From IMG/VR virus record IMGVR_UViG_3300020197_002601, positions 37,869 through 101,868 of that record: a stretch of 64,000 nucleotides of DNA. One strand, 5' to 3'. The DNA is from a virus. The notes under the pieces are model-generated. The model was not told where the DNA came from, made no database searches, and saw only the letters and a list, made by a program, of their open reading frames with translations. A program made the position numbers and the translations under genes. Within the stretch, counting starts at the first letter, position 1. The number at the start of each line of letters is the position of its first letter. Below are positions 1 through 64,000 of the stretch, piece by piece.

Positions 1-1
1 C

Positions 2-136
2 AAGCTAGGATATGCTAAGAACTTTACTAAAGAGCCAAAGTTCTATGAAGAGCTTATCCCTCTATTAGATAAAAAGCTTGAAACTGCATACAAGTATGGA
101 AATGTATCTGGTGAGGATGTAGGTGAAAAAGAATAA
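2..136 (+). CDS. C-terminal end of an unidentified protein (partial)
   Basis: An open frame enters from the left edge and gives 44 residues before a TAA at 134-136. The fragment begins KLGYAKNFTKEPKFYEEL and is a charged, probably helical tail with no recognisable motif. Its end overlaps the GTG of the downstream QueC-like gene by 14 nt, so the two are probably translationally coupled and may belong to one pathway. In other phages the neighbours of queC are folE, queD, queE or dpdA, but this tail is too short to assign to any of them. Confidence 0.6.
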   Translation, partial: KLGYAKNFTKEPKFYEELIPLLDKKLETAYKYGNVSGEDVGEKE

Positions 137-866
137 GGTTGTAGTTCCTATATCTGGAGGAATGGACAGTACAGTAATACTGTACAAAGCTGTTGAGCAA
201 TTTGGATCAGAAAACGTTTTTGGACTTTCATATGATTATGGTCAAAGACATAAAAGAGAATTAAAATTAGCTGAATACCATGTTGAAAAGCTTAAGATAA
301 AAGAGTGGCAGACTATTGATACGTCTTTTATTAAGAAACTTGCACCCACAAGTAGTCTTACAAACAATGACATAGAGACCCCTGATATAAGACAGATAGC
401 GGGAGAAGCTCAGCCAAAATCATACGTACCTAATCGTAATATGATATTTTTAAGTATTGCTGCATCCTATGCAGAAGCTGTAGGCGCTTGTATTGTATAT
501 CACGGTGCAACTAAAGTAGATAGTTTGGCCGGGTATTGGGATGCAAGTCCTGAATTTTTGCCTACTATTAATGGTGTGTTGGCGTTGAACCGAGAAACAA
601 GAATAAAAATAGAGGCACCGTTGATAGAAATGGATAAGGCTGAAATAGTAAAGGAGGGCGTAAGACTAAAAGTAAAATTTAGCAAAACATATACTTGTTA
701 TTCTGGTGAAAATTTATGTGATGCAAATTCACCGAGTAGTGCATTAAGAATTAAAGGTTTTGCTAATGCAGGTTATATTGACCCCTTACCCTATAGACAA
801 GACTTAAAGCCTGTTTGGGAAAAATATAACTGTAGAATAATAAGCTACGATACCTATAATAATTAA
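123..866 (+). CDS. queC: QueC-like 7-cyano-7-deazaguanine (preQ0) synthase family protein
   Basis: QueC enzymes convert 7-carboxy-7-deazaguanine to preQ0 with ATP and ammonia. The N-terminus carries the PP-loop SGGMDST (residues 11-17), and VPNRN (102-106) matches the family's VPxRN motif. Near the C-terminus are C192 and C199, followed by an Arg and a Gly-Tyr-Ile-Asp-Pro stretch typical of QueC, but the other two cysteines of the usual zinc knuckle are not visible. The length (247 aa) is slightly above normal. The start is GTG 123, with a GAGGA-type ribosome site upstream, overlapping the previous gene. The next gene, a class-II amidotransferase, abuts it without a gap. That pairing resembles the fused Gat-QueC proteins of archaea and some phages, which are linked to archaeosine-type bases in tRNA or phage DNA. 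Family assignment is secure; preQ0 synthase versus archaeosine-type amidation is open. Confidence 0.85.
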   Translation: MKKNKVVVPISGGMDSTVILYKAVEQFGSENVFGLSYDYGQRHKRELKLAEYHVEKLKIKEWQTIDTSFIKKLAPTSSLTNNDIETPDIRQIAGEAQPKSYVPNRNMIFLSIAASYAEAVGACIVYHGATKVDSLAGYWDASPEFLPTINGVLALNRETRIKIEAPLIEMDKAEIVKEGVRLKVKFSKTYTCYSGENLCDANSPSSALRIKGFANAGYIDPLPYRQDLKPVWEKYNCRIISYDTYNN

Positions 867-1556
867 ATGTGCGGTATATTTGGAGCTGTAAAAAAAGAAT
901 CGTTTCTCGATTTATATGATTTGAATAGAAAAAGGGGTAGCTTTTCCACTTCATTAGTTATTTTTACAACAACAAGTGATTTAGTTGTTCATAGGTGGAA
1001 TGGATCCATTTCTTTGAAAGACGCTAGCAAAGAGTTGGATGAGAGTATTAAAAAACAAAAGATACAGCCGTATTTTTATCTCGGACACACTCAAGCTCCT
1101 ACATCTAGCAAGCGTAAATTCTCCCGTGAAACATCACATCCATTTGTATATGAAAACTGGGTAGTGGCACATAATGGTGTTCTTTCCAACTTTGATAGTA
1201 TTAAAAAAGAATATAATCCTAAATGGCCGAACCCAGTAGACTCGAGCATTATACCATATATGCTACACACTATAGAGGCCTCGGGTGAAGGAGAGTTTGA
1301 TCCCCTTCAAGTTATCGTTTCAACATTATCACAACTAGAAGGTACTTTCGGATTATGGATAGCAAACACCAATGAAAGGAAAGTTAATTTAGCAAGATGT
1401 GGTAGTACAGTTTTTGCAAATATGCTCGAAAATGAGTTTAGTAGTGTTAGATTTAAAAACAGCGAACCTTTAGAAGAGGGTGTGATCTATGAACTCACAA
1501 CAGAAGGATTAACTTCAGTGGCAAATTTTGATTTTAACAGTCCGTTTTTTACTTAA
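867..1556 (+). CDS. Class-II glutamine amidotransferase domain protein, partner of QueC-like gene
   Basis: The protein starts MCGIFG, so after Met removal Cys2 is the N-terminal nucleophile of an Ntn glutamine amidotransferase. Downstream blocks GHTQAP, SHPF and AHNGVLSNF correspond to the family's GH, HPF and HNG glutamine-site motifs. It is a single domain of 229 aa with no synthetase domain attached. Its ATG directly follows the queC stop codon, so the two are almost certainly co-translated. By analogy with Gat-QueC fusions, it may deliver ammonia to the QueC-like partner to turn a nitrile into an amidine; that role is inference. It ends on a TTAA shared with the convergent downstream gene. 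Confidence 0.8.
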   Translation: MCGIFGAVKKESFLDLYDLNRKRGSFSTSLVIFTTTSDLVVHRWNGSISLKDASKELDESIKKQKIQPYFYLGHTQAPTSSKRKFSRETSHPFVYENWVVAHNGVLSNFDSIKKEYNPKWPNPVDSSIIPYMLHTIEASGEGEFDPLQVIVSTLSQLEGTFGLWIANTNERKVNLARCGSTVFANMLENEFSSVRFKNSEPLEEGVIYELTTEGLTSVANFDFNSPFFT

Positions 1557-2431
1557 CTAAAATCTCCGTAGTTGGGGTCCCCAGGGGTACTTCTAATATT
1601 AAACAGCTCTTTAGCCGCCATATGAACATCGTCCCCTTCTGGGTATTCGTCTATTGTCTCTACTTCTCCCGAACCTTCACCTTCTTTAGCTTTTTTCTCA
1701 ACTTGTTTTTCTTTAATTACACCAGCTGTCTTTAAAATATCAAACAAATCAAAAGATTTAATTTTTAGAGGTTCAATACCAGGACGATCATTATATTCGT
1801 TGATAGCGGTCTTTAGAACGCCTAAAATTTCTTTTTCTGGTACATCATCATCAGGTAGGCTCATTACAATTGGTCTTAATGCTTTGTTTTCTAATTTGAC
1901 AGCTTTATCAATTTCAAAAACTGTTTCTGTTTTTGGAGCAGCTGCTGCTTTAGCGGCTTTTACTTCTTTTTTTCTTGCTGCATCCATAACCAGGCCACCC
2001 TTTGTCTTTTTTGCACCTAAAAGATAGTTTAAAACATAGTTTATAGTAAAGCCTGCTTGAGAGCGAACAACTCCGAATTTTTGAGTAAATGATGGATAAT
2101 CTTTTCTCCCCTGTACAAGCTCATTAATAAAAGTTTGTGGGTCACCAGGGTAATATAGTTGCTCTTTATTGTCTATTAATTTTTTTGTAAGTTCAGGATG
2201 ACCTTTAATAAAGTTTGCCATATCTTCTCCAATTTGTTCCTCCGTCTTTTTTGTAGCTACGGCAATCTTTGCAATTGCACCAGCTCCATATGCTTTTCCT
2301 TGCCCAGGCATAGTTTTTTGAGTTATAGGCTCTGTTGTAATGTCACCAGACATCTCTATAGGAGCTTCTGTCAAGATTTTTGATTTAGCTTGAGAGTATG
2401 CCTCAAAAATTAACTTACTATCTAAGTCCAT
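1553..2431 (-). CDS. Late minus-strand protein of unknown function with capsid-targeting-like N-terminus
   Basis: A 292-aa protein with no family I recognise. The N-terminus (IFEAYSQAKSKILTEAP) is amphipathic and ends in ILTE|A, which fits the T4 gp21 cleavage rule (I/L-x-E before a small residue). The middle holds an Ala/Lys-rich stretch (about 150-168), and the tail is acidic. An exact late box TATAAATA lies 10 nt upstream of its ATG. It is alone on the minus strand between plus-strand genes and shares its terminal TTAA with the amidotransferase gene. A head-packaged or virion protein is plausible; function unknown. Confidence 0.7.
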   Translation of the reverse strand: MDLDSKLIFEAYSQAKSKILTEAPIEMSGDITTEPITQKTMPGQGKAYGAGAIAKIAVATKKTEEQIGEDMANFIKGHPELTKKLIDNKEQLYYPGDPQTFINELVQGRKDYPSFTQKFGVVRSQAGFTINYVLNYLLGAKKTKGGLVMDAARKKEVKAAKAAAAPKTETVFEIDKAVKLENKALRPIVMSLPDDDVPEKEILGVLKTAINEYNDRPGIEPLKIKSFDLFDILKTAGVIKEKQVEKKAKEGEGSGEVETIDEYPEGDDVHMAAKELFNIRSTPGDPNYGDFS

Positions 2432-2436
2432 AATAC

Positions 2437-2464
2437 TTGATTATTTATATCGATAAATTATCAT
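2437..2464 (+). promoter_or_regulatory. Sigma70-like promoter for the 2471 glycosyltransferase/helicase operon
   Basis: TTGATT (2437-2442), 16-nt spacer, TATCAT (2459-2464), then 6 nt to the GTG at 2471. No ribosome-binding site fits in between, so a leaderless start is predicted. The -35 box overlaps the opposing late promoter. Confidence 0.6.
2442..2449 (-). promoter_or_regulatory. Late promoter TATAAATA for minus gene 1553-2431
   Basis: Exact T4-type late box on the minus strand, ending 10 nt before the ATG at 2431. Confidence 0.7.
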
Positions 2465-2470
2465 TTATTA

Positions 2471-3127
2471 GTGAGTAAAATAGGTATTTTCGCCGTAAGT
2501 CCATTAGAAGAAAACTGCTTATTGGAGCAAAGTTGTAAGAAGTTAAAGGATATAGACTTACACATAGTCTATAACAATAAAAAGGTCGGATTACCGGAGT
2601 ACTATAACAGCATTATAAACAACAAAGAAAATAGCAAATATGATATTGTTGTTCTATGTCATCATGATATAACGCTAGAATATGCAAATCTTAGCACCCT
2701 TCATGAAGGCTTGAGAAAGTATGATGTGCTTGGTGTTGCAGGTGGCCTTAACCCTACTATTAAAGATAAGAATTTATGGCATTGGATGATGACTAAAGAT
2801 TACTATAGAGGATTTGCAGGTCATTTTGCAGATGATAGTGATTTGATGTACATAACACAATTTGGACCTTCACCGGCTAGAGTCACTTTGTTAGATGGTG
2901 TATTTTTAGCTTTAGATATAAAAAAGGTAAGAGGGACCGGGGCCCGCTTTGATGAAAGATTTATGTGGCATCATTACGATATAGATTTTTGCTTGACATG
3001 TAACACGTACAAGCTTAAATTAGGTGTGTGGCCTGTTTTATTGTATCATCAAAGCCCGGGATTAAGAAATATAGATGACTCACATTGGACCGAGAGTAAT
3101 AAGAAATTTATTGAAAAATGGAAATGA
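2471..3127 (+). CDS. Glycosyltransferase, family-2-like (StrF-type domain)
   Basis: 218 aa. The N-terminal beta strand (KIGIFAVS), the VVLCHHDITLE block, the LDGVFLALD segment with a following WHHYDIDFC acidic site, and the ending LYHQSPGL..W..SN..F..KW match short family-2 glycosyltransferases of the StrF-like group. It likely transfers a sugar from a nucleotide donor onto a glycan, a virion protein or phage DNA; the acceptor is unknown. The start is GTG 2471, directly behind a promoter. It overlaps the helicase gene by 10 nt, so both share an early/middle operon. Confidence 0.65.
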   Translation: MSKIGIFAVSPLEENCLLEQSCKKLKDIDLHIVYNNKKVGLPEYYNSIINNKENSKYDIVVLCHHDITLEYANLSTLHEGLRKYDVLGVAGGLNPTIKDKNLWHWMMTKDYYRGFAGHFADDSDLMYITQFGPSPARVTLLDGVFLALDIKKVRGTGARFDERFMWHHYDIDFCLTCNTYKLKLGVWPVLLYHQSPGLRNIDDSHWTESNKKFIEKWK

Positions 3128-4467
3128 ATACAGAAATTAAAAAGCGGTCCTTAGATTTAGACTATTACGAGAAAATCGTAGCATATAACTGCTTAGTGGA
3201 CCCGGTTTATCTATCTTCTATTATTGATTTTTTGGATGTAAAATTTTTTAAAGATAAGGATATTAGTACTGTAGTCAGAATTATATTAAGTTTCTTTAAG
3301 CAACATGGCACTGTACCGACTAATACAGAGTTAAAAGCCTACCTAACCTCGGACGATTTAAAGGAAAGCTTTAAGAGGGTTGTTCTTTCTTTTTCTGACA
3401 TAGATAAAAATTTTAATAAACAAGAGCTAGTGGAAAATACAGAAATTTTCTTAAAAGAAAAGGCCGTATACAATACCTTATTAGACGCAGCAGAGAAGCT
3501 AGATAATAAACAACTTAATACATCTGATCTTTTAACTAAAATGGAAAAAGCTGTTGGTGTTAATTTAACTCAAAATTTAGGTTTAGAGATTTTTACAGAA
3601 GTAGATAGGTTTATAGAAGAGCTACATAGAGAAGATCCCTGCATTAAGACTGGTTGGAAATGGTTAGATAATAAGCTTGGGGGTGGGTTTTTAGAGAATG
3701 GACGCTCAATGTATGTTTTTGCAGGTGAAACTAATGTTGGTAAAAGTATTTTTCTAGGTAACGTAGCTACTAACGTAGCTCTTCAAGGTAAGACTGTATT
3801 GTTAGTTTCTCTTGAAATGAGTGAAATAATGTATGCAAGAAGACTTTCTTCTTCAATTACTAATATTCCTCTTAGTCATTTAAAGGAGGATTCTGATTCT
3901 CTTAAGAAAGTAATAAAGGAAATTCATAATGATAAAAAATCAAAAATTTTTATCAAAGAGTTCCCTCCATCTACCCTAACACCTCATCAATTGAAAAGCT
4001 ATGTTAAGAAACTAATGCAAAAAGGTATTAAAATTGATTTAATAGTGCTCGACTATTTAAATCTGTTGCATAGTCCTGTTGGTAATAATAGTTATGAACG
4101 AATTTTATACTCCGCTCAGCAGGTTAGAGCGATTAGCTATGATGTTATGTGTCCTATAGTTACTGCCACTCAGTTAAATAGATCTGGCTATAATGTAGAC
4201 AATCCCGGTCTAGAAACAATTTCTGAGAGTATTGGTTTAGCCACAACATCTGATGCTATTATATCAATATGGCAAAAAGATGAGGATAAGGAGCTTGGAA
4301 TAATAAATGTAGGTATGTCAAAAAATAGATTTGGACCTAATTTTGGTAGTATTGCTTTAAAGATTGATTACAATACTTTAATTATTTCGGAAGACGAAAC
4401 AGTAAATGAAAGTGCGGAAGCGATGCAGTTTTCTAAGACTCTGACAGTGTTAAGCGACAATTCATAA
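3118..4467 (+). CDS. gp41: DnaB-like replicative helicase (T4 gp41)
   Basis: A 449-aa RecA-fold hexameric helicase that unwinds the replication fork. An N-terminal helical domain (about 1-150) is followed by Walker A GETNVGKS (203-210), an SLEMSE motif, and a Walker B-like LIVLDYLNLL. The pattern and length match T4 gp41 and DnaB. The start is ATG 3118 (a second ATG at 3124 is possible), overlapping the glycosyltransferase end. It should work with the gp59-like loader, gp61-like primase, gp32 and gp45, all encoded within the next 8 kb. Confidence 0.93.
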   Translation: MEMNTEIKKRSLDLDYYEKIVAYNCLVDPVYLSSIIDFLDVKFFKDKDISTVVRIILSFFKQHGTVPTNTELKAYLTSDDLKESFKRVVLSFSDIDKNFNKQELVENTEIFLKEKAVYNTLLDAAEKLDNKQLNTSDLLTKMEKAVGVNLTQNLGLEIFTEVDRFIEELHREDPCIKTGWKWLDNKLGGGFLENGRSMYVFAGETNVGKSIFLGNVATNVALQGKTVLLVSLEMSEIMYARRLSSSITNIPLSHLKEDSDSLKKVIKEIHNDKKSKIFIKEFPPSTLTPHQLKSYVKKLMQKGIKIDLIVLDYLNLLHSPVGNNSYERILYSAQQVRAISYDVMCPIVTATQLNRSGYNVDNPGLETISESIGLATTSDAIISIWQKDEDKELGIINVGMSKNRFGPNFGSIALKIDYNTLIISEDETVNESAEAMQFSKTLTVLSDNS

Positions 4468-4504
4468 GGGATTTTGTTAAATTGATGTATAAATGTTATT
4501 ATCA

Positions 4505-4768
4505 ATGAATTTTAGTAACATTAACCACGAGGAAACAGATCACCTTTTTAGATGTTTTTGTAGTTATGTTTGTATATGCTACAATAAAAAATATAATTTA
4601 GCTAACATATTACTTCTTTTTCTTCAAAATACATCAATAAAAAATTTTTTTAAGAGCATGATGGATGTAGAGGATGATGTATCTGCGGTAAGAATATTTT
4701 TAGAATTTGACCCTTCTCTTTGCAAAAGCAAATATATTATGAAATATTTGAATAAGCATAAAAAATGA
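4505..4768 (+). CDS. Small protein of unknown function
   Basis: 87 aa starting MNFSNINHEETDHLF, rich in Cys, Phe and Asn, with no recognised motif. An upstream in-frame ATG at 4493 would add four residues, but it lies inside a late-box-like TATAAATG (4488-4495), so ATG 4505 is preferred. Its end overlaps the next gene's ATG by 4 nt (ATGA), so it is coupled to the following genes. Confidence 0.5.
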   Translation: MNFSNINHEETDHLFRCFCSYVCICYNKKYNLANILLLFLQNTSIKNFFKSMMDVEDDVSAVRIFLEFDPSLCKSKYIMKYLNKHKK

Positions 4769-5481
4769 TTGGCAGTTTAACTTTTACATACGGGGATAAA
4801 AGGCTTGAATTAGTTGAGTACAAATCTAAAGATTTATCCGACAAACATTTTAGAAATTTACTAGACTTAAACTTATATCTTTTTCATAATTCACCCAATG
4901 AGTACATTGATAATGTTAAAAACAGCAAACTGCTTGACGGTTTTAATTTTACTTTTGGTACTATCTCTGGGGATTATCCTGCCGCTTTAAAACTAGCTTT
5001 AACCAAGCTTAAGGAAAAAGGTGTAAGAAAACTTTTTTTTATTCAAGATGATGCTTTTTCTTGTTTAAAAGATTTAAGCCTTTATAATGAACTTGTGGAC
5101 TTTGCTAAAACAACAAGCTTACCGTATTTTTGTATAGAGCATTTTGACGGCTCTGGCAACCCTACCACACTAGTCAATGCAAACGGGTTTAATGTATTGG
5201 ATATAAATACTAGCTGGTTTGAAGAAAAGGGTTGGTGGCCTTGGGACGATGCTTCATACTGCGCAGACATTGACTATGCATTAGAAACTATACACGATGA
5301 TCAGTATTTTTCATATCCAGATATATGGTCTGCTGAATTCTATTTAAAGCATAAATTTACCAAAACTAATTCACAAAGACCCATATGTGACAAGCAGTTT
5401 TTTAGAAGAACAAATATTGTGGGGGCTAATTCGTGGAATAGGGAAAATGAATTAAAGCATTTAGCTGATTATTTTAAATGA
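4765..5481 (+). CDS. Putative glycosyltransferase-like protein
   Basis: 238 aa. An alternating beta/alpha pattern and a FFIQDDAFSC segment resemble the DxD-type nucleotide-sugar site of GT-A folds, and a WWPWDDASYCADIDY block follows. I cannot place it in a named family. It overlaps both neighbours by 4 nt, so it is part of the helicase-loader operon. Modification of glycans or DNA is possible but unproven. Confidence 0.45.
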   Translation: MIGSLTFTYGDKRLELVEYKSKDLSDKHFRNLLDLNLYLFHNSPNEYIDNVKNSKLLDGFNFTFGTISGDYPAALKLALTKLKEKGVRKLFFIQDDAFSCLKDLSLYNELVDFAKTTSLPYFCIEHFDGSGNPTTLVNANGFNVLDINTSWFEEKGWWPWDDASYCADIDYALETIHDDQYFSYPDIWSAEFYLKHKFTKTNSQRPICDKQFFRRTNIVGANSWNRENELKHLADYFK

Positions 5482-6116
5482 TTTCCGAAAAAATAATTTA
5501 TAACACGTTTCTAAAAATTTCTAGAACCAAGAGCGGTTTACCGTTTAGGTTTAGAAAACAATGGGACAATTTTGAAACGTCAGAGGCATACCCGTATGTT
5601 TTAAAACTAAAAAATTTCTTTTCAAGAAATCATAGTGTTGATTTAGCCGAATTTTTTATTGCACCTTATACTATATACCCAGGTGAGAGCGGGTTTGATT
5701 TAAAGTTTTATTCATCACAAAATGCAATAAAAGTATACACTTTAGCTATGAAGCAAAAACTACTTCTTCCGCCTGATGACAAATTTCACCTTAACAGTAT
5801 TGCAAAGGGATTAGCTTTTATAAAACAATTTTGCAAAGACAAGGCAATAACGGTACAGGAATACCCCCTGTTCAAAGATGGGGTACAACATGCTTTTATA
5901 ACTCATTTAAAAGATAGAAAAATTAGTCTTTATAATTTGTTTGCATTTGAAAACTTTGATAAGTGCTTACAGCAAAACGATCCAGACTTACTAAGATTTA
6001 CACTAGGTGATATTTACGACAATATACCTGTTTTTCGTACAAAATATTTTTCTAGTAAAACTGCCAAATACTTAGCAATGCAAGGGTTGAAAAAGATTTT
6101 AGGAAATAAATCTTGA
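5478..6116 (+). CDS. gp59-like helicase loader (candidate)
   Basis: 212 aa, basic and aromatic-rich. The length is close to T4 gp59 (about 217 aa), as is the style of its N-terminal region (a long RFRKQW..F then LAEFFIAPY..YPGESGFDLKFY). It sits just before gp32, as gp59 does in T4, and in the same operon as gp41. gp59 loads gp41 onto gp32-coated DNA. The assignment rests on position, size and weak sequence pattern. Confidence 0.5.
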   Translation: MISEKIIYNTFLKISRTKSGLPFRFRKQWDNFETSEAYPYVLKLKNFFSRNHSVDLAEFFIAPYTIYPGESGFDLKFYSSQNAIKVYTLAMKQKLLLPPDDKFHLNSIAKGLAFIKQFCKDKAITVQEYPLFKDGVQHAFITHLKDRKISLYNLFAFENFDKCLQQNDPDLLRFTLGDIYDNIPVFRTKYFSSKTAKYLAMQGLKKILGNKS

Positions 6117-6140
6117 TTTCTAGTTAGGACATATTATCAT
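6113..6140 (+). promoter_or_regulatory. Sigma70-like promoter for gp32
   Basis: TTGATT (6113-6118), 16-nt spacer, TATCAT (6135-6140), 7 nt to the ATG at 6148. No Shine-Dalgarno is present. The -35 region (TTGnTTTCTAG) closely resembles that of the gp45 promoter. Confidence 0.6.
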
Positions 6141-6147
6141 AATTAAT

Positions 6148-6972
6148 ATGAGTACAATTACCAATACGATGTTTGAGAGCATTAAGACTGCACTGGCAAA
6201 AAATAACAATACTTCTTCTAGAAATAAAGATATTCTTAAACTTGAAGTAGGGAATACCTATACCGTCAGACTTTTACCTAATGTAAAAGAACCGGCTAAG
6301 ACATTTTTTCACTACTATACTTTTGGGTGGACAAGCTTTGCAACCGGTCAATATGTTTCTGCAATTAGCCCTACCACTTTCGGTGAAAGAGACCCTATTG
6401 CAGAGGCTCGTTATCGCATCTTAAAGACCGGTACAGAGGAAGATAAGGCCAAGGCCCGAGCAATTCTTAGAACAGAAAAGTGGTTAGTTAATGCTTATGT
6501 TATTAACGACCCGGTGAACGAGGCAAATACTGGTAAGACAATGATTGTTCGATATGGTAAGCAGCTTCATAAGATTATTAGCGACGCTATTGAAGGTGAA
6601 GGAGCTGAAGATCTTGGCGCTAGAATTTTTGACCTTACTGATAAGGGCTCTAGTTTGAAGATTAAGGTAGAGCAGCAAGGAGATTTTCCTACTTACGTTA
6701 GTAGTAAGTTCTCTTTGCCCAAGGCTATCGAAGGGGTTGATAAGAAAAAAGCTGACGAGATTTATAAAAATACATTTGAACTTGAAACGGTATTTCCTGT
6801 TAAGAGTTATGATGAATTAAAGACTATGCTAGAAGAGCATTACTATTGCAAGAGTGAGTCTACACCAGCACCTTCGAAGAGAGTAGAAGCTGCCACCCCG
6901 GTAGTAGCAGAACAAGAAGTCTTAGAAGATGAGACCGTTCAGAAGCTTCTTGCTGGGCTTGACGAAAATTAA
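6148..6972 (+). CDS. gp32: Single-stranded DNA-binding protein (T4 gp32)
   Basis: 274 aa. A basic N-terminal segment is followed by the OB-fold core (about 25-210: KLEVGNTYTVRLLPN, the SPTTFGERDPIAEARYR block, WLVNAYVINDP) and an acidic C-terminal tail (VLEDETVQKLLAGLDEN) of the kind that docks partner proteins. The CxxC zinc ligands known from T4 gp32 are absent: the block that is Cys-rich in T4 reads SPTTFGERDPIAE here. It coats ssDNA in replication and recombination. It has its own promoter, with the ATG 7 nt behind the -10 box. Confidence 0.92.
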   Translation: MSTITNTMFESIKTALAKNNNTSSRNKDILKLEVGNTYTVRLLPNVKEPAKTFFHYYTFGWTSFATGQYVSAISPTTFGERDPIAEARYRILKTGTEEDKAKARAILRTEKWLVNAYVINDPVNEANTGKTMIVRYGKQLHKIISDAIEGEGAEDLGARIFDLTDKGSSLKIKVEQQGDFPTYVSSKFSLPKAIEGVDKKKADEIYKNTFELETVFPVKSYDELKTMLEEHYYCKSESTPAPSKRVEAATPVVAEQEVLEDETVQKLLAGLDEN

Positions 6973-6974
6973 TA

Positions 6975-7385
6975 ATGTCTGATGCACTTGTACCATTAGA
7001 TCCGAATAGCCCTCAAGCAAAAGAGGCTATTATTAATCTTTTGGGTACTACGTTAGCAGAGTTAAAAAATATTGATAAAAGCGTTATAGGTTCATCTAAA
7101 TTTGTTTCTGGTAATAGAACTAATTTAGAAAATGTTTTTAGAACCACGGTTGAATCAGCAGTACAGCCGGCTCAATCACCAGCAACAGTATCTGCCCCGG
7201 CCAATAGTCAAGTAACTGTTACCTTTACGCCGCCTCCGCAAAAACAACAACCTGAAGTAGTTGAAGACCCTAATCAATTAGTCTTTGATTTTAATCAAAA
7301 AATTACTCCTGATATTGTTAATAATAAACTAGATCGTATTTTAGATAAATTGGATAGAATTATTGATAAACTATCCAAATCATAA
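6975..7385 (+). CDS. Unknown protein with Pro-rich linker and C-terminal coiled coil
   Basis: 136 aa, starting 2 nt after gp32. A helical N-terminal half is followed by a Ser/Ala/Pro/Gln linker (about 65-95), then NQLVFDF and a regular amphipathic helix (KLDRILDKLDRIIDKL). NQLVFDF looks like a short hydrophobic sliding-clamp-binding peptide, and the next gene is the clamp. Function unknown; a small replication or transcription accessory factor is a guess. Confidence 0.6.
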   Translation: MSDALVPLDPNSPQAKEAIINLLGTTLAELKNIDKSVIGSSKFVSGNRTNLENVFRTTVESAVQPAQSPATVSAPANSQVTVTFTPPPQKQQPEVVEDPNQLVFDFNQKITPDIVNNKLDRILDKLDRIIDKLSKS

Positions 7386-7387
7386 TC

Positions 7388-7415
7388 TTGCTTTCTAGTA
7401 TATTCTTGTTATAAT
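7388..7415 (+). promoter_or_regulatory. Sigma70-like promoter for gp45
   Basis: TTGCTT (7388-7393), 16-nt spacer, TATAAT (7410-7415), 6 nt to GTG 7422. A leaderless start is predicted. Confidence 0.6.
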
Positions 7416-7421
7416 ATTTCT

Positions 7422-8150
7422 GTGAATGTTCATATCCCAGACCGTAAGCTTTTTTTAAATGGCTTCTTACTCCCTCTTAGTAAGATAAATGATAGTTGCG
7501 TAATAACGGTTACCGGTGAAGGGTTTTCTAGTGTTGTTAGTACAACCGACGCTTCCGTTATATTGCACTCTGCATATAATACCGAGCTTGATACCGAAAC
7601 AACCTTAAGATTAAACATTTCGGATATTAAAAAGGTTATTAAGGCTTTAGAATGCGTACAAGATAATAATTTTACTCTAACAATTGATAAAAATAATATT
7701 AGCTATTCAGGGCCAGAAATTAGGTTTAAATACCATCTACTCGAAGACGGTATTATTATACCCCCAAAAGTCGACGTTTCTAAGCTTGCAAGCTTATCGT
7801 TTCCTATAACATTTAACATACAATACAAGTCGTTAGTTGATCTGTTGAGAGGCTCTACATTTGCAACTGAAAGTAACAAGTTATATATCTACTCACAGGA
7901 TGGTAAAATATATGGCGATTTAACAGATAAAGCAAGACATAATGTTGACAATATTTCCTTACCTTTAGGGGATTACACTGGCAGTCCGCTAGAATCTTTA
8001 TGCTTGAATTTTGAGTTAATCCGAATAATTAGTAGTGTGAGAGTAAAGCAGTTAGAGTGTAAAATTAATCCAAAATTAGGAGTTATAATGTTTCAACTTT
8101 TAGACGGAGTTGTTAAAACACGTTACATAGCTTCGTCACTAGTAAAATAA
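7422..8150 (+). CDS. gp45: Sliding clamp, DNA polymerase processivity factor (T4 gp45)
   Basis: 242 aa, close to T4 gp45 in length. Two similar halves of beta-rich sequence, LRLNISDIKKVIKAL and the closing MFQLLDGVVKTRYIASSL, match the clamp pattern. The protein forms a trimeric ring that tethers the polymerase, and in T4 it also activates late transcription; the many late boxes here imply the same use. The start is GTG 7422, right behind the promoter. It overlaps the following gene by 1 nt (TAATG). Confidence 0.85.
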   Translation: MNVHIPDRKLFLNGFLLPLSKINDSCVITVTGEGFSSVVSTTDASVILHSAYNTELDTETTLRLNISDIKKVIKALECVQDNNFTLTIDKNNISYSGPEIRFKYHLLEDGIIIPPKVDVSKLASLSFPITFNIQYKSLVDLLRGSTFATESNKLYIYSQDGKIYGDLTDKARHNVDNISLPLGDYTGSPLESLCLNFELIRIISSVRVKQLECKINPKLGVIMFQLLDGVVKTRYIASSLVK

Positions 8151-8512
8151 TGAAAAACAAAATTACAACACCAGGTTATTTCGTTAAGAGACTTAGGGAT
8201 AACGGTTTTATTGTTTTAAAAACATTCAATGGATATGGTGCACACGACCCAAGAAGATGGACGGTATTGGTCGATCCAGGCGGCGCGAGCTTGTTTATTA
8301 CTTGCTTTCAGAATAAGGATTTTTTAAACGATATAATGTTTGAATTAAATGACGGTGGTATTCGAATTAACAAAAATTATTGTATTAAAACCGATAGTAT
8401 TGAAGTGATTATTAGATATCTTATTGAAAGAGGTATTAACAACAATGCCAAAAACACACCATATTATGCTGAGCGCCCTAAATATACATGTGAAGCACCC
8501 AAGCAAACATAA
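8150..8512 (+). CDS. Conserved-looking small protein downstream of the clamp, unknown
   Basis: 120 aa. Compact and globular, with RRWTVLVDPGGASLFITCFQN and a following acidic segment; no family recognised. It is translationally coupled to gp45 by a TAATG overlap. In T4, clamp-loader and regulatory genes follow gp45, but I see no AAA or RegA-like signature here. Confidence 0.6.
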   Translation: MKNKITTPGYFVKRLRDNGFIVLKTFNGYGAHDPRRWTVLVDPGGASLFITCFQNKDFLNDIMFELNDGGIRINKNYCIKTDSIEVIIRYLIERGINNNAKNTPYYAERPKYTCEAPKQT

Positions 8513-8528
8513 TAGCGACGGGGATAGT

Positions 8529-8825
8529 ATGAAGCCGGATAATTCCAAAAAGATTCAAAAAGGCCAGATGGAGGATCTTATTAGGTCTGTAATGAATGAT
8601 TACATGATGCACCATGCGCTCAGCAAGTCGGAAAAGTCTAAAAATATTCAAAATTTAGCTAACGTGATTTCTGAGTACCTTAGTGCGTTTGTAGTTATAG
8701 GTTACGACATGAATGGGGCACCGGTTAGTTTTATACATGCAAAAAATCAGATGGATGCTGATGCATTATCCGCCGCTATTAACAGGTTTCTGTTTCATGC
8801 GATAAATCAGCAAGAAGATAAGTGA
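8529..8825 (+). CDS. Small helical protein, unknown
   Basis: 98 aa beginning MKPDNSKKIQKGQMEDLIRS. The open frame extends further left into the preceding gene, but starting at ATG 8529 removes the overlap and leaves a purine-rich GGGGATAG before the ATG. Residues 10-60 are helical; the C-terminal half (FVVIGYDMNGAPVSFIHAKN) looks like a small beta/alpha domain. It overlaps the next GTG by 4 nt. Confidence 0.55.
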   Translation: MKPDNSKKIQKGQMEDLIRSVMNDYMMHHALSKSEKSKNIQNLANVISEYLSAFVVIGYDMNGAPVSFIHAKNQMDADALSAAINRFLFHAINQQEDK

Positions 8826-9691
8826 AACCTATTCTTCTGCTTGGTAAAGGTTACATAGGGGCCGCATTAGAGCAGCATTTAATATCTAATAATTTTACTG
8901 TTACATCTCTTAATAGGGCGCAGCTTGATTACACCTCTCCTGCTACTTTACAAAAGTACTTAAAAGAAAATAACAATTTTGAAGCGGTAATCAACTGTTC
9001 CGGGTATACGGGGTTTCCTAATGTTGACGGTTGTGAAAAACATAAACAGGACTGCTGGTTTTGGAATGTTATAGTGCCAAGAAATATCGTTCTATCTACA
9101 AATATGTTTATGATACCCACTATTCAAATTAGTAGCGGGTGCATTTATACAGGTCACGAGAAAGAATTTACTGAAGAAGATGAGCCTAATTTTGGATTGT
9201 ATAGTGACGTGAGCAGTTTTTACAGCAAATGTAAGCATGCATCTGAAACTATTTTTCAAAATTGTTATGGTTATATTTTAAGAATCAGAATGCCATTTGA
9301 CGGTACATTAGCATCAAAGAATTATCTCAATAAAATTTACAAATATAATAATTTAATTAGCTTGAAAAATAGCTTAACAAGCACCTTAGATTTAAATCAA
9401 TTTATTGCAAAATTCTTGTATTTGTTTAAGACTATTCCAGCGGGTCCAATAAATGTAGTAAACCCGGGTGGTGTTGAAGCCAAAGAAATAGTTGACCTTC
9501 TTAAGAAGAATGGAATAGAAAACCCGGGGTGGAATTTTATTGATATAGGTAGTTTAAATACAGTCGCTAATAGAAGTAACTGTGTATTAAGTACAGAAAA
9601 ATTAAGACTTTATAACTTAGAATTACCCCCCGCGATGCAATCTTTAGAACGAGATATTGCGTTGTTTGCTAGAAATGTTCTTTCAAAGTAA
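8822..9691 (+). CDS. NAD(P)-dependent sugar-nucleotide epimerase/reductase (SDR, RfbD-like)
   Basis: 289 aa. Rossmann motif GKGYIGAAL (8-16), the VINCSGYTG block, ISSGCIYTG with a catalytic Ser (104/105), and the YxxxK pair Y134/K138 identify an extended short-chain dehydrogenase close to dTDP-4-dehydrorhamnose reductases. It probably makes an activated deoxysugar for one of the phage or host glycosyltransferases. The start is GTG 8822, overlapping the preceding stop. Confidence 0.75.
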   Translation: MKPILLLGKGYIGAALEQHLISNNFTVTSLNRAQLDYTSPATLQKYLKENNNFEAVINCSGYTGFPNVDGCEKHKQDCWFWNVIVPRNIVLSTNMFMIPTIQISSGCIYTGHEKEFTEEDEPNFGLYSDVSSFYSKCKHASETIFQNCYGYILRIRMPFDGTLASKNYLNKIYKYNNLISLKNSLTSTLDLNQFIAKFLYLFKTIPAGPINVVNPGGVEAKEIVDLLKKNGIENPGWNFIDIGSLNTVANRSNCVLSTEKLRLYNLELPPAMQSLERDIALFARNVLSK

Positions 9692-9968
9692 AAAGCCACA
9701 CCATAGAGGGTGTTACGCGGTAAATACAGGTCTATATGTAGGGGAATTCCTTGTTTATGCAAAGGACAATGGATTGTATTATGAGTTTCTCAGTTTACCT
9801 AAGATGTTAGTTAGAGCGGTTCCAAAGAAATCATTTTTAACTGGTCTAAAGAATGACATAATTACATATGTGGCCAAACTCCCCACAGATGTTTATTCTG
9901 TTTGTATAGCGCAGTACAACAAAAGCAAAACTTCTACAACTACATTTATTGCACCTTTATCTAGTTGA
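9675..9968 (+). CDS. Small protein of unknown function
   Basis: 97 aa from ATG 9675 (an earlier in-frame start at 9657 adds six residues). It overlaps the SDR gene by 17 nt. Contains GEFLVYAKDNGLYYEFLSLP and a basic centre; no recognised motif. It is followed by a late promoter belonging to the next gene. Confidence 0.5.
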   Translation: MFFQSKKPHHRGCYAVNTGLYVGEFLVYAKDNGLYYEFLSLPKMLVRAVPKKSFLTGLKNDIITYVAKLPTDVYSVCIAQYNKSKTSTTTFIAPLSS

Positions 9969-9983
9969 AAATAATAATAAACC

Positions 9984-9991
9984 TATAAATA
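9984..9991 (+). promoter_or_regulatory. Late promoter TATAAATA for gene 9998-10183
   Basis: Exact late box, 6 nt before ATG 9998. Confidence 0.7.
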
Positions 9992-9997
9992 TAATAT

Positions 9998-10183
9998 ATG
10001 GACTTTGTCAGACCTTGCAAGATTGCTAGCCCTATTAGCGGACAACCAGTAGAGCCTAAGATAGTTGAACGTATTGTAGGAGATAAGATTGTAAAAGAGG
10101 CTCACTGGTATGATCCGGCTAGCGGTACCTTTATTCGTAAAGGTGTTGTTAGTATTGAAGATGTAAAGCCTTCTACTAATTGA
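9998..10183 (+). CDS. 61-aa late protein, unknown
   Basis: A small protein, MDFVRPCKIASPISGQPVEP then a charged beta-rich body with HWYDPASGTFIRKGVV. The SGQPVEP..WYDP pattern resembles a zinc-ribbon-like beta fold with most cysteines lost, but that is only an impression. It has its own exact late box 6 nt upstream and no ribosome site. A small virion component is possible. Confidence 0.6.
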   Translation: MDFVRPCKIASPISGQPVEPKIVERIVGDKIVKEAHWYDPASGTFIRKGVVSIEDVKPSTN

Positions 10184-10207
10184 TCTTTTAAGTTCCTATC
10201 TTATAAT
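10180..10207 (+). promoter_or_regulatory. Sigma70-like promoter for primase
   Basis: TTGATC (10180-10185), 16-nt spacer, TATAAT (10202-10207), 5 nt to GTG 10213. Confidence 0.6.
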
Positions 10208-10212
10208 AAGTT

Positions 10213-11244
10213 GTGCTGTTAAACGAGAACTATATCGTATCTAAATTTTACCAATACGCTGGTTATCCAAAATATAACAAAGCAACGAAGTCTTATTACG
10301 GTGGGTGTCCAGTTTGTAGAGAGGGCAAGTCATGGGGAAAGAAAAGAAGATTATATTATATTGTTAAAAAGAATTTAATCTTTTGTCATAATTGTGGTTT
10401 AAGTATGAGACCAGTTAAATGGATTCAAACCGTGGCAAATTTATCTTATGTTGAGATAATGAGGGAGAATAATCAATTTGTTGACCCTAGTATTGAATAC
10501 GAGCAGGAAATTGCCGAAGACTCACAAGTAGTTTTAAATACCGATACCCTACCAGAAGATAGTATTAATTTATCTGATGTAAGTCAAGTATCATTTTACA
10601 AAACTAACAAATATATACAGGCTGCATTGAAAACCATTTCAGATCGGCGCTTAGAAAAAGCCTGTAATCGTCCAGAATCATTTTGGATTAGTCTAACAGA
10701 TAAGATCCATAAGAATAGATTAGTAATACCATTTTATGACTTAAGCAATAAGATCGTACACTATCAAACTCGAACGTTAATTGAAACGCCTAATAACACA
10801 TTTCCAAAATATCTTTCAAAACAAAATAGCGAAAAAACTTTATTCGGTATTAATAATGTAGATCTTAATAAAAAATATTTGTTCATTACTGAAGGGCCTT
10901 TGGATGCTTGTTTTATAAAAAATGGTATAGCGGTCGCAGGTATTAATGAAGGTAAAGGAGATTTGTTTACACCCAAACAAAAAGAACAACTTAAACCATA
11001 TAGTAGTTTAGAGCAAATTTGGGTATTAGATAATCAGCGTATAGATCAAGCAAGTAAGAAGAAGACTAATTTCTTACTCAAGCAAGGTTGTAAAGTTTTT
11101 ATATGGCCGTCTGAGTTGAAAAGATTAAAAGATATTAATGATGTTTGTGTTCACCACAAGCTATATGAAATATCGGAAAAGTTTATTACTGACAATACTT
11201 ACAACGGATTAAAGGGTACTATGTTGTTGGCGAAACTTAATTAA
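10213..11244 (+). CDS. gp61: DNA primase (T4 gp61)
   Basis: 343 aa, same size as T4 gp61. An N-terminal zinc finger (C32, C35, C58, C61) is followed by an acidic linker and a TOPRIM-type active site with FITEGPLDACF (about 225-235). It synthesises RNA primers with the gp41 helicase. Start GTG 10213 lies 5 nt behind a TATAAT, so the message may be leaderless. It ends on a TTAA shared with the convergent minus gene. Confidence 0.85.
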   Translation: MLLNENYIVSKFYQYAGYPKYNKATKSYYGGCPVCREGKSWGKKRRLYYIVKKNLIFCHNCGLSMRPVKWIQTVANLSYVEIMRENNQFVDPSIEYEQEIAEDSQVVLNTDTLPEDSINLSDVSQVSFYKTNKYIQAALKTISDRRLEKACNRPESFWISLTDKIHKNRLVIPFYDLSNKIVHYQTRTLIETPNNTFPKYLSKQNSEKTLFGINNVDLNKKYLFITEGPLDACFIKNGIAVAGINEGKGDLFTPKQKEQLKPYSSLEQIWVLDNQRIDQASKKKTNFLLKQGCKVFIWPSELKRLKDINDVCVHHKLYEISEKFITDNTYNGLKGTMLLAKLN

Positions 11245-11654
11245 CTGTCGTTTGAAATGACGTATCCCTTTAATGATTCGTTAAGAGAGCTTAGCTCCAT
11301 TGCAACTCTGGCTATTCTTTTCTTTTCACTAGAAGCAACCTTTTCAAACAACGAGTCACAGCCTGCAGAAGCCAGCTGCGATTGAACACTACTACCTTCC
11401 ACACCATTTAAGAAGTTGATAAATTCTGAAATCTTTGCTATCCATTCATTTAATGATTTTTTTTGAGCGGCAGTATGAGCACCTTTAGTAGCCTCTAGAT
11501 CCGGAGGAACATTTACATTAAGTGATTTTGGATCTGTAGTAGGGTCAAGCTGCTGCTTCATCGCTTGTTGTTCGGCAGCTGCTGTGTCTGCAGCATTCAC
11601 ATCTACTTCGTCTGCTTCTAAAATACTGTTAAAATGATTGGCAAATAAACTCAT
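11241..11654 (-). CDS. Late minus-strand protein with capsid-targeting-like N-terminus, unknown
   Basis: 137 aa. The N-terminus MSLFANHFNSILEAD is an amphipathic helix ending in ILE|A, matching the T4 gp21 cleavage rule. An acidic Ala/Gln-rich linker and a helical C-terminal domain (about 60-137) with one Cys follow. A late box AATAAATA ends 5 nt before the ATG. It stands alone on the minus strand. A head-packaged protein is inferred from promoter and N-terminus only. Confidence 0.65.
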   Translation of the reverse strand: MSLFANHFNSILEADEVDVNAADTAAAEQQAMKQQLDPTTDPKSLNVNVPPDLEATKGAHTAAQKKSLNEWIAKISEFINFLNGVEGSSVQSQLASAGCDSLFEKVASSEKKRIARVAMELSSLNESLKGYVISNDS

Positions 11655-11659
11655 ATTAT

Positions 11660-11667
11660 TATTTATT
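11660..11667 (-). promoter_or_regulatory. Late promoter (AATAAATA) for minus gene 11241-11654
   Basis: Late-box variant on the minus strand, 5 nt before ATG 11654; another copy sits 4 nt further upstream (11664-11671). Confidence 0.55.
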
Positions 11668-11681
11668 TATTCTATGCTAAT

Positions 11682-11689
11682 AATAAATA
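11682..11689 (+). promoter_or_regulatory. Late-type promoter (AATAAATA) for gene 11694-12074
   Basis: Late-box variant, 4 nt before GTG 11694; divergent to the minus-strand late box at 11660-11667. Confidence 0.5.
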
Positions 11690-11693
11690 TAAT

Positions 11694-12074
11694 GTGAAGA
11701 AACGACCCAGTGTATTAAATGAAGATTCAATGAAGCTTTATAATCAATGGGTTAGCGGAATAGCAAAAAGAGATTTACAACCAGAAGTAATAACAGTTGC
11801 GGATATTGTTAATAGATATAGAAATAGAACTCAAGCTTCCAAGCAATTACCGTTTCCTTTAAACAATGCTGTAGACGCTCTTGGCGATTTGTTTGTTAAG
11901 TGCGCTGATATGAGACGTCTTATGGCCAGTAGTATTTCCTACCCTGTAATTAAAGAAAACGAAAATAGCATAAAGGCTATAAGACAGTTAAATGAAAAAA
12001 TTGCCGAGATACAAAACATAATTGTGTCGTGTACAGAAGAACTTAATCAAATAGTTGAAAACAAAGAAGAGTAA
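11694..12074 (+). CDS. Helical protein of unknown function
   Basis: 126 aa from GTG 11694. Basic N-terminus, then mostly helical, with a C-terminal coiled-coil-like stretch (about 85-122, RQLNEKIAEIQNIIVSC). No known motif. A late-type box directly precedes the start, and it is divergent from a minus-strand late gene. The -35 element for the next gene lies within its last codons. Confidence 0.6.
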   Translation: MKKRPSVLNEDSMKLYNQWVSGIAKRDLQPEVITVADIVNRYRNRTQASKQLPFPLNNAVDALGDLFVKCADMRRLMASSISYPVIKENENSIKAIRQLNEKIAEIQNIIVSCTEELNQIVENKEE

Positions 12075-12082
12075 TTTATACT
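12055..12082 (+). promoter_or_regulatory. Sigma70-like promoter for gene 12089-12517
   Basis: TTGAAA (12055-12060), 16-nt spacer, TATACT (12077-12082), 6 nt to ATG 12089. Confidence 0.55.
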
Positions 12083-12088
12083 AATATC

Positions 12089-12517
12089 ATGGTATTTAAG
12101 CTTTTAACCAGCGCTGGGTTAACTATACTTGTTGGGTCGGTTCTTGCCTGGCCTTTTACTTTTTTGGGAATTAATTTTTTTAGCGCGCTTGGTTTTTTTA
12201 CTGCATTACAATTTGTAGGTTTTTATTTTTACAGAGACATAACGGAAAAAAAACTTGCTGTAGAAGCTGAAAAATTAACTATAGCCCGGGAAGCAGAATT
12301 AAGTAAGCAAGGTTCTGTAGTAACCTGTCCATGCGATAGAGCGGTACAGACGTTTGTACCTATTGTATTGAATGAAAAGAATGATTATATGTGCCCCGGG
12401 TGTAAAAAACAAGTTAATGTGCATGTTAACTTAAAAACGGCTATAGCTACTATCCCTGTTGTAGCTGATGCACAGCAAGTATTACAACAGCAATTAATAG
12501 GTGAGGTAGAAAAATGA
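12089..12517 (+). CDS. Membrane protein with two transmembrane helices and a zinc-ribbon-like tail
   Basis: 142 aa. Two hydrophobic helices (about 5-25 and 28-47) are followed by a charged helix and then CPC...CPGC (about 74-102), which looks like a small treble-clef or zinc-ribbon site. It probably sits in the host inner membrane with the metal domain in the cytoplasm. Early/middle-type promoter, predicted leaderless. It overlaps the next gene by 4 nt. The role is unknown; host take-over or lysis-related functions are possible. Confidence 0.6.
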   Translation: MVFKLLTSAGLTILVGSVLAWPFTFLGINFFSALGFFTALQFVGFYFYRDITEKKLAVEAEKLTIAREAELSKQGSVVTCPCDRAVQTFVPIVLNEKNDYMCPGCKKQVNVHVNLKTAIATIPVVADAQQVLQQQLIGEVEK

Positions 12518-12915
12518 ACTATGTAGAAGTACAATCAAGTCAAATTATGCCTATATCTGGTATAGAAACCCCACTAGAGTTATCTAAAATAAGAAATGTG
12601 GCTAATGATTTCTTTTTCTCAAAAGGTCAACTACCTTACAAAACGTATAAAAATGCTTTGGCAGGCTCTACTGGTATTAATAAAACCACAGCAGAGTTAG
12701 TAGAGTCTTTTTTTGACACTCTAGAGACGTCTTTAAAATTACAGCTAAAAGAAAATGATAAAGACAAAACATCGCCAGAAAAAATATTATTGGTTAAAGA
12801 GGCATTTGACGTATTGAGAAGTACGTTTAGACTATTGTATAAGACGGGGTGTGGGTTTGACGTTGTAACTTTTTATTGTGCAGTTGCCGGGTTTATATTA
12901 GGTAAGTTGAGATAA
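12514..12915 (+). CDS. Unknown protein, coupled to membrane protein
   Basis: 133 aa, overlapping the upstream stop by 4 nt (ATGA). A polar N-terminus leads into a helical body ending in GCGFDVVTFYCAVAGFILGKLR, a short hydrophobic C-terminal helix that could touch a membrane. No family recognised. Its coupling with a two-helix membrane protein suggests a joint function. Confidence 0.55.
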   Translation: MNYVEVQSSQIMPISGIETPLELSKIRNVANDFFFSKGQLPYKTYKNALAGSTGINKTTAELVESFFDTLETSLKLQLKENDKDKTSPEKILLVKEAFDVLRSTFRLLYKTGCGFDVVTFYCAVAGFILGKLR

Positions 12916-12920
12916 TTTGC

Positions 12921-12949
12921 TTGACGTTCATTAGATTTCTTTATATACT
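12921..12949 (+). promoter_or_regulatory. Sigma70-like promoter for gene 12956-13300
   Basis: TTGACG (12921-12926), 17-nt spacer, TATACT (12944-12949), 6 nt to ATG 12956. Confidence 0.6.
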
Positions 12950-12955
12950 TTAAAC

Positions 12956-13300
12956 ATGAATTCACCAGAAATTATAACTATACAGGGCAATACTAAGACT
13001 TTTAAGATGAAAAAAGAGGAGTATGCAAGATGGCTTTGTCTGATTGAGGCTATAGATCTTGTCGAACGTAAAGCTGTAGAGCTAAAAACTGATATGGTTT
13101 CTGATGACTTTTGGGTTAAACCATTAGCTTTTCAAAAGTATATTGAACAGCGGCTTGAAACAATGGTTCTTGATGTAGAGAGAGAAGAATTTAAAAAAGA
13201 TATTATCCTTACTTCGATACCTAAGTTTATTGATAAAGATGAACCTGTTGAAGAAGAGGATGTAGAGCCGGAGTTAATTCCAGAAGACTTAACTGGTTAA
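12956..13300 (+). CDS. Small acidic-tailed protein, unknown
   Basis: 114 aa. A helical centre (EEYARWLCLIEAIDLVERKAV) and a strongly acidic C-terminus (about 95-110). Not recognised. It has a well-formed promoter with the start codon 6 nt behind the -10 box, and shares a TTAA stop with the convergent gp14-like gene. An acidic early protein could mimic DNA or bind a host factor; this is speculation. Confidence 0.6.
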   Translation: MNSPEIITIQGNTKTFKMKKEEYARWLCLIEAIDLVERKAVELKTDMVSDDFWVKPLAFQKYIEQRLETMVLDVEREEFKKDIILTSIPKFIDKDEPVEEEDVEPELIPEDLTG

Positions 13301-14052
13301 TAATAACCGCCGTATTCCAGCGTTTCGTTTACATCCATATTAAAGACTCTATCCTTGCTAGTGGTGTTTGCATCACCGGGGTAACTGCTTGTTCTTTGAA
13401 CAAAAGAACCAGGTAGAGTTGTAAAAGCTGCGCTTAATGTGCCATATTTTGGGGTGTCTTGTACTTGGTTGCTTCCTTTTTCAAATTGAATATTAGGCTC
13501 AAATGAATAATCAAAGCGCTTAGCCTTTAACATCCAAACGTAATGGCCCATTAATGGGTTTATTTGAGAGTTATCTTCATCAACACGTTCAGTTATTTCA
13601 AACATTTTACCGTCCCGCTCCCCAGGTCTATCACTCCCATATTCTACTAACTTGAAAACATCACCAGCTTTAGGTTCTATGTTGGGTGGGTAAACCGCGT
13701 AAAAAGAACTTATATGGACATATGCTGTAACTTGATCGTCACTTTGAAATCCAAATTTACTTAATACTAATGCATTTTCTGTTAACCTTATTGACATTAT
13801 AAAGGATTTTGGCTCTTCGAATTTTGCTAATGGCATTTCCCCGTAAATATTATCTGCACTTAAAGTGTCGTATGTATGTCTATAATACAAAACTTTTTGC
13901 CCGTAAAGGTCAATTTGTTCTCTCCAGTAATTGCTGTATAATTGACGTTCACACTCATTGTTTTCTTTATCTGTAAATCGGAGCGTGCTTGTAGTATATT
14001 GTAGGGGGTATTTTCTAATACAATTTACCCCCGTATATTTGTCCATGCTCAT
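13297..14052 (-). CDS. Neck protein, gp14-like head-tail connector (candidate)
   Basis: 251 aa, near T4 gp14 (256 aa). The order of features matches what I know of gp14: an early WREQIDLYGQKVLYYRHTYD segment, a central PKAGDVFKLVEYG..DGKMFEITERVDED, then GHYVWMLKAKRFDYSFE and an aspartate-rich end. gp14 joins the filled head to the tail with gp13 and gp15. It is second in a two-gene late minus operon, overlapping the upstream gene by 4 nt (ATGA), and lies just beyond the terminase, consistent with head-tail joining. Confidence 0.6.
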   Translation of the reverse strand: MSMDKYTGVNCIRKYPLQYTTSTLRFTDKENNECERQLYSNYWREQIDLYGQKVLYYRHTYDTLSADNIYGEMPLAKFEEPKSFIMSIRLTENALVLSKFGFQSDDQVTAYVHISSFYAVYPPNIEPKAGDVFKLVEYGSDRPGERDGKMFEITERVDEDNSQINPLMGHYVWMLKAKRFDYSFEPNIQFEKGSNQVQDTPKYGTLSAAFTTLPGSFVQRTSSYPGDANTTSKDRVFNMDVNETLEYGGYY

Positions 14053-14450
14053 TGAATTACATATCCTTGTATTTCTGGACTAAACTTTAAAACTTTACCT
14101 GTATTACCTAAGCTTTTAGGTGAATTAGAGTTAAGCCTAGAAATACCATACTTACTACATATTTGCTTTAATTCGTCTTCAGATAATTTTTGACCTCTTG
14201 CGTTAGTAACCGCACTTATTGCTGTAGGATCTGCCTTGTGCATGTCAGGTACTGTTTGAACATTTTTTCTAAATTTAGGATCTTTAATAATTTTTCTATG
14301 TCTTTCTCTTGGTTTATCTGGATTCATAGGTCGAAATGGTTTGGGTGGAGGGGTATAATGAATTGGCATAATACCGGTATTCCAGGTAGCGGCCGAATTT
14401 ATTAATTCTTTTTCGAGAAGCGATACAAATACTTTTTCGAAGAGACTCAC
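14049..14450 (-). CDS. Late minus-strand protein with capsid-targeting-like N-terminus
   Basis: 133 aa from GTG 14450. Begins MSLFEKVFVSLLEKE, very similar in style to the N-terminus of the 11241-11654 product. A basic, Pro-rich segment (TPPPKPFRPMNPDKPRERHR) and a small C-terminal domain (KLSEDELKQICSKYGISRL) follow. Exact late box 5 nt upstream. First gene of the operon with the gp14-like neck protein. Function unknown; a virion or head-assembly role is inferred. Confidence 0.65.
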   Translation of the reverse strand: MSLFEKVFVSLLEKELINSAATWNTGIMPIHYTPPPKPFRPMNPDKPRERHRKIIKDPKFRKNVQTVPDMHKADPTAISAVTNARGQKLSEDELKQICSKYGISRLNSNSPKSLGNTGKVLKFSPEIQGYVIQ

Positions 14451-14455
14451 AATGT

Positions 14456-14463
14456 TATTTATA
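14456..14463 (-). promoter_or_regulatory. Late promoter TATAAATA for 14049-14450 and gp14-like gene
   Basis: Exact late box on the minus strand, 5 nt before GTG 14450. It lies immediately downstream of the T-run of the terminator of the preceding minus gene. Confidence 0.75.
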
Positions 14464-14491
14464 ATAAAAAAGCCGTCATTACTGACGGCTT
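14464..14491 (-). terminator. Intrinsic terminator of minus gene 14514-15458
   Basis: Perfect 9-bp stem (14470-14478 with 14483-14491), 4-nt loop, followed on the minus strand by a run of T residues. It separates the acidic protein gene from the next late promoter. Confidence 0.85.
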
Positions 14492-14513
14492 CTCTATTTA
14501 AGCTACTTTTAAA

Positions 14514-15458
14514 TTATTTAAAAAAATCGCCAACTTTGTAACCAGCAGCACCTACATTAATGCTACCAGGCTTTGTCAAGCCATGACCACCAGCGGGAGA
14601 TAAGGTTTTGCCCTTACCATCAACTACACCAGCTACATCACCGCTAGCCTTACCGCCAGAAGCGCGGATCTTACCAACAGTAGGTACTTTACCAGCATGT
14701 GTTGTGCCATGGCCTACTAGAGACTGACCAGCCTTAGGGGAGACTTCTTTAAGATCAGTACCTTCACCGGCAACTTCTTTCTTATCTTCCTTCTTTTCTT
14801 CAGCCTCTTCAGCTTCGTCTTTCTTATCTTCCTTCTTTTCTTCAGCCTCTTCCTTATCTTCTAGAGGAGCGGCTTCATCACCAAGATCTTCATCACCGTG
14901 CTCTTCTTCACCACCAAGAACATCCATAAGAGCATCATGTAATTTTTGAGCTAAATCTCTATCAAGCTTTACTGTAACGGTATCTTCACTACCGCCGCTA
15001 AGATCGAGGTCCTTAGCATCTGTAGCTTCACCTTCTGGACCGGCTTGTAAGCCGATATCGAGCTTGTCGCTACCAATTACATCTTCATATAGTTTATCAA
15101 AAATTGACTTCATATGATTATTTATATTCTCTTTAGCTAATTTTCTAGTATTATCTGAAAATTTTTCTGGTTCAAAGTAATTATTCTTTTTTGCTGTCTT
15201 TGGATCGACAATTTTCTTATTAACACCTAATACAGCCTCTGGCCCAGAATCTTTATGTGCAAAAGCATTTTTATCAGACCCCTTGGCCATAATCTTTGCC
15301 ACGTTAACCTTTTTATCTGTAGCTTTTGGAAATGATTCTAGCTTTTTAACTGCTTTTTCCTCAACTACTTCCTGAGTATTTGTTTGATCAGCCTTTTTAG
15401 ATTCTAACATTTGTTCATATACCTGACTAATATCGCTGATACTTTTTACTCTTGTCAT
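14514..15458 (-). CDS. Acidic, low-complexity late protein with capsid-targeting-like N-terminus
   Basis: 314 aa from ATG 15458. The open frame extends 25 codons further, but that would run across the late promoter and into the terminase gene, so the inner start is used. N-terminus SISDISQVYEQMLE|S fits a targeting/cleavage peptide. Residues about 195-255 hold a Glu/Lys/Asp-rich region with an internal tandem repeat (EEAEEKKEDKKDEAEEAEEKK). The tail is Gly/His/Lys-rich with GHGTTHAGKVPTVGKI. Exact late box 5 nt upstream; own terminator. Its composition resembles internal head or prohead core proteins; not assigned. Confidence 0.7.
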   Translation of the reverse strand: MTRVKSISDISQVYEQMLESKKADQTNTQEVVEEKAVKKLESFPKATDKKVNVAKIMAKGSDKNAFAHKDSGPEAVLGVNKKIVDPKTAKKNNYFEPEKFSDNTRKLAKENINNHMKSIFDKLYEDVIGSDKLDIGLQAGPEGEATDAKDLDLSGGSEDTVTVKLDRDLAQKLHDALMDVLGGEEEHGDEDLGDEAAPLEDKEEAEEKKEDKKDEAEEAEEKKEDKKEVAGEGTDLKEVSPKAGQSLVGHGTTHAGKVPTVGKIRASGGKASGDVAGVVDGKGKTLSPAGGHGLTKPGSINVGAAGYKVGDFFK

Positions 15459-15463
15459 ATATC

Positions 15464-15471
15464 TATTTATA
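15464..15471 (-). promoter_or_regulatory. Late promoter TATAAATA for 14514-15458
   Basis: Exact late box on the minus strand, 5 nt before ATG 15458. Confidence 0.75.
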
Positions 15472-15473
15472 CC

Positions 15474-15481
15474 TCTAAATA
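15474..15481 (+). promoter_or_regulatory. Late-type promoter (TCTAAATA) for terminase
   Basis: Late-box variant 6 nt before ATG 15488, nearly abutting the divergent late box at 15464-15471. Confidence 0.45.
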
Positions 15482-15487
15482 TATTAA

Positions 15488-17233
15488 ATGGAGAAAAAAG
15501 AGAAATTTTATCTAGGTAATGAAAGATTACCAACCGTCAATACTAAGCATGAGTATACGGCAGAAATGATAAGTGAATTAAAAAAATGTAAGAAAAACTT
15601 ATTACATTTTGCAGAAAATTACTTCTACATTATTAATCTAGATAGAGGAAAAGAAAAAATTAAGCTATATTCTTGTCAAAAGAGAATTCTTAGAAGTTTA
15701 AGAGACGGTAGGTTTGTAATATTACTTGCTTCTAGACAGATAGGTAAAACAACTTTAATGACCATTTATTGTTTATGGAATGCATGTTTTAATGACGATC
15801 AGAGAATTTTGATTGTTGCTAATAAAGAACAAACTGCAAAAAACATCTTTAAAAGAGTTAGAATGGCTTATGAAATGTTACCTAACTTTTTAAAACCAGG
15901 AGTTGTAGAATATGGGCAGACAAGTATGACTCTAACTAATGGTAGTAGTATTGGTATTAGTACAACAAGTAGTGATGCAGGTAGAGGTGATAGTTGTAAT
16001 TGTCTTATTCTTGATGAGTTGGCTTTTATCGATAATCATATTGTAGAAAAATTCTGGGAATCTGTCTATCCAATTATTTCAAGTTCAAAAAAATCTAAAA
16101 TTTTTATAGCAAGTACTCCAAATGGAACGGATAATTTATTTTATCAACTATATGCTGGAGCACAATCGGGAGATAATAACTGGAAATCAGAAAGAATTGA
16201 TTGGTGGGAAATTCCCGGAAGAGATGAAAAATGGAAAAACGATACAATTAAGACATTAGGAAGCCAGGAGGCGTTTGCACAAGAGTTTGGAAATGAATTT
16301 TTGCATGGAGGGGAAAGTTCAGTAGATGAAGCTCTTTTCGGGGTTTTGAGCCGGGAAATAAGAGAGCCAGAATTTATATTTGATGAGGGTAGATATTTGG
16401 TTTGGGAAGAACCTAAAGAAGAAAGATTATATGTAGTTGGGGTTGATATCAGCGAGGGGGTCGGAGAGGCAGCAAGTGTAATTCAAATTTTGGATGTTAC
16501 AGATCTTACGTCTATAGAGCAGGTAGCAATATATCATACTAGAGATACAATTCCTTTTTCGTTTACGGCCAAATTACTGGAAGTTTTGAATCAATGGGGC
16601 AGACCCCCTGTATTAATAGAAAGAAATAGTTGTGGTGCACAAGTAGTAGAGCAATTAAAATTTACTCACAGATATGAAAATATAGTATCGTGGGGGTCAA
16701 AAGCAGGTGAAAATAATATTCAAAAAATAAAACGGTTAGGAATATACTCTCATACCAATACCAAATATAGAGGGGTAATGAATATGAGATATTGGGTTAA
16801 CGAGCTTAAAGCTGTAAAGCTTCGTGATACGTATACCTTGAGAGAATTAAAAAGTTTTATTAGATACCCGAATAATACGTGGGGTGCAAGACCGGGATCC
16901 GATAGTTGGGATGATAGAGTGATGGCATTAATATGGGCGTTAATGGCATTGGAAAATGAAATATGTGTTAGATATTTTGATGTTGTATCTCTTGACGCTT
17001 GTGACAGGCCACAAGTTATTAAGAGCCTAGATTACGGTATTAAAGGCGTAATAAGTCCGTTTAGCGTATACTCAAATGAAAAATTAGAAAATAACGACAA
17101 TAGTATTTTACCTGTTGTAATGGATGACAAGATGCCAATTGTAGATGCAGAAATAGAAGACCTAAGACAACAGGGGTGGTATTTTCCGGGAGATCCGAGT
17201 AAAGGTATAAATAATCCGTGGCGACCCCTGTAA
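15488..17233 (+). CDS. gp17: Terminase large subunit, DNA packaging motor (T4 gp17)
   Basis: 581 aa. ATPase domain with Walker A SRQIGKTT (82-89) and Walker B CLILDE (172-177); a coupling SST-like motif IASTPNG follows. The C-terminal RNase H-fold nuclease shows GVDISEG (D320) and a late DSWDDRVMAL motif. It pumps DNA into the prohead at the portal and cuts the concatemer. A late-type box stands 6 nt upstream. The gene overlaps the next by 16 nt. No portal gene is found in the window. Confidence 0.95.
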   Translation: MEKKEKFYLGNERLPTVNTKHEYTAEMISELKKCKKNLLHFAENYFYIINLDRGKEKIKLYSCQKRILRSLRDGRFVILLASRQIGKTTLMTIYCLWNACFNDDQRILIVANKEQTAKNIFKRVRMAYEMLPNFLKPGVVEYGQTSMTLTNGSSIGISTTSSDAGRGDSCNCLILDELAFIDNHIVEKFWESVYPIISSSKKSKIFIASTPNGTDNLFYQLYAGAQSGDNNWKSERIDWWEIPGRDEKWKNDTIKTLGSQEAFAQEFGNEFLHGGESSVDEALFGVLSREIREPEFIFDEGRYLVWEEPKEERLYVVGVDISEGVGEAASVIQILDVTDLTSIEQVAIYHTRDTIPFSFTAKLLEVLNQWGRPPVLIERNSCGAQVVEQLKFTHRYENIVSWGSKAGENNIQKIKRLGIYSHTNTKYRGVMNMRYWVNELKAVKLRDTYTLRELKSFIRYPNNTWGARPGSDSWDDRVMALIWALMALENEICVRYFDVVSLDACDRPQVIKSLDYGIKGVISPFSVYSNEKLENNDNSILPVVMDDKMPIVDAEIEDLRQQGWYFPGDPSKGINNPWRPL

Positions 17234-17802
17234 ATCAGACTCCAATTTTTCAAAGCCCTTTTAACAAGCAGCGTAGGGATAAATTTATTTTGGTTCTAAC
17301 CATTCCTACAATTTTAAAAGATAAAGTTGCAGAGATTGCAAGAAGAAATTCCGTAGTAAATTTTAATACTTTACAGTTTAGTATATGGGGTGCGGTTGCA
17401 CCTCCTATAGAGGTTCCACCGGTCTTACTTCCTTATTCTGGACAAACACTCAAGGTAACTTCTTATGCAAGACCAGATTTTCCAAGTCTTAAGGTAAGCT
17501 TTACAGTTGATAATCAATTTAACAACTATTGGGTGCTTTACAAATGGCTAGATATATTCAATAATGCCACAACAGGTATTTTTGACCCAAAAAACCCTAA
17601 TATAGACTCTAATACACCAGAATATATGACAGACATCTCTATATATGGCTTGGACGAATACAATAAAAGAACAGTAAAATTTGACTATATTCGTTCGTTT
17701 CCTATAGGTCTAGAGGGTGTTAATTATAATGATAGAGACCCTAATGAAATGGAATGTGGCTTTCAGTTTGCTTATCATCAGTTAAAGATGACACTTTTAT
17801 AA
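17218..17802 (+). CDS. Tail tube-like protein (gp19 family paralogue)
   Basis: 194 aa from GTG 17218, overlapping the terminase end. DKFILVLTIPTIL, the middle YSGQTLKVTSYARPDFPSLKVSFTVDNQFNNYWVLYKWLD and the closing MECGFQFAYHQLKM fit the phage tail-tube fold. A second, more typical gp19 follows the sheath. It may be a tube-initiating or hub-proximal ring protein. The family pattern is moderately clear; the exact role is not. Confidence 0.55.
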   Translation: MATPVNQTPIFQSPFNKQRRDKFILVLTIPTILKDKVAEIARRNSVVNFNTLQFSIWGAVAPPIEVPPVLLPYSGQTLKVTSYARPDFPSLKVSFTVDNQFNNYWVLYKWLDIFNNATTGIFDPKNPNIDSNTPEYMTDISIYGLDEYNKRTVKFDYIRSFPIGLEGVNYNDRDPNEMECGFQFAYHQLKMTLL

Positions 17803-17840
17803 AAAAGAATAAAAATTTTGTAAAAGTTAGCAGCACAACA

Positions 17841-17848
17841 CATAAATA
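17841..17848 (+). promoter_or_regulatory. Late promoter (CATAAATA) for the sheath gene
   Basis: Late-box variant, overlapping a second one, TATAAATG, at 17847-17854. Unlike most late genes here, it is 45 nt from the sheath ATG, leaving room for a leader with a Shine-Dalgarno (GGAGG 17878-17882). Confidence 0.55.
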
Positions 17849-17856
17849 TAAATGAT

Positions 17857-17892
17857 ATGAGTCAAAAAGTTTCTCTTGGAGGTTTAATCTAA
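17857..17892 (+). CDS. Possible 11-residue leader peptide upstream of sheath
   Basis: ATG 17857 opens MSQKVSLGGLI and stops with TAA at 17890-17892, one base before the sheath ATG. The sheath Shine-Dalgarno lies inside this mini-ORF. Its start is 2 nt behind the TATAAATG box, or 8 nt behind CATAAATA, so it would be the first start codon on the late transcript. It may couple translation into the sheath gene. It could also be chance. Confidence 0.35.
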   Translation: MSQKVSLGGLI

Positions 17893-17893
17893 T

Positions 17894-20284
17894 ATGGCAA
17901 GAACAATACAAAGTCCAGGTGTAGAAATTAGAGAAGTAGATTTAACACTAAGACCAGTTGTTAATCAAGGTACAAGTGTTTTTATCACAGGGTTTTCTAA
18001 TCAAGGACCTGTTGACGAAGTACTTCAACCTACAAGTATTAGCGAATTTGAACAAATTTACGGTACACCAACAAATGCGGCTGAAAGATATTTCTACCAT
18101 ACAGTAAAGGCTGTTCTACAGTCACCAGTTCAACTAAAGGTTTCCAGACTACCTTACGGCACTGCTAAAGGTGAAGGTTTTGCAGAATGGAAATACAGTG
18201 CTTTAGTTTACCCGGCCGCGCCTTATGGCACTATCAATACGAGTTTATCAGAAAATACAGTTTACATGTTTGGAAAACCAACTCATCTTGAATTAAGCAT
18301 AGAACAATATCAAGCTTTATTAAACGATGATATCAATTGGGTTGATGATCCGAGTACAGTTTTAACATCACCCCCTTCGTTTACTTTTGATAAACTAGGA
18401 GGCGCGGGGCTAATTATTTTAAATAGATCTCAAACTTCTGTTAACAACAAGTTTGAAGGTTATTATGTTGCACTAACTGATAACAATAATAACAACCCTG
18501 CTACTCCCTTTGATGGTGTTTTAGGTGTACAGGGTATCGGTACAAATAGTACAGCAGTTTATAATTACGTAAATATTCCAAGACCTAGATTAAATTTTGC
18601 CCTAAGTGCAACTAAGTTTGGTGACGGTACAAGCGTTAGCGAAGTAATGGAAAATATCTCTAACTACGATCTAAGCCCCCGTGAGTACGACGATACATTG
18701 TCATTAGGAATATTTAAACTACGTCAATCTGTATTCTCACCCGATGTAATTGCTCTTGATTATGTTCTTACTGAGAGCTATGTCGGTTCACTAGACTATC
18801 ACAGACAAATTGCTGATTCTAATGGTGGACCAGCAAAGAGCTTTTTCTTAGGTAGCGTCACTCAAAACTCACCCAATATCAGAGTTCTTGTTAATCCTTT
18901 CTTGAGTAACAAAAACCGTACAACATGGCTTGGCGGTGATGGTATTCCTACGAAGAAGGTAAGAATGCTCTCTCCAAGACTAGTATCACCTTTCAACGTA
19001 CCTGGCTTTGTAGATACTAACACAAGCTACATTACCCGTGTTGGTGTTGCATCAGCAGACGCACAACAAGCTTTAACAGATAACGGTGCAACAAACTCCT
19101 TGTTCCCCCTCGGTGTTTATACTGATACCATTGCTATTAATAAAGACATCGGCAATCTACCTCAAAAACTTGAAAGAGTGTTTGAATTAGTCGAAAACCC
19201 AGATCTTCATCCAATTAATATTGCTTGTGAAGCTGGCTTAGGTAGTATATTTGCGCATGTTGCAAATCAATCAGTACTTGCTGGAAAACCTCTTTCTGCG
19301 TGCGGTCCGTACATTGATAATACACCATTTAATGCATTAAGCGCGTTTTACACAACAAACAGTGAAAATCTTACTGAAGAAGGCTTGGCTATTAGAGCTA
19401 ACTACAATGCAGTAGCTAGTATATTTGTTAATCAAGCTCAAAATCAAAGAAAAGATTTCTTGGTTATTCTAGATGCCTTAAGACACATTTTTGTCCAGGG
19501 TGACAATAATAAGATTATCAATACAGCTAAGCTATTTGGTCCAAATGCTGGTTTAGATCCAAATCCATCTGCAGCTGGATTTTCAAATACTAACTTTAGT
19601 CAACATATTTACTGGCCGCTAAGACATCAGTTTGGACTAACCGATACCAGCTATGCTTGTACATACGCCAATGTTGCTCAAGTATTAGATCCAGTAACAA
19701 ATAGACAAGTTTGGGTACCATTTAGTGGCTTTGCAGCTGCTGCTATGGGGAATACAGATGCTAACTTCCAGCCATGGTTTGCCCCTGCTGGGTTTACTCG
19801 TGGGGTATTAGTAGGGGTTAATGATCTTGGTGTATATCCAAAGATGAAGCAAAGAGATCAACTTTACAAGATTGGCTTAAATCCAGTTGCTTTCTTCCCT
19901 GTAGAAGGATTTGTAATATACGGTCAGAAAACACTTTTAAAGAAACCTAGTGCGTTTGATCGTATTAATGTGCGTAGATTGTTCTTAAATCTTGAAATTG
20001 CAACACGCGATACGGTTAAATACTTCGTGTTTGAACCTAACACACTATTTACGCGTACCCAAGTTGTAAATACAATTACACCAATCTTTGAAAATGCTAA
20101 GAATACAGAAGGTGTTTATGACTACCTTATCATATGTGATGAGCGTAACAATACACCTGATGTAATTGACAATAATGAGCTAAAGGTGGACATCTACCTC
20201 AAGCCAGTACGCACAGCAGAGTTTATCTTGGTAAGCTTCTATGCTACCCGTACAAGTCAAAACTTCCAGGAGTTACTAGCGTAA
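17894..20284 (+). CDS. gp18: Contractile tail sheath protein (T4 gp18)
   Basis: 796 aa, longer than T4 gp18 (659 aa). Starts MARTIQSPGVEIREVDLT, the standard sheath N-terminus. The C-terminal region (INVRRLFLNLEIATRDTVKYFVFEPNT..., then VDIYLKPVRTAEFILVSF) is the conserved sheath core. The extra length lies in the middle, presumably in the surface domains. A strong Shine-Dalgarno GGAGG lies 11 nt upstream. Followed by the tube gene as in T4. Confidence 0.95.
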   Translation: MARTIQSPGVEIREVDLTLRPVVNQGTSVFITGFSNQGPVDEVLQPTSISEFEQIYGTPTNAAERYFYHTVKAVLQSPVQLKVSRLPYGTAKGEGFAEWKYSALVYPAAPYGTINTSLSENTVYMFGKPTHLELSIEQYQALLNDDINWVDDPSTVLTSPPSFTFDKLGGAGLIILNRSQTSVNNKFEGYYVALTDNNNNNPATPFDGVLGVQGIGTNSTAVYNYVNIPRPRLNFALSATKFGDGTSVSEVMENISNYDLSPREYDDTLSLGIFKLRQSVFSPDVIALDYVLTESYVGSLDYHRQIADSNGGPAKSFFLGSVTQNSPNIRVLVNPFLSNKNRTTWLGGDGIPTKKVRMLSPRLVSPFNVPGFVDTNTSYITRVGVASADAQQALTDNGATNSLFPLGVYTDTIAINKDIGNLPQKLERVFELVENPDLHPINIACEAGLGSIFAHVANQSVLAGKPLSACGPYIDNTPFNALSAFYTTNSENLTEEGLAIRANYNAVASIFVNQAQNQRKDFLVILDALRHIFVQGDNNKIINTAKLFGPNAGLDPNPSAAGFSNTNFSQHIYWPLRHQFGLTDTSYACTYANVAQVLDPVTNRQVWVPFSGFAAAAMGNTDANFQPWFAPAGFTRGVLVGVNDLGVYPKMKQRDQLYKIGLNPVAFFPVEGFVIYGQKTLLKKPSAFDRINVRRLFLNLEIATRDTVKYFVFEPNTLFTRTQVVNTITPIFENAKNTEGVYDYLIICDERNNTPDVIDNNELKVDIYLKPVRTAEFILVSFYATRTSQNFQELLA

Positions 20285-20296
20285 AATATAATGGAG

Positions 20297-20304
20297 AATA
20301 AATA
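20297..20304 (+). promoter_or_regulatory. Late-type promoter (AATAAATA) before tail tube gene
   Basis: Late-box variant 7 nt before ATG 20312; a GGAG at 20293-20296 overlaps its upstream side. Confidence 0.45.
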
Positions 20305-20311
20305 ATACATT

Positions 20312-20857
20312 ATGGCAGCCGTAAAACAATTAATTGCTGATTTTTACAGAGTAGCTTCTGCGCGTGACTTTCAACGCGATATTCATTTTAGAGTGCTTAG
20401 TATATCTCCAGGCGGCACAACACAGACATTTGGTGAAGATGATCTAGTGTATGCTAGATCTGCTTCTCTACCTGCGCGTGCCATTAATAATGTTACAACA
20501 ACTTACATGGGGTTAAATTTCAATATTCCAGGTGTTGTAAACTACCCCAACAGTGCAAACTATCAATTAACATTCTATAATGATGCTAAAAACAATCTTA
20601 GACAGAAGTTTGAAGATTGGACTCGCGATACATTTAATGATACTAACAGCACTGGTAACTATTTTACACCTACCCAATCTAGCACTATTGACTTAGTTCA
20701 ACTAGATTCACAGATGGAAAAAGTAGCTCAATATCAGCTTGTTGGTGTTAGTATTAGAGAAGTTGGTGGTATTAAGTATGATTTCTCTAGTGGTAAGGGT
20801 GATGTCGTTACATTTGATGTTGGTTTGGCATATCATTACTTCATTCGTAAGTCATAA
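20312..20857 (+). CDS. gp19: Tail tube protein (T4 gp19)
   Basis: 181 aa. FRVLSISPGG..TFGEDDLVYARSASLPARAI, YMGLNFNIPGVVNYPNSANYQLTFYND and a C-terminal DVVTFDVGLAYHYF are the tail-tube family pattern; length is close to T4 gp19 (163 aa). It forms the inner tube of the contractile tail. It directly follows the sheath gene. Confidence 0.88.
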   Translation: MAAVKQLIADFYRVASARDFQRDIHFRVLSISPGGTTQTFGEDDLVYARSASLPARAINNVTTTYMGLNFNIPGVVNYPNSANYQLTFYNDAKNNLRQKFEDWTRDTFNDTNSTGNYFTPTQSSTIDLVQLDSQMEKVAQYQLVGVSIREVGGIKYDFSSGKGDVVTFDVGLAYHYFIRKS

Positions 20858-20869
20858 TTAAATCTGTAT

Positions 20870-20877
20870 TATAAATA
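20870..20877 (+). promoter_or_regulatory. Late promoter TATAAATA for 20884-21822
   Basis: Exact late box, 6 nt before ATG 20884. Confidence 0.75.
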
Positions 20878-20883
20878 ATAGGG

Positions 20884-21822
20884 ATGAATAACCCTATTAC
20901 TAATGCCTTTCAAGGTCTTACTAATAACGTTTTAGGTATCGGCCGCGGTACTAACCCTTTATCTGAACCTCAAATTACTAATTTACTGGGTTTTAATATA
21001 CCCGGTGTACCGCTAATCAGTACAAGAGATTATTTCCTACTTCAACTTCAAAGCTGGCTTACAAGTATACCTTTACAATCGCAATGGATCGCAGTTATTG
21101 ACTCTTTTCCGAGAGCGCTAAATTCTCAACTATTACAAAGATTGGAACGAACAGATGGAGGTAAGAGAGGGTATGATATTGATCAAGCAAAAATATTATT
21201 AACAAGTTTTCCATTTCAAAAAGTTATTGGGTGTGTGTTCGCCCAAACTGCGATGATACCCCAGGAAACCTTTACAACTCGAGACATAACAATTGGTACT
21301 ACCGGTAAAAGCAGAGGGTTTGTGCAAGGTGTTATGTCAGAAAATAGAACAGGATATTCGCAAACGCCACTAAGATTAGGATTTCTTGAAACCAATACTA
21401 GTATTGTAGATAATGTATTCAGGCCTTGGGTTATTTTGGCTAGCCATTTAGGAATGGTTGCATACCCAAACGATATACCTGGTCAAAAGGATTACAGAAA
21501 TATTAAGTGTAATATTACACTGCTTTGCTATACGAGAAGCTATCAAAACATAAGCCAAATACCTAGAAAAGTATATAAGTTTTATAATTGTGTACCTACA
21601 CTTATTAACAATATAAATTTAGATTACAGAGAGCCAGACCAAGCAATAATTTATGATGTAAATTTTGCGTACACAAATTATACAGTAGAAAACAGTATGT
21701 ATTTTCCTCTTGCCGATATTATTAACAACGTCAGCGGCATTATTAATGGTAGCTATACTCCCCAAGTATCACCTTTACAAGACGCTGCCACTCGCGTTCT
21801 TAACCCTGCTGGATTCTTTTAA
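20884..21822 (+). CDS. Baseplate-tube junction protein, gp54/gp48-like (candidate)
   Basis: 312 aa. N-terminal Gly/Pro/Asn-rich segment, then tube-like beta sequence: WIAVIDSFPRALNS, FRPWVILASHLGMVAY and KVYKFYNCVPTLINNINLDY..IIYDVNFAYTNYTVE. These resemble the tube-fold core of T4 gp54/gp48, which cap the baseplate and start tube assembly. It lies between the tube and hub genes. Exact late box upstream. Confidence 0.5.
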   Translation: MNNPITNAFQGLTNNVLGIGRGTNPLSEPQITNLLGFNIPGVPLISTRDYFLLQLQSWLTSIPLQSQWIAVIDSFPRALNSQLLQRLERTDGGKRGYDIDQAKILLTSFPFQKVIGCVFAQTAMIPQETFTTRDITIGTTGKSRGFVQGVMSENRTGYSQTPLRLGFLETNTSIVDNVFRPWVILASHLGMVAYPNDIPGQKDYRNIKCNITLLCYTRSYQNISQIPRKVYKFYNCVPTLINNINLDYREPDQAIIYDVNFAYTNYTVENSMYFPLADIINNVSGIINGSYTPQVSPLQDAATRVLNPAGFF

Positions 21823-22649
21823 TGAATAGCTTTTATCTCAATTGCTGGGTTCCTAGCTTAAAAAATTATTTTAAATTAGCAGAATTAAAAATGTATCAAT
21901 TGGAAGTATTAACCAAATATATGCTAAATGAAGATAATGAGAATATTAATTCTGTATTCAATGAAATAGTTCTAGAAAATTTAGTTCAAAAAGAAATATA
22001 TTCTAAATTAACAAAATTTGATAAATGGTTTATATTGACGTTTTTAAGGGCCAGTTCTATCTCTAGTATGTTACATTATAATTTAAAAGATCAACAAAAT
22101 AATCCATGCTTAGCTTCTTTTAGCTTATTTGATACTTTAACAAATTTATCTGAAATTGGAATGGACGAAATACCCACATTAGAATTAGATGATTTAAAAA
22201 TAGAATTTAAAACATCCAAAGATTTATATACTGAAAATTATATCTTTGAAAACATCTTTAGAGTATATATGAATAATAAAAAATATTATCCTAAGGCATT
22301 TTCTACAGATAAAAAAATAAGATTCTTTAACAGTATTCCTGTGGATGTAGTAAATGAATTAAAAGAGCATTTAGAAAAATATAGAAGTCTTTATAATACT
22401 TTACATATTCTTAAAAATGATAAGAATCTCAAAGAATTTTATTCAGTAAGATTTGATATTATAGATAACACATTATTTGATTTTTTAAAAGCAATTTTTA
22501 TTCCTTATGCACAAAATTTTTATAAGAAAAAATACTTTTTATTATCTAAATTAGGAATAGATCTTAATTCAATCAATAATCTTACCCCGTTTGAGTGTGA
22601 TATATATTTGAACAATTTTAATAGTGAGAAGGAGGCTGTAACGTTGTAA
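21822..22649 (+). CDS. Baseplate hub assembly protein, gp26/gp51-like (candidate)
   Basis: 275 aa. LKNYFKLAELKMYQLEVLTKYML and LTKFDKWFILTFLRASSIS match the conserved core of the T4 baseplate gp26-type domain, where a helical pair is followed by LT.xDkx.iLxxLR. Overlaps the upstream stop by one base. In T4 such proteins catalyse hub assembly and may be absent from the virion. Confidence is moderate because only the core block is clear. Confidence 0.5.
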   Translation: MNSFYLNCWVPSLKNYFKLAELKMYQLEVLTKYMLNEDNENINSVFNEIVLENLVQKEIYSKLTKFDKWFILTFLRASSISSMLHYNLKDQQNNPCLASFSLFDTLTNLSEIGMDEIPTLELDDLKIEFKTSKDLYTENYIFENIFRVYMNNKKYYPKAFSTDKKIRFFNSIPVDVVNELKEHLEKYRSLYNTLHILKNDKNLKEFYSVRFDIIDNTLFDFLKAIFIPYAQNFYKKKYFLLSKLGIDLNSINNLTPFECDIYLNNFNSEKEAVTL

Positions 22650-22650
22650 T

Positions 22651-24153
22651 ATGGAAAACGATTCAGTAGACAATTTACAAAAGGCAGAATCATCTTTTAA
22701 AGATATGTATTCTAAATTATATGGTGTACCTAGAGAAGATTTAGAAGATGTAAGTATAGATGAATTAGAACAGTTTGAAACTGCATTTAAGAAAAGAGCT
22801 AACAAAGTTCAATTTAAAAAAATTGAACCGGTAAATGTAGCGCTTAGAAAAGATGAAGCGGGAGCTAAAGAGGTAATTAACCCCCCTCTTGCTGATACCC
22901 CACAGGCACCCGTATCAAAAGAACCTGCAGAATCAGAATTAAACATTACAACCAGTAGCGCGGCTAAATCTATACCTTTAAGCACAGACATCAATAATAA
23001 TACTTCCACCTCTATTACAGAGAACTCTAAACCAGAACAGCCTGTTAAGCCTGTAGAACCCAACAAACCAGAAGTAATAAGAGAAAAGACAATAGAAAAA
23101 ATTGTAGAACCTGTAAAAGAGCCAGTCAAAGAAGCTGTAGAAGTAAAGCCAGAGCAAATAACCAAACAAGCAGAAAAGCCTATAGAACAGCAAAACAACC
23201 CACAGGTAGTTGTAGAGCCTAAAAAGCTAGATGTCCCTGATATAACTGATTTGGATAAAAGATTAAAAATGGAAACGGCTCATTTAGCTGAGCCACCAAG
23301 TATTGTAGAGGAACCAGTTAAAAAAGAACCATTAAAAATAGCAGAAGACAACAAACCGGCACAGAAGAATATAGATAAAATGGTAGATAATTTACTAGAA
23401 CATCCCATGCACAAAGCGTTTGAAGAGCCTTCTAAGAGTTTACCTGTAACAGATCAAACTGTACAACCTAAACCAGAGATTTCTCAAGCTAACAACTTAA
23501 CTTTGCCTGCTTCAGAATCTAATACTGTTGCCCCTGAACAACCCGTATTACCAGGTAATGAACCTAAAGCGGCTACCAGTCTTCCTCTTAATGCAAATTT
23601 AAAGAATGGGGAAATAGATGTAATTCAAGCTATGATAGATAATTTTAAAAATTTATCTGGGTTAAAGAAAGAATTACCAACTCAACCCTCTGCGGGGACA
23701 TCTCAGGGTCTTGCAGGTCAAGCTAATGAAACCGGAGCAGTCACATCTAACATTTTTAATGTCAGTCAACAACCTACATTACCAGGATTAGCATCAAAAT
23801 TTAATATTCCAATTACTCAAGCCCCTGCTGAAATTACATCTCCTTCAGAACAAACATTAAAAGCAATTAATACTAATTTAGACGCAGTTGTAAAATCTAT
23901 TACCACGGTTTTAAAAGAAATTAGAGTATCTATGGAAGGTGTAAAGGGTACTGTAGATCAAATAGCTGCTATGATACCGGGGATTCAAGGAGGATCGACA
24001 ATTAATACCCAGCTTGCAGGTAAAAGTAATGGTGCCAATACCATTAATTCTGGTATGATAAATAACTATAAAAATGAAATTAGAAACCAGACAGGGAGCA
24101 ATATAATTGATATAAAGAATACTAGAGGTTCTTACCCAGGATTTACTATATGA
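22651..24153 (+). CDS. Large disordered Pro/Glu/Lys-rich tail protein; tape-measure candidate
   Basis: 500 aa. N-terminal helical part (1-60), then a long low-complexity Pro/Val/Glu/Lys segment (about 77-303), and a C-terminal helical part (about 400-440: LKAINTNLDAVVKSITTVLKEIRVSMEGVKGTVDQIAAM). It sits between the gp26-like and hub-like genes, where T4 has gp29, but the disordered middle is unusual for a tape measure. Preceded by an AAGGAGG Shine-Dalgarno. Function not established. Confidence 0.6.
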   Translation: MENDSVDNLQKAESSFKDMYSKLYGVPREDLEDVSIDELEQFETAFKKRANKVQFKKIEPVNVALRKDEAGAKEVINPPLADTPQAPVSKEPAESELNITTSSAAKSIPLSTDINNNTSTSITENSKPEQPVKPVEPNKPEVIREKTIEKIVEPVKEPVKEAVEVKPEQITKQAEKPIEQQNNPQVVVEPKKLDVPDITDLDKRLKMETAHLAEPPSIVEEPVKKEPLKIAEDNKPAQKNIDKMVDNLLEHPMHKAFEEPSKSLPVTDQTVQPKPEISQANNLTLPASESNTVAPEQPVLPGNEPKAATSLPLNANLKNGEIDVIQAMIDNFKNLSGLKKELPTQPSAGTSQGLAGQANETGAVTSNIFNVSQQPTLPGLASKFNIPITQAPAEITSPSEQTLKAINTNLDAVVKSITTVLKEIRVSMEGVKGTVDQIAAMIPGIQGGSTINTQLAGKSNGANTINSGMINNYKNEIRNQTGSNIIDIKNTRGSYPGFTI

Positions 24154-25658
24154 AGCAATTACCACAACTTTATTCCTTTTCTGAAAATTATCAGGCCGGT
24201 ATAAGAGGGAACGGTACTGGAGCGCCAAGACTAGTACCTGGTAGCTCTTATGCTATAAAAACTTCAACAGGCGGTGCCGGTAACATAAAAAATAATATTA
24301 GTAGTTATTCACTATTTGACGTTATTAATGATTTTAACTGGACAACAACCCCCTTAAGAGGCAGAACAGACATACCGGAGATAAGACTAAAAGAAAAGAG
24401 ATTGAGGGCTAATGCGTTTATTGCCCAAGCGGCATATTACGGTCTAGCATTGCAGGGTTCTACAGCAGATGCAGCAGCAGGCCTACAACGACTAAAAGAT
24501 GCTAACCCTTTCATGGGGTTAGTAGCAGATTCACTACTGGGTGCCTTCGCTGTAGATAAGCTTGGAGGAAAGTTTTTATCAGAAGCTGCTACACCTGCGG
24601 CTAGAGCGCTCGTCTCCCGGGCCGGTCCTCTGGGACTTGTTACCGCTGTTACAGCACCAGAGTTAATAACAGGTGTTTTGAGAGCAGGTGGAATGCTTGG
24701 TGGGGCTGCTGTAGGCGGTAGTGGGGTATTATCAGGCATTACAGGGATTGCAAATTTCGGATTAAATTTTCTTCAAAAAGGCTTTGGAATAAACTTAGAT
24801 GTTGATAGTTTAGCCAGTAAGTATCTTCTTGCTTATGAAGGCTTGTATTTAACTCAAGACACCAATATAATGTACAGGTTTCCTTATTTTGTTAATAACT
24901 GGAATAATATTCAAAATTCTTTTAGTAATACCCCGATGATAGATCCAAAACAAGTTATTGGACCATTGGGAGATCTTTACGATATGTTTTCTAACACCCT
25001 GCCTCAGCTTGCAACTACTTTCGGGGCCTATGCTGATATGTCTGCACCTGGCATTTATATAGAAAAACCTAAATTTTTTGATTTTGGCACGGATACTGGT
25101 GAAGCTATATCCTTTAATTTCCCGCTTGTTAACACCGGGTGGTCAAATTACTACGATGTTTGTAAGAATTGGCAATTACTATTCATGCTAATGTATCAAA
25201 ATAGACCTAACAGGAGAAGTAGAGATCTAGTTGATCCTCCGGTAATTTATGAGGTGAGTATGCCTGGAACTAGATATTACCCTTATGCTTACATAGAAGA
25301 GATGAAAGTTTCATTTTTAGGATCTGTAAGAACCATGGAAATTCCTGTTCCTTACGGTTCTGGTCTTTTAAAAATAGTTACACAGATACCAGAAGCGTAT
25401 GATGTCACTATTAGATTGAGAGCATTGACCAGAGAATCTCAGAACTTTTTATATTCTATGCTCTATGACAAATACAATGTTATTTCTGTGACTAACGTAA
25501 GACAGTTTAATGAAGCAGGTACATTGGCGTCTTTTGGAACTAATATTCAGCAATCAATGCTTGATACGTTAAGCCCGGACATCTTTACAGATAGAGTTTC
25601 CTCTGAACTAAGAGATTTGGGTTTATTTAATGGTACCCCGGGAGCTGCACCTAAATGA
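24150..25658 (+). CDS. Baseplate hub/tube-cap protein with hydrophobic Gly/Ala insert
   Basis: 502 aa. The C-terminal half (YFPLV-like NFPLVNTGWSNYYDV.., VIYEVSMPGTRYYPYAYIEEMKVSFLGS, VTQIPEAYDVTIRLRALTRESQNFLYSML) looks like the beta-rich baseplate proteins that contact the tube (T4 gp48-like). Residues about 91-210 form an Ala/Gly-rich hydrophobic stretch (LVTAVTAPELITGVLRAGGMLGGAAVGGSGVL) that could insert into a membrane. It overlaps both neighbours by 4 nt. It is not a portal despite a portal-like length. Confidence 0.5.
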   Translation: MKQLPQLYSFSENYQAGIRGNGTGAPRLVPGSSYAIKTSTGGAGNIKNNISSYSLFDVINDFNWTTTPLRGRTDIPEIRLKEKRLRANAFIAQAAYYGLALQGSTADAAAGLQRLKDANPFMGLVADSLLGAFAVDKLGGKFLSEAATPAARALVSRAGPLGLVTAVTAPELITGVLRAGGMLGGAAVGGSGVLSGITGIANFGLNFLQKGFGINLDVDSLASKYLLAYEGLYLTQDTNIMYRFPYFVNNWNNIQNSFSNTPMIDPKQVIGPLGDLYDMFSNTLPQLATTFGAYADMSAPGIYIEKPKFFDFGTDTGEAISFNFPLVNTGWSNYYDVCKNWQLLFMLMYQNRPNRRSRDLVDPPVIYEVSMPGTRYYPYAYIEEMKVSFLGSVRTMEIPVPYGSGLLKIVTQIPEAYDVTIRLRALTRESQNFLYSMLYDKYNVISVTNVRQFNEAGTLASFGTNIQQSMLDTLSPDIFTDRVSSELRDLGLFNGTPGAAPK

Positions 25659-26050
25659 TAGGTTTATCTACCATTGGATTTTTTCATAATGATCTTGAGG
25701 TTTTACCTCAAATATCAAACTATATGTATGAGAATATTTTTAGAATGTACCCTGTTGAAACTGAAGATAAAACAGAAAATTTTTTATTTTATAATATTCT
25801 TAATAGTATACACATTCCTACTCCTTTAGCCGCTGGTACCTTTTATACCATTACTCTGACTAAATCAGTACCATGGACAGTTATAAGTTATGATGAGTAT
25901 GAAACTGTGAATTTGTGGTGGTTGATTGTATTAGCCAATAACATAATTAACCCTATACAGTTTCCCGCTGCTGGATCTAAAATTAATATAATTAAGCCTA
26001 AATTTATTCCACAATTACTAGACGATATCACTCAACAGCTTAAAAAATGA
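25655..26050 (+). CDS. Baseplate wedge protein, gp53-like
   Basis: 131 aa. SVPWTVISYDEYETVNLWWLIVLANNIINPIQFPAAGSKINIIKP is the typical gp53/LysM-like core: an aromatic Trp-Trp-Leu-Ile run, then NxxxNP and a Gly-turn leading to the final beta strand. The N-terminal part is short compared with T4 gp53 (196 aa). In T4 gp53 locks neighbouring wedges around the hub. Overlaps hub genes on both sides by 4 nt. Confidence 0.6.
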   Translation: MIGLSTIGFFHNDLEVLPQISNYMYENIFRMYPVETEDKTENFLFYNILNSIHIPTPLAAGTFYTITLTKSVPWTVISYDEYETVNLWWLIVLANNIINPIQFPAAGSKINIIKPKFIPQLLDDITQQLKK

Positions 26051-27555
26051 TTAACCCACTAATTCAAAATTTAGGAATCGATAATGAAAATTCCTCTATA
26101 GTAACTATTACAGATAACCGTTATAAATTTAACGTAACACTGTTCAATACAAATGGAGATATGGTTCGTATAAATTTTTCTGCTATCTCAGATTTTAGAA
26201 TTGTAGAAAGAATGACAAATTTTTATGCAGAAGGTCATATAGTTTTTAATAATGATCTTAATACCCTAGAGGGATTTAACAGCCTTGGTAACGATTTAGA
26301 TGGTTCTGTAAGTAACAATTTTAACAGTTATAATTTTAGAGGAGATGGAAGAGATTTTTTACTTGTTAGTATTCAGCCTTCTATAGAAAATGAATTACCT
26401 AATAAGGTCACGGATCTATCCTTAAATTATGTATTTTCAGTTTATGACTATGAGGAATTGATTTACGATAACAATTCTAAATTAAAAAAGCTATATTTTC
26501 ATGACTATGCATATTTTATGCTTAAAGAAAAAAGCTCGTATTTCAGTACAGGAAAATTCTCTAAAGGTACTGGGAATGAAGAACGTAGTATGTATACAGG
26601 TGAAGCAATAAAAAAGCTCCTTGAAACTACTTTAGTAGACTATAACTTACAATTCAAAGAAAGTAAATGGGATAAAGGAGGAACCAAGATATTTTACAGT
26701 AGCCCGGCTCAATATAAAGCAATAGATGATTTACATTATTTGCTCGACAACCATGTTAGTGATGCGTCTAATCAGTATGCACCTTCACTACTCATGAAAG
26801 ATAGAGATAAATGGTCATTAGTGCCAATTACTGAATTTTTTAAAAATAGTTATTTAGGTGAAAGTAACCTTGGCGGGCCACTTTTAACCGAGCAGTTTAT
26901 AATAGGAAGAATGACTGCCGGTTCTTCTTCTTTAGATAAAATTAGAAGATCCCCTATCTCTCCTTTTTCTTTGGATATGCCTGATTATGTTACGGTTGAT
27001 AATTTTCAGTTTGTTGATCCCTCACCCACAGACGTAGTTAATAATTTAACTTCTCATATTGTGCATGGATATGATGTTAACAAAAAAACCTTTAGCTTAG
27101 ATATTAAAGAAAATAATATTGAAAAAAATCTTCAAATTTACAAGCAATTTTTTGTTAGAACTCAAAAAGGGGGTTTAAATAGCTCACCGAGTATGAATTT
27201 GCCTATGAATCAAACTTTTATGGATAAGAAAGTGGTAGTAAATAAATTTAATCCAAATAGAGACTCTAACGCACGGCTTAATTCTGGTAGAAATAGATTT
27301 TTAATATCTAGTTTGTTTTTAAATAGTGCTATATCTTTTAAATGTAGAGGCAATGTTGCAAGATCTCCAGGAAGATTTTTTACAATTTCAAGAGGGGATA
27401 ATTACCCAGACAATAAGTTTGATAATAAATCGTTAGGTATGTATTTGACAACAACGGTTGAACATGTGTTTGCCTCAGGTAGTTACTACAATAATATTAT
27501 AGGTGTTAAAACCTATACACACGACAAATCAAATAACACTCAACAATCCATATGA
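26047..27555 (+). CDS. Baseplate hub protein, gp27-like (candidate)
   Basis: 502 aa, a beta-rich protein with FSAISDFRIVERMTNFYAEGHIVFNND near the N-terminus and VDNFQFVDPSPTDVVNNLTSHIVHGYDV in the middle. This matches the two tube-like domains and long connecting insert of hub proteins such as T4 gp27. The C-terminal GRFFTISRGDNYPDNKFDNKSLGMYLTTTVEHVF.. resembles the end of Mu gpP/gp27-type hubs. Assignment is by pattern and position. Confidence 0.55.
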   Translation: MINPLIQNLGIDNENSSIVTITDNRYKFNVTLFNTNGDMVRINFSAISDFRIVERMTNFYAEGHIVFNNDLNTLEGFNSLGNDLDGSVSNNFNSYNFRGDGRDFLLVSIQPSIENELPNKVTDLSLNYVFSVYDYEELIYDNNSKLKKLYFHDYAYFMLKEKSSYFSTGKFSKGTGNEERSMYTGEAIKKLLETTLVDYNLQFKESKWDKGGTKIFYSSPAQYKAIDDLHYLLDNHVSDASNQYAPSLLMKDRDKWSLVPITEFFKNSYLGESNLGGPLLTEQFIIGRMTAGSSSLDKIRRSPISPFSLDMPDYVTVDNFQFVDPSPTDVVNNLTSHIVHGYDVNKKTFSLDIKENNIEKNLQIYKQFFVRTQKGGLNSSPSMNLPMNQTFMDKKVVVNKFNPNRDSNARLNSGRNRFLISSLFLNSAISFKCRGNVARSPGRFFTISRGDNYPDNKFDNKSLGMYLTTTVEHVFASGSYYNNIIGVKTYTHDKSNNTQQSI

Positions 27556-28394
27556 ATAATCAAACAATCGATCCGTTTCTCACCAAAATTAATCTTTTTT
27601 ACAAAAAAGAATTTTACAACAAAGCAAGTAACTTTTTATCTACTATTCAAAGTTATTCTAAAGAATTAGAAACTGGTATAAAATATAATTTAACTAAAGT
27701 TCAAAACGATGTAATTACGGCGCAAAGAGATTTTTTTGCAGATTTAGATGGTCAGATGAAAAAAATGTCTCCTCAATTTGCAGCTAATTGGATAAAAACT
27801 TTTGATACCGCGATAGATGAAGTAAAAAATCAAGTAAGAATAAAAATAGGTGAAGGTACATTCTACAAATCCTTTAGTGATTGTATGGGAAGCTTAGCAA
27901 GAATAGAAAACTATCTCGATGATTCATTACAACTTGTTAGTGATATTAATAGCGAATCTGTTCTCTCGCCTTTTAGATATGGTGCTACTTTATCAAATAA
28001 GATAAGCCCAGCCACTTTACTTTTACACTCTGAATTAAGTAAAAAAACTAATCTAGTGTTTAGAAAAAACATTCAAAGCATTCAGAACAAAGTAGAAAGT
28101 AATACTAAAGCTCAAGGGGAAAACCTTATACCTGATACAGAGCATTTCAAAAGAATGAAACAACTTGCTCCCACTATACAACAAAAAATACAAGGAGAAT
28201 TTAAAGAGCTTTACAATGTAATTTTGTATTACATAAACTATAATCCTAGATCATCTTCTAATAATTTACAGTTTGTTCCTAATGTAAACATTACTGTTGA
28301 CGTAGAAGGTAACAAATTAAATCAAGATTTATTGTTTAATCAGTTAAAAGATGTTACGAGTTCTCTGACTTCTCAGGGAGTGCTGAAGGCGTAG
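27552..28394 (+). CDS. Helical protein in baseplate operon, unknown
   Basis: 280 aa, predominantly helical and charged, with a C-terminal beta segment (LQFVPNVNITVDVEGNKLNQ). Overlaps the hub gene by 4 nt and is the last gene of this plus-strand tail operon. Its end overlaps the convergent small-terminase candidate by 41 nt. A hub or tail-assembly accessory protein is likely from position; no family recognised. Confidence 0.55.
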   Translation: MNNQTIDPFLTKINLFYKKEFYNKASNFLSTIQSYSKELETGIKYNLTKVQNDVITAQRDFFADLDGQMKKMSPQFAANWIKTFDTAIDEVKNQVRIKIGEGTFYKSFSDCMGSLARIENYLDDSLQLVSDINSESVLSPFRYGATLSNKISPATLLLHSELSKKTNLVFRKNIQSIQNKVESNTKAQGENLIPDTEHFKRMKQLAPTIQQKIQGEFKELYNVILYYINYNPRSSSNNLQFVPNVNITVDVEGNKLNQDLLFNQLKDVTSSLTSQGVLKA

Positions 28395-28854
28395 CTGTAT
28401 TGATATTAATGGCTTCTGCTTCTATAGTCTTTGCATCTTCCATTATTTTCCTAAAAATCTCATCCCGTGTAATGTAAAGTTTGGTTGTATTTTCTTCCTG
28501 TTTAATTTCTTTTCTAGCCTCTATTTCCATGGTTTTTAATTCCTTTGCACTTTCTCTTCTTACCTGTGTAATGTGAATATCCTTAACAACCGACAAGGCA
28601 CTAGCTACGGCCTTTAATGCCTCTGCTAATGCTTGAACTTCTCGGCTTTCCGGGTTGTTCATAACATATTCCTTTACCCCTTCGACAATATCAAGCCCTT
28701 GTGTAACGAGCTTCCCAGTACTACTCAATACAAAGTCTTCTAGTTTGTCCTTTGGTAAATTAAACTCTTCATTATTAAGCTTATCCTTATTCTCCTTAGT
28801 GTTTATATTAAGCTCTTTAATAAGGTCATTAACGCTAAATTCATTATCTTCCAT
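28354..28854 (-). CDS. Terminase small subunit candidate (gp16-like)
   Basis: 166 aa, almost the same as T4 gp16 (164 aa). The acidic N-terminus is followed by a long helical centre (about 45-125: FVLSSTGKLVTQGLDIVEGVKEYV..SREVQALAEALKAVASALSVVKDIH) and a charged tail, the layout of gp16's central coiled-coil oligomerisation domain. It would recruit DNA to gp17. It is on the minus strand with its own exact late box, far from gp17, unlike T4. Alternatively it is another late helical protein. Confidence 0.5.
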   Translation of the reverse strand: MEDNEFSVNDLIKELNINTKENKDKLNNEEFNLPKDKLEDFVLSSTGKLVTQGLDIVEGVKEYVMNNPESREVQALAEALKAVASALSVVKDIHITQVRRESAKELKTMEIEARKEIKQEENTTKLYITRDEIFRKIMEDAKTIEAEAININTATPSALPEKSENS

Positions 28855-28858
28855 TCTA

Positions 28859-28866
28859 TATTTATA
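28859..28866 (-). promoter_or_regulatory. Late promoter TATAAATA for 28354-28854
   Basis: Exact late box on the minus strand, 4 nt before ATG 28854; back-to-back with the dUTPase promoter. Confidence 0.75.
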
Positions 28867-28868
28867 CG

Positions 28869-28896
28869 TTGAAAATATTATACCATACCTTATAAT
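28869..28896 (+). promoter_or_regulatory. Sigma70-like promoter for dUTPase/gp44
   Basis: TTGAAA (28869-28874), 16-nt spacer, perfect TATAAT (28891-28896), 6 nt to ATG 28903. Confidence 0.7.
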
Positions 28897-28902
28897 TTAG
28901 GT

Positions 28903-29349
28903 ATGTCGTCATTACCACCTTATTTACCTGCTATTAAATTTGAAAAGACTCACCCAGATGCCCAATTACCAAAAAAGAACTTTGATACTGACTCTGGGTG
29001 GGATTTAGCAGCGGTAGAAAATACGGTTATACCGGGGCTTGGTCAAGCAGTCGTGCCAGTTGGTTTAAAACTTGCCTATCTAGAGCCAGGCTACTGGTTG
29101 CAAGTGGGATCTAGATCCGGTCTTAGCTTTAAGAGTGGTATTTTAGCTCACCCCGGGATCATAGATCAAAATTACAGAGGAGATCTTGGGGTATTACTTT
29201 ACAATCATCGTCAAGAGCAATATGAAGTGAAGAAAGGCGATAGAATTGCACAATTAATCGTTCATTATAATATTCACATGGTTGTGGGGTGGGGTCAAGT
29301 AGAACAAACTGACAGAGGTGAAAAAGGCTTCGGAAGTAGCGGTAAATAA
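28903..29349 (+). CDS. dut: dUTPase (deoxyuridine triphosphatase)
   Basis: 148 aa with all five trimeric-dUTPase motifs in order: DSGWDL, GSRSGLS, GIIDQNYRGDLGV, GDRIAQLIV and RGEKGFGSSG. It hydrolyses dUTP to dUMP, keeping uracil out of phage DNA and supplying dTMP synthesis. Transcribed from a clean sigma70-like promoter, predicted leaderless. The clamp-loader gene follows 1 nt after its stop codon, so the two are co-transcribed. Confidence 0.96.
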   Translation: MSSLPPYLPAIKFEKTHPDAQLPKKNFDTDSGWDLAAVENTVIPGLGQAVVPVGLKLAYLEPGYWLQVGSRSGLSFKSGILAHPGIIDQNYRGDLGVLLYNHRQEQYEVKKGDRIAQLIVHYNIHMVVGWGQVEQTDRGEKGFGSSGK

Positions 29350-29350
29350 A

Positions 29351-30283
29351 ATGGATGTAGATAAATTTTGGGTTGAAAAATACAGACCTAAAACTATAGA
29401 CGAGGTTATACTGTCTTCAGAAACTAGAAAAATACTAACATCTTTTATTAAGAATGATGAAATACCTAACTTAATGTTCTGCGGTCATCAAGGAATAGGC
29501 AAAACAACTACATCAAAAGTTCTTATTAACACACTAGAGGCTGAATACATCTATCAAAATTGCTCTGAAGTAGGCATAGACGCGGTAAGAAATGATATAA
29601 CTAGTTTTAGTAGAACTAAGAGTTTTAACGGTAAGAAAAAAATAGTATTGCTAGATGAAATAGATGGAATGGCTTCAATTGAAGCGCAACGTTCCTTAAG
29701 AAATGTATTGGAAGAATATGCCGGCCACTGTAGATTTATTTTAACGTGCAATTACAAACACAAAGTTATTGCACCTCTTCAAAGTAGGTGCCAGTTTATA
29801 GATTTAGAGCCTAACTTACAAGAGGTTGTAAAGCGTTGTTATACTATTCTAAAGGCTGAGAATATTAAAGTTGATGAAGAAAATAAAGTTAAGTTAATTG
29901 GGTTAATTAGAAAATATTTTCCAGATATACGAAAGTGTATTAATGAATTGCAAAAATTTAGTACTATAGGGATATTAACTATACCGTCCCTTGATGTAAA
30001 GGACGACTTTATTATAAAACTAATAACGTTTATTGTTAGTAAAAAAGTATTTAATGCAAGAAAACATGTTATAGAAAATGAGGAGACGTTTCACGGGGAT
30101 TACAGTCTACTTATGAAGTCGTTATTTGATAATGTTTGTGAGGGTAACTATTCATTATCCGAACAACAAAAGAAACTATGGTTGATAACTATTGGGGAAT
30201 ATATGTATAGATCCGCGTTTGTTGTTGATCAAGAAATTAATTTTTATTGTCTTGTATTGGCGTTAACTGAAATTAACGCTTAG
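29351..30283 (+). CDS. gp44: Clamp loader large subunit (T4 gp44)
   Basis: 310 aa (T4 gp44 is 319). AAA+ ATPase with the YRPKTIDEVI N-terminus, Walker A GHQGIGKTT (45-53), Walker B VLLDEID (99-105) and SRC motif (145-147). It opens and loads the gp45 ring onto primer-template. The ATG at 29351 is preferred over an in-frame start inside the dUTPase gene because it restores the standard VEKYRPK N-terminus. No gp62 partner is recognised in the window. Confidence 0.93.
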   Translation: MDVDKFWVEKYRPKTIDEVILSSETRKILTSFIKNDEIPNLMFCGHQGIGKTTTSKVLINTLEAEYIYQNCSEVGIDAVRNDITSFSRTKSFNGKKKIVLLDEIDGMASIEAQRSLRNVLEEYAGHCRFILTCNYKHKVIAPLQSRCQFIDLEPNLQEVVKRCYTILKAENIKVDEENKVKLIGLIRKYFPDIRKCINELQKFSTIGILTIPSLDVKDDFIIKLITFIVSKKVFNARKHVIENEETFHGDYSLLMKSLFDNVCEGNYSLSEQQKKLWLITIGEYMYRSAFVVDQEINFYCLVLALTEINA

Positions 30284-30875
30284 GAAGATACCTGTGGGTG
30301 CCGCTCTCTACACTTGGGCTGTTCTCACCTTTAGCCGGTGAACTAGGTATTTTTACATTTACATTATTAAGCTTACGATCACCTTCTGAGTCCTTGTGGT
30401 TGCCCATATCACTTGTTTGTGTTTGACGGTGAGGGGAAAGCATTAGTTCGTTTTCATCTTTCAAGCTAACAGGGTGAGGTGTGATAGAAGTATCATTGGG
30501 TCTTTTTAGACTATCTGGAACTGGGGCTAGATTAATACCGGTATCGATAGGCTGTAGAACGTGGGCAGGTACTGTTATGAATTCTCTGTATAAACCAGGT
30601 GCAACCTCTTGTACTATATCCACCAAAAATGATTCCGCTTCATTCTGTATGTTTCCAGAATGCATAGTAGGTCTTATTGCTTTTATAGCACTAACTCTTA
30701 TGTTTAAACCGCTTTCGCTAAATGATTTAGCCTTTTGAATGTAGTTAGGCGCTTGTTTTTTAAAGAAATCATCACGAAATGCATTTTCTGTAAATTTTAC
30801 CAAATCTCCTGTCAAAAAACCACCTCGAGTGTAGCGTTGAATGGCAGACTCGTAGATAGCGGTAAATTTATTCAT
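30273..30875 (-). CDS. Late minus-strand protein, unknown, with short amphipathic N-terminus
   Basis: 200 aa. MNKFTAIYESAIQRY resembles the N-termini of the other isolated late minus genes but lacks a clear I/L-x-E. A globular part (about 20-110) and a Ser/Pro/His/Lys-rich, probably disordered tail follow. A CATAAATA box ends 5 nt before the ATG. Overlaps the gp44 end by 11 nt. Function unknown. Confidence 0.65.
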   Translation of the reverse strand: MNKFTAIYESAIQRYTRGGFLTGDLVKFTENAFRDDFFKKQAPNYIQKAKSFSESGLNIRVSAIKAIRPTMHSGNIQNEAESFLVDIVQEVAPGLYREFITVPAHVLQPIDTGINLAPVPDSLKRPNDTSITPHPVSLKDENELMLSPHRQTQTSDMGNHKDSEGDRKLNNVNVKIPSSPAKGENSPSVESGTHRYLPKR

Positions 30876-30880
30876 ATCTA

Positions 30881-30888
30881 TATTTATG
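30881..30888 (-). promoter_or_regulatory. Late promoter (CATAAATA) for 30273-30875
   Basis: Late-box variant on the minus strand, 5 nt before ATG 30875. Confidence 0.6.
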
Positions 30889-30910
30889 TTTCAAGGAACA
30901 AATATCCCCG

Positions 30911-30918
30911 TATAAATA
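30911..30918 (+). promoter_or_regulatory. Late promoter TATAAATA for the gp25-gp6 baseplate operon
   Basis: Exact late box, 5 nt before ATG 30924. It decides the gp25 start against a longer upstream frame. Confidence 0.8.
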
Positions 30919-30923
30919 ATACT

Positions 30924-31391
30924 ATGGCAGCCATAGTTTTAAATACTATTTCCGCACCATTATCTTCACCTATTTACAAGGATTTACTATTAGATCTTAA
31001 AGTCGCTTACACAAAGAATACTCAACTCTTAAAGCGCAGAGAGATAAAAGATATTCAAATTTCAGAAGATATAGGCGCGGTAAAGAATAGTCTCTTTAAT
31101 CTATTTACAACAATGCCTGGCCAAAAAATTCTTACACCTTTATATGGCTTAAATTTAACACAATATCTATTCACACCTGTTTCAGAGACACAAGGCCAAA
31201 TTATAGGAGAGGCTATTCTTAAAGGAATACAAAAATTTGAACCTAGAATACAACTACAAAAGCTTAACATACAGCTAGATAATGATAATAATCAATACAA
31301 TATTATAATGATAATTAATGTTCCGACGTTAAATATTACAGGAGTATCCTTAAAGGGTGTTTTATCTGAGTCAGGATACTACTTTAACTAA
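30924..31391 (+). CDS. gp25: Baseplate wedge protein gp25 (GPW/gp25 family)
   Basis: 155 aa. The core SEDIGAVKNSLFNLFTTMPGQKILTPLYGLNLTQYLFTP, with its FxTxPGxxxxxPxxG pattern, and the closing beta strands NQYNIIMIINVPTLN are diagnostic for the GPW/gp25 family. gp25 initiates sheath assembly on the baseplate. An upstream frame extends to 30735, but the exact late box ending 5 nt before ATG 30924 fixes the start. Overlaps the gp6 ATG by 1 nt. Confidence 0.93.
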   Translation: MAAIVLNTISAPLSSPIYKDLLLDLKVAYTKNTQLLKRREIKDIQISEDIGAVKNSLFNLFTTMPGQKILTPLYGLNLTQYLFTPVSETQGQIIGEAILKGIQKFEPRIQLQKLNIQLDNDNNQYNIIMIINVPTLNITGVSLKGVLSESGYYFN

Positions 31392-33262
31392 TGAACAATA
31401 CGACTAGCAATCAGTTTAACTTGCCGTTTAATGCGTATGCAGCATTCGATGCTACATCTTTAAAAACATTAATGCAATCCCGTCTTTCTCAAGGCGGGGT
31501 GTTTACTGATCAAATTTTTGAAGGAAGTAATTTTAATAGTTTGCTAGATATTATAGCCTACAGTTATCACGTTTTATTATTTTACTTGAACAAGACAGGT
31601 AGTGAGAGTCAGTTCTCTCAATCTCAGTTATATGAAAATATGAACAAGATTGTTAAGGCATTAAACTATAACCCGGTAGGTGCACAGTCTAGTATATTAA
31701 GCTTTAAAGCATCGGCCCCGTCTTCGCTTCCAGTAGGAATTTATACTATACCAAGATATTCTTATTTTACGGTAAACGGAGTATATTACAGCTTTGCAAA
31801 TGATACTACCTTTATCAAATCTTTTGAAGGTGTTGAAGAGTTAACCCAGCTTGCCCAATCTACATTATTATATCAAGGTCAGTTTCTAGAATACCCTCTC
31901 TATACTGCAACCGGTTCGCCCTTTGAATCGTTTTCTCTAGCGCTTATAGGTGAAAATGATGAAAACATTTTAATTGACCATCGAAACATATTTGTTTATG
32001 TTTTTGATGAAACAGGAAGATGGGTAGAGTGGAAAAGAGTGGATAGTTTATATCTAGAAGGACCATCAAGCAAAGCATTTGAATGCAGATTAAATGAAAA
32101 GCAGCGTTATGAATTAAAATTCGGTAACAATGTAAGCGGTAAACAGCTAATGCCAAGCAATGTTGTTGCGGTTTATTATTTAAGGCCAGCTGGTAATGGT
32201 GGGGAAGTAGGCCCAGGTATGCTAGACGGTAACACCTTATTTCTTTATAATACTCCTCTATTTCAGTCTATATTTAACAACGTTAAGAGTATTAATCAGA
32301 CATACACATCTAATGATCAAGCAGCCTCATTAATATTTTCTAATACCGATGCCTCTACAGATTATTCACCTATAGAAACAGCTGAAGATATCAGGCAAAA
32401 CGCACCTAATACCTTTAAAACGCAATACAGATTAATAACAACATCCGATTTCGAAACGTTTATAAAGAGCAACTTCAGCAATTTAATTGATAACGTTAAG
32501 GTTGTTAACAATTGGGATTATATTGCAGAGCACATGAGATATTACTACAATATAGGTCTTAAAGCACCTTCTAACGATAGTAGAGTACTGTTAAATCAAG
32601 TGACATTCTCGGACAGCTGTGATTTTAATAATATCTACGTGTATGTTGTCCCTAAAATTAAAAAAATAAATAGCGCTCAAACGTTTAACAATTTTCTATC
32701 TATAGGTTTAAAAGATTATATTGCCCGCGGTTTACAGGAAACCAAAATGGCAACATCTGAAATTGTTATGATGGACCCTGTTTATACAGCATTTGGTATA
32801 GGGGTTGCATCTAACGCGGAAATAAACAACTCCCTACTTACACCTGACATCATCAAGGATTCTGTCTTAGTAGTCTCAAGATCTCCATCTTCTAGATTTA
32901 GTGAGGCCGAAATAAAGAGACAAGTTAATAATTTAATATCAGAATATTTTGCCCCAGGTAACACCGTATTAGGACAGCTTGTAAATTTAGATTCTCTTAC
33001 AACAAAAATTTTAGAAATCGATGGTGTAGTATCTATAGCATGCAAACGTATTATTGATGGCGTAGAAACAGTGAGAAATGGCTTGAGCTTTTTGGTCTTT
33101 AATCCCGTTTATAGCGGTGGTAAAGAAGATATTCAAATTATTACACAAAGTTTACCCTTACCATATTTTAAACTACCCTACCTATACAATGTGGATAATT
33201 TTATATCACAAATAGAACTAGTAACACCAGAAACCCAGAGCAGCACTCTAAGGGAGTATTAA
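31391..33262 (+). CDS. gp6: Baseplate wedge protein gp6 (baseplate_J-like)
   Basis: 623 aa (T4 gp6 is 660). The N-terminus with FNSLLDIIAYSYHVLLFYLNKTGSESQFSQSQLYENMNKIVKALNYNPVG is the classic gp6 wedge signature. The middle has ETAEDIRQNAPNTFKTQYRLITTSDFETFI, typical of the baseplate J/gp6 core. Forms the ring of wedges together with gp25 and gp53. Begins inside the gp25 stop. Confidence 0.9.
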   Translation: MNNTTSNQFNLPFNAYAAFDATSLKTLMQSRLSQGGVFTDQIFEGSNFNSLLDIIAYSYHVLLFYLNKTGSESQFSQSQLYENMNKIVKALNYNPVGAQSSILSFKASAPSSLPVGIYTIPRYSYFTVNGVYYSFANDTTFIKSFEGVEELTQLAQSTLLYQGQFLEYPLYTATGSPFESFSLALIGENDENILIDHRNIFVYVFDETGRWVEWKRVDSLYLEGPSSKAFECRLNEKQRYELKFGNNVSGKQLMPSNVVAVYYLRPAGNGGEVGPGMLDGNTLFLYNTPLFQSIFNNVKSINQTYTSNDQAASLIFSNTDASTDYSPIETAEDIRQNAPNTFKTQYRLITTSDFETFIKSNFSNLIDNVKVVNNWDYIAEHMRYYYNIGLKAPSNDSRVLLNQVTFSDSCDFNNIYVYVVPKIKKINSAQTFNNFLSIGLKDYIARGLQETKMATSEIVMMDPVYTAFGIGVASNAEINNSLLTPDIIKDSVLVVSRSPSSRFSEAEIKRQVNNLISEYFAPGNTVLGQLVNLDSLTTKILEIDGVVSIACKRIIDGVETVRNGLSFLVFNPVYSGGKEDIQIITQSLPLPYFKLPYLYNVDNFISQIELVTPETQSSTLREY

Positions 33263-33263
33263 A

Positions 33264-36200
33264 ATGTTGCCGCTGTCGGCTATACAGTTAAAAATAACCA
33301 CAAGCGAGCTACCTACAGCTCTACCCAACCTATTTAGCTATACTTTAGAAAATACCCCTTTCTACATTACGCCTGTTATGTCGACAGATACAAGGGCGCA
33401 GTTAATAGACAATATGACTTACTGGGATTTTGGTGATGGTACTTTTAAAATAGGGTTAACAGCGAGTCACTTTTACAAGACCCCCGGGTCTTACAATATT
33501 AAAGCTACCTTTTATGATTTAGATGGGGAGCCTAACACTGTATCAACAGCAACAACTCCGACAACAGCTACAACGCCTGCAACAGTAACTGTAATAAACG
33601 CTCTTCCCGATAAAATAGTTTTTGAGCCGTTTATACCTGCTGGTAGTCTAGGTATATATACTCTACCAGCAGGAAAGTGTACAGAGCCTTTAAAAATCTA
33701 CAGATACAATTCATGGCAAAATGACCCCTATCTCCTAAAAAACAACTACAGTATAATGTTATATGCTAGTGGTAGTAGGAGTAGCTTTATGTCCCTCTCT
33801 TCTTATTATACCAGCAAATGGAGCCATCTTAAAAGCTATTTTGGATTTTTACAAAAGTATACAACACCAGATAAAGTAGAAACTTTTAAAATTATAGATA
33901 GTACGGCAACTACTAGTGTAAGTGTTTATGCAGAAAGAGCACCAGCTGGCGATAAGCTATTATTTTATAATTTTCCTAAAACTGGAACTGCGTTTGCAGG
34001 TACTACTGGCTCTACTGAAGGGTTAAATGTAGTTTTTACAGATCAAAAATTTAATACAGGAAGCGACAAACTAGTATTTCTATACGCTAATTTCGATACA
34101 AGAGGATTTTTAGAACTAGATAAACAAAATATAGAAAGAAATTTTGATATAGAAAAAATTCCTTACGGTTATATTAATTTTCCTACACAAGCATCCTATT
34201 TAAAAACCGTATTTAATCCAGCTGAGACTCTTGCTATTACAAGTAATGGTATTACAGTTGAAGGTAGGCCGCAAACAGTAGGACCAGTCTCTGGTGAACT
34301 TCTTCATTCCTTTAGCATATACCCTGTTAAATGGTGTAATACCCAAATACCGTTTGTAGTTACCTTTAAAGATAAAGATAATTTTACAACTAAATGCTAC
34401 CCCCCAATAACTGCGGTAAAATTTGATGGCTCTGATCCCACAGAAATTAATACAATGAGTATTGGACTATTTAAGTATGCGGGTCAAGACCCGGTGTCCG
34501 TTTTTACAGAAACTAGCACTTTTAGGGTTACAAGCGTCCAATTTACTATCAATAACAAAGTACCAAGCTTTGAAAATAGTGGATCTTACTACTCAGGGAT
34601 TTTAAAACACGAATCAGAAACAACTACAGTGGTATTGTGTGCGTCTGTACTTATTAAAGATAATCCTCTTATAAGCCAAGGAACACCTTATGGGTTTGCT
34701 GGACAACGTGGGTTCAAAAAAGTCAGAAGATTTCAAAAAGAACCAATTTATAATAATTGTTCTGGTATAACAGATTTTTCCTTAACAGGTAACTATGAAA
34801 CCTACAGCACACCTACAAGCTCTACAATAGCCATTAGTATTGCACCATTAAAAACATACAGCATGGGTGAAATTGACAGAGTGTGGGTAGCTGATGCAGA
34901 TGAAGATAGAGTTTTTGTATATACTCTTTCAGGCACACTAATGACTACAATTAAACTTTCAGCTGTACCAACCTATACAGGTGAATTTACAGCCCCTACT
35001 GTTGCGGATTACCTGGGAGAGTTGGACAGCGCGAGCCCGTCCAATATAGCAATAGACAGACAAGGCAATGCATGGATATCACTCTATGATGCTGTTTCGG
35101 TTATTAGATACAATCCTAGATTAAACTTAGTTGATAGAGTTGCTGCACCTAAGTTTAGGGATTTAAATGTAGCTTTTACCGACCCCGCACAATATATCTC
35201 TAACAAGGATTTTCTAAGCGGATATATGGGTGAGAGTCTCTTGCTACCTTCTTGTATAGATACTGATTTAGATAGTAAAATAGTGGTTGGTTACAGTCAC
35301 CCTGTTAGTGGTTTTATAGCTAGATACAACGATTTAGGAGCAATAGATCTTTTTATAGAAATTCCACAACTTTATTCCTTACAAGAGCTATTTGTTGATA
35401 GAAATAATAATATTATAGCATTTGCTAAAAATTTAACAGAGAATTATTCTGACCCTTTTAGAATAAATGATGTCCTGTACAAATGGAATAGTAGTGGTGA
35501 ACTACTATCTGGGTATCCTCGGTACTTCAACTTTTTAGGTAACATTTCAATAGATCTAGAGCAAAATTTATGGGCACATCATGATTTTTGTAAAGTATCA
35601 AAAATAACACCACAAGGAATAGTTAGTGAATTGTTTGTGGGCAATAGCAATTACGATTCTCGATACTACCAAGGAATAGATGGTATTGGGTTAGACACCG
35701 AAGGTTACATGTGGGTTTTACATAATTTTGATGGTAGGATTTATTTTTATCCTACTACAAATACAGCACAAATACCTCTATCAAGTCTTTTTTATACCAG
35801 CTTACCTGATATTCAATTATCGGCCCCAGATGGGCAGCAGGCCTTTTACAGCGTCTTTGGTGACTGGACAGGAATAAGGTGGCTCAATAAGTATGCAACA
35901 ACAATCAATCCTCTACCAAGAATAATAAGAGGTAAAAGTAACCTGTTTGACATTTACAATTTAACCCCAATTATTAATAAGCAAAATGAAAATTTTGATT
36001 TAAAATCAACATTAAAAAGTTATGTTTTACAAGAATCTTTATTTGATAAGTCCTTGTTATGGGATGATTTTGTAGGTCAAATTGTTGGGGGTATAGACAG
36101 CCCTCCCGAATCGTTAGGCAAAACAATTTACGAAAAAATAGCTAATTTCTCCTCAAATGTTTCTGATCCAGATACTTGCAATATACCTTCGCTGAAGAGT

Positions 36201-36791
36201 TTGACTGTTTCAAAAGGATTGCCCTTTTATGATTTTACTACGGGCTACCCTTCAAAATTAATGAGAGCAGTCGATATATTAAGTATTAATCATTCTAAAC
36301 TTTATGGAACTAGAGCACACAAGCAGGAAACATTCGTATTAAGTGCATGCGATTTTTCAACAGATACTAATTTAGGTAGCAATATAGACATTAGTACAGG
36401 TAGTTTTATTGTAGGTGAACCCATTATAGCGTATGATATTTTTAATAACAGTTTTAGAGTGATTGAGAATACAGTAGTCCCTACCACAGATAATATAGTA
36501 CCTAAGTTTGGTAGCCCTTATCCGCTTAGTGGTGTAAATTATAATTGGGGATGGAATTTGGTTACTGGCAATATCGCTGAGTCTGGTATAGATATTAAAC
36601 CATATTATGCGTTTTACTCGTTTATTCCTAACAAGAAAGTCGAAATGGTTGACGGTATTATAGACTTTAATAACCCACAAACAACTATAGCCCCTAAGGT
36701 TAGTAGTTACAACGAGTGGACCAAGTTCGGCGGTATAATGGAAAGGGTTATAAGTCGTTCACTCTATGAAGGGTTAGATCTAATAAAATGA
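33264..36791 (+). CDS. Giant baseplate-associated protein with PKD and beta-propeller domains
   Basis: 1175 aa. An N-terminal PKD-type fold (WDFGDGT at about residues 53-59, then HFYKTPGSYNIKATFYD) is followed by beta-rich sequence and an NHL-like propeller (about 539-832; repeats of the type VWVADADEDRVFVYTLSG, NIAIDRQGNAWISLYD). A conserved-looking helical C-terminal block follows (about 909-1015: ESLFDKSLLWDDFVGQIVGG, then IANFSSNVSDPDTC). Translation is helped by GGGAG 8 nt upstream of the ATG. The position after gp6 equals that of T4 gp7/gp8, but the ectodomains look adhesive. Likely a baseplate arm with receptor-binding surfaces. Confidence 0.7.
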   Translation: MLPLSAIQLKITTSELPTALPNLFSYTLENTPFYITPVMSTDTRAQLIDNMTYWDFGDGTFKIGLTASHFYKTPGSYNIKATFYDLDGEPNTVSTATTPTTATTPATVTVINALPDKIVFEPFIPAGSLGIYTLPAGKCTEPLKIYRYNSWQNDPYLLKNNYSIMLYASGSRSSFMSLSSYYTSKWSHLKSYFGFLQKYTTPDKVETFKIIDSTATTSVSVYAERAPAGDKLLFYNFPKTGTAFAGTTGSTEGLNVVFTDQKFNTGSDKLVFLYANFDTRGFLELDKQNIERNFDIEKIPYGYINFPTQASYLKTVFNPAETLAITSNGITVEGRPQTVGPVSGELLHSFSIYPVKWCNTQIPFVVTFKDKDNFTTKCYPPITAVKFDGSDPTEINTMSIGLFKYAGQDPVSVFTETSTFRVTSVQFTINNKVPSFENSGSYYSGILKHESETTTVVLCASVLIKDNPLISQGTPYGFAGQRGFKKVRRFQKEPIYNNCSGITDFSLTGNYETYSTPTSSTIAISIAPLKTYSMGEIDRVWVADADEDRVFVYTLSGTLMTTIKLSAVPTYTGEFTAPTVADYLGELDSASPSNIAIDRQGNAWISLYDAVSVIRYNPRLNLVDRVAAPKFRDLNVAFTDPAQYISNKDFLSGYMGESLLLPSCIDTDLDSKIVVGYSHPVSGFIARYNDLGAIDLFIEIPQLYSLQELFVDRNNNIIAFAKNLTENYSDPFRINDVLYKWNSSGELLSGYPRYFNFLGNISIDLEQNLWAHHDFCKVSKITPQGIVSELFVGNSNYDSRYYQGIDGIGLDTEGYMWVLHNFDGRIYFYPTTNTAQIPLSSLFYTSLPDIQLSAPDGQQAFYSVFGDWTGIRWLNKYATTINPLPRIIRGKSNLFDIYNLTPIINKQNENFDLKSTLKSYVLQESLFDKSLLWDDFVGQIVGGIDSPPESLGKTIYEKIANFSSNVSDPDTCNIPSLKSLTVSKGLPFYDFTTGYPSKLMRAVDILSINHSKLYGTRAHKQETFVLSACDFSTDTNLGSNIDISTGSFIVGEPIIAYDIFNNSFRVIENTVVPTTDNIVPKFGSPYPLSGVNYNWGWNLVTGNIAESGIDIKPYYAFYSFIPNKKVEMVDGIIDFNNPQTTIAPKVSSYNEWTKFGGIMERVISRSLYEGLDLIK

Positions 36792-39700
36792 ATTATAGTT
36801 TCCCCTACAGTATTTTAGAAAATTATTCTGACCCGATAGATTTTTATGCCCCTATAACTTTTTTAGAATGGTACAAGCAACAGAATCTAGTTTCTTCTAA
36901 TATAAGCGATACATTTTCTGATTATAAAAATTATGTACTTGCTTGGGGACAATATAAAAAGAAATCTAAAGATGATACTAGTAATATTCTTAGAGACTCC
37001 TATATTCAGGTATTAAGGGAAATAGTTGTAAATTACAGTACAGAAGAAGAAAGAAGATTTATATCTAATGCAGATTTTACGGACCCAAATGATTTAGATA
37101 TTATTTTACCGTTTTTTATTAATAAACTCAAAGGAATTTGCTTATTTTATGCCAGCGCTAGAGAAGAAGTAAAAACAGCCGCCTTACAGCACAATTTAAG
37201 AGGTAGTAACCTTGGAGTTGATAATTTAGTTAAAAAGCTAATATTTGATGCTGCTAGGACAAATCAAATAGATTTTACAGAATTTTCTGTCAGGTTTCCA
37301 CCTCTTTCAGCTATTGCACAAGGGCTTAGTGTTTACGTTGAGGAACTTTATGATCAAACAGACACTTATTTTAACAATAACCCTTTAAGTGCTAATTACA
37401 ACGATTTTAGCACAATAAGAAAAGAGCTAAGTTCATCTAATTTAAACGATATTAATTTAAATGCTTTTATAGACTTTAAGCAAGCTATTATTGATGCAAT
37501 ACGTCAATACCCTTTGTTTATTGAATCTTTAGGTACTAATAATTTTACTATCAATAAAAATTTGTCAGGTACAGAATTAGAATATTTAAAAACTCGAGAT
37601 TTTATCTCTTACTTAAGTGGTGGAGAATCTGAGTTAAAATTAAATTTACTAAAAATATTAGCACCTAAATTTACTGGTACTGATTTTTACTATTTAAGTA
37701 CAGGCACATCTTCTACACAAATTGTTAGCGGGTTGTTGTTTAGTGTCAATAATACCTACAGTTCTCCCACACTAAACTTTTTAAACAAACAATACCCCAC
37801 TACTGTTACTGTGCCTAATTTAGAAGAATTATATACAGAATATCAACTAGGTAGATTCTTCTTACCACACAATATAGGGTTATTAGTACACAATACCCCT
37901 GTTAAGAAATATGAAATAGATACATCTAAGCTAAAGCCAAACACTGTATATGCATTTCCTGATCCTAATATTGTAGGTAATGTGTCATACAACAGCAATA
38001 CTAACGGGGAACTAGTACCTTTAGTGTATAAGTTAGATGTAGAGTGGAATAAAAAATCAAGATCTAATCAATTTAGTTTTGGCGATGTTTTGTCTAACAA
38101 TTATAATCAACTTTATTATGGCTATCAAAGTCAAGACCAGGACTTACAGAGACAGAATGCTGGTTTTTCTCGTGAAACCGATAACATACAATTTTGGGGC
38201 GGGGAAAAACAAGATATCTGGCAAAACAATGACTTGTGGTTAGGTTTAGATAGTGTAGATGAACTTTCCTATACAGATAGACAGCAATCTCTTCTAGTAA
38301 ATGATTTAACACCTGTTTATTGGGGAAGCGATGTTTTTGGTAATGAATACGGAATTCTTAAAAAAATCATACCTTTAAAATCTGTTTCTGCTATTAATTT
38401 AGATGATGGGGGTATATTCCCTCAATCTAACACTGTCTATCTTTCTTCTGATAACTACCCAATAAAAAGCTTGTATGATAGAAAATATACAACACCAGGA
38501 TTATTTTATTTTAGAGGTGTTGACACCACAATACTACCTGCAAGTGCAGCGTTAAGCGCAATATTCTTAAGATATCCTCAGAATGTAAGAGAGGAAATGT
38601 CTTCTCAAGCTTTATACTTTAACATGTATTATGATACATTTGTCTTAGAAACAAAAAATTATGTTATAATTGATTCTCTTAATTACGATAGAGATTCTGG
38701 TAAAATTACAATTAATAATACTTCAAGTTTCTATTTTACAAAAATATTTACTAATGAAAATATAGAAAAATTTGCTGGTGAATGGTATTCAGAAAGAGAA
38801 AATGCACTTTACTTAGCATTTATAAATTTACTACCTTACCTGTCAGGCTCAAACTATAAAGTAGTTTACCCTTCCATTTTTAAGACTTCTCTCACCAATA
38901 TAAAGTTAGAACCAATTTACCCTGTAAGCTTAAAAGGTGGTGTGTTTTCTGTAAATTCATATTCTTTAAGTGCTGGATTTGCTGAACCACCACAAATTAA
39001 TTTAACTAAAATAGAAGGTGTTAGTTTTAATAAATCAGAAAAAAAAGCATTATTTAATATTTCATATCTAGGGAAGAACTTAAATGGAATGCCATTATTC
39101 GTTAATGAGCAGCTTAAGGAAGGTGATTGGGACATATATCTTCAAACATTTAATCCAAGAATGTTTAGGCCTTATTATTTTATCTACGATAATAATTACT
39201 CTAACCCTACAATGCCATTTTTAGTCAAATATGCAGGTTCTGTAGGAGGTACTATTGGAGGCCAGTTCCTTAAAGAAGGTGTTATTGACATGGGGTTTGA
39301 GAGTGACCCGGACGAATTAACATTTTTATACGCTGATGGCATTCTTCCAGTGCAGCTAAATAAACCAGGTACATATCTAGTACAGTTTGACTGGGAATCA
39401 TATCTAGAGACAACAATCTTTATTGGATGCTCTGGTTATGTGGTGCGTAAAACAGGCAATAATTTAATCTTTAAGTACGGCCACCCTGATGCTGTATTTT
39501 TTGACTTTTATGGAGAAGAAAATAATACCATTGTAGGGTTTTCATCAGTATATAACACACTTACTAGTGTGTCTTCTGTATCTCTAGAGCCTTCTAATGT
39601 AGCTATTGACATATGTAGCTTGACATCGACTAACATATTTACACTTATAAGTGCTAGCAATATAGATACAACGGAATTTACTATTGATGCTAGTGACTAC

Positions 39701-41626
39701 GATTCGTTAGTTTTAACTATTGTAGATAGATTAACAGTTAATGATGTGGCGTCTGGGCTAGGCTCATTATATTTTAAGATTAATAGTATAACACCGGTAA
39801 ACAGCGGGCTAAACACTTTAAGCATATATCCTTCGACTAACGTGTTTGACTCAGATACAGTAGATAGAGCCATATCTGCAAATATAGTACTGTTTGCACC
39901 TTATTCTAAGCTTAAAACACCCGTTTACTGTACAATAGCCAGACCAACCTACCCTGATGCTAGTATCCTGAAGTTTACCCTTTCAACTTCTCTTTCAAAC
40001 AACGATTCGATTAAATTCTGTGAAACACCAGACAGAATTTATAAAGACCTTTACATTACTCAGACCGGCTCTGGTAGCGGGGTTGTATTTACTGATCCTT
40101 ATTGTTTGGATTGCGGTACAATATGTTTTCAGCAATTTCCTTACAATACTACACTCGCTGTAATAGCATCATCTAATGTAGATAGCGAGTTTGTTAATTG
40201 GATTGGAGGAGAATGTGATCAATCTCCTTTTCCGGATTGCTTATTTACTATTTTAGATAACCAATCTCTTACAGCGGTGTTCAGTAAGATTCCCTTTTAC
40301 TCGGTTACGGTGGATAGTGTGGGTTATCTAGAGTATCCTAATAACTGGACACCTATGGGTAGATTATACTCAACAGATGGCAATATAGATTGTCCGTTAT
40401 CAGCATGTGCTGCAAGCTACAAAAAGAATACTGTAATTACCCTGTCGTGCTTAAATCCAATATCAGGCTGGTTTTTTACAGGTTGGAAAGGTGGTCAGTG
40501 TGAAGGTATATTTGATAATAATACTTGTTCGTTCTTAATTGAAAGGGACGCAACAGTCTCTGCAACCTATACTAGATATTATGATCATATTCTAACAGTT
40601 AACTCTGTAGCGACTGCTAGTCAATTAGTAGATTACGGGTATGTTTACTCTACTACACCTTTTGGTACTAGATCTATTGAATGCTCTGGTAACACTTCTA
40701 GTGGAAATCCAGGTACTTGTATTGATACTTTTTCGGGTCTTAGCCTTACAAACGGCTATTCTGCAAATTATGGAACACCTATTGCATTAAGCGCAAAAAC
40801 TAGTCGGGGATATCAGTTTAAGAAGTGGATTTATGAACCAGAATACGAATACAACTATATAACTACAGATAAAGACTATTTGTTTATTAATAATATTGCT
40901 ACTAACGTTGCGGTATCAGCTATTTTTGATACAGGTTTCTATACACTTACCATTGTTTATAGTGGTGACGGTATAGGCAAAGTATTCAACAATGATGTGG
41001 GTGTAGCGTCTATAGCTCAAGATGTAAATTTTCCAACAAAGTTTGATATTTTAAGTGGAACTAGTTTTATTCTTTATGTTTCAGCATCTCCTGGCAATAC
41101 TGTTATGGCACTGTCTAGTAGAGACTCGTCTAGCGGGTTTAAAGTAAGCGCCATGCCTATAAGAATGGATGATCATATTACGGTAATAGTAAACTTAAGT
41201 GCGTTTGAGATTTATACATTGACAATAGAAAGATTTGGTACTATGTGTGGAAGTATTACTAGTAGACCTTCACGAATTAATTGTGCCAACACCGGTCCAA
41301 ATTGTAGTGATCTGTTTGTCGCAGGTACTAATGTTTATATTGTCCCGCCTACTTCACCGTCAACGTGTCTATTAAGCACATTTGAGGTTGGATCAGGGGT
41401 TGATGTAACGTTCTTCTACCGTGCTGGACCTGGTATTAGATTTACAGGTACTAATTTATCCGAGCATTCATTAGGCCAGACGTTCTCTATTTCTGATGCA
41501 AGCTTAATACTTGATCCAACCGGTGCACCCTATACTAACGGACCAACTGTAAAGGTAAGTAATGGTGAAATATTAGTACCTATGGCGGGTAATCGAACAG
41601 TATCCGCATACTTTTATTCAGGCTAA
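36788..41626 (+). CDS. Giant baseplate wedge-like protein (gp7-like N-terminus) with InlB-type repeats
   Basis: 1612 aa, the largest gene here. The N-terminus (1-150) holds FFINKLKGICLFYASAREEVKTAALQHNLRGSNLG, a wedge-type block I associate with gp7-like proteins of T4-like phages. A long beta-rich centre follows. The C-terminal third (about 1088-1611) has about five divergent repeats of the bacterial InlB-B/Flg_new type, each with a valine/glycine strand, paired cysteines and a W-x-G-G-x-C turn (FTGWKGGQCEG, VNWIGGECDQ), ending in an AVF/ATY strand. These are adhesion modules. Overlaps the upstream gene by 4 nt. Confidence 0.7.
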   Translation: MNYSFPYSILENYSDPIDFYAPITFLEWYKQQNLVSSNISDTFSDYKNYVLAWGQYKKKSKDDTSNILRDSYIQVLREIVVNYSTEEERRFISNADFTDPNDLDIILPFFINKLKGICLFYASAREEVKTAALQHNLRGSNLGVDNLVKKLIFDAARTNQIDFTEFSVRFPPLSAIAQGLSVYVEELYDQTDTYFNNNPLSANYNDFSTIRKELSSSNLNDINLNAFIDFKQAIIDAIRQYPLFIESLGTNNFTINKNLSGTELEYLKTRDFISYLSGGESELKLNLLKILAPKFTGTDFYYLSTGTSSTQIVSGLLFSVNNTYSSPTLNFLNKQYPTTVTVPNLEELYTEYQLGRFFLPHNIGLLVHNTPVKKYEIDTSKLKPNTVYAFPDPNIVGNVSYNSNTNGELVPLVYKLDVEWNKKSRSNQFSFGDVLSNNYNQLYYGYQSQDQDLQRQNAGFSRETDNIQFWGGEKQDIWQNNDLWLGLDSVDELSYTDRQQSLLVNDLTPVYWGSDVFGNEYGILKKIIPLKSVSAINLDDGGIFPQSNTVYLSSDNYPIKSLYDRKYTTPGLFYFRGVDTTILPASAALSAIFLRYPQNVREEMSSQALYFNMYYDTFVLETKNYVIIDSLNYDRDSGKITINNTSSFYFTKIFTNENIEKFAGEWYSERENALYLAFINLLPYLSGSNYKVVYPSIFKTSLTNIKLEPIYPVSLKGGVFSVNSYSLSAGFAEPPQINLTKIEGVSFNKSEKKALFNISYLGKNLNGMPLFVNEQLKEGDWDIYLQTFNPRMFRPYYFIYDNNYSNPTMPFLVKYAGSVGGTIGGQFLKEGVIDMGFESDPDELTFLYADGILPVQLNKPGTYLVQFDWESYLETTIFIGCSGYVVRKTGNNLIFKYGHPDAVFFDFYGEENNTIVGFSSVYNTLTSVSSVSLEPSNVAIDICSLTSTNIFTLISASNIDTTEFTIDASDYDSLVLTIVDRLTVNDVASGLGSLYFKINSITPVNSGLNTLSIYPSTNVFDSDTVDRAISANIVLFAPYSKLKTPVYCTIARPTYPDASILKFTLSTSLSNNDSIKFCETPDRIYKDLYITQTGSGSGVVFTDPYCLDCGTICFQQFPYNTTLAVIASSNVDSEFVNWIGGECDQSPFPDCLFTILDNQSLTAVFSKIPFYSVTVDSVGYLEYPNNWTPMGRLYSTDGNIDCPLSACAASYKKNTVITLSCLNPISGWFFTGWKGGQCEGIFDNNTCSFLIERDATVSATYTRYYDHILTVNSVATASQLVDYGYVYSTTPFGTRSIECSGNTSSGNPGTCIDTFSGLSLTNGYSANYGTPIALSAKTSRGYQFKKWIYEPEYEYNYITTDKDYLFINNIATNVAVSAIFDTGFYTLTIVYSGDGIGKVFNNDVGVASIAQDVNFPTKFDILSGTSFILYVSASPGNTVMALSSRDSSSGFKVSAMPIRMDDHITVIVNLSAFEIYTLTIERFGTMCGSITSRPSRINCANTGPNCSDLFVAGTNVYIVPPTSPSTCLLSTFEVGSGVDVTFFYRAGPGIRFTGTNLSEHSLGQTFSISDASLILDPTGAPYTNGPTVKVSNGEILVPMAGNRTVSAYFYSG

Positions 41627-41629
41627 ATA
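41622..41629 (+). promoter_or_regulatory. Possible late-type promoter (GCTAAATA) for 41634-43595
   Basis: TAAATA core including the upstream stop codon, 4 nt before ATG 41634. Confidence 0.35.
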
Positions 41630-41633
41630 ATAT

Positions 41634-43595
41634 ATGAATACTCCAAATACAAATAAAAATATTGCAGTATACAACAATCAATCTCTTGATAGTTTTTCAG
41701 ATACAATTATTTCGTTTGAATACTCTAGATATAACCCTGTAACAACCCCAACAGGTGGTATTGCTGTAATTTTCTTTGATAGTATTATAGATATGCCTCG
41801 GGGAGGCGGCCCGGGGAGTTGCTTAGGTTATCTGTCATCTCCAATTATTACCGACAGATGTATGCTGGGTGGCTATAGAGGTCTTGCTGGTGCTATTTTA
41901 GGAATAGGTTTTGATTCGTCTGGACAATTTGCTCTAGAGCAAAACGGCATTACAGGGGTTTCACTATCGGCTTACAGAGCGGAGCCTACCATAGCTGTTA
42001 GAGGGGGGATTAATAAAAATTATGAATTGCTTTACAATTTATCAGACGATAAAAATATTAATAGTATTCCGGGTCTAGAAAATTTTACTATAGATAGACA
42101 AACACCTACTGATTCTGAAGAAAATTATCGAGCAGTTAGAATAATTGTTGCAAAACAGTTTAGCGAAATTACAGTACAATTAAAAGACAATATCAAAGAC
42201 CCTAATTTTACTACAGCTTTCAAACTCACTTTACCAGATATTCGAAGAACAGCTTTTAAGGTAGGTTTAACTCATACGACTAATGATCCGGATACAAAGT
42301 TTTTAATAAAAAACTTTAATGTAGCAGGGTTTCCCGGAACAGTGGAATATACAGATTTAATTACCGGGTGTCAGCAACATATTATAATTGATGATACACC
42401 TTCTGAAAGTAATATGGCTATGGGTAAAGAATTTATCTCACTACCAGTGAACAAAAAATTAATTACATACACCACAGATTTAAATAAGTACAATCTAGAA
42501 AACATAGTTTATACAGGAGCTGGAGTTAAGCTTTTAGGTCAAGATGGAGATACTGTAGTTGGTAGAATCAACAACACATCAGATGTTGTGGTGTATGAAT
42601 TTTTGGGCCAAAAACTTGCTCGAGCAAATGTTATTAAAACACCAGATAATACTGAGGCCTCGGCAGCAGATGTTGATGGAGACACGTTAGTAATTTGTAC
42701 TAAGTCAAACGAATTCTTGGGTACACCTGGTGGTGTATTCATTTATAAGTATATCTCTGAAAGTACTGACCCAACTTTAATAGGTGCCTGGGTGTTATAT
42801 CAAACAATATTATCAACTGCTGTTTTATCTGGAGCTGGATTAGGAACCTCAGCCCAGCTTTATGGAGAAAATTTATTGGTAGGAAATAGTAATGAATGGA
42901 TACACGCCTTTCAAAGAAACCCCAGCAATGCTTGGGAGTTAAGTCAAACGATATACTCACCTGCATCAGGCATTAGTAGATTCGGTACTTCTATGAGCTT
43001 GTATGAAAGGGATTTAGTAGTTGGGGCACCTTATGCAAATAGACAAACTTATTCTACCTTAGGGCAAGGAGAAGTTTTTCATTTTTATCTTTCTCAAACT
43101 AGTAATAGCTGGAACTATATAATGGCGCTTGGAGATTTTTACGCATTAAACACAGTAGCAGGTAATTTCGGTAGCGACGTAAAGCTTTACAAAAATCTTT
43201 GCGTTGTAGGTTCGCCTGGAGAAGCTTACATAGAGCAGGGGCAACCATATGAATCTCCTAATGTAGGGCGGGTATATATTTTCAACAAAACAACAAACGG
43301 ATTATTTACCCAAGGAACTGTTTTAGCACCGTTATCAACCTTTAGAGAGAAATATACGTTTTTTGGTAGTTCAGTTAACGTTTATGAAAATTTTGTCTCT
43401 GTTATATCGCCTTTTACACCTAGGAAAGGATTTGGCTATCTAAGTATATATGATACAAGATGTCTATTTACTGTGCCTCCTACCCATCAAGCTGTACCGG
43501 ATTGCTCTATTGGCTTGATCGACAGAGGCGGCTATGTAATAGACCTATTAAACAATACCTACATGCAGAATCTTAGCTGCGTACTAAATCCATGA
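41634..43595 (+). CDS. Virion adhesin with L-type-lectin-like and FG-GAP propeller domains
   Basis: 653 aa. Residues about 22-235 resemble a legume/L-type lectin sandwich: GGIAVIFFDS, GGGPGSCLGYL, then GLAGAILGIGFDSSGQFAL. Residues about 300-600 carry integrin-like FG-GAP propeller repeats (ADVDGDTLVIC, LYERDLVVGAPYANRQ, LYKNLCVVGSPGEAY, VYENFVSVISPF). Both are carbohydrate- or surface-binding modules. Position within the baseplate operon implies exposure on the baseplate. TAAATA core box 4 nt before the ATG. Confidence 0.7.
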   Translation: MNTPNTNKNIAVYNNQSLDSFSDTIISFEYSRYNPVTTPTGGIAVIFFDSIIDMPRGGGPGSCLGYLSSPIITDRCMLGGYRGLAGAILGIGFDSSGQFALEQNGITGVSLSAYRAEPTIAVRGGINKNYELLYNLSDDKNINSIPGLENFTIDRQTPTDSEENYRAVRIIVAKQFSEITVQLKDNIKDPNFTTAFKLTLPDIRRTAFKVGLTHTTNDPDTKFLIKNFNVAGFPGTVEYTDLITGCQQHIIIDDTPSESNMAMGKEFISLPVNKKLITYTTDLNKYNLENIVYTGAGVKLLGQDGDTVVGRINNTSDVVVYEFLGQKLARANVIKTPDNTEASAADVDGDTLVICTKSNEFLGTPGGVFIYKYISESTDPTLIGAWVLYQTILSTAVLSGAGLGTSAQLYGENLLVGNSNEWIHAFQRNPSNAWELSQTIYSPASGISRFGTSMSLYERDLVVGAPYANRQTYSTLGQGEVFHFYLSQTSNSWNYIMALGDFYALNTVAGNFGSDVKLYKNLCVVGSPGEAYIEQGQPYESPNVGRVYIFNKTTNGLFTQGTVLAPLSTFREKYTFFGSSVNVYENFVSVISPFTPRKGFGYLSIYDTRCLFTVPPTHQAVPDCSIGLIDRGGYVIDLLNNTYMQNLSCVLNP

Positions 43596-45139
43596 ACATT
43601 TATTTAACATCACAACCCTTATCCTCAATTGCGTATTGCTTTTATTTAGACCACTATATTTTTAGTGATCCTGTAAGTGGGGTAAATATATTCTACCCTC
43701 TTACTGCATTTGGAGGAGAGTTTAATGTGGGCAATTTGCTAGCGGCTTCAGAGGATTTTTCTAGTTCTTACTGGTTCAAAGATAATATAGAAGTTTTTAG
43801 TGATACTTCTTTAACACCTTATTCGGTAGTTCAGCTTCCTGTAGCAGATAGGGTGCAGGACTCTGGTACCGGCACTCATAGTTTATGCCAGCTTACTGAT
43901 GCGTTTATCTTAAGTACTAATCAAGACTATACTTTCTCTTGTTTTGCAAGCGGTAATAGTAGGCAATATTTAGGTCTGTACGTAACAGGTGGGGGCACTG
44001 GTAGGGTAGGAGCCACCTATGACTTGTTTTCTGGCTCTACACAAACAACCGGTTCAAGCGGCAGTAACTATACCGTATTAGGATCAACGGTAAGCGCTAT
44101 TGGTCAAGGGTGGAGCTTGTATAACATGGCATTTAGAGTCGGTGCAAACACCCCTCACGTTGCCCATCTTGTACATAGACAGTCTGCTTGGGCTGGTGGT
44201 ACTACAGATTTAAAAGAATCTTATTCTTCCAATGTTGGTACTAGTGCCTATTATTCACTACTCTGGGGAGCACAAATTAGAAAAGGTAATTTTTCTGCTT
44301 CAAATAATACGTATCCTGTAATTCAAAGATCTTCATACTCTACATCTATATCTGGTGGGCCATTTAACGACGTCTGCTTTCAAGATTATTGCTATAAAAG
44401 TATCACCTTTGACCCGATTAAGCTGTATTGTGTAACCACGGTTAATTATATACTTTCTGGAATTGATGAAAATGATGCTAATGTTATAGAGGTTGTTTAT
44501 GACTTCGGGGATAATACTCCTTTTGCAGAATACTCCTATAAACGGGAAAACGGAACCAATGTATCGCCTATATTAACCCCTGTGAGCCATACATACTATC
44601 CAGATAATACAACAGCAAAAACATACACACCTTCTATCAGCGTAATAAGAAGTGATTGCTGTATAAACAGCTACTACCTTACATTATGCACCTTTAAATG
44701 TAGTATCTTAGACATATATGAAGATGTAATTTTACATAATGCTCAGCAATCTGCTGATTTTAATGTTGTATTGACTTTAGAAAAGACAAATACACGTCAA
44801 CTCTTTAAAAATGCATTGGATCTTTCTAATATCGTGTTTGCGGTTCCCTTACTCTCATCACTGCCTAATTTAGTTGAGCCAGTACCACCAGCGCTTAATA
44901 AACCACAACCCGAACCTTTACCACCACCGGATATAGTCCCGCCAGTCAATAACAATCCAGTTGTCCCCCCGGAAAGGGCATACTACTACAAAGAAGGTAA
45001 AGGGGTTGATTTGGCCCCCGATTTCTTAAGAATTGTTCCTTCTGAGGATATAATATCAGCAGAAACAAGTGGATTAACTTTAAGTGGTGATGGCCCACCT
45101 TACTTGCCTTCAGAAGGCGTAGACATTCAAATAACGTAA
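43592..45139 (+). CDS. Virion protein with carbohydrate-binding-like and PKD-like domains
   Basis: 515 aa. Residues about 48-243 form a jelly-roll module typical of phage tail proteins: LLAASEDFSSSYWFKDN, ADRVQDSGTGTHSLCQ, YTFSCFASGNSRQYLGLYV and the closing YSLLWGAQIRKGNF. A PKD-like EVVYDFGDNTPFAEYSY follows (about 297-350), then a Pro-rich linker (about 427-460) and a short C-terminal part. Overlaps upstream by 4 nt. Likely a glycan-binding baseplate component. Confidence 0.65.
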   Translation: MNIYLTSQPLSSIAYCFYLDHYIFSDPVSGVNIFYPLTAFGGEFNVGNLLAASEDFSSSYWFKDNIEVFSDTSLTPYSVVQLPVADRVQDSGTGTHSLCQLTDAFILSTNQDYTFSCFASGNSRQYLGLYVTGGGTGRVGATYDLFSGSTQTTGSSGSNYTVLGSTVSAIGQGWSLYNMAFRVGANTPHVAHLVHRQSAWAGGTTDLKESYSSNVGTSAYYSLLWGAQIRKGNFSASNNTYPVIQRSSYSTSISGGPFNDVCFQDYCYKSITFDPIKLYCVTTVNYILSGIDENDANVIEVVYDFGDNTPFAEYSYKRENGTNVSPILTPVSHTYYPDNTTAKTYTPSISVIRSDCCINSYYLTLCTFKCSILDIYEDVILHNAQQSADFNVVLTLEKTNTRQLFKNALDLSNIVFAVPLLSSLPNLVEPVPPALNKPQPEPLPPPDIVPPVNNNPVVPPERAYYYKEGKGVDLAPDFLRIVPSEDIISAETSGLTLSGDGPPYLPSEGVDIQIT

Positions 45140-45143
45140 TACG

Positions 45144-45151
45144 GATAAATA
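45144..45151 (+). promoter_or_regulatory. Late-type promoter (GATAAATA) for 45156-48554
   Basis: Late-box variant, 4 nt before ATG 45156, in the only short gap of this operon. Confidence 0.5.
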
Positions 45152-45155
45152 TTTT

Positions 45156-48100
45156 ATGCTAACAAGTTTTATAACCAATGATAATTTTAGACCGCTAAGC
45201 GCTTCATATCTATATGATAATCAAGTAGATTTTCTTAATAATCGAATTGGTATAGACGGTAATCTGACAACGTTCTTTTCACCTATTTTAAAAGAAACAT
45301 TAGATTTTCAAAACAATAATTACAGTTATCTACATCTTACAAAGTCTTTAAAACTTTCAGAAATAACAGATTTTACAACACCCGATAATAGAGAAAAAAC
45401 TTTATTTTGTGCTATAAGAAATAACGAGGGTAAGTTTTTAAAAGCAGTAATTGATCCATCCATTCCATCAACCACTATACCCATTCAAATGACACAAGGT
45501 TTTTTTGAGCAAGACATTACTAAATTAGACAATGAATGTTTTTTTGAAATAGACTTAACAAACCCATACAAAACAACAGTAGGCCATTTGTACAAAAACA
45601 AACTATATTATCTCTGCTATAATACATTTAATTATTCTTTAAGGTTTTTAAATGAAGATAATTTTTCTGGAGGTCTAGAGAATACAAAATACTTTTTTTT
45701 CTCTTATGATGACAAGACTAATCTTTTGACACTTCAAACAAGAATTAATAATCTACCTTATTACACTTTGTATGATACTTCTTCACTAACATTAATAGTA
45801 TCTGGAGCTACAGAAATGCAATTTGATAATGAAAAAAGATTTTTTTCAGTAAAATCAGTTGAATTGCCTTTACCGGTTGAAATTACTAATGAATGGGGCA
45901 GTTATGAACAATCTTTTAATCAAAATAATTTAAGATTAAATCAAGAAAAAAGTTATTTCAATATTGAAAATAATTTCTTAATTCACAGTGAATATGATAA
46001 TCTAGCTGGGACCGCGCTAAAAACTAATGTTTTGACTTTAAAGAATCAACTCAACACAAAACATGCCCAGGGAAGGGGTAATGTCTTTTTGAGCGAAAAT
46101 GACACTTTATACCGAAATTACAATGCAATTTTTTCTGGTCGTAGGCAAGAAGAAGGTTATCAAAAGCTTCATCTTCAATATGATAGTTATTCTACCCCCT
46201 ATGAGTTTAAACCCGGTAAAACTACATGGTTTCATACCCCACAAAGCATGTATCCTTTTAAAAGATTAAATTTAAAATCGTCTAAATTGATTCAAGCTGG
46301 AGCTATTGCTGGTGATCACCCGTTAAGAAGTGATAAAATTTTTAAGAAATTAGCAAATTATAAGTCGTCTTCAAACCAAGGTGATTCAAGTGGGGAGCAA
46401 ACCGGGCAATGGCTATGCAGCTGGTTGTCCGGTGGAGAAAACATACTTATAAAACCTGTTTGGGTTGATAGATTTTATAATCCAAAGCTCGTTACACCTT
46501 TTCAAGCGCTTTCTGCAACGGATGGTAATGTAACATATATTACTACGTTTGAGTGCTTAAATTTACCTTACGAAATTGTAGATGTACCGACTAATATGAC
46601 GTTCGAACCAGGGTGCTTGTATGCTTATTCTCACATAGGAAAGGTTGATATCGAACACAACATTAATTCATTAAATAAATTTCTTCAAATTAAAAATTTT
46701 AATACGTTTTCTACCTGGAACGGTGCTAATTTAGATCCAGAAAAAGATTTGGACGGTAAAAATATCTATTCATTTAATGGGGAAAATGTAGCATCTTTTG
46801 ATGTTAAAAATATTAATTTTGGTGGTAATAAATTTACCTTGTCTTTTTGGGGCTATAGTGAAGATTGGACATCACCTAAAGGTTATCAACTGTTAGGTAA
46901 TTATAACGATTACGGGTTTGGGTTTTTCAATTACAACACTGTGACGCCATTTATTTTTGTTAATAATCGCGGAGTCCTTAACATGTACAACACGGATAGT
47001 CAGTTGATAGATATTTTCGATGCATCACAAAGAGCGTTCGGAAATATTCAATATGTGTTAAGACGTGACCCCTTAAATTCGTTTCACGCGATTACCAATT
47101 CTCAATGGGTGGTAGAGTTTGATTTACGGGAAACTATAATTGATGCTACTTCAGCCCTATTTAGCCCAGTAAACTCTATCATTCACGCATCTAATGATGA
47201 GGCAAGGGGGTACATTCTGTATTCTGACAGAAGTTTAAGTGCTATTGATTTAACGTCAAATTTATTATCACCAGTATCTGCAGAAGTTGTTATAGGTAAC
47301 AAAAACACAGCAAGAGAAGTACATCGACTGAGTGACGGTAGAGTAGCCGTAGTAGATGGTACAAGGGGAATAGTTAGATCTAATAGGCTGTATTTTCTTA
47401 GTGCGGGAATAGTTATGACATACGATACAGTGACTAACAGATTGTCCACAGTGATCGGTTCGCGCGGAGCTTTTAGTTTCTTTAATATTGACGGTGATAA
47501 TTACCTGTGGGCAGGAGATGCAAATGCTATTGCAAAATTTGCTCCATCACAAGAAGCTCTCTTTACTGTCTCTTTAACTGCAGATAGACAGTTTACTACA
47601 TCGAGACTTGCAATACAAGATGTATCGTTTATTGAAACGTTTGAAAATGGTGATCTAATAAAATCAGTTCTTCTTACAGCTAGCGGTTCAGACACAACTA
47701 ATGCACTATTAATGACATTAACACCTGAAGGAGTTTTAAATAATACTACTAGAGTTAATGTACAAGGCAATTATCAATTTGCAGATGCTACTAATCATAG
47801 ATTTAATTACAATTATCTAGTTAATAGGCATGGTAATGGTAATTACACATTTAAAACCAGATTGTATAATCCATTCAATAATGAGGATATAGTTATACCT
47901 TCAACCACTGTGGACGCATCTGACTTAGATAATGGCCCACATCATTTTTCCTTGGTGATGAATGCTCCGGAAGGATATATGAAATGTTATCTTGATGGAG
48001 AGCTTTATTCAACCTCTACTTTTCCTGCTAATAAATTTAATCTCACCCCTTTAATAACAAATAATATATTTGCAGGTGCAACACCATTTTATAACGGCCT

Positions 48101-48554
48101 TCTCTTAAGTGATCTTTTAGATAAAAATAAAACTAGAAAGACTAGTTACTTTGTTAAAGATTTTAAAATTCAGAACCTTTATTTACATTCTACGGATTTA
48201 AGATATTTTGATATAGGTATGTTGTATAAAGAAAAGTTTATTCCTAATTCATTAACTTTTGATATACCCAGTGGTCGCCGAAATTATTTTGACGTTGTTT
48301 CGAGATATTTCAAACAGAGCGTACCGGGGGCTAAGAGCCCATTATACAACATATATATCAATGATAATGTTTTAAGTCCTGAAAGTAGATCTAAGTTAGG
48401 TGTGGCAATAATTAATACAATCAAAAACATTACACCCGCATACTCAAAACTTAATTCTTTAAACTGGGTTACAACCCTACCGAGCCAGAGTGCAGAGTAC
48501 ATTCAACCGTATTTCCCAGGTAATACTTTAACCAATACAACCCAAAAATCATGA
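45156..48554 (+). CDS. Giant virion protein: LamG-like sandwich interrupted by a beta-propeller
   Basis: 1132 aa. N-terminal beta-rich part (1-530). A LamG/concanavalin-like half (about 538-600: SFNGENVASFDVKNINFGGNKFTLSFWGYS) is separated from its expected second half (about 905-985: HHFSLVMNAPEGYMKCYLDGELYST, IFAGATPFYNGLL) by propeller-like repeats (about 608-875). The C-terminal block includes RNYFDVVSRYFKQSVPGAKSP. LamG folds bind glycans or proteins. Late-type box 4 nt upstream; coupled to the next gene by 4-nt overlap. Confidence 0.65.
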   Translation: MLTSFITNDNFRPLSASYLYDNQVDFLNNRIGIDGNLTTFFSPILKETLDFQNNNYSYLHLTKSLKLSEITDFTTPDNREKTLFCAIRNNEGKFLKAVIDPSIPSTTIPIQMTQGFFEQDITKLDNECFFEIDLTNPYKTTVGHLYKNKLYYLCYNTFNYSLRFLNEDNFSGGLENTKYFFFSYDDKTNLLTLQTRINNLPYYTLYDTSSLTLIVSGATEMQFDNEKRFFSVKSVELPLPVEITNEWGSYEQSFNQNNLRLNQEKSYFNIENNFLIHSEYDNLAGTALKTNVLTLKNQLNTKHAQGRGNVFLSENDTLYRNYNAIFSGRRQEEGYQKLHLQYDSYSTPYEFKPGKTTWFHTPQSMYPFKRLNLKSSKLIQAGAIAGDHPLRSDKIFKKLANYKSSSNQGDSSGEQTGQWLCSWLSGGENILIKPVWVDRFYNPKLVTPFQALSATDGNVTYITTFECLNLPYEIVDVPTNMTFEPGCLYAYSHIGKVDIEHNINSLNKFLQIKNFNTFSTWNGANLDPEKDLDGKNIYSFNGENVASFDVKNINFGGNKFTLSFWGYSEDWTSPKGYQLLGNYNDYGFGFFNYNTVTPFIFVNNRGVLNMYNTDSQLIDIFDASQRAFGNIQYVLRRDPLNSFHAITNSQWVVEFDLRETIIDATSALFSPVNSIIHASNDEARGYILYSDRSLSAIDLTSNLLSPVSAEVVIGNKNTAREVHRLSDGRVAVVDGTRGIVRSNRLYFLSAGIVMTYDTVTNRLSTVIGSRGAFSFFNIDGDNYLWAGDANAIAKFAPSQEALFTVSLTADRQFTTSRLAIQDVSFIETFENGDLIKSVLLTASGSDTTNALLMTLTPEGVLNNTTRVNVQGNYQFADATNHRFNYNYLVNRHGNGNYTFKTRLYNPFNNEDIVIPSTTVDASDLDNGPHHFSLVMNAPEGYMKCYLDGELYSTSTFPANKFNLTPLITNNIFAGATPFYNGLLLSDLLDKNKTRKTSYFVKDFKIQNLYLHSTDLRYFDIGMLYKEKFIPNSLTFDIPSGRRNYFDVVSRYFKQSVPGAKSPLYNIYINDNVLSPESRSKLGVAIINTIKNITPAYSKLNSLNWVTTLPSQSAEYIQPYFPGNTLTNTTQKS

Positions 48555-50395
48555 ATACTATAAGTACAGAGTTTTCTAAGTTTAATTTAATATACGATAG
48601 AGCTGTAACAGATGTATATCAGTTGCCATACTCTTATGAACAAATAGAAATACAGCCAAATGAACTCGCTGTAGCAAATACACTTAATATAAAGCTTAGA
48701 TATTTGTATGAAAACTTTCTTTATCTTTACGGTTTGTGTAACGTCGCAAATTTTGATATACCTACTACTTACTCTGGCTGGTTTGGTATTTCTGGAAATT
48801 ATTCTTTGTCTGCAGAATGGTTAGAATTTAAATTATTTTCTAATACAACCCCTGTATCTACAGGTCAAACATTTGTAAGCGGTGGAGACGGATTTAAAGG
48901 TATGGCAAATAGCTATTTAGGTATAGGGTATATATCACCCAGATTTGGTTACCCTATTCTAGCAACAGCAAACAAAAACATAATAACTATATTTGGTTTT
49001 GATAAAGGCAGCTATAATATAAGTGTCAACGTAAGAGAGGCTACTCTCACACAGTCTATCATTGACCCTCTATCTGGCTCATTACCGTTTCTTAACATTA
49101 CAGATATAGAGTTAAATAAACAAAATGACGTTTTATACGTTGCTGATGGCACTCTTAACAATATATATAGTTACGATTTAAGCGATACTTTACTTCTTAG
49201 AACTGGAAAAATGTTTTTATTAGACTTTGTGGGCGGCAAAGGCAATATAACAGATAATAGTAAATTTGATGGTCTTAATAAAATCGCATTCGGTGATAAC
49301 GTATTGTTTGCTGAAGACACTAACAATAAGTGTATTAAATGCTTTGATAAAGATTTTAACTGGATCAGTACAACATCCCTAGCAACTTTATTTAACGAAG
49401 TTACCAGCTTTAATGCTCTTAACTATAATGAGCGGACAAATCAACTTTTCGCGTGTGGTAAGAGAAAAGTATATGTACTTGATTTGGTAGATAATCAGCC
49501 CAAACTTACTAACGCCTACAGCCTATCCGGTCTTATTATTAATCCAGATGAAATTGTAGATATAAAATTTGCAGATTACAACAAAGATATCGTTTATATT
49601 TTAACAAAAAACCTTCTTATAAAGAAATGGGCGACTAAACTCAATGAAACAATTGGTGTATATCCGTCTTCTAAGTTAAGCAATACAACAGAATTTAAAT
49701 GGATTGCAAATATTGCTAATAAAAGTCTTTCAGCTGATAACCTATTAGTGTATAATACCTCGTTAAATAGACCATCAGTTTTATCTGGTAGCAACATTGC
49801 TTTTTTTGAAGATAATTTAGATTTAGTCTCTTTACTTAGAAATACTGATTTTCAAATTTACGACTTTAATGATATTGTCTTAAATAAAAATGAATATAAT
49901 CAAGCATGGATTTATAATAAATCATTTAAAAAGCTTTTTTATAATTTATCGCTGTTAAAAACCAATATTGGTTACAGATTTTACGAAGGTAGAACTGTAG
50001 AACAACTATTATCATATGTTGAAAGGCAGTACAATAATGCCTTTATTGATGATCCAGATCTCGATACGAACACTTTTGCTAATGTCTGTATAAACGAAAA
50101 CTTTCAATCGTCTACTATTAATAGAAACTTAAGAAAACTCTACGACCTAGAATACTATCTATTAACTTCTGTTGTTAATCAAGATAACATTAGAACTAAT
50201 TTGTTGCCAAGAACAAGACCCGGGAATAATGCTATATTTGACTTTATTATCTATAATCAGGGATTTGGGGTGTCTGTTGTACCTGATAATATTAAGATGT
50301 ATAGTAATACGGACGGATTTATATCACCAGACAATTCTGTTAATATAGACAACTTATCACCTTATCTCAGTGGAGCAGGCATAATTATTATATAA
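48551..50395 (+). CDS. Baseplate-associated protein with NHL-like propeller
   Basis: 614 aa. N-terminal beta/helical part (1-105), six or so propeller-like repeats (about 110-363: FLNITDIELNKQNDVLYVADGTLNNIYSYDLSD, KIAFGDNVLFAEDTNNKCIKCFDKDF), then a helical C-terminal region (KKLFYNLSLLKTNIGYRFYEGRTVEQLLSYVERQY). It ends in LSGAGIIII, resembling the TGTGIIIIYDGV end of the 51154-53349 product. Function inferred only from context as a tail/baseplate structural protein. Confidence 0.6.
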   Translation: MNTISTEFSKFNLIYDRAVTDVYQLPYSYEQIEIQPNELAVANTLNIKLRYLYENFLYLYGLCNVANFDIPTTYSGWFGISGNYSLSAEWLEFKLFSNTTPVSTGQTFVSGGDGFKGMANSYLGIGYISPRFGYPILATANKNIITIFGFDKGSYNISVNVREATLTQSIIDPLSGSLPFLNITDIELNKQNDVLYVADGTLNNIYSYDLSDTLLLRTGKMFLLDFVGGKGNITDNSKFDGLNKIAFGDNVLFAEDTNNKCIKCFDKDFNWISTTSLATLFNEVTSFNALNYNERTNQLFACGKRKVYVLDLVDNQPKLTNAYSLSGLIINPDEIVDIKFADYNKDIVYILTKNLLIKKWATKLNETIGVYPSSKLSNTTEFKWIANIANKSLSADNLLVYNTSLNRPSVLSGSNIAFFEDNLDLVSLLRNTDFQIYDFNDIVLNKNEYNQAWIYNKSFKKLFYNLSLLKTNIGYRFYEGRTVEQLLSYVERQYNNAFIDDPDLDTNTFANVCINENFQSSTINRNLRKLYDLEYYLLTSVVNQDNIRTNLLPRTRPGNNAIFDFIIYNQGFGVSVVPDNIKMYSNTDGFISPDNSVNIDNLSPYLSGAGIIII

Positions 50396-50401
50396 GGATA
50401 T

Positions 50402-51157
50402 ATGGCAGGAACCTTTAAATTTCATAGTAAACTACATAGAGATAGTCACCATACTTCAAATGCGGGCGGTTCGCCTGATGCCGCATTAGATCCTATTGCA
50501 TCGCAAAATTTACCTTTTGCTGGTATATTTTATAATGAGTTAACAGATAATACAAGATCTTTTAGTATAAAGACAAATAGCCTTGAATGGTGGTCGACCT
50601 ACATTACGGTGCGGTCCTTATCTTCAAATTGGAATAATACTGCCTCTCTTTATTCAACAGTAAACTCCCTATCTAATGATTGGAACGATGGAGCAAGAGG
50701 AGCTACATCATTTAGACCTAATAGCGCAGGGTATGCCTCAGTATACACTACTGTAGCTACTTACAGTGCTGAATGGAATGCGCCTTTTATTATGTTTAGA
50801 AATTTAGTTCAAGAATATACCGCTTCAAAGACGTTTAGCGGTACTGTAATTACTAATACCCCGGGCTTAAGTACCGTCCCATGGGATTTGGATTATAATC
50901 AATCAACTTTCTTGACATTAATTCAAGACCTACAATTAGAAAATCCAATTAATATGAAACGAGGCGGTACATATTGTGTGACCGTAATACAAAACAATGT
51001 AGGTGGGTGGGATTTGAAATTTGGAACATCTTACAGATTTAATGGTACGCCAGAACGACAATTTTTAATAGACACAGGCCCCCGTCGCCGCTCAGTTATT
51101 ACATTTGTAAGTGATGGTACGCTAATGTACGGTGACATAACAAAATTTAATGAATGA
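50402..51157 (+). CDS. Short tail fibre-like protein
   Basis: 251 aa. Begins FKFHSKLHRDSHHTS, a motif shared with the next gene. Residues about 45-135 have repeated S-x-x-W-N / Y-x-x-V units that suggest a trimeric fibre stalk. The C-terminal domain (NMKRGGTYCVTVIQ..GGWDLKFGTSYRF..ITFVSDGTLMYGDITKF) is a small beta module also found at the end of the next protein. AAGGATAT serves as a weak Shine-Dalgarno. Coupled to 51154 by a 4-nt overlap. Confidence 0.65.
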   Translation: MAGTFKFHSKLHRDSHHTSNAGGSPDAALDPIASQNLPFAGIFYNELTDNTRSFSIKTNSLEWWSTYITVRSLSSNWNNTASLYSTVNSLSNDWNDGARGATSFRPNSAGYASVYTTVATYSAEWNAPFIMFRNLVQEYTASKTFSGTVITNTPGLSTVPWDLDYNQSTFLTLIQDLQLENPINMKRGGTYCVTVIQNNVGGWDLKFGTSYRFNGTPERQFLIDTGPRRRSVITFVSDGTLMYGDITKFNE

Positions 51158-53349
51158 GCAATACTTTATTTCACAACAAACTTCATTCTACAAACCATCA
51201 TACTCTATCTACACCTGGATATCCTGATAGCGGTATTGATCCTATTGCAGGGGAATCATCTCCGTTTTTAGGAACATTTTACAATAGATTTACTTTTAAT
51301 AACACCACAATTGATACACACAGCTTTGATTGGAAATCTACTTATACTGCGCTTTGTGCTAATAGTGCTGTAAATGAATACAATAATTTTCCATATGTAA
51401 ATAATACGGTTGTTAGTTTAAGTGCCGGGTGGAGTAGGGGATATTCTTTTTACACAACTTACAAGCCTATATCTGCTAACTTAAACGAAATGTATAGTAT
51501 TGTAAATACTAATAGTGCAAACTGGCCGTATTTAGATTTAACATTAAGGCTTAAAACCCCTCAAGAAAATACTGGCCAGAAAAATTTTGCTTCAAAAAGC
51601 TGTCTTGCTCCTTCAATATTGTCTTCTACATTTAATCTAGATTTTATTTCAATCTTTGCCCCGGACGGTAAATTTCCTGTTACTGATTTAAACCGCGCGA
51701 CTTTTGTTAGAAACTCTTCCGGCACATTTACAGATGCTGCGGGGACTTTGTGGTATAGTGGCCCTCACGAGATGAGACTTGATCATAAATTAGATGCAGA
51801 AACAGGTAGCTGGATACCTCAGGGTCTACTTATAGAAGAAAGTCGTACTAATATAGTAGAACAGTCTAATGATATAATAGATGTTGCTTGGGAAAAGCGT
51901 AATGGAACCGGGCTTAGCTATTACTGGTGGCCAGATGGTCCTGTAGAATACATTGCCCCTGATTATGTTTCTTTTGCAGACAGGGTTAGTGCCCTTGGTA
52001 CCGGGGTTGATTCACTATATACCGCTGGTAACGGTATTGCTGGTGATAGATATGAACCTAGTTTTTACATTAAAAAGAATACTTTTACTGGTGACGGCTT
52101 ATTAATGTTAGAAAACCTTGAAGGTAGTACATATGGTCAATGGGTTGTAAATTTTACAAATCTTTCTCAATATAATTGGGAGAGAGTAACAAGAGATCAC
52201 CCCGCTGTTACAATTGTAAATGAGTTTGCAGTGGCGCCTACAGGAGATATTACCCTTTCGTTTTATCAATCAGGTGCAACTAATTTAGATTTTTACTTGT
52301 GGGGTGTGCAATTAGAAAAAGGAGAATTTCCTACTTCTTTTATGCCTACTGACGGGTCTCCCTATACCCGTGAAACTGAGTATTTTATGCTATCAGGAGA
52401 TATATTGAATAATGCTGAAGGTACTTTTTTAGTTGAAACAAAAACATTAGGATATTCTGCTGCCAATAGTATGACAGTATTTAGGTGCTTTGATTCCATA
52501 CGTACCAGGGAAATTGCTTTACGTTATAACCCAAACAATTTTACTGCAACCACATACGGTTTGATAAACGATAGCCCTCTACTAGGTTTTTTGCTAGAGT
52601 CTCCCCTTAATACAAAAACTTACAACAGAACATTTGGTGTTAGCTATGCCAGAAACAATGTATTGTTTGCAGATTCCGGGCGTATTGTAGGCACGGACGC
52701 TTCCTCGCTTGTAGTACAGGGATTAAGCACTATTTACATTGGAGTATCTTCAGAAAGCGGTGGAAACGCTTACAACGGTTATATAAGGCAAATAGGGTTT
52801 TTCCCACAACTTCTTTCACAGAACCAGCTCAAGCTACTAACCTTATCCGCTTTTAACTACAATCAATACGATAGAATTGAAACTTATGATTGGGCTCTAT
52901 CTTCCGATCAAGTCGCATTTATACCTCTTTCTACTACCAGCTTATTGGTTAATATTGCATCAAAATCTAATATGAAAAGAGGGGGGGAATACACATTAAT
53001 TACTAGCCAAGACTATTTAGGACAAAAAAGGCTTTTGTTTGATACTGATTATATTTTACCAGGTGACTTCGAGCCTTCAGATATCATTTCACTGTCAGCT
53101 TATAGTATTACCTCTATTAGATTTACAACAAACGGCAATAAATTGTTTGGTAAGCCAAGCAAATTTTATTATTCGTTAGAAGAACCATTTACATACTATG
53201 GAGGAGCAGGTATTAACTTATTTCCTAACCCTAGAGGTATGTTTGAAGGAGAAGTAATAGCCCCAGATGCAAGTGCCGGTCTAATAACATTTGGAAATGT
53301 GCCCTATTTTACCGGCACGGGCATAATTATTATATATGATGGTGTGTAG
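51154..53349 (+). CDS. Long tail fibre-like protein with carbohydrate-binding and LamG-like insert
   Basis: 731 aa. The N-terminus (LFHNKLHSTNHHTLSTPGYPDSGIDPIAG) and C-terminal module (NMKRGGEYTLITSQDYLGQKRLLF) are homologous to the 50402-51157 product. Between them are a jelly-roll module (about 226-409, ending LDFYLWGVQLEKGEFPTSFMPT) and a LamG-like module (about 415-565). This is best explained as the short fibre plus an inserted receptor-binding cassette. Ends TGTGIIIIYDGV. Confidence 0.7.
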   Translation: MSNTLFHNKLHSTNHHTLSTPGYPDSGIDPIAGESSPFLGTFYNRFTFNNTTIDTHSFDWKSTYTALCANSAVNEYNNFPYVNNTVVSLSAGWSRGYSFYTTYKPISANLNEMYSIVNTNSANWPYLDLTLRLKTPQENTGQKNFASKSCLAPSILSSTFNLDFISIFAPDGKFPVTDLNRATFVRNSSGTFTDAAGTLWYSGPHEMRLDHKLDAETGSWIPQGLLIEESRTNIVEQSNDIIDVAWEKRNGTGLSYYWWPDGPVEYIAPDYVSFADRVSALGTGVDSLYTAGNGIAGDRYEPSFYIKKNTFTGDGLLMLENLEGSTYGQWVVNFTNLSQYNWERVTRDHPAVTIVNEFAVAPTGDITLSFYQSGATNLDFYLWGVQLEKGEFPTSFMPTDGSPYTRETEYFMLSGDILNNAEGTFLVETKTLGYSAANSMTVFRCFDSIRTREIALRYNPNNFTATTYGLINDSPLLGFLLESPLNTKTYNRTFGVSYARNNVLFADSGRIVGTDASSLVVQGLSTIYIGVSSESGGNAYNGYIRQIGFFPQLLSQNQLKLLTLSAFNYNQYDRIETYDWALSSDQVAFIPLSTTSLLVNIASKSNMKRGGEYTLITSQDYLGQKRLLFDTDYILPGDFEPSDIISLSAYSITSIRFTTNGNKLFGKPSKFYYSLEEPFTYYGGAGINLFPNPRGMFEGEVIAPDASAGLITFGNVPYFTGTGIIIIYDGV

Positions 53350-54328
53350 TAATGTAGAGCCAGTAAGCTCTTTTTATAGTACTAATCTTCAATCTAAGAT
53401 TGAGAGTTATGAGCGCTTAGGTCAAAGAATTTGCCGAGCTCTAGGTGCACCTCTGATCAATTTAGAAGTGCATGCAGATCAATTAAATGAATTTATCGGT
53501 ATTGCGTGTGAAATGTTTACTAAGTTTGCCGGGTATACTCAAGAATATCTTATTTTTGATAGTAAATTATATGAGAAGGGTGCAGGGTTACGCTTAGATG
53601 TACTGTTTAGCTTGACAAAAGATTTTAATTTTCGCGCTAAAATTAAAAACGTATCCACAGACATCCAAGCATTATACAATTTAGGAAAAATGGTGATTGG
53701 TGACCCTGCAAATCCTTACATATTTCAGGTATTTAATGAAAATAATCCAGAAGAATTTCAGCTTTTAAACAGTTATGATTATTTAATAGGTGACTATCGA
53801 CATGTAATGGAAGTAACTGACTTTGAGGAAGGTAGCAGTAACGGTATAAACACACTGTTTACCATCGAACAAACTTTGGCCCAGCAAACATATTTTAGTT
53901 ATTCTCTTGGAAACTATGGATTCGATTTAGTTAGTTGGAATATTTTAAAGAATTGGCTTGATACCCGTGAAAAGGTACTAGCGTTAAAAAGAGATTTTAG
54001 GTTTGACAGCAGAACACAGTATATGCAATTGTTTCCGGAACCAAAAGACTCTGAATTTTACGGGGTAGTGACCACATATGTGGAGAGGCCTCTTATTGAT
54101 ATTATAAAAGAACCTTGGGTATATCAGTATGCACTTGCACTTACTAAGGTAGCCATCGGGTCTGTACGTGGAAAATACACAAACACACAAATGTTTGGAG
54201 GCGGATCTATCAATTACAACGATATGTTAAGCAGTGGTCGTGAGGAAAAAGCAGAACTTGAGAAAAAACTATACGAGCGCGCAGCTGGCTTTGGGGATGC
54301 TGCACCTCCAGAGTTCTTTGTTGGATGA
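53336..54328 (+). CDS. gp13: Neck protein, gp13-like
   Basis: 330 aa (T4 gp13 is 309). The N-terminal LGQRICRALGAPLINLEVHADQLNEFIGIACEMF is the gp13 signature, and the closing MFGGGSINYNDMLSSGREEKAELEKKL..GFGDAAPPEFFVG is the usual C-terminus in T4-like phages. It closes the head after packaging together with gp14. Overlaps the fibre gene by 14 nt; begins a head-completion cluster (gp13-gp4-gp21-gp22-gp23). Confidence 0.75.
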   Translation: MMVCSNVEPVSSFYSTNLQSKIESYERLGQRICRALGAPLINLEVHADQLNEFIGIACEMFTKFAGYTQEYLIFDSKLYEKGAGLRLDVLFSLTKDFNFRAKIKNVSTDIQALYNLGKMVIGDPANPYIFQVFNENNPEEFQLLNSYDYLIGDYRHVMEVTDFEEGSSNGINTLFTIEQTLAQQTYFSYSLGNYGFDLVSWNILKNWLDTREKVLALKRDFRFDSRTQYMQLFPEPKDSEFYGVVTTYVERPLIDIIKEPWVYQYALALTKVAIGSVRGKYTNTQMFGGGSINYNDMLSSGREEKAELEKKLYERAAGFGDAAPPEFFVG

Positions 54329-54780
54329 AGTTTACATCAAAAAACAATAAGTACGTTCAAGGTATCTTTAAACCCACACATACTGAAAAATATAAAGGGC
54401 ATGACCTACCAAGATACCTCAGTAGCTGGGAATTAAAGCTGTTCAGATGGTGTGATACCAATCCAAATGTACTAGAATGGGGGAGTGAGAGTATTATTAT
54501 ACCGTATGAAAACCCTATTGATCATAAAATTCACAGGTATGTTGTAGATGCTATTGTAAAGTTAAAGACAGCTGATGGTATAAAAAAGTTTTTGGTTGAA
54601 GTCAAACCTTTTAAACAGACAGTTCAACCAGAAAACACACCAGGTAAGCATCAAAAAACCCTTTTGTATGAACAATTAACCTTTATTCAAAACAAAGCCA
54701 AGTGGGAAGCGGCCAAAAAATGGTGTAAAGATAGAGGTTATGAATTTACAATATTAACTGAAAAAGAATTAAGAAAATAG
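54325..54780 (+). CDS. gp4: Head completion protein, gp4-like (nuclease-fold)
   Basis: 151 aa (T4 gp4 is about 150). SSWELKLFRWCDTNPNVLEWGSESIIIPYENPIDHKIHRYVVDAIVKLK...FLVEVKPFKQT is the gp4 family core, a TnsA/restriction-like fold with conserved E, D and ExK residues. It is needed to finish DNA-filled heads. Overlaps gp13 by 4 nt. Confidence 0.88.
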   Translation: MKFTSKNNKYVQGIFKPTHTEKYKGHDLPRYLSSWELKLFRWCDTNPNVLEWGSESIIIPYENPIDHKIHRYVVDAIVKLKTADGIKKFLVEVKPFKQTVQPENTPGKHQKTLLYEQLTFIQNKAKWEAAKKWCKDRGYEFTILTEKELRK

Positions 54781-54791
54781 GCAGAAAAACC

Positions 54792-54799
54792 AATAAATA
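54792..54799 (+). promoter_or_regulatory. Late-type promoter (AATAAATA) for gp21
   Basis: Late-box variant 5 nt before ATG 54805. Confidence 0.5.
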
Positions 54800-54804
54800 T
54801 TAAT

Positions 54805-55479
54805 ATGCCTTTAAGACTATTGGTAGAGACTCCTGCACCATACGATCAGTATGAATACGTAGTTGAGGAGAAAAACGGTAATCAACCTAGCACGATGTAT
54901 ATAAAAGGACCATACATGCAATGTGAAGAGGTAAACAAAAATAAGCGAGTGTATGATTCACATGAAATGGATACAGAGGTAAGAAGATACATCAGTGAAA
55001 TGGTTACCACCAATAGAAGTATGGGGGAATTAAATCACCCTACTGCTGCTGAGGTAAATCTAGAAAGAGCCTGTCACTTAGTAACAGAATTAAACCGTAA
55101 CGGTAATGTCTATTTTGGTAAATCAAAAGTTTTAACAACTCCTATGGGGCAAATTTTAAGAAGTCTTGTTAATGATGGTGTAAAAGTAGGAATGAGTTCC
55201 AGAGCCTTAGGCACATTGCAGGAAATGAGCAATGGGGTTAACAAGGTAAAGGATTTTCGACTTGTAGCTGTTGATTGTGTAGCTGATCCATCGTTTCCTA
55301 AAGCGTTTGTAAATGGTATTTTGGAGTCTAAGCAGTTTGTTGTCACACAAGATGGAAGGTTTGAAGAATATTATGATTCCTTTAGTGATAGCCTGAGAAA
55401 TTTACCTCGCCGTGAGATAGAGAACTACTTGAAGGAGCAAGTACTAGACTTTATTTCAAAAATTAGTAAAATTCTGTAA
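54805..55479 (+). CDS. gp21: Prohead protease (T4 gp21)
   Basis: 224 aa (T4 gp21 is 212). GELNHPTAAEVNLERACHLV gives the catalytic His (H78), and VGMSSRALG the catalytic Ser region (S131/S132); DFRLVAVDCVADPSFP follows as in the family. It degrades the scaffold and trims head proteins after I/L-x-E sites. Predicted targets in this genome include gp23 (INE|G) and several minus-strand late proteins. Late-type box 5 nt upstream. Confidence 0.93.
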   Translation: MPLRLLVETPAPYDQYEYVVEEKNGNQPSTMYIKGPYMQCEEVNKNKRVYDSHEMDTEVRRYISEMVTTNRSMGELNHPTAAEVNLERACHLVTELNRNGNVYFGKSKVLTTPMGQILRSLVNDGVKVGMSSRALGTLQEMSNGVNKVKDFRLVAVDCVADPSFPKAFVNGILESKQFVVTQDGRFEEYYDSFSDSLRNLPRREIENYLKEQVLDFISKISKIL

Positions 55480-55516
55480 AGTCGACAAAAAAAACAAGGA
55501 TTTTACACTCCTAGAG

Positions 55517-55524
55517 AATAAATA
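55517..55524 (+). promoter_or_regulatory. Late-type promoter (AATAAATA) for the gp67-like/gp22 genes
   Basis: Late-box variant 10 nt before ATG 55535. Confidence 0.45.
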
Positions 55525-55534
55525 CTTAATAGAC

Positions 55535-55678
55535 ATGAAAGAGCGTGTTGAAATAGTCAAGTTTCTAAAGCGTTTAAATGAAAAAAATTATGCTGAGGCC
55601 CATAAATATTTAAAGAAGATTATGGAAGCTAAAATTAAGCATAAAATTGCTGCTAACAAGAGCATAAAGGTTTTTTAA
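55535..55678 (+). CDS. Small prohead core protein, gp67-like (candidate)
   Basis: 47 aa, too short for the usual length cut-off: starts MKERVEIVKFLKRLNEKNY and ends at TAA 55676-55678. A single basic amphipathic helix with N-x-x-x-A-x-K-x-L-x-x-x-M-x-A spacing resembles the N-terminal half of T4 gp67, which occupies this region (between portal and scaffold genes). Acidic tail of T4 gp67 is absent. A late-type box precedes it and gp22 starts 1 nt after it. Confidence 0.6.
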   Translation: MKERVEIVKFLKRLNEKNYAEAHKYLKKIMEAKIKHKIAANKSIKVF

Positions 55679-55679
55679 T

Positions 55680-56552
55680 ATGAGCAACATCAAAACAGCC
55701 CTTAAAGATGCAACAAATAGCCTCCTCTCCGAGGAAGTTTTAAACGAAATTGAACAAGCATTTCACAAGAGTGTAGACGAAAAAGTTCAACTTCATGTTA
55801 CAAAAGCTCTTACAGAGCAAGATGAAGAATATGCTAAGAAATTAGAGCATCTTTTAGAAGCTATTGACGCCGATCATACATTAAAGCTACAAAAAGTAGT
55901 TGATGCTATTGACTCCAATCATGCTGAAAAATTAAAGTCCGTTGTTGAGAAGTATGCTAAGGTAATTAAAGAAGAAGCTGCTAAGTTTAAGGAAGAAACA
56001 GTAAACAACATTAGCACATACCTAGAAGCTTATCTTGATGAAACCGTACCTACAAATGATATCAAGGATGCAGTCAAAAATACCCGTGCACTTGAGATTC
56101 TAGGTCAAATTAGAAATATTTTGGGCGTTGATGCTGCCCTTGCGAAAGAATCAATTCGTGAAGCCGTCGTTGACGGAAAGAATCAAATTAATGAAGCTTC
56201 TAAGAAGCTTGAAGCCGTTATTAAAGAGCTAGCCGCTGCAAAGGCACAATTAGCCGCCCGCGAAGCTGAGTTGACTCTAGAGAAGAAAACAGCTGGTCTG
56301 CCTTCTCGTAAGCGTGATTACGTCAATAAGGTAATGAGTGGTAAAACCTCTCAATTTATTACCGAAAATATTGACTATGCTCTTAGTCTGTTTGATAAAA
56401 CAGAAAAAGAACGGCTTCAAAATATCAAGGAAGAGGCTGCTGGCGAGGTCGCCGCAACTCAAGTTGATCGCCCTGTTGTAGAAGAGAGCGTTCAACCTGC
56501 TGGGGAAGTACCTCAGATGAACCCTTACCTTGCTGAACTTTCCAAATACTAA
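55680..56552 (+). CDS. gp22: Prohead scaffold protein (T4 gp22)
   Basis: 290 aa (T4 gp22 is 269), highly charged and helical throughout, with long coiled-coil stretches (20-120 and 150-205) and an Ala/Glu-rich acidic end finishing NPYLAELSKY. This is the composition and gene position of the T4 assembly scaffold, removed by gp21 during maturation. Codon use begins to shift to the C-rich pattern of the capsid gene. Confidence 0.88.
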   Translation: MSNIKTALKDATNSLLSEEVLNEIEQAFHKSVDEKVQLHVTKALTEQDEEYAKKLEHLLEAIDADHTLKLQKVVDAIDSNHAEKLKSVVEKYAKVIKEEAAKFKEETVNNISTYLEAYLDETVPTNDIKDAVKNTRALEILGQIRNILGVDAALAKESIREAVVDGKNQINEASKKLEAVIKELAAAKAQLAAREAELTLEKKTAGLPSRKRDYVNKVMSGKTSQFITENIDYALSLFDKTEKERLQNIKEEAAGEVAATQVDRPVVEESVQPAGEVPQMNPYLAELSKY

Positions 56553-56582
56553 TTTTGGTTGAGGCTTAGGCCTGATTAATAT

Positions 56583-56615
56583 TGTAGATTTATCTACAGG
56601 TCGAATATAAAGGAG
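56583..56615 (+). promoter_or_regulatory. Structured leader and Shine-Dalgarno of the major capsid gene
   Basis: A perfect 6-bp stem-loop (56583-56588 with 56593-56598, loop TTTA) is followed by AAAGGAG (56609-56615), 11 nt before ATG 56627. A smaller GC hairpin lies just upstream near 56562-56573. Such stems can protect or process abundant phage mRNAs. Confidence 0.6.
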
Positions 56616-56626
56616 AACAAATTACT

Positions 56627-58102
56627 ATGAAATCAATAAGACCTACAACGGCTTATATTGATGAGTCTCGCGCTAAGGCGCTATTGGAAAAGTGGAAGCC
56701 AGTTCTGGATTACACATCCGATAACGTCAAGCCCATTGGTGATGATCACACTCGTTTGAACACAGCCATGCTCTTGGAAAACCAAGAAGCTTGGTGCATC
56801 AACGAGGGTAACGTCGCCGGTGGTGTAGGCTCGGTTTTCGGTGGTGCATATTCCCCCGCTGGTTTGGGTGGTCAAGGTGGTGCCTTTGGCAACGCTTCCC
56901 CCCAAGGCGATTGGTATGCAACTGGCGATGCCCGCTTGCCTAAGATCCTCATCCCTATGATTCGTAGAACGTTCCCCGAGCTAATCACCAATGAAATTGT
57001 AGGCGTACAGCCAATGGGTGGTCCAGTAGGACTAGCCTTTGCTCTACGCTACAAGTATCTCGCCAAGCAACTGGGTAATGACGGTGTTGACGGTACTCTC
57101 ACCGGTAACGGTGCTGATTCCGATCTCACCAATCCTCAAGCTCAAGCTGCTGGCAAGGAACTTGGTTACCAGTACCTCGATACCCGTTATACGGGTACAT
57201 CGAGTGCTAAGCTTTCTGGCGGCGATGGACTTGCTGCTTCCCTCTTTGACTTCAAAGGAGTCGATCAGGGTGTTGCACAAGTTCTCAAGAACTTTGAGCT
57301 GACGGGCAAAATCCCTCAGATCGAAGTTTCCTTTGAGAAAACAGCCGTAGAAGCCGGTACCCGTAGACTTGCTGCTCGCTGGTCGGTAGAACTCGAACAG
57401 GATCTTAAGAACATGAACGGTATCGATATCGATACTGAGCTCACAAACGCTATGTCGTATGAGCTACAGGCCGAAATCGACCGTGAAATGATTGTTCGTA
57501 TGATCCAGGTTTCGCTGAACGCCGGTCATGGCACAGGCTACTCTGTCTGGTCCCCCGCTTCCGCGGATGGTCGCTGGCTGGTAGAGCGCAATCGCGACTT
57601 CTATCAGAGGCTGATCATCGAGGCCAACAGAATTGCTGTTCGTAATCGTCGTGGTGCTGCCAACTTTATCGTTGCAACACCTCGCGTTTGCGCAATCCTC
57701 GAGATGCTTCCCGAGTTTCAATGGGTACCAGTCCAAGGCAATGTCAACACTCAACCTGTTGGCGTAGCTAAGGTTGGTAACCTAGGTGGTCGTTTCAACG
57801 TATACCGTGATACACGTACAGAAGCCCAATTTGAGGGCGGAATACGTAATGCGCGTGTAGAGTATGCCCTATTGGGCTACAAGGGACCAGAGTTTTATGA
57901 CACTGGTATCATCTACTGCCCATACATCCCGGTTATGGTACAACGTACAATTGGCCCCAATGACTTCAGCCCCCGTGTTGGTCTCTTGACCCGCTACGGT
58001 GTTGTTGACAACATCTTTGGCGCTAACCTGTACTACCACACCATTCTGTTGAGCGGTCTCGGAACAGCGTTCACGCCTGGCACACAGTCTGTGTACTTCT
58101 AA
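56627..58102 (+). CDS. gp23: Major capsid protein (T4 gp23)
   Basis: 491 aa. N-terminal propeptide with TAMLLENQEAWC, then the HK97-fold core: FPELITNEIVGVQPMGGPVGLAFALRYKY, GTRRLAARWSVELEQDLKNMNGIDIDTELTNAMSYELQAEIDREMI, and the C-terminal GPEFYDTGIIYCPYIPVMVQRTIGPNDFSPRVGLLTRYG. INE (58-60) before Gly61 matches gp21 specificity near the T4 cleavage site at residue 65. Codons are much richer in C and G than in the rest of the window, as expected of the most abundant protein. Followed by a strong terminator. Confidence 0.97.
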   Translation: MKSIRPTTAYIDESRAKALLEKWKPVLDYTSDNVKPIGDDHTRLNTAMLLENQEAWCINEGNVAGGVGSVFGGAYSPAGLGGQGGAFGNASPQGDWYATGDARLPKILIPMIRRTFPELITNEIVGVQPMGGPVGLAFALRYKYLAKQLGNDGVDGTLTGNGADSDLTNPQAQAAGKELGYQYLDTRYTGTSSAKLSGGDGLAASLFDFKGVDQGVAQVLKNFELTGKIPQIEVSFEKTAVEAGTRRLAARWSVELEQDLKNMNGIDIDTELTNAMSYELQAEIDREMIVRMIQVSLNAGHGTGYSVWSPASADGRWLVERNRDFYQRLIIEANRIAVRNRRGAANFIVATPRVCAILEMLPEFQWVPVQGNVNTQPVGVAKVGNLGGRFNVYRDTRTEAQFEGGIRNARVEYALLGYKGPEFYDTGIIYCPYIPVMVQRTIGPNDFSPRVGLLTRYGVVDNIFGANLYYHTILLSGLGTAFTPGTQSVYF

Positions 58103-58150
58103 TCCGAATCTCGGTAGACGAAAAAAAATTTCCAGTATGTCCTGGTTTAA

Positions 58151-58178
58151 AAGAGGCCCGAAAGGGCCTCTTTTTTTT
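58151..58178 (+). terminator. Intrinsic terminator after gp23
   Basis: 9-bp GC-rich perfect stem (58151-58159 with 58164-58172) closed by a GAAA tetraloop and followed by an uninterrupted T-run. Confidence 0.95.
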
Positions 58179-58251
58179 ATTTCCAATAATTATATTAAAC
58201 ATAAAAATAAATGTTGATTATGCGTTTTTACAAATTAGTATATATATCATA

Positions 58252-59034
58252 GTGAAAGAAATATATTTTATCAATGGCATGCCTCGTTCAGGAAGTACGT
58301 TGCTTTGCAATATTTTAGCACAAAACCCTGATTTTCATGTTACCCCCACTAGTGGGTTAAGTGAATTAGTACGGGGTGTTCATCAATTCTGGAAACAAAA
58401 CCCGGTTATTAAAGCATCGGAAACTTCCGAAAAGCAGTTACAGATTATTAAAGATCTATTTCAGAGTTACCATTCTGATACAGACAGGCCTATAGTATTT
58501 AATAAAAGCAGAGGGTGGAGTACTTTGATTGAATTAATAGAGAATGCCTTTGGTTATCCTATTAAAATTTTAACCACCACCCGCAAAATTACCTGTATTC
58601 TTTCTTCTTTGGAAAAACTATACCGTAAAGAAATTAAACTCATCAACAGTCCTATGGAAACGGGGCCAAATTTAGGCACGTTAGAAGGTCGTATTAACAC
58701 CTGGACCAGTCAAGAGGGATTGGTGGGCGGTACATTTAATACCATCCGAGATGCGGTCATGAGAGGGCACCGGGATAAATTTTATTTTGTAGATTTTGAT
58801 GAATTGACTCAAACTCCCAAACGTATCATACAAGGAATATACAAATTTTTAGATAAAAATTATTATGAACATAATTTTAACAATATACAACAATACACAA
58901 AAGAAAATGATGCCGAACACGGGTTTACTGATCTTCATACTATCCGTCCAGAAATAAAGCCTGTAAAAGATGATAGTAAAGAAATATTAGGTCACTTACA
59001 CGATCAGTTTGCAAATTTCCACTTTAATTTTTGA
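58252..59034 (+). CDS. Sulfotransferase (PAPS-dependent)
   Basis: 260 aa. NGMPRSGSTLLCN (PRSGSTLL at 11-18) is the 5'-phosphosulfate-binding loop of PAPS sulfotransferases; KSRGWSTLIELI, KILTTTRKITCILSSLEKLYRK and VDFDELTQTPKRIIQGIYKFL complete the fold, with the last resembling the 3'-phosphate site and following helix. It would add sulfate to a glycan, lipid or protein. GTG start 58252; a weak TATATA lies 7 nt upstream and no ribosome site is seen. First gene of an accessory cassette behind the capsid terminator. Confidence 0.85.
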   Translation: MKEIYFINGMPRSGSTLLCNILAQNPDFHVTPTSGLSELVRGVHQFWKQNPVIKASETSEKQLQIIKDLFQSYHSDTDRPIVFNKSRGWSTLIELIENAFGYPIKILTTTRKITCILSSLEKLYRKEIKLINSPMETGPNLGTLEGRINTWTSQEGLVGGTFNTIRDAVMRGHRDKFYFVDFDELTQTPKRIIQGIYKFLDKNYYEHNFNNIQQYTKENDAEHGFTDLHTIRPEIKPVKDDSKEILGHLHDQFANFHFNF

Positions 59035-59055
59035 TTAAAGATAGTATATATTATT

Positions 59056-59304
59056 ATGAGTAAAAGAACTAAAGTAGAAGTATTATTTGACAGTGTTTAT
59101 GCTATAAATCAAGCTTTGCAAAAAGAGGATAATCTTGGTAGAAGGGTTCTTCAAGCAAACGTAGATCATATTAAACAGTGCTTAGAGAAAGAAGAGTATA
59201 CCAGTGTGTTGACTGAAGAGCAAACAACCACTCTTAATACTGCAGTTTCTAGTGCCAAAGACAGGATTAACTCCCTCCCTGCACCAGAAAAAGATGATGT
59301 ATAG
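59056..59304 (+). CDS. Small helical protein, unknown
   Basis: 82 aa, mostly helical (SVYAINQALQKEDNLGRRVLQANVDHIKQCLEK). Starts 21 nt after the sulfotransferase in an AT-rich gap with TATATA 5 nt upstream of the ATG. Overlaps the next gene by 8 nt. No family recognised. Short helical proteins of this kind are common in T4-like phages. Confidence 0.55.
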   Translation: MSKRTKVEVLFDSVYAINQALQKEDNLGRRVLQANVDHIKQCLEKEEYTSVLTEEQTTTLNTAVSSAKDRINSLPAPEKDDV

Positions 59305-60199
59305 TATATTTCATATTGAAGGCGGAATAGGTAAGAATATTGTGGCCACAAATGTGGTCCGCAATATCAAGAAAACATTTCCAGATAGAAAATTAATTGT
59401 AGTATCTCCTTACCCAGAAGTTTTTCTTCATAATCCCCATATTTACCGGGTGTATAAAACCGGGATGTGTCCATATTTTTATGAAGATTTTATTCATGAC
59501 AAAGATAGTTTAGTATTCAAACATGAACCATACAACAGTAATGATGTTATTAACAGAAAATGTAGTCTGGCTCAAGCATGGTGCAACAGTTTGGATTTAG
59601 AATTTGATAAGAATAGTCCTGAACTTTATTTTAATAATATTGAAAAGCAAAACAGTCAAGTTATTTTTAATACTGTAAATAATAACAAACCGGTAATTGC
59701 CATTCAAATTAATGGTGGAATAGGAGACAAGAAGAACCATATTAATTTTAATTGGTTTAGAGATTTGCCCCCTATGTATGCTCAAGAACTGGTGAACAAA
59801 TATTCTGAAAAATTTAATTTTGTACAGATTAAGAACCCTGGTCAAATTGCCTTGGAAAATGTACAACAAGTTGATTTGTCTTTAAGAGAGATATTGTTGT
59901 TGTTGTCTCAGTGCAAAGGAGCTGTTGGCATTGATTCCTTTGTCCAACATGCTATGGCAGCTTATGGTAAGAAAAGCCTGGTATTCTGGATTGGTAATAG
60001 TTCAGTTGTATATGGTTATGAATTGCATTCCAACCTCAAAGCAAATGTACCCTGTTCAGATAACATTGAAAGTTATCTGGATCCTTACCCTTTGCTTACC
60101 CAAGGTCATCAGTGTCCGGCAGACTATAAGATGGTAAATCTATTTAATAATTCTGAAATAATTACTCAGTTTGAACAATTAAATATATTAAATATATAA
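59297..60199 (+). CDS. Family-9-like glycosyltransferase (heptosyltransferase-type)
   Basis: 300 aa from ATG 59297 (ATG 59294 is also possible; a longer frame from 59252 runs through the preceding gene). YSIFHIEGGIGKNIVATNVVRNIKKTFPDRKLIVVSPYPEVF is the GT9 N-terminal domain, and VGIDSFVQHAMAAYGKKSLVFWIGNSS is the second-domain motif with the donor-site SxxxHxAAA-like stretch. Likely transfers a sugar in a cell-surface or virion glycan and may act with the neighbouring sulfotransferase. Confidence 0.75.
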   Translation: MYSIFHIEGGIGKNIVATNVVRNIKKTFPDRKLIVVSPYPEVFLHNPHIYRVYKTGMCPYFYEDFIHDKDSLVFKHEPYNSNDVINRKCSLAQAWCNSLDLEFDKNSPELYFNNIEKQNSQVIFNTVNNNKPVIAIQINGGIGDKKNHINFNWFRDLPPMYAQELVNKYSEKFNFVQIKNPGQIALENVQQVDLSLREILLLLSQCKGAVGIDSFVQHAMAAYGKKSLVFWIGNSSVVYGYELHSNLKANVPCSDNIESYLDPYPLLTQGHQCPADYKMVNLFNNSEIITQFEQLNILNI

Positions 60200-60204
60200 T
60201 AATT

Positions 60205-60233
60205 CACCGGTATCATCTATTGCCCGTACATCC
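60205..60233 (+). pseudogene. 29-nt relic of a gp23-type capsid gene
   Basis: Matches 57901-57929 of gp23 at 26 of 29 bases; all three differences are third-position changes that keep the peptide (TGIIYCPYI). It begins 5 nt after the GT9 stop and has no gene around it. It is most simply the remnant of a second capsid-family gene or of a related phage's gp23, left at the end of the inserted cassette. Confidence 0.6.
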
Positions 60234-60259
60234 TTACCTCTTTATATTTAATATATTCA

Positions 60260-60267
60260 TATAAATA
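60260..60267 (+). promoter_or_regulatory. Late promoter TATAAATA without a coding gene behind it
   Basis: Exact late box. No convincing ORF follows; the first 230 nt downstream are structured and end in a terminator, so it probably drives a non-coding RNA. Confidence 0.65.
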
Positions 60268-60273
60268 TAATTG

Positions 60274-60505
60274 CATCTAGGGAGAAGCCTATAGGCCTAT
60301 TTCTAGGTGGCTACATAGAGAAGTATGTAGAAATATCACTATTAGTACTAGAGTAAATAGTTGATATTGTCTAGTGCCTTCGGGTCAGACCCGGGGTCAT
60401 GCTTGCTCTCGGGTGTTAAATTCTCCCCAGTGTAGCAGATTTTTAAGCGAAAGCTTTAAAGTCATGCAGGCTCTGAGGCGCAAGCCTCAGGGCTTGTATT
60501 TTTTA
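60274..60505 (+). ncRNA. Predicted late structured non-coding RNA of about 230 nt
   Basis: Bounded by an exact late box (60260-60267) and a strong terminator (60467-60505). Visible helices: a perfect 7-bp hairpin (60311-60317 with 60324-60330, loop GAGAAG); directly after it a 12-bp hairpin with one bulge (60332-60343 with 60356-60368); a GC-rich hairpin (60378-60385 with 60389-60396); a GAAA-tetraloop hairpin (60445-60448 with 60453-60456); and the terminator stem. The stretch from about 60370 on is visibly more GC-rich than other intergenic DNA here. No tRNA T-loop or known riboswitch core is evident. Function unknown. Confidence 0.55.
60467..60505 (+). terminator. Strong intrinsic terminator ending the ncRNA
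   Basis: 13-bp stem (60467-60479 with 60484-60496, two G-T wobbles), GCAA tetraloop, then a T-rich tail. It also separates the plus-strand genes from the convergent fibre genes. Confidence 0.9.
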
Positions 60506-60507
60506 TA

Positions 60508-61617
60508 TTAATTTAAGAAATATAAACGAACATAACCATCACCACCGTTACCACCGTTACCACTTGAAAAAGTAGTTGATGCTGTACCACAGGCTCCCCC
60601 ACCGCCACCTCCTCCACCAGGCTGTGCACCTGTACCCCCATTACCCCCGTTAATAGCAGTATTAGATGCACTTCCTCCACCACCACCTCCACCTCCTAAC
60701 AACATCATGGAAGGTTGCGAGACTGCAGAAGCATTATTAGCATTTCCCCCTGACCCTGTACCGCCTGTGGCACGAGAAACATGAGTTCCGGCTATAGCAA
60801 AACCTCCTATACCACCTGCTCCGCCTGAACTTCTAGTTGCAAACCCAGGACCTGTAGTGACTCCACCTCCTCCTGCCCCTCCTGCAGCTCCAATAGCAGA
60901 ATTAAAAGCATCATCGGCACCGGATGAACCAGTAGAACCTGCAATACCATTTGAGCTAGCTCCTACAGTACCAGGAAAACCAGCAGTATTTGTAGTATTG
61001 CCACCACCGGCACCTCCAGCTTGTGAATCTGAACTTGTACCTCCGCCTCTACCTGCATTACCACCTGCAGCAAATGCAATGGTAACAGCATTAACTGTTA
61101 CAGAAGAGGAACCTCCGGATGAACCATCACTACCATTTGCACTAGAAGAGACTCCGGTTGCACCAGAACCGCCAGTCCCTACTACAACTGTTGCGTTAAG
61201 ACTACCAAGAATAGATATAGGGTAAGTGATATCAATATAACCTCCTCCGCCTCCTCCACCTCCTCCAATAGATGCAGTACTACCTAATGATCTTCTACCT
61301 GACCCGCCGCCTCCGCCTCCGCCGAATGCTTGAATCTTTAAAAATCTAAAATTAGATGGTAATGGAATATTATAGGTACCAGGGGTATTAAGGTTTCTAG
61401 AAGAGACCTGTATAAAGTTAGTAGTTTGTGTAAAATTGGTAGCAGTAATACCTTCCGTAATTGATGTACCACTAAATGCACTAACACTTGTATATGCATT
61501 ATTCCAACTACTGCTACTCGATCTTACTAAATTGTATGTATCATTCCAGTTTTGATCAAACTCAAAATTGGTCAATGTAACTGATACAGGAAAGAACAAT
61601 GTAGAGAAATTACTCAT
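60508..61617 (-). CDS. Glycine-rich tail fibre adhesin
   Basis: 369 aa. A short N-terminal stalk has repeated SSxWN/YxxV units (YNLVRSSSSSWNNAYTSVSAFS), like the fibres at 50402 and 51154. From about residue 95 it is dominated by poly-Gly blocks (GGGGGGGSG, GGAGGGG) and ends GGDGYVRLYFLN. This is the glycine-rich domain of phage tail adhesins, which can fold as packed polyglycine helices with variable receptor-binding loops. It overlaps the upstream 17-residue-repeat fibre stop by 1 nt, so the pair form one minus-strand fibre operon. Confidence 0.75.
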   Translation of the reverse strand: MSNFSTLFFPVSVTLTNFEFDQNWNDTYNLVRSSSSSWNNAYTSVSAFSGTSITEGITATNFTQTTNFIQVSSRNLNTPGTYNIPLPSNFRFLKIQAFGGGGGGGSGRRSLGSTASIGGGGGGGGGYIDITYPISILGSLNATVVVGTGGSGATGVSSSANGSDGSSGGSSSVTVNAVTIAFAAGGNAGRGGGTSSDSQAGGAGGGNTTNTAGFPGTVGASSNGIAGSTGSSGADDAFNSAIGAAGGAGGGGVTTGPGFATRSSGGAGGIGGFAIAGTHVSRATGGTGSGGNANNASAVSQPSMMLLGGGGGGGGSASNTAINGGNGGTGAQPGGGGGGGGACGTASTTFSSGNGGNGGDGYVRLYFLN

Positions 61618-64000
61618 TAGTCAACTCTCCACTCTATTGGATGGCCTACATACGTGAGAGCGAAGGTAACTCCAGCCCTATCACATACTAAATCTTCGGC
61701 CAAACCTTGAATCATCATGCTATTTCTATTTAATATTAGATTATTGGTGTTCCACCCAGAATTTAACGTTAAAAGCCTATCTGAGAAGTGTATAACTGTG
61801 CCTATCTGCGGATTTAGAGGTAATGTTGCTATAACTGCACTAGAAGTGGTGTCTACAAGGTAATGATGGTATGGTTCAGCATCAAAGTTAACTGTTTTTA
61901 GCTCTCTATTACCAGACCAATTAGTACTATCGGCATACCTAGATGCACTTAAGTAATCTGTTACAGTTAAGTTACCATATAATATACTGTTACCGGTTAA
62001 CGGGGTAGACAAAGAACCGATTACTAATTGATTAGATTGAGTGGCAACAGCACCAGTACCGAATACTACTACCCCACTTAAGCTGTTTGTGGCCACATTA
62101 GCATTATTGCCAATGATGGTATTGTTGGAGCCAATGGTGTTAGTGCATCCTGCAAGTCTACCCAAGAAATTGTTGTTACAACCTGTGCAGTTGCTAAAGC
62201 CAGCCTGGAATCCCAAGAAATTGTTGTGATTGCCTGTGCAGTTGCTAAAGCCAGCCTCTTGTCCCAAGAAATTGTTGTAACTGCCTGTGGTGTTGCTAAG
62301 ACCAGCATTTAATCCAAAGAAATTGTTGCGACTGCCTGTGCAGTTAAAACGGCCAGCTTGGTATCCCAAGAAATTGTTGTGATTGCCTATGGTGTTGCAA
62401 AAGCCAGCTTCTCTCCCAAAGAAATTGTTGTTATTGCCTGTGGTGTTGTAAAACCCAGAAAATTTTCCTAAAAATATATTGTGTATAGCGGCGCCATATG
62501 AATTATCGGTGGTGCTATTGTAACCGGCTTTTTCACCAATGAATATGTTGTGTTGGGTGGCATAGTGATAATTGGTATTGTAGGTATGGGCTTTTAATTT
62601 GAATCCAGCCCGGTAACCAATGGCCACGTTATTGTTAACAAAAACATTAGTTGGTGTATAGCTAGAATCATATTCACCTCTGCCAGCTTCTTGGCCTATG
62701 AATACATTGCGGCTGGCTGCACCATACCTGCCTATGTTATAACCAGCAGCTAATCCAAAGAAATTGTTGTTACCGCCTGTGCAGTTGAAACGGCCAGCTC
62801 CATATCCCAAGAAATTGTTGTTACCGCCTGTGGTGTTGCAACGGCCAGCACTATATCCAAAGAAATTGTTGAAACTGCCTGTGCAGTTGAAACGGCCAGC
62901 ATTTGGTCCAATGAAATTGTTGCTATTGCCTGTGCAGTTGCAAAGGCCAGCATTTAATCCCAAGAAATTGTTGTTACTGCCTGTGCAGTTGCCATAGCCA
63001 GCCTCTTGTCCCAAGAAATTGTTGCAACTGCCTATGGTGTTGTTACGGCCAGCATTAAATCCTAAGAAATTGTTGCTACAGCCTGTGGTGTTGCAACGGC
63101 CAGCATTGTATCCCAAGAAATTGTTGCGACTGCCTGTGGTGTTGCAACGGCCAGCATTTAATCCCAAGAAATTGTTGTTACTGCCTGTGCAGTTGCAACG
63201 GCCAGCTTCTCTCCCAATGAAATTGTTGAAACTGCCTGAGGTGTTGTTACGACCAGCATTATTTCCTAAGAAATTGTTATAACCGCCGGTGGTCAATGCA
63301 TTGCCTGCACTCAATCCAAATGCAAAATTATGATTGCCTGTGGCATTATCATTTCCTGTAGTACTATTGCCAATGAAGACGTTGGGACCGGCATTGGTAC
63401 CTCTCAAAGTTCTTATGGAAATATCAGCACTGGAAAGTATGATTTGATTAGATTGAGTGGCAACAGCACCAGTACCCAAAACTATAACACCAGACAGTGT
63501 ACCAGTGCTAACATTGGCAAATGAGCCAACTATAATGTTGTTTGTACCAGACACGCTGGCCACGCCAGCACTTAACCCAATTATAGTGTTATTGAAACCT
63601 ACTTTATCATTAAATCCTGCAGCATTACCAACAAAAATATTATTATTACCACTTAAATGACAGAAACCAGTAGCTCCTCCTAAGAATAAATTGAAGCAAC
63701 CAGTTTCATTATTGAAACCAGCAACCGGTCCTAAAGCAATGTTGCCACAACCAGTGGTGTTGTTATAAAGTCCAAAGCTCCCTAAAACTTGGTTAGCGCA
63801 CCCAGTGGTGTTGCGACGACCAGCATTACGTCCCAAGAAATTGTTGTAACTGCCTGTGGTGTTGTTACGGCCAGCATTAAATCCTAAGAAATTGTTGTCA
63901 TTGCCTGTGCAGTTGCAATAGCCAGCCTGGAATCCCAAGAAATTGTTGCCACTGCCTGTGGTGTTGCAAAAGCCAGCATTTGGTCCCAAGAAATTGTTGA
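61617..64000 (-). CDS. Repetitive fibre protein with 17-residue beta-roll repeats (5' end outside window)
   Basis: At least 790 aa; the frame is still open at the right edge, so the start lies outside. About 34 repeats of the type NNFLGxxAGxxNxTGxx form two blocks, each ending in GTGAVATQSNQ. This resembles YadA-head-like repeats of trimeric adhesins and phage fibres. Four irregular, longer repeats interrupt block two (62468-62756). The C-terminal 110 residues (YHHYLVDTTSSAVIATLPLNPQIGTVIHF..HPIEWRVD) are a non-repeated cap domain. Many repeats contain CNCTG or CNTTG, giving unusual cysteine richness. Confidence 0.75.
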   Translation of the reverse strand, partial: NNFLGPNAGFCNTTGSGNNFLGFQAGYCNCTGNDNNFLGFNAGRNNTTGSYNNFLGRNAGRRNTTGCANQVLGSFGLYNNTTGCGNIALGPVAGFNNETGCFNLFLGGATGFCHLSGNNNIFVGNAAGFNDKVGFNNTIIGLSAGVASVSGTNNIIVGSFANVSTGTLSGVIVLGTGAVATQSNQIILSSADISIRTLRGTNAGPNVFIGNSTTGNDNATGNHNFAFGLSAGNALTTGGYNNFLGNNAGRNNTSGSFNNFIGREAGRCNCTGSNNNFLGLNAGRCNTTGSRNNFLGYNAGRCNTTGCSNNFLGFNAGRNNTIGSCNNFLGQEAGYGNCTGSNNNFLGLNAGLCNCTGNSNNFIGPNAGRFNCTGSFNNFFGYSAGRCNTTGGNNNFLGYGAGRFNCTGGNNNFFGLAAGYNIGRYGAASRNVFIGQEAGRGEYDSSYTPTNVFVNNNVAIGYRAGFKLKAHTYNTNYHYATQHNIFIGEKAGYNSTTDNSYGAAIHNIFLGKFSGFYNTTGNNNNFFGREAGFCNTIGNHNNFLGYQAGRFNCTGSRNNFFGLNAGLSNTTGSYNNFLGQEAGFSNCTGNHNNFLGFQAGFSNCTGCNNNFLGRLAGCTNTIGSNNTIIGNNANVATNSLSGVVVFGTGAVATQSNQLVIGSLSTPLTGNSILYGNLTVTDYLSASRYADSTNWSGNRELKTVNFDAEPYHHYLVDTTSSAVIATLPLNPQIGTVIHFSDRLLTLNSGWNTNNLILNRNSMMIQGLAEDLVCDRAGVTFALTYVGHPIEWRVD
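62028..62060. repeat. 33-nt perfect direct repeat, copy 1
   Basis: Identical to 63444-63476; encodes the end of a repeat block (GAVATQSNQ) and indicates internal duplication of the block. Confidence 0.85.
62069..63374 (-). repeat. 51-nt tandem repeats encoding 17-residue units (main block)
   Basis: About 24 units at 51-nt spacing, with highly conserved DNA around CAAGAAATTGTTG and ACTGCCTGTG (plus-strand reading). Four longer units at 62468-62756 break the register. Confidence 0.9.
63444..63476. repeat. 33-nt perfect direct repeat, copy 2
   Basis: Identical to 62028-62060. Confidence 0.85.
63480..64000 (-). repeat. 51-nt tandem repeats, second block
   Basis: About 10 units, more diverged than the main block and continuing past the window edge. 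Confidence 0.85.

What the first reader, a model, noticed from the sequence alone, without database searches (positions are those of the whole stretch)
2437..28903. Replication-type genes have sigma70-like promoters placed for leaderless transcription
Seven genes show a TTGnnn box, 16-17 nt spacer and TATnnT box ending 5-7 nt before the start codon: 2471 (TTGATT/TATCAT, 6 nt), 6148 gp32 (TTGATT/TATCAT, 7), 7422 gp45 (TTGCTT/TATAAT, 6), 10213 gp61 (TTGATC/TATAAT, 5), 12089 (TTGAAA/TATACT, 6), 12956 (TTGACG/TATACT, 6), 28903 dUTPase (TTGAAA/TATAAT, 6). With ordinary geometry transcription starts on the A or G of the start codon, leaving no room for a Shine-Dalgarno. Spacing this consistent across seven genes is unlikely by chance. 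Leaderless mRNAs are known singly in phages (lambda cI); a whole early/middle gene class is not something I know to be described for T4-like phages.
Basis: partly seen in the sequence, partly recalled or inferred. Interest (0 to 1): 0.87.

Follow-up and report, generated by a model that had tools for sequence, protein, structure and literature searches.

The report
Phage lineage with leaderless gene promoters
A large uncultured group of T4-related phages places many of its early and late promoters so close to genes that the messenger RNA should begin at the start codon itself, with no room for the usual ribosome-binding site; the cultured T4 relatives compared with it rarely do this, and it can be tested directly by mapping RNA ends.

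Summary
In detail: the seven TTGnnn–N16/17–TATnnT–N5-7–start patterns are there, 7 of 58 called starts in the window against a shuffle mean of 0.07. These phages also place T4-type late boxes (TAAATA) mostly 4–6 nt before start codons. Pooled over nine related contigs (520 genes with an upstream gap), sigma70 pairs peak at 6 nt (51; 0.2 expected) and late boxes at 5 nt (62; 1.6 expected), the offsets that put +1 on the start codon for each promoter type. Eight cultured T4 relatives show this rarely (4 and 15 of 865 genes), and seven of them show Shine-Dalgarno excess. Upstream of gp32 the spacing persists in 50 of 59 distinct loci. Best explanation: leaderless transcription from both host-type and gp55-type promoters across most of this clade, probably tuned to Verrucomicrobiota hosts (inferred from one contig's cargo). 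No RNA 5' ends were seen. About half of gap-preceded genes fit neither class, and tail sheath and major head genes look Shine-Dalgarno-led. Precedent: Thermus phage phiYS40 has mostly leaderless middle/late mRNAs. Filed as a new variant of a known kind.

The parts
2437..2470 (+). sigma70-type promoter, TTGATT (2437-2442), 16-nt spacer, TATCAT (2459-2464), 6 nt to GTG of ORF 2471 (function unknown)
6113..6147 (+). sigma70-type promoter, TTGATT (6113-6118), 16-nt spacer, TATCAT (6135-6140), 7 nt to ATG of gp32-like ssb
   Evidence: best pair at 6-7 nt in 50 of 59 distinct loci
7388..7421 (+). sigma70-type promoter, TTGCTT (7388-7393), 16-nt spacer, TATAAT (7410-7415), 6 nt to GTG of sliding clamp (gp45-like)
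   Evidence: missed by the script's stricter -35 rule
10180..10212 (+). sigma70-type promoter, TTGATC, 16-nt spacer, TATAAT (10202-10207), 5 nt to GTG of primase
12055..12088 (+). sigma70-type promoter, TTGAAA, 16-nt spacer, TATACT (12077-12082), 6 nt to ATG of ORF 12089 (function unknown)
12921..12955 (+). sigma70-type promoter, TTGACG, 17-nt spacer, TATACT (12944-12949), 6 nt to ATG of ORF 12956 (function unknown)
28869..28902 (+). sigma70-type promoter, TTGAAA, 16-nt spacer, TATAAT (28891-28896), 6 nt to ATG of dUTPase
   Evidence: dUTPase phrog_135
9986..9991 (+). T4-late-type TAAATA box, 6 nt before ATG of ORF 9998
11660..11665 (-). late-type TAAATA box, 5 nt before ATG of ORF 11654 (-)
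14456..14461 (-). late-type TAAATA box (TTATAAATA), 5 nt before GTG of ORF 14450 (-)
15464..15469 (-). late-type TAAATA box, 5 nt before ATG of ORF 15458 (-); divergent from the terminase box within a 29-nt gap
15476..15481 (+). late-type TAAATA box (CTAAATA), 6 nt before ATG of terminase large subunit
   Evidence: phrog_5989 and others
17208..17213 (+). late-type TAAATA box, 4 nt before GTG of ORF 17218, inside the preceding gene (overlap 16 nt; an SD-like 4-mer is also present): weakest case
20299..20304 (+). late-type TAAATA box, 7 nt before ATG of tail tube gene (a GGAG stands further upstream)
   Evidence: phrog_45
20872..20877 (+). late-type TAAATA box (TTATAAATA), 6 nt before ATG of ORF 20884
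30881..30886 (-). late-type TAAATA box, 5 nt before ATG of ORF 30875 (-)
30913..30918 (+). late-type TAAATA box, 5 nt before ATG of baseplate wedge (gp25-like) ORF 30924; divergent from the previous box in a 48-nt gap
41624..41629 (+). late-type TAAATA box (CTAAATA), 4 nt before ATG of ORF 41634
45146..45151 (+). late-type TAAATA box, 4 nt before ATG of ORF 45156
54794..54799 (+). late-type TAAATA box, 5 nt before ATG of head maturation protease
   Evidence: phrog_207

Best explanation
This is a T4-superfamily phage lineage in which many promoter-proximal genes are transcribed as leaderless mRNAs. Host-type sigma70 holoenzyme uses TTGA../TATAAT promoters whose -10 box ends about 6 nt before the start codon. 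Later, the phage's own gp55-type sigma uses TATAAATA/CTAAATA boxes ending about 5 nt before it. Both offsets put +1 on the A or G of the start codon, so the first gene of such a transcript is initiated on a 5'-terminal AUG or GUG, while genes inside operons are reached by coupling or by weak Shine-Dalgarno sites, and a few heavily used structural genes keep an SD. Most likely this is tuned to a Verrucomicrobiota-like host that accepts leaderless mRNAs. Shown here: box content, placement, conservation, contrast with isolates, a gp55 homologue. Inferred: the actual 5' ends, 5'-terminal initiation, and the host.
For: Window: 7 of 58 starts against 0.07 by shuffling. Nine relatives pooled, 520 genes with gap >=25 nt: sigma70 pair at 5/6/7 nt = 8/51/13 (0.4/0.2/1.0 expected); TAAATA at 4/5/6/7 nt = 30/62/41/12 (0.8/1.6/1.0/2.0 expected). 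The modes differ by one base, as the two known geometries require: T4 late box of 8 bp beginning at -13 (passages of PMC2988020), sigma70 -10 at -12 to -7 (recalled). Unsupervised motif search on G001 returns TAAATAAT next to the start and, after removing late-box genes, a TTGAT motif clustered 27-30 nt upstream; on T4 it returns GAGGA.AA, an SD. gp32 footprint: 50 of 59 distinct loci at 6-7 nt, 4.9 expected for 5-7 nt. Genes with a gap show SD 4-mers at about chance (38 of 526, about 30 expected), unlike seven of eight isolates. Isolates: pairs at 4-8 nt in 4 of 865 genes, late boxes at 3-7 nt in 15 of 865, against 66 and 146 of 526 in the clade. Late sigma gene present (phrog_234, E 1.8e-24). 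Where function is known the classes are coherent: ssb, clamp, primase, dUTPase on sigma70 boxes; terminase, tail tube, gp25-like baseplate, head protease on late boxes.
Against: No RNA data. Of 143 G001 genes with a gap >=25 nt, 71 fit neither class by my rules and 13 more have only a -10-like hexamer, near chance. In the window the tail sheath (17894) and major head protein (56627) genes have no adjacent box and carry GGAGG or GGAG 11 nt before ATG: they look SD-led. One relative, G011, has only 1 sigma70 pair in 39 genes. The low SD count within the leaderless class itself (5 of 203) is partly built in, because the boxes occupy the SD positions. A minor group of late boxes lies 8-12 nt away, implying short leaders. 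In a marine sublineage the gp32 promoter often sits 9-24 nt upstream. Three isolates show slightly more late boxes at 3-7 nt than expected (HTVC008M 4 vs 0.95, Mosig 4 vs 1.15, RHph_I1_18 3 vs 0.15). The first 40 nt of leaderless-class coding sequences are not less structured than in-operon ones (-2.86 vs -2.73 kcal/mol, p 0.17). E. coli-type consensus was used for an unknown host. Host assignment rests on cargo genes of one contig.
Confidence: 0.85

Rival explanations
1. The boxes are real promoters but transcripts keep short leaders of about 3-10 nt, or starts lie at a downstream codon, so genes are near-leaderless or leadered without SD.
For: A late-box subgroup lies 8-12 nt away; marine relatives have gp32 boxes at 9-24 nt.
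Against: The modal offsets (6 and 5 nt) are narrow and equal the normal -10 to +1 distances; gp32 N-termini (mostly MST...) begin at this very codon in the rows printed.
Confidence: 0.12
2. AT-rich sequence before start codons mimics -10 boxes (RPS1-type or A-rich enhancer), without promoter function.
For: The contig is 35% GC and A/T-rich runs are common before starts.
Against: Dinucleotide shuffles give 0.2 against 51; a -35 box is found by unsupervised search at the right spacing; the class split matches gene function where known; T4, HTVC008M and Mosig at 33-35% GC show little of it.
Confidence: 0.03
3. Host is not Verrucomicrobiota but another group that tolerates leaderless mRNAs; the placement is the same but the reason differs. 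(Not exclusive with the best explanation.)
For: Cargo genes can be exchanged between hosts; of the clade contigs checked, most of them partial, only G001 carries PEP-CTERM-like and prepilin-like genes by pattern.
Against: 76 of the 80 kept database relatives (135 found) of the GH13 gene belong by title to Verrucomicrobiota or the wider PVC group, at up to 52% identity; of three PEP-CTERM-like proteins tested, two match PF07589 above and one below its cut-off.
Confidence: 0.35

Closest known systems
Thermus thermophilus phage phiYS40 (leaderless middle/late mRNAs)
   Same: A phage producing a whole class of leaderless transcripts (PMC3594737, passages).
   Different: Not compared by sequence here. 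Host is a Thermus; reported class is middle/late. Here host-type sigma70 and gp55-type late promoters are both placed on start codons in a T4-superfamily clade.
T4 and other cultured T4-superfamily phages
   Same: gp32, clamp, primase, tail sheath, tail tube, baseplate, major head protein and gp55 homologues; TATAAATA-type late box.
   Different: Their boxes lie further upstream and many genes carry SD motifs: T4 80 of 126 genes with gap >=25 nt. P-SSM2 is at chance for SD in such genes (12 of 119, 11.4 expected) yet its boxes are rarely adjacent to starts.
TA-led (leaderless) genes of bacteria, e.g. Deinococcus-Thermus and Actinobacteria
   Same: A -10-like TANNNT box about 10-12 bp upstream of the start codon (PMC3160421, passages); -10 adjacent to ORF in Deinococcus-Thermus (PMC12340547, start of abstract in listing).
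   Different: Cellular genes; here a virus lineage, and a second promoter type is involved.
Verrucomicrobia phage P8625
   Same: By eye, 4 of the 21 genes with gap >=18 nt have TTGACA or TTGCAA, 17 nt, a TATTGG/TATCTG/TAATAC box ending 7 nt before ATG; SD 4-mers in 8 of 52 genes.
   Different: A 33-kb phage; late boxes not searched; -10 boxes weak and overlapping an imperfect GTATCC/GGATAC repeat; no statistics done.

Membership tests
T4 superfamily | gp32-type ssb, clamp, sheath, tube, T4-type baseplate wedge, gp23-type head, head protease | tested here: met
   PHROG matches phrog_224, 223, 23, 45, 219, 138, 207
T4-type late promoters | TATAAATA-like box without a -35 box | tested here: met
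   TAAATA enriched before starts; 0 of 35 late-box genes in G001 have a TTG -35 pair at 4-8 nt
T4-type late promoters | gp55-type sigma encoded | tested here: met
   phmmer E 7e-8 with T4 gp55; phrog_234 E 1.8e-24
T4-type late promoters | transcription shown from the box | not testable with these tools
   no RNA data
sigma70 promoters | -35 TTG box, 16-18 nt spacer, TATAAT-like -10 | tested here: met
Leaderless (TA-led) genes | -10 box at leaderless distance, well above shuffled control | tested here: met
Leaderless (TA-led) genes | no SD in front of the start codon | tested here: met
   5 of 203, partly by construction; all gap-preceded genes at about chance, 38 of 526 against about 30
Leaderless (TA-led) genes | mapped 5' end at the start codon | not testable with these tools
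   needs RNA 5'-end mapping
phiYS40-type phage leaderless programme | a whole temporal class of phage mRNAs leaderless | tested here: inconclusive
   geometry fits two promoter classes, but only about 41% of gap-preceded G001 genes (59 of 143 by the strict rules); no temporal RNA data
Verrucomicrobiota-infecting phages | host link by CRISPR, prophage or culture | not tested

The most novel reading that the evidence does not exclude
A T4-superfamily clade runs a two-stage leaderless programme: host sigma70 and the phage's own late sigma both start RNA at the start codon, so most promoter-proximal phage mRNAs compete for ribosomes through a 5'-terminal AUG/GUG. The phage may tilt host ribosomes toward such mRNAs with its own bS21, whose gene itself has a late box in leaderless position.
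Probability: 0.2. Interest if true: 0.88.

Novelty: new variant of a known kind. Interest (0 to 1): 0.73.

Why it matters
T4-type late transcription is a textbook system built on leadered, mostly Shine-Dalgarno-led messages. Here a large environmental branch of the same superfamily appears to have moved both promoter types onto start codons. If so, promoter placement and translation mode co-evolved with the host across a virus clade, including a sublineage where the placement relaxes. That gives a natural series for asking when and why leaderless translation wins. It also has practical effects: gene finders that lean on SD motifs may misjudge starts in these genomes, and the two offsets predict the 5' end of about 200 phage mRNAs (203 genes) almost to the base.

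Tried and rejected
First host-genome scan used my phage gene caller on GC-rich sequence, undercalled genes and is not relied on. A better caller shows a modest, uneven peak. In one search TAnnnT at 6/7 nt is 8/6 (1.6/1.0 expected) in 288 genes of 47 GC-rich loci, but 3/2 (2.6/1.8) in 142 genes of 20 GC-poorer loci; of the 80 loci, short ones and L256 and L278 were dropped beforehand, leaving 67. In one search it is 9/11 (3.5/3.9) in 397 genes of four genomes, while the wider 5-8 nt window is only 24 against 17.8. So leaderless genes probably exist in the suspected host phylum but are not shown to be common.

Phage-encoded bS21 as the cause: found in 2 of 14 clade records (G001, G012) but also in the SD-using pelagiphages HTVC008M and Mosig, so presence alone does not explain the trait. 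Bacteroidetes host (bS21 phages of Bacteroidetes, PMC9723584 passages; their SD-independence from the abstract of PMC9976891 in a listing): considered, but the boxes here are TTGA/TATAAT, not the TAnnTTTG type (recalled). Structure of the first 40 nt of coding sequence: no difference. T4 middle (MotA) promoters: not tested. Ancestry of the trait: a quick gp32 tree of 93 rows (85 environmental, 8 isolates), with long branches, needs 10 changes of the leaderless label (26 in shuffles); I read it as ancestral in the environmental clade with later shifts, which is inference. In that labelling (62 leaderless of 85 environmental rows) four rows (L040, L057, L063, L068) count as 'not' because their -35 lacks TTG although TATAAT ends 6 nt before ATG.

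Whether the pattern is in print: ten answered paper searches. The listings shown (at most 20 titles each) held no report of leaderless transcription in a T4 relative; I saw listings and passages only, no whole paper, and preprints are not held.

Full report
What was checked. The window is bases 37869-101868 of a 101,868-bp IMG/VR virus record, which is 99.998% identical to part of a 229,717-bp contig, here G001. The seven promoter-like patterns are present as described. The literal pattern is found at 7 of 58 called starts in the window, against 0.07 on average and at most 1 in 300 dinucleotide-shuffled controls, and at no called start for any other distance from 0 to 44 nt. Gene starts were chosen by codon score and start-codon type alone, without looking upstream.

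What it is. The phage is a T4-superfamily member. A 7.5-kb stretch (window 5500-13000) has no DNA-level match among 50,697 phage records. Its gp32-like protein is about 26-32% identical to the 40 best of 774 matching phage records, mostly cyanophages with a pelagiphage and a Pseudomonas phage. PHROG matches identify ssb, clamp, primase, dUTPase, helicase, sheath, tube, baseplate wedge, major head protein, head protease and terminase. A gp55-type late sigma factor lies outside the window at bases 28985-29602 of the record.

Both promoter classes. In the window 13 of 58 called starts carry one at 4-7 nt, including terminase, tail tube, a gp25-like baseplate gene and the head protease; 6 starts are tagged sigma70 by the same script, the clamp promoter being missed by its stricter -35 rule (the 58 is). 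Across nine relatives (G001, G005, G006, G008, G009, G011, G014, G015, G016; 526 genes with gap >=25 nt) sigma70 pairs lie 4-8 nt from the start in 66 and late boxes 3-7 nt from it in 146, with shuffle expectations summing to about 1.3 and 7. The weakest is G011, with 1 pair and 9 late boxes in 39 genes. Pooled histograms (520 genes after dropping those with under 60 nt upstream) are sharp: pairs 8, 51, 13 at 5, 6, 7 nt; TAAATA 30, 62, 41, 12 at 4, 5, 6, 7 nt. In this pooled count an ATG directly before the called start was taken as the start.

Why this points to leaderless mRNAs. A sigma70 -10 hexamer spans -12 to -7 (recalled), so a 6-nt gap puts +1 on the start codon. The T4 late box is 8 bp long and begins at -13 (passages of PMC2988020), so it ends at -6 and a 5-nt gap does the same. 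The observed modes are 6 and 5. Two different promoter types converging on the same predicted +1 is hard to explain otherwise. SD 4-mers stand at about chance before all genes with a gap (38 of 526, about 30 expected) and at about twice chance before in-operon genes (97 of 484, about 51 expected). Within the leaderless class they are rarer still (5 of 203), but this is partly built in, since the boxes occupy the SD positions. Start codons of the leaderless class are ATG or GTG (GTG 32 of 219), never TTG; in-operon genes have GTG in 37 of 484.

Controls. Eight cultured T4 relatives were run through the same test. Pairs at 4-8 nt: T4 0/126, HTVC008M 1/70, S-PM2 0/90, P-SSM2 2/119, Ochrobactrum OC 0/165, Mosig 1/65, DLP_6 0/97, RHph_I1_18 0/133. 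Late boxes at 3-7 nt: 1, 4, 0, 2, 1, 4, 0, 3 in the same order (HTVC008M, Mosig and RHph_I1_18 a little above shuffles), while at 8-45 nt there are 30, 12, 31, 27, 21, 15, 9, 20. For genes with a gap, SD motifs exceed chance in seven of the eight; P-SSM2 is at chance. Vibrio phage nt-1 was located but not fetched whole. An unsupervised motif search returned an SD for T4 and the late box for G001; in S-PM2 the late box appears 14-37 nt away.

Conservation. In 59 distinct gp32 upstream regions from 80 loci (49-100% protein identity) the best sigma70 pair ends 6 or 7 nt before ATG in 50 (shuffles: 4.9 at 5-7 nt). Adding a second query gives 96 distinct regions, 71 at 5-8 nt (10.4 expected). Many of the exceptions fall in a marine-like sublineage around L075 (habitat from general impression of the contigs, not from a call) with boxes at 9, 13 or 24 nt and A-rich leaders; in 94 gap-preceded genes of 16 loci from that group, pairs spread over 6-9 nt and one gene has an SD 4-mer.

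Host. G001 carries a secreted GH13-type protein whose 80 kept relatives in bacterial genomes (of 135) are by title 76 of 80 Verrucomicrobiota or wider PVC, four PEP-CTERM-like proteins by pattern (three tested with Pfam: two above and one below the cut-off) and two prepilin-like proteins. No phage record matches the GH13 protein at E 1e-5. The other clade contigs in that check, mostly partial, show none of these patterns. 16S rRNA was found in 1 of 8 candidate genomes (Haloferula) and keeps a normal anti-SD. The isolated lytic Verrucomicrobia phage P8625 shows four similar placements by eye among 21 genes. Host assignment is therefore likely but not proven.

Mechanism and limits. Best-supported model: early genes from host RNA polymerase and late genes from gp55-type polymerase start at the start codon; ribosomes initiate on the 5' end; downstream genes follow by coupling or weak SD. 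Shown: placement, conservation, contrast. Inferred: RNA ends, ribosome behaviour, host. A phage bS21 is present in G001 with a late box 4 nt before its ATG, but its presence in SD-using pelagiphages argues against it as the sole cause. About half of G001's gap-preceded genes (71 of 143) fit neither class by my rules; miscalled starts, tRNAs and weak promoters are possible reasons that I did not resolve. In the window, sheath (17894) and major head (56627) genes carry GGAGG or GGAG 11 nt before ATG and no adjacent box, so at least some strongly used late genes look SD-led.

Standing. Leaderless phage mRNAs as a class are known from phiYS40, and one paper calls phage transcripts often leaderless. 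I found no report for T4 relatives in the searches listed under Tried and rejected. I therefore rate this a new variant of a known kind, of fairly high interest because it runs through a large clade, spans two promoter systems and predicts RNA ends almost to the base.

Noticed in passing
G001 (contig behind L003), e.g. starts at 5721, 222262, 223495, 225302 (-): Short genes near both contig ends have strong TTGACT..TATAAT-type promoters followed by a doubled start ATGATG, the first ATG 6 nt from the -10 box (6 such cases counted over the whole contig).
   Followed up: partly
window 15458-15488 and 30875-30924: Head-to-head late promoters packed into intergenic gaps of 29 and 48 nt, each in leaderless position; leaderlessness may permit this compaction.
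   Followed up: no
window 2431 (-) / 2471 (+): A 39-nt divergent gap holds a sigma70 promoter for one gene overlapping a TATAAATA box about 10 nt from the other gene's start.
   Followed up: no
window 17894 and 56627: Tail sheath and major head protein genes carry GGAGG/GGAG 11 nt before ATG, unlike most gap-preceded genes here.
   Followed up: no
G001 12880-14327 and 203915-210510: Secreted GH13-type protein, four PEP-CTERM-like proteins and two prepilin-like proteins: host-like cargo that looks unusual for a T4 relative.
   Followed up: partly
G001 39344-39463 (-): Phage-encoded ribosomal protein bS21 (PF01165, above cut-off), preceded by a TAAATA box 4 nt before its ATG; my gene caller missed it.
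   Followed up: partly
ends of the window's record, and G001 around 91-92 kb and 191-194 kb: Blocks of about 400-870 bp repeated at 81-87% identity in the 20 rows shown, perhaps repetitive fibre-type genes.
   Followed up: no
window 123-863: QueC-like queuosine/deazaguanine biosynthesis gene (phrog_1550); possible DNA modification pathway.
   Followed up: no
L294 (phage P8625) 5448, 10772, 15594: Promoters overlap an imperfect GTATCC...GGATAC inverted repeat, suggesting an operator.
   Followed up: no
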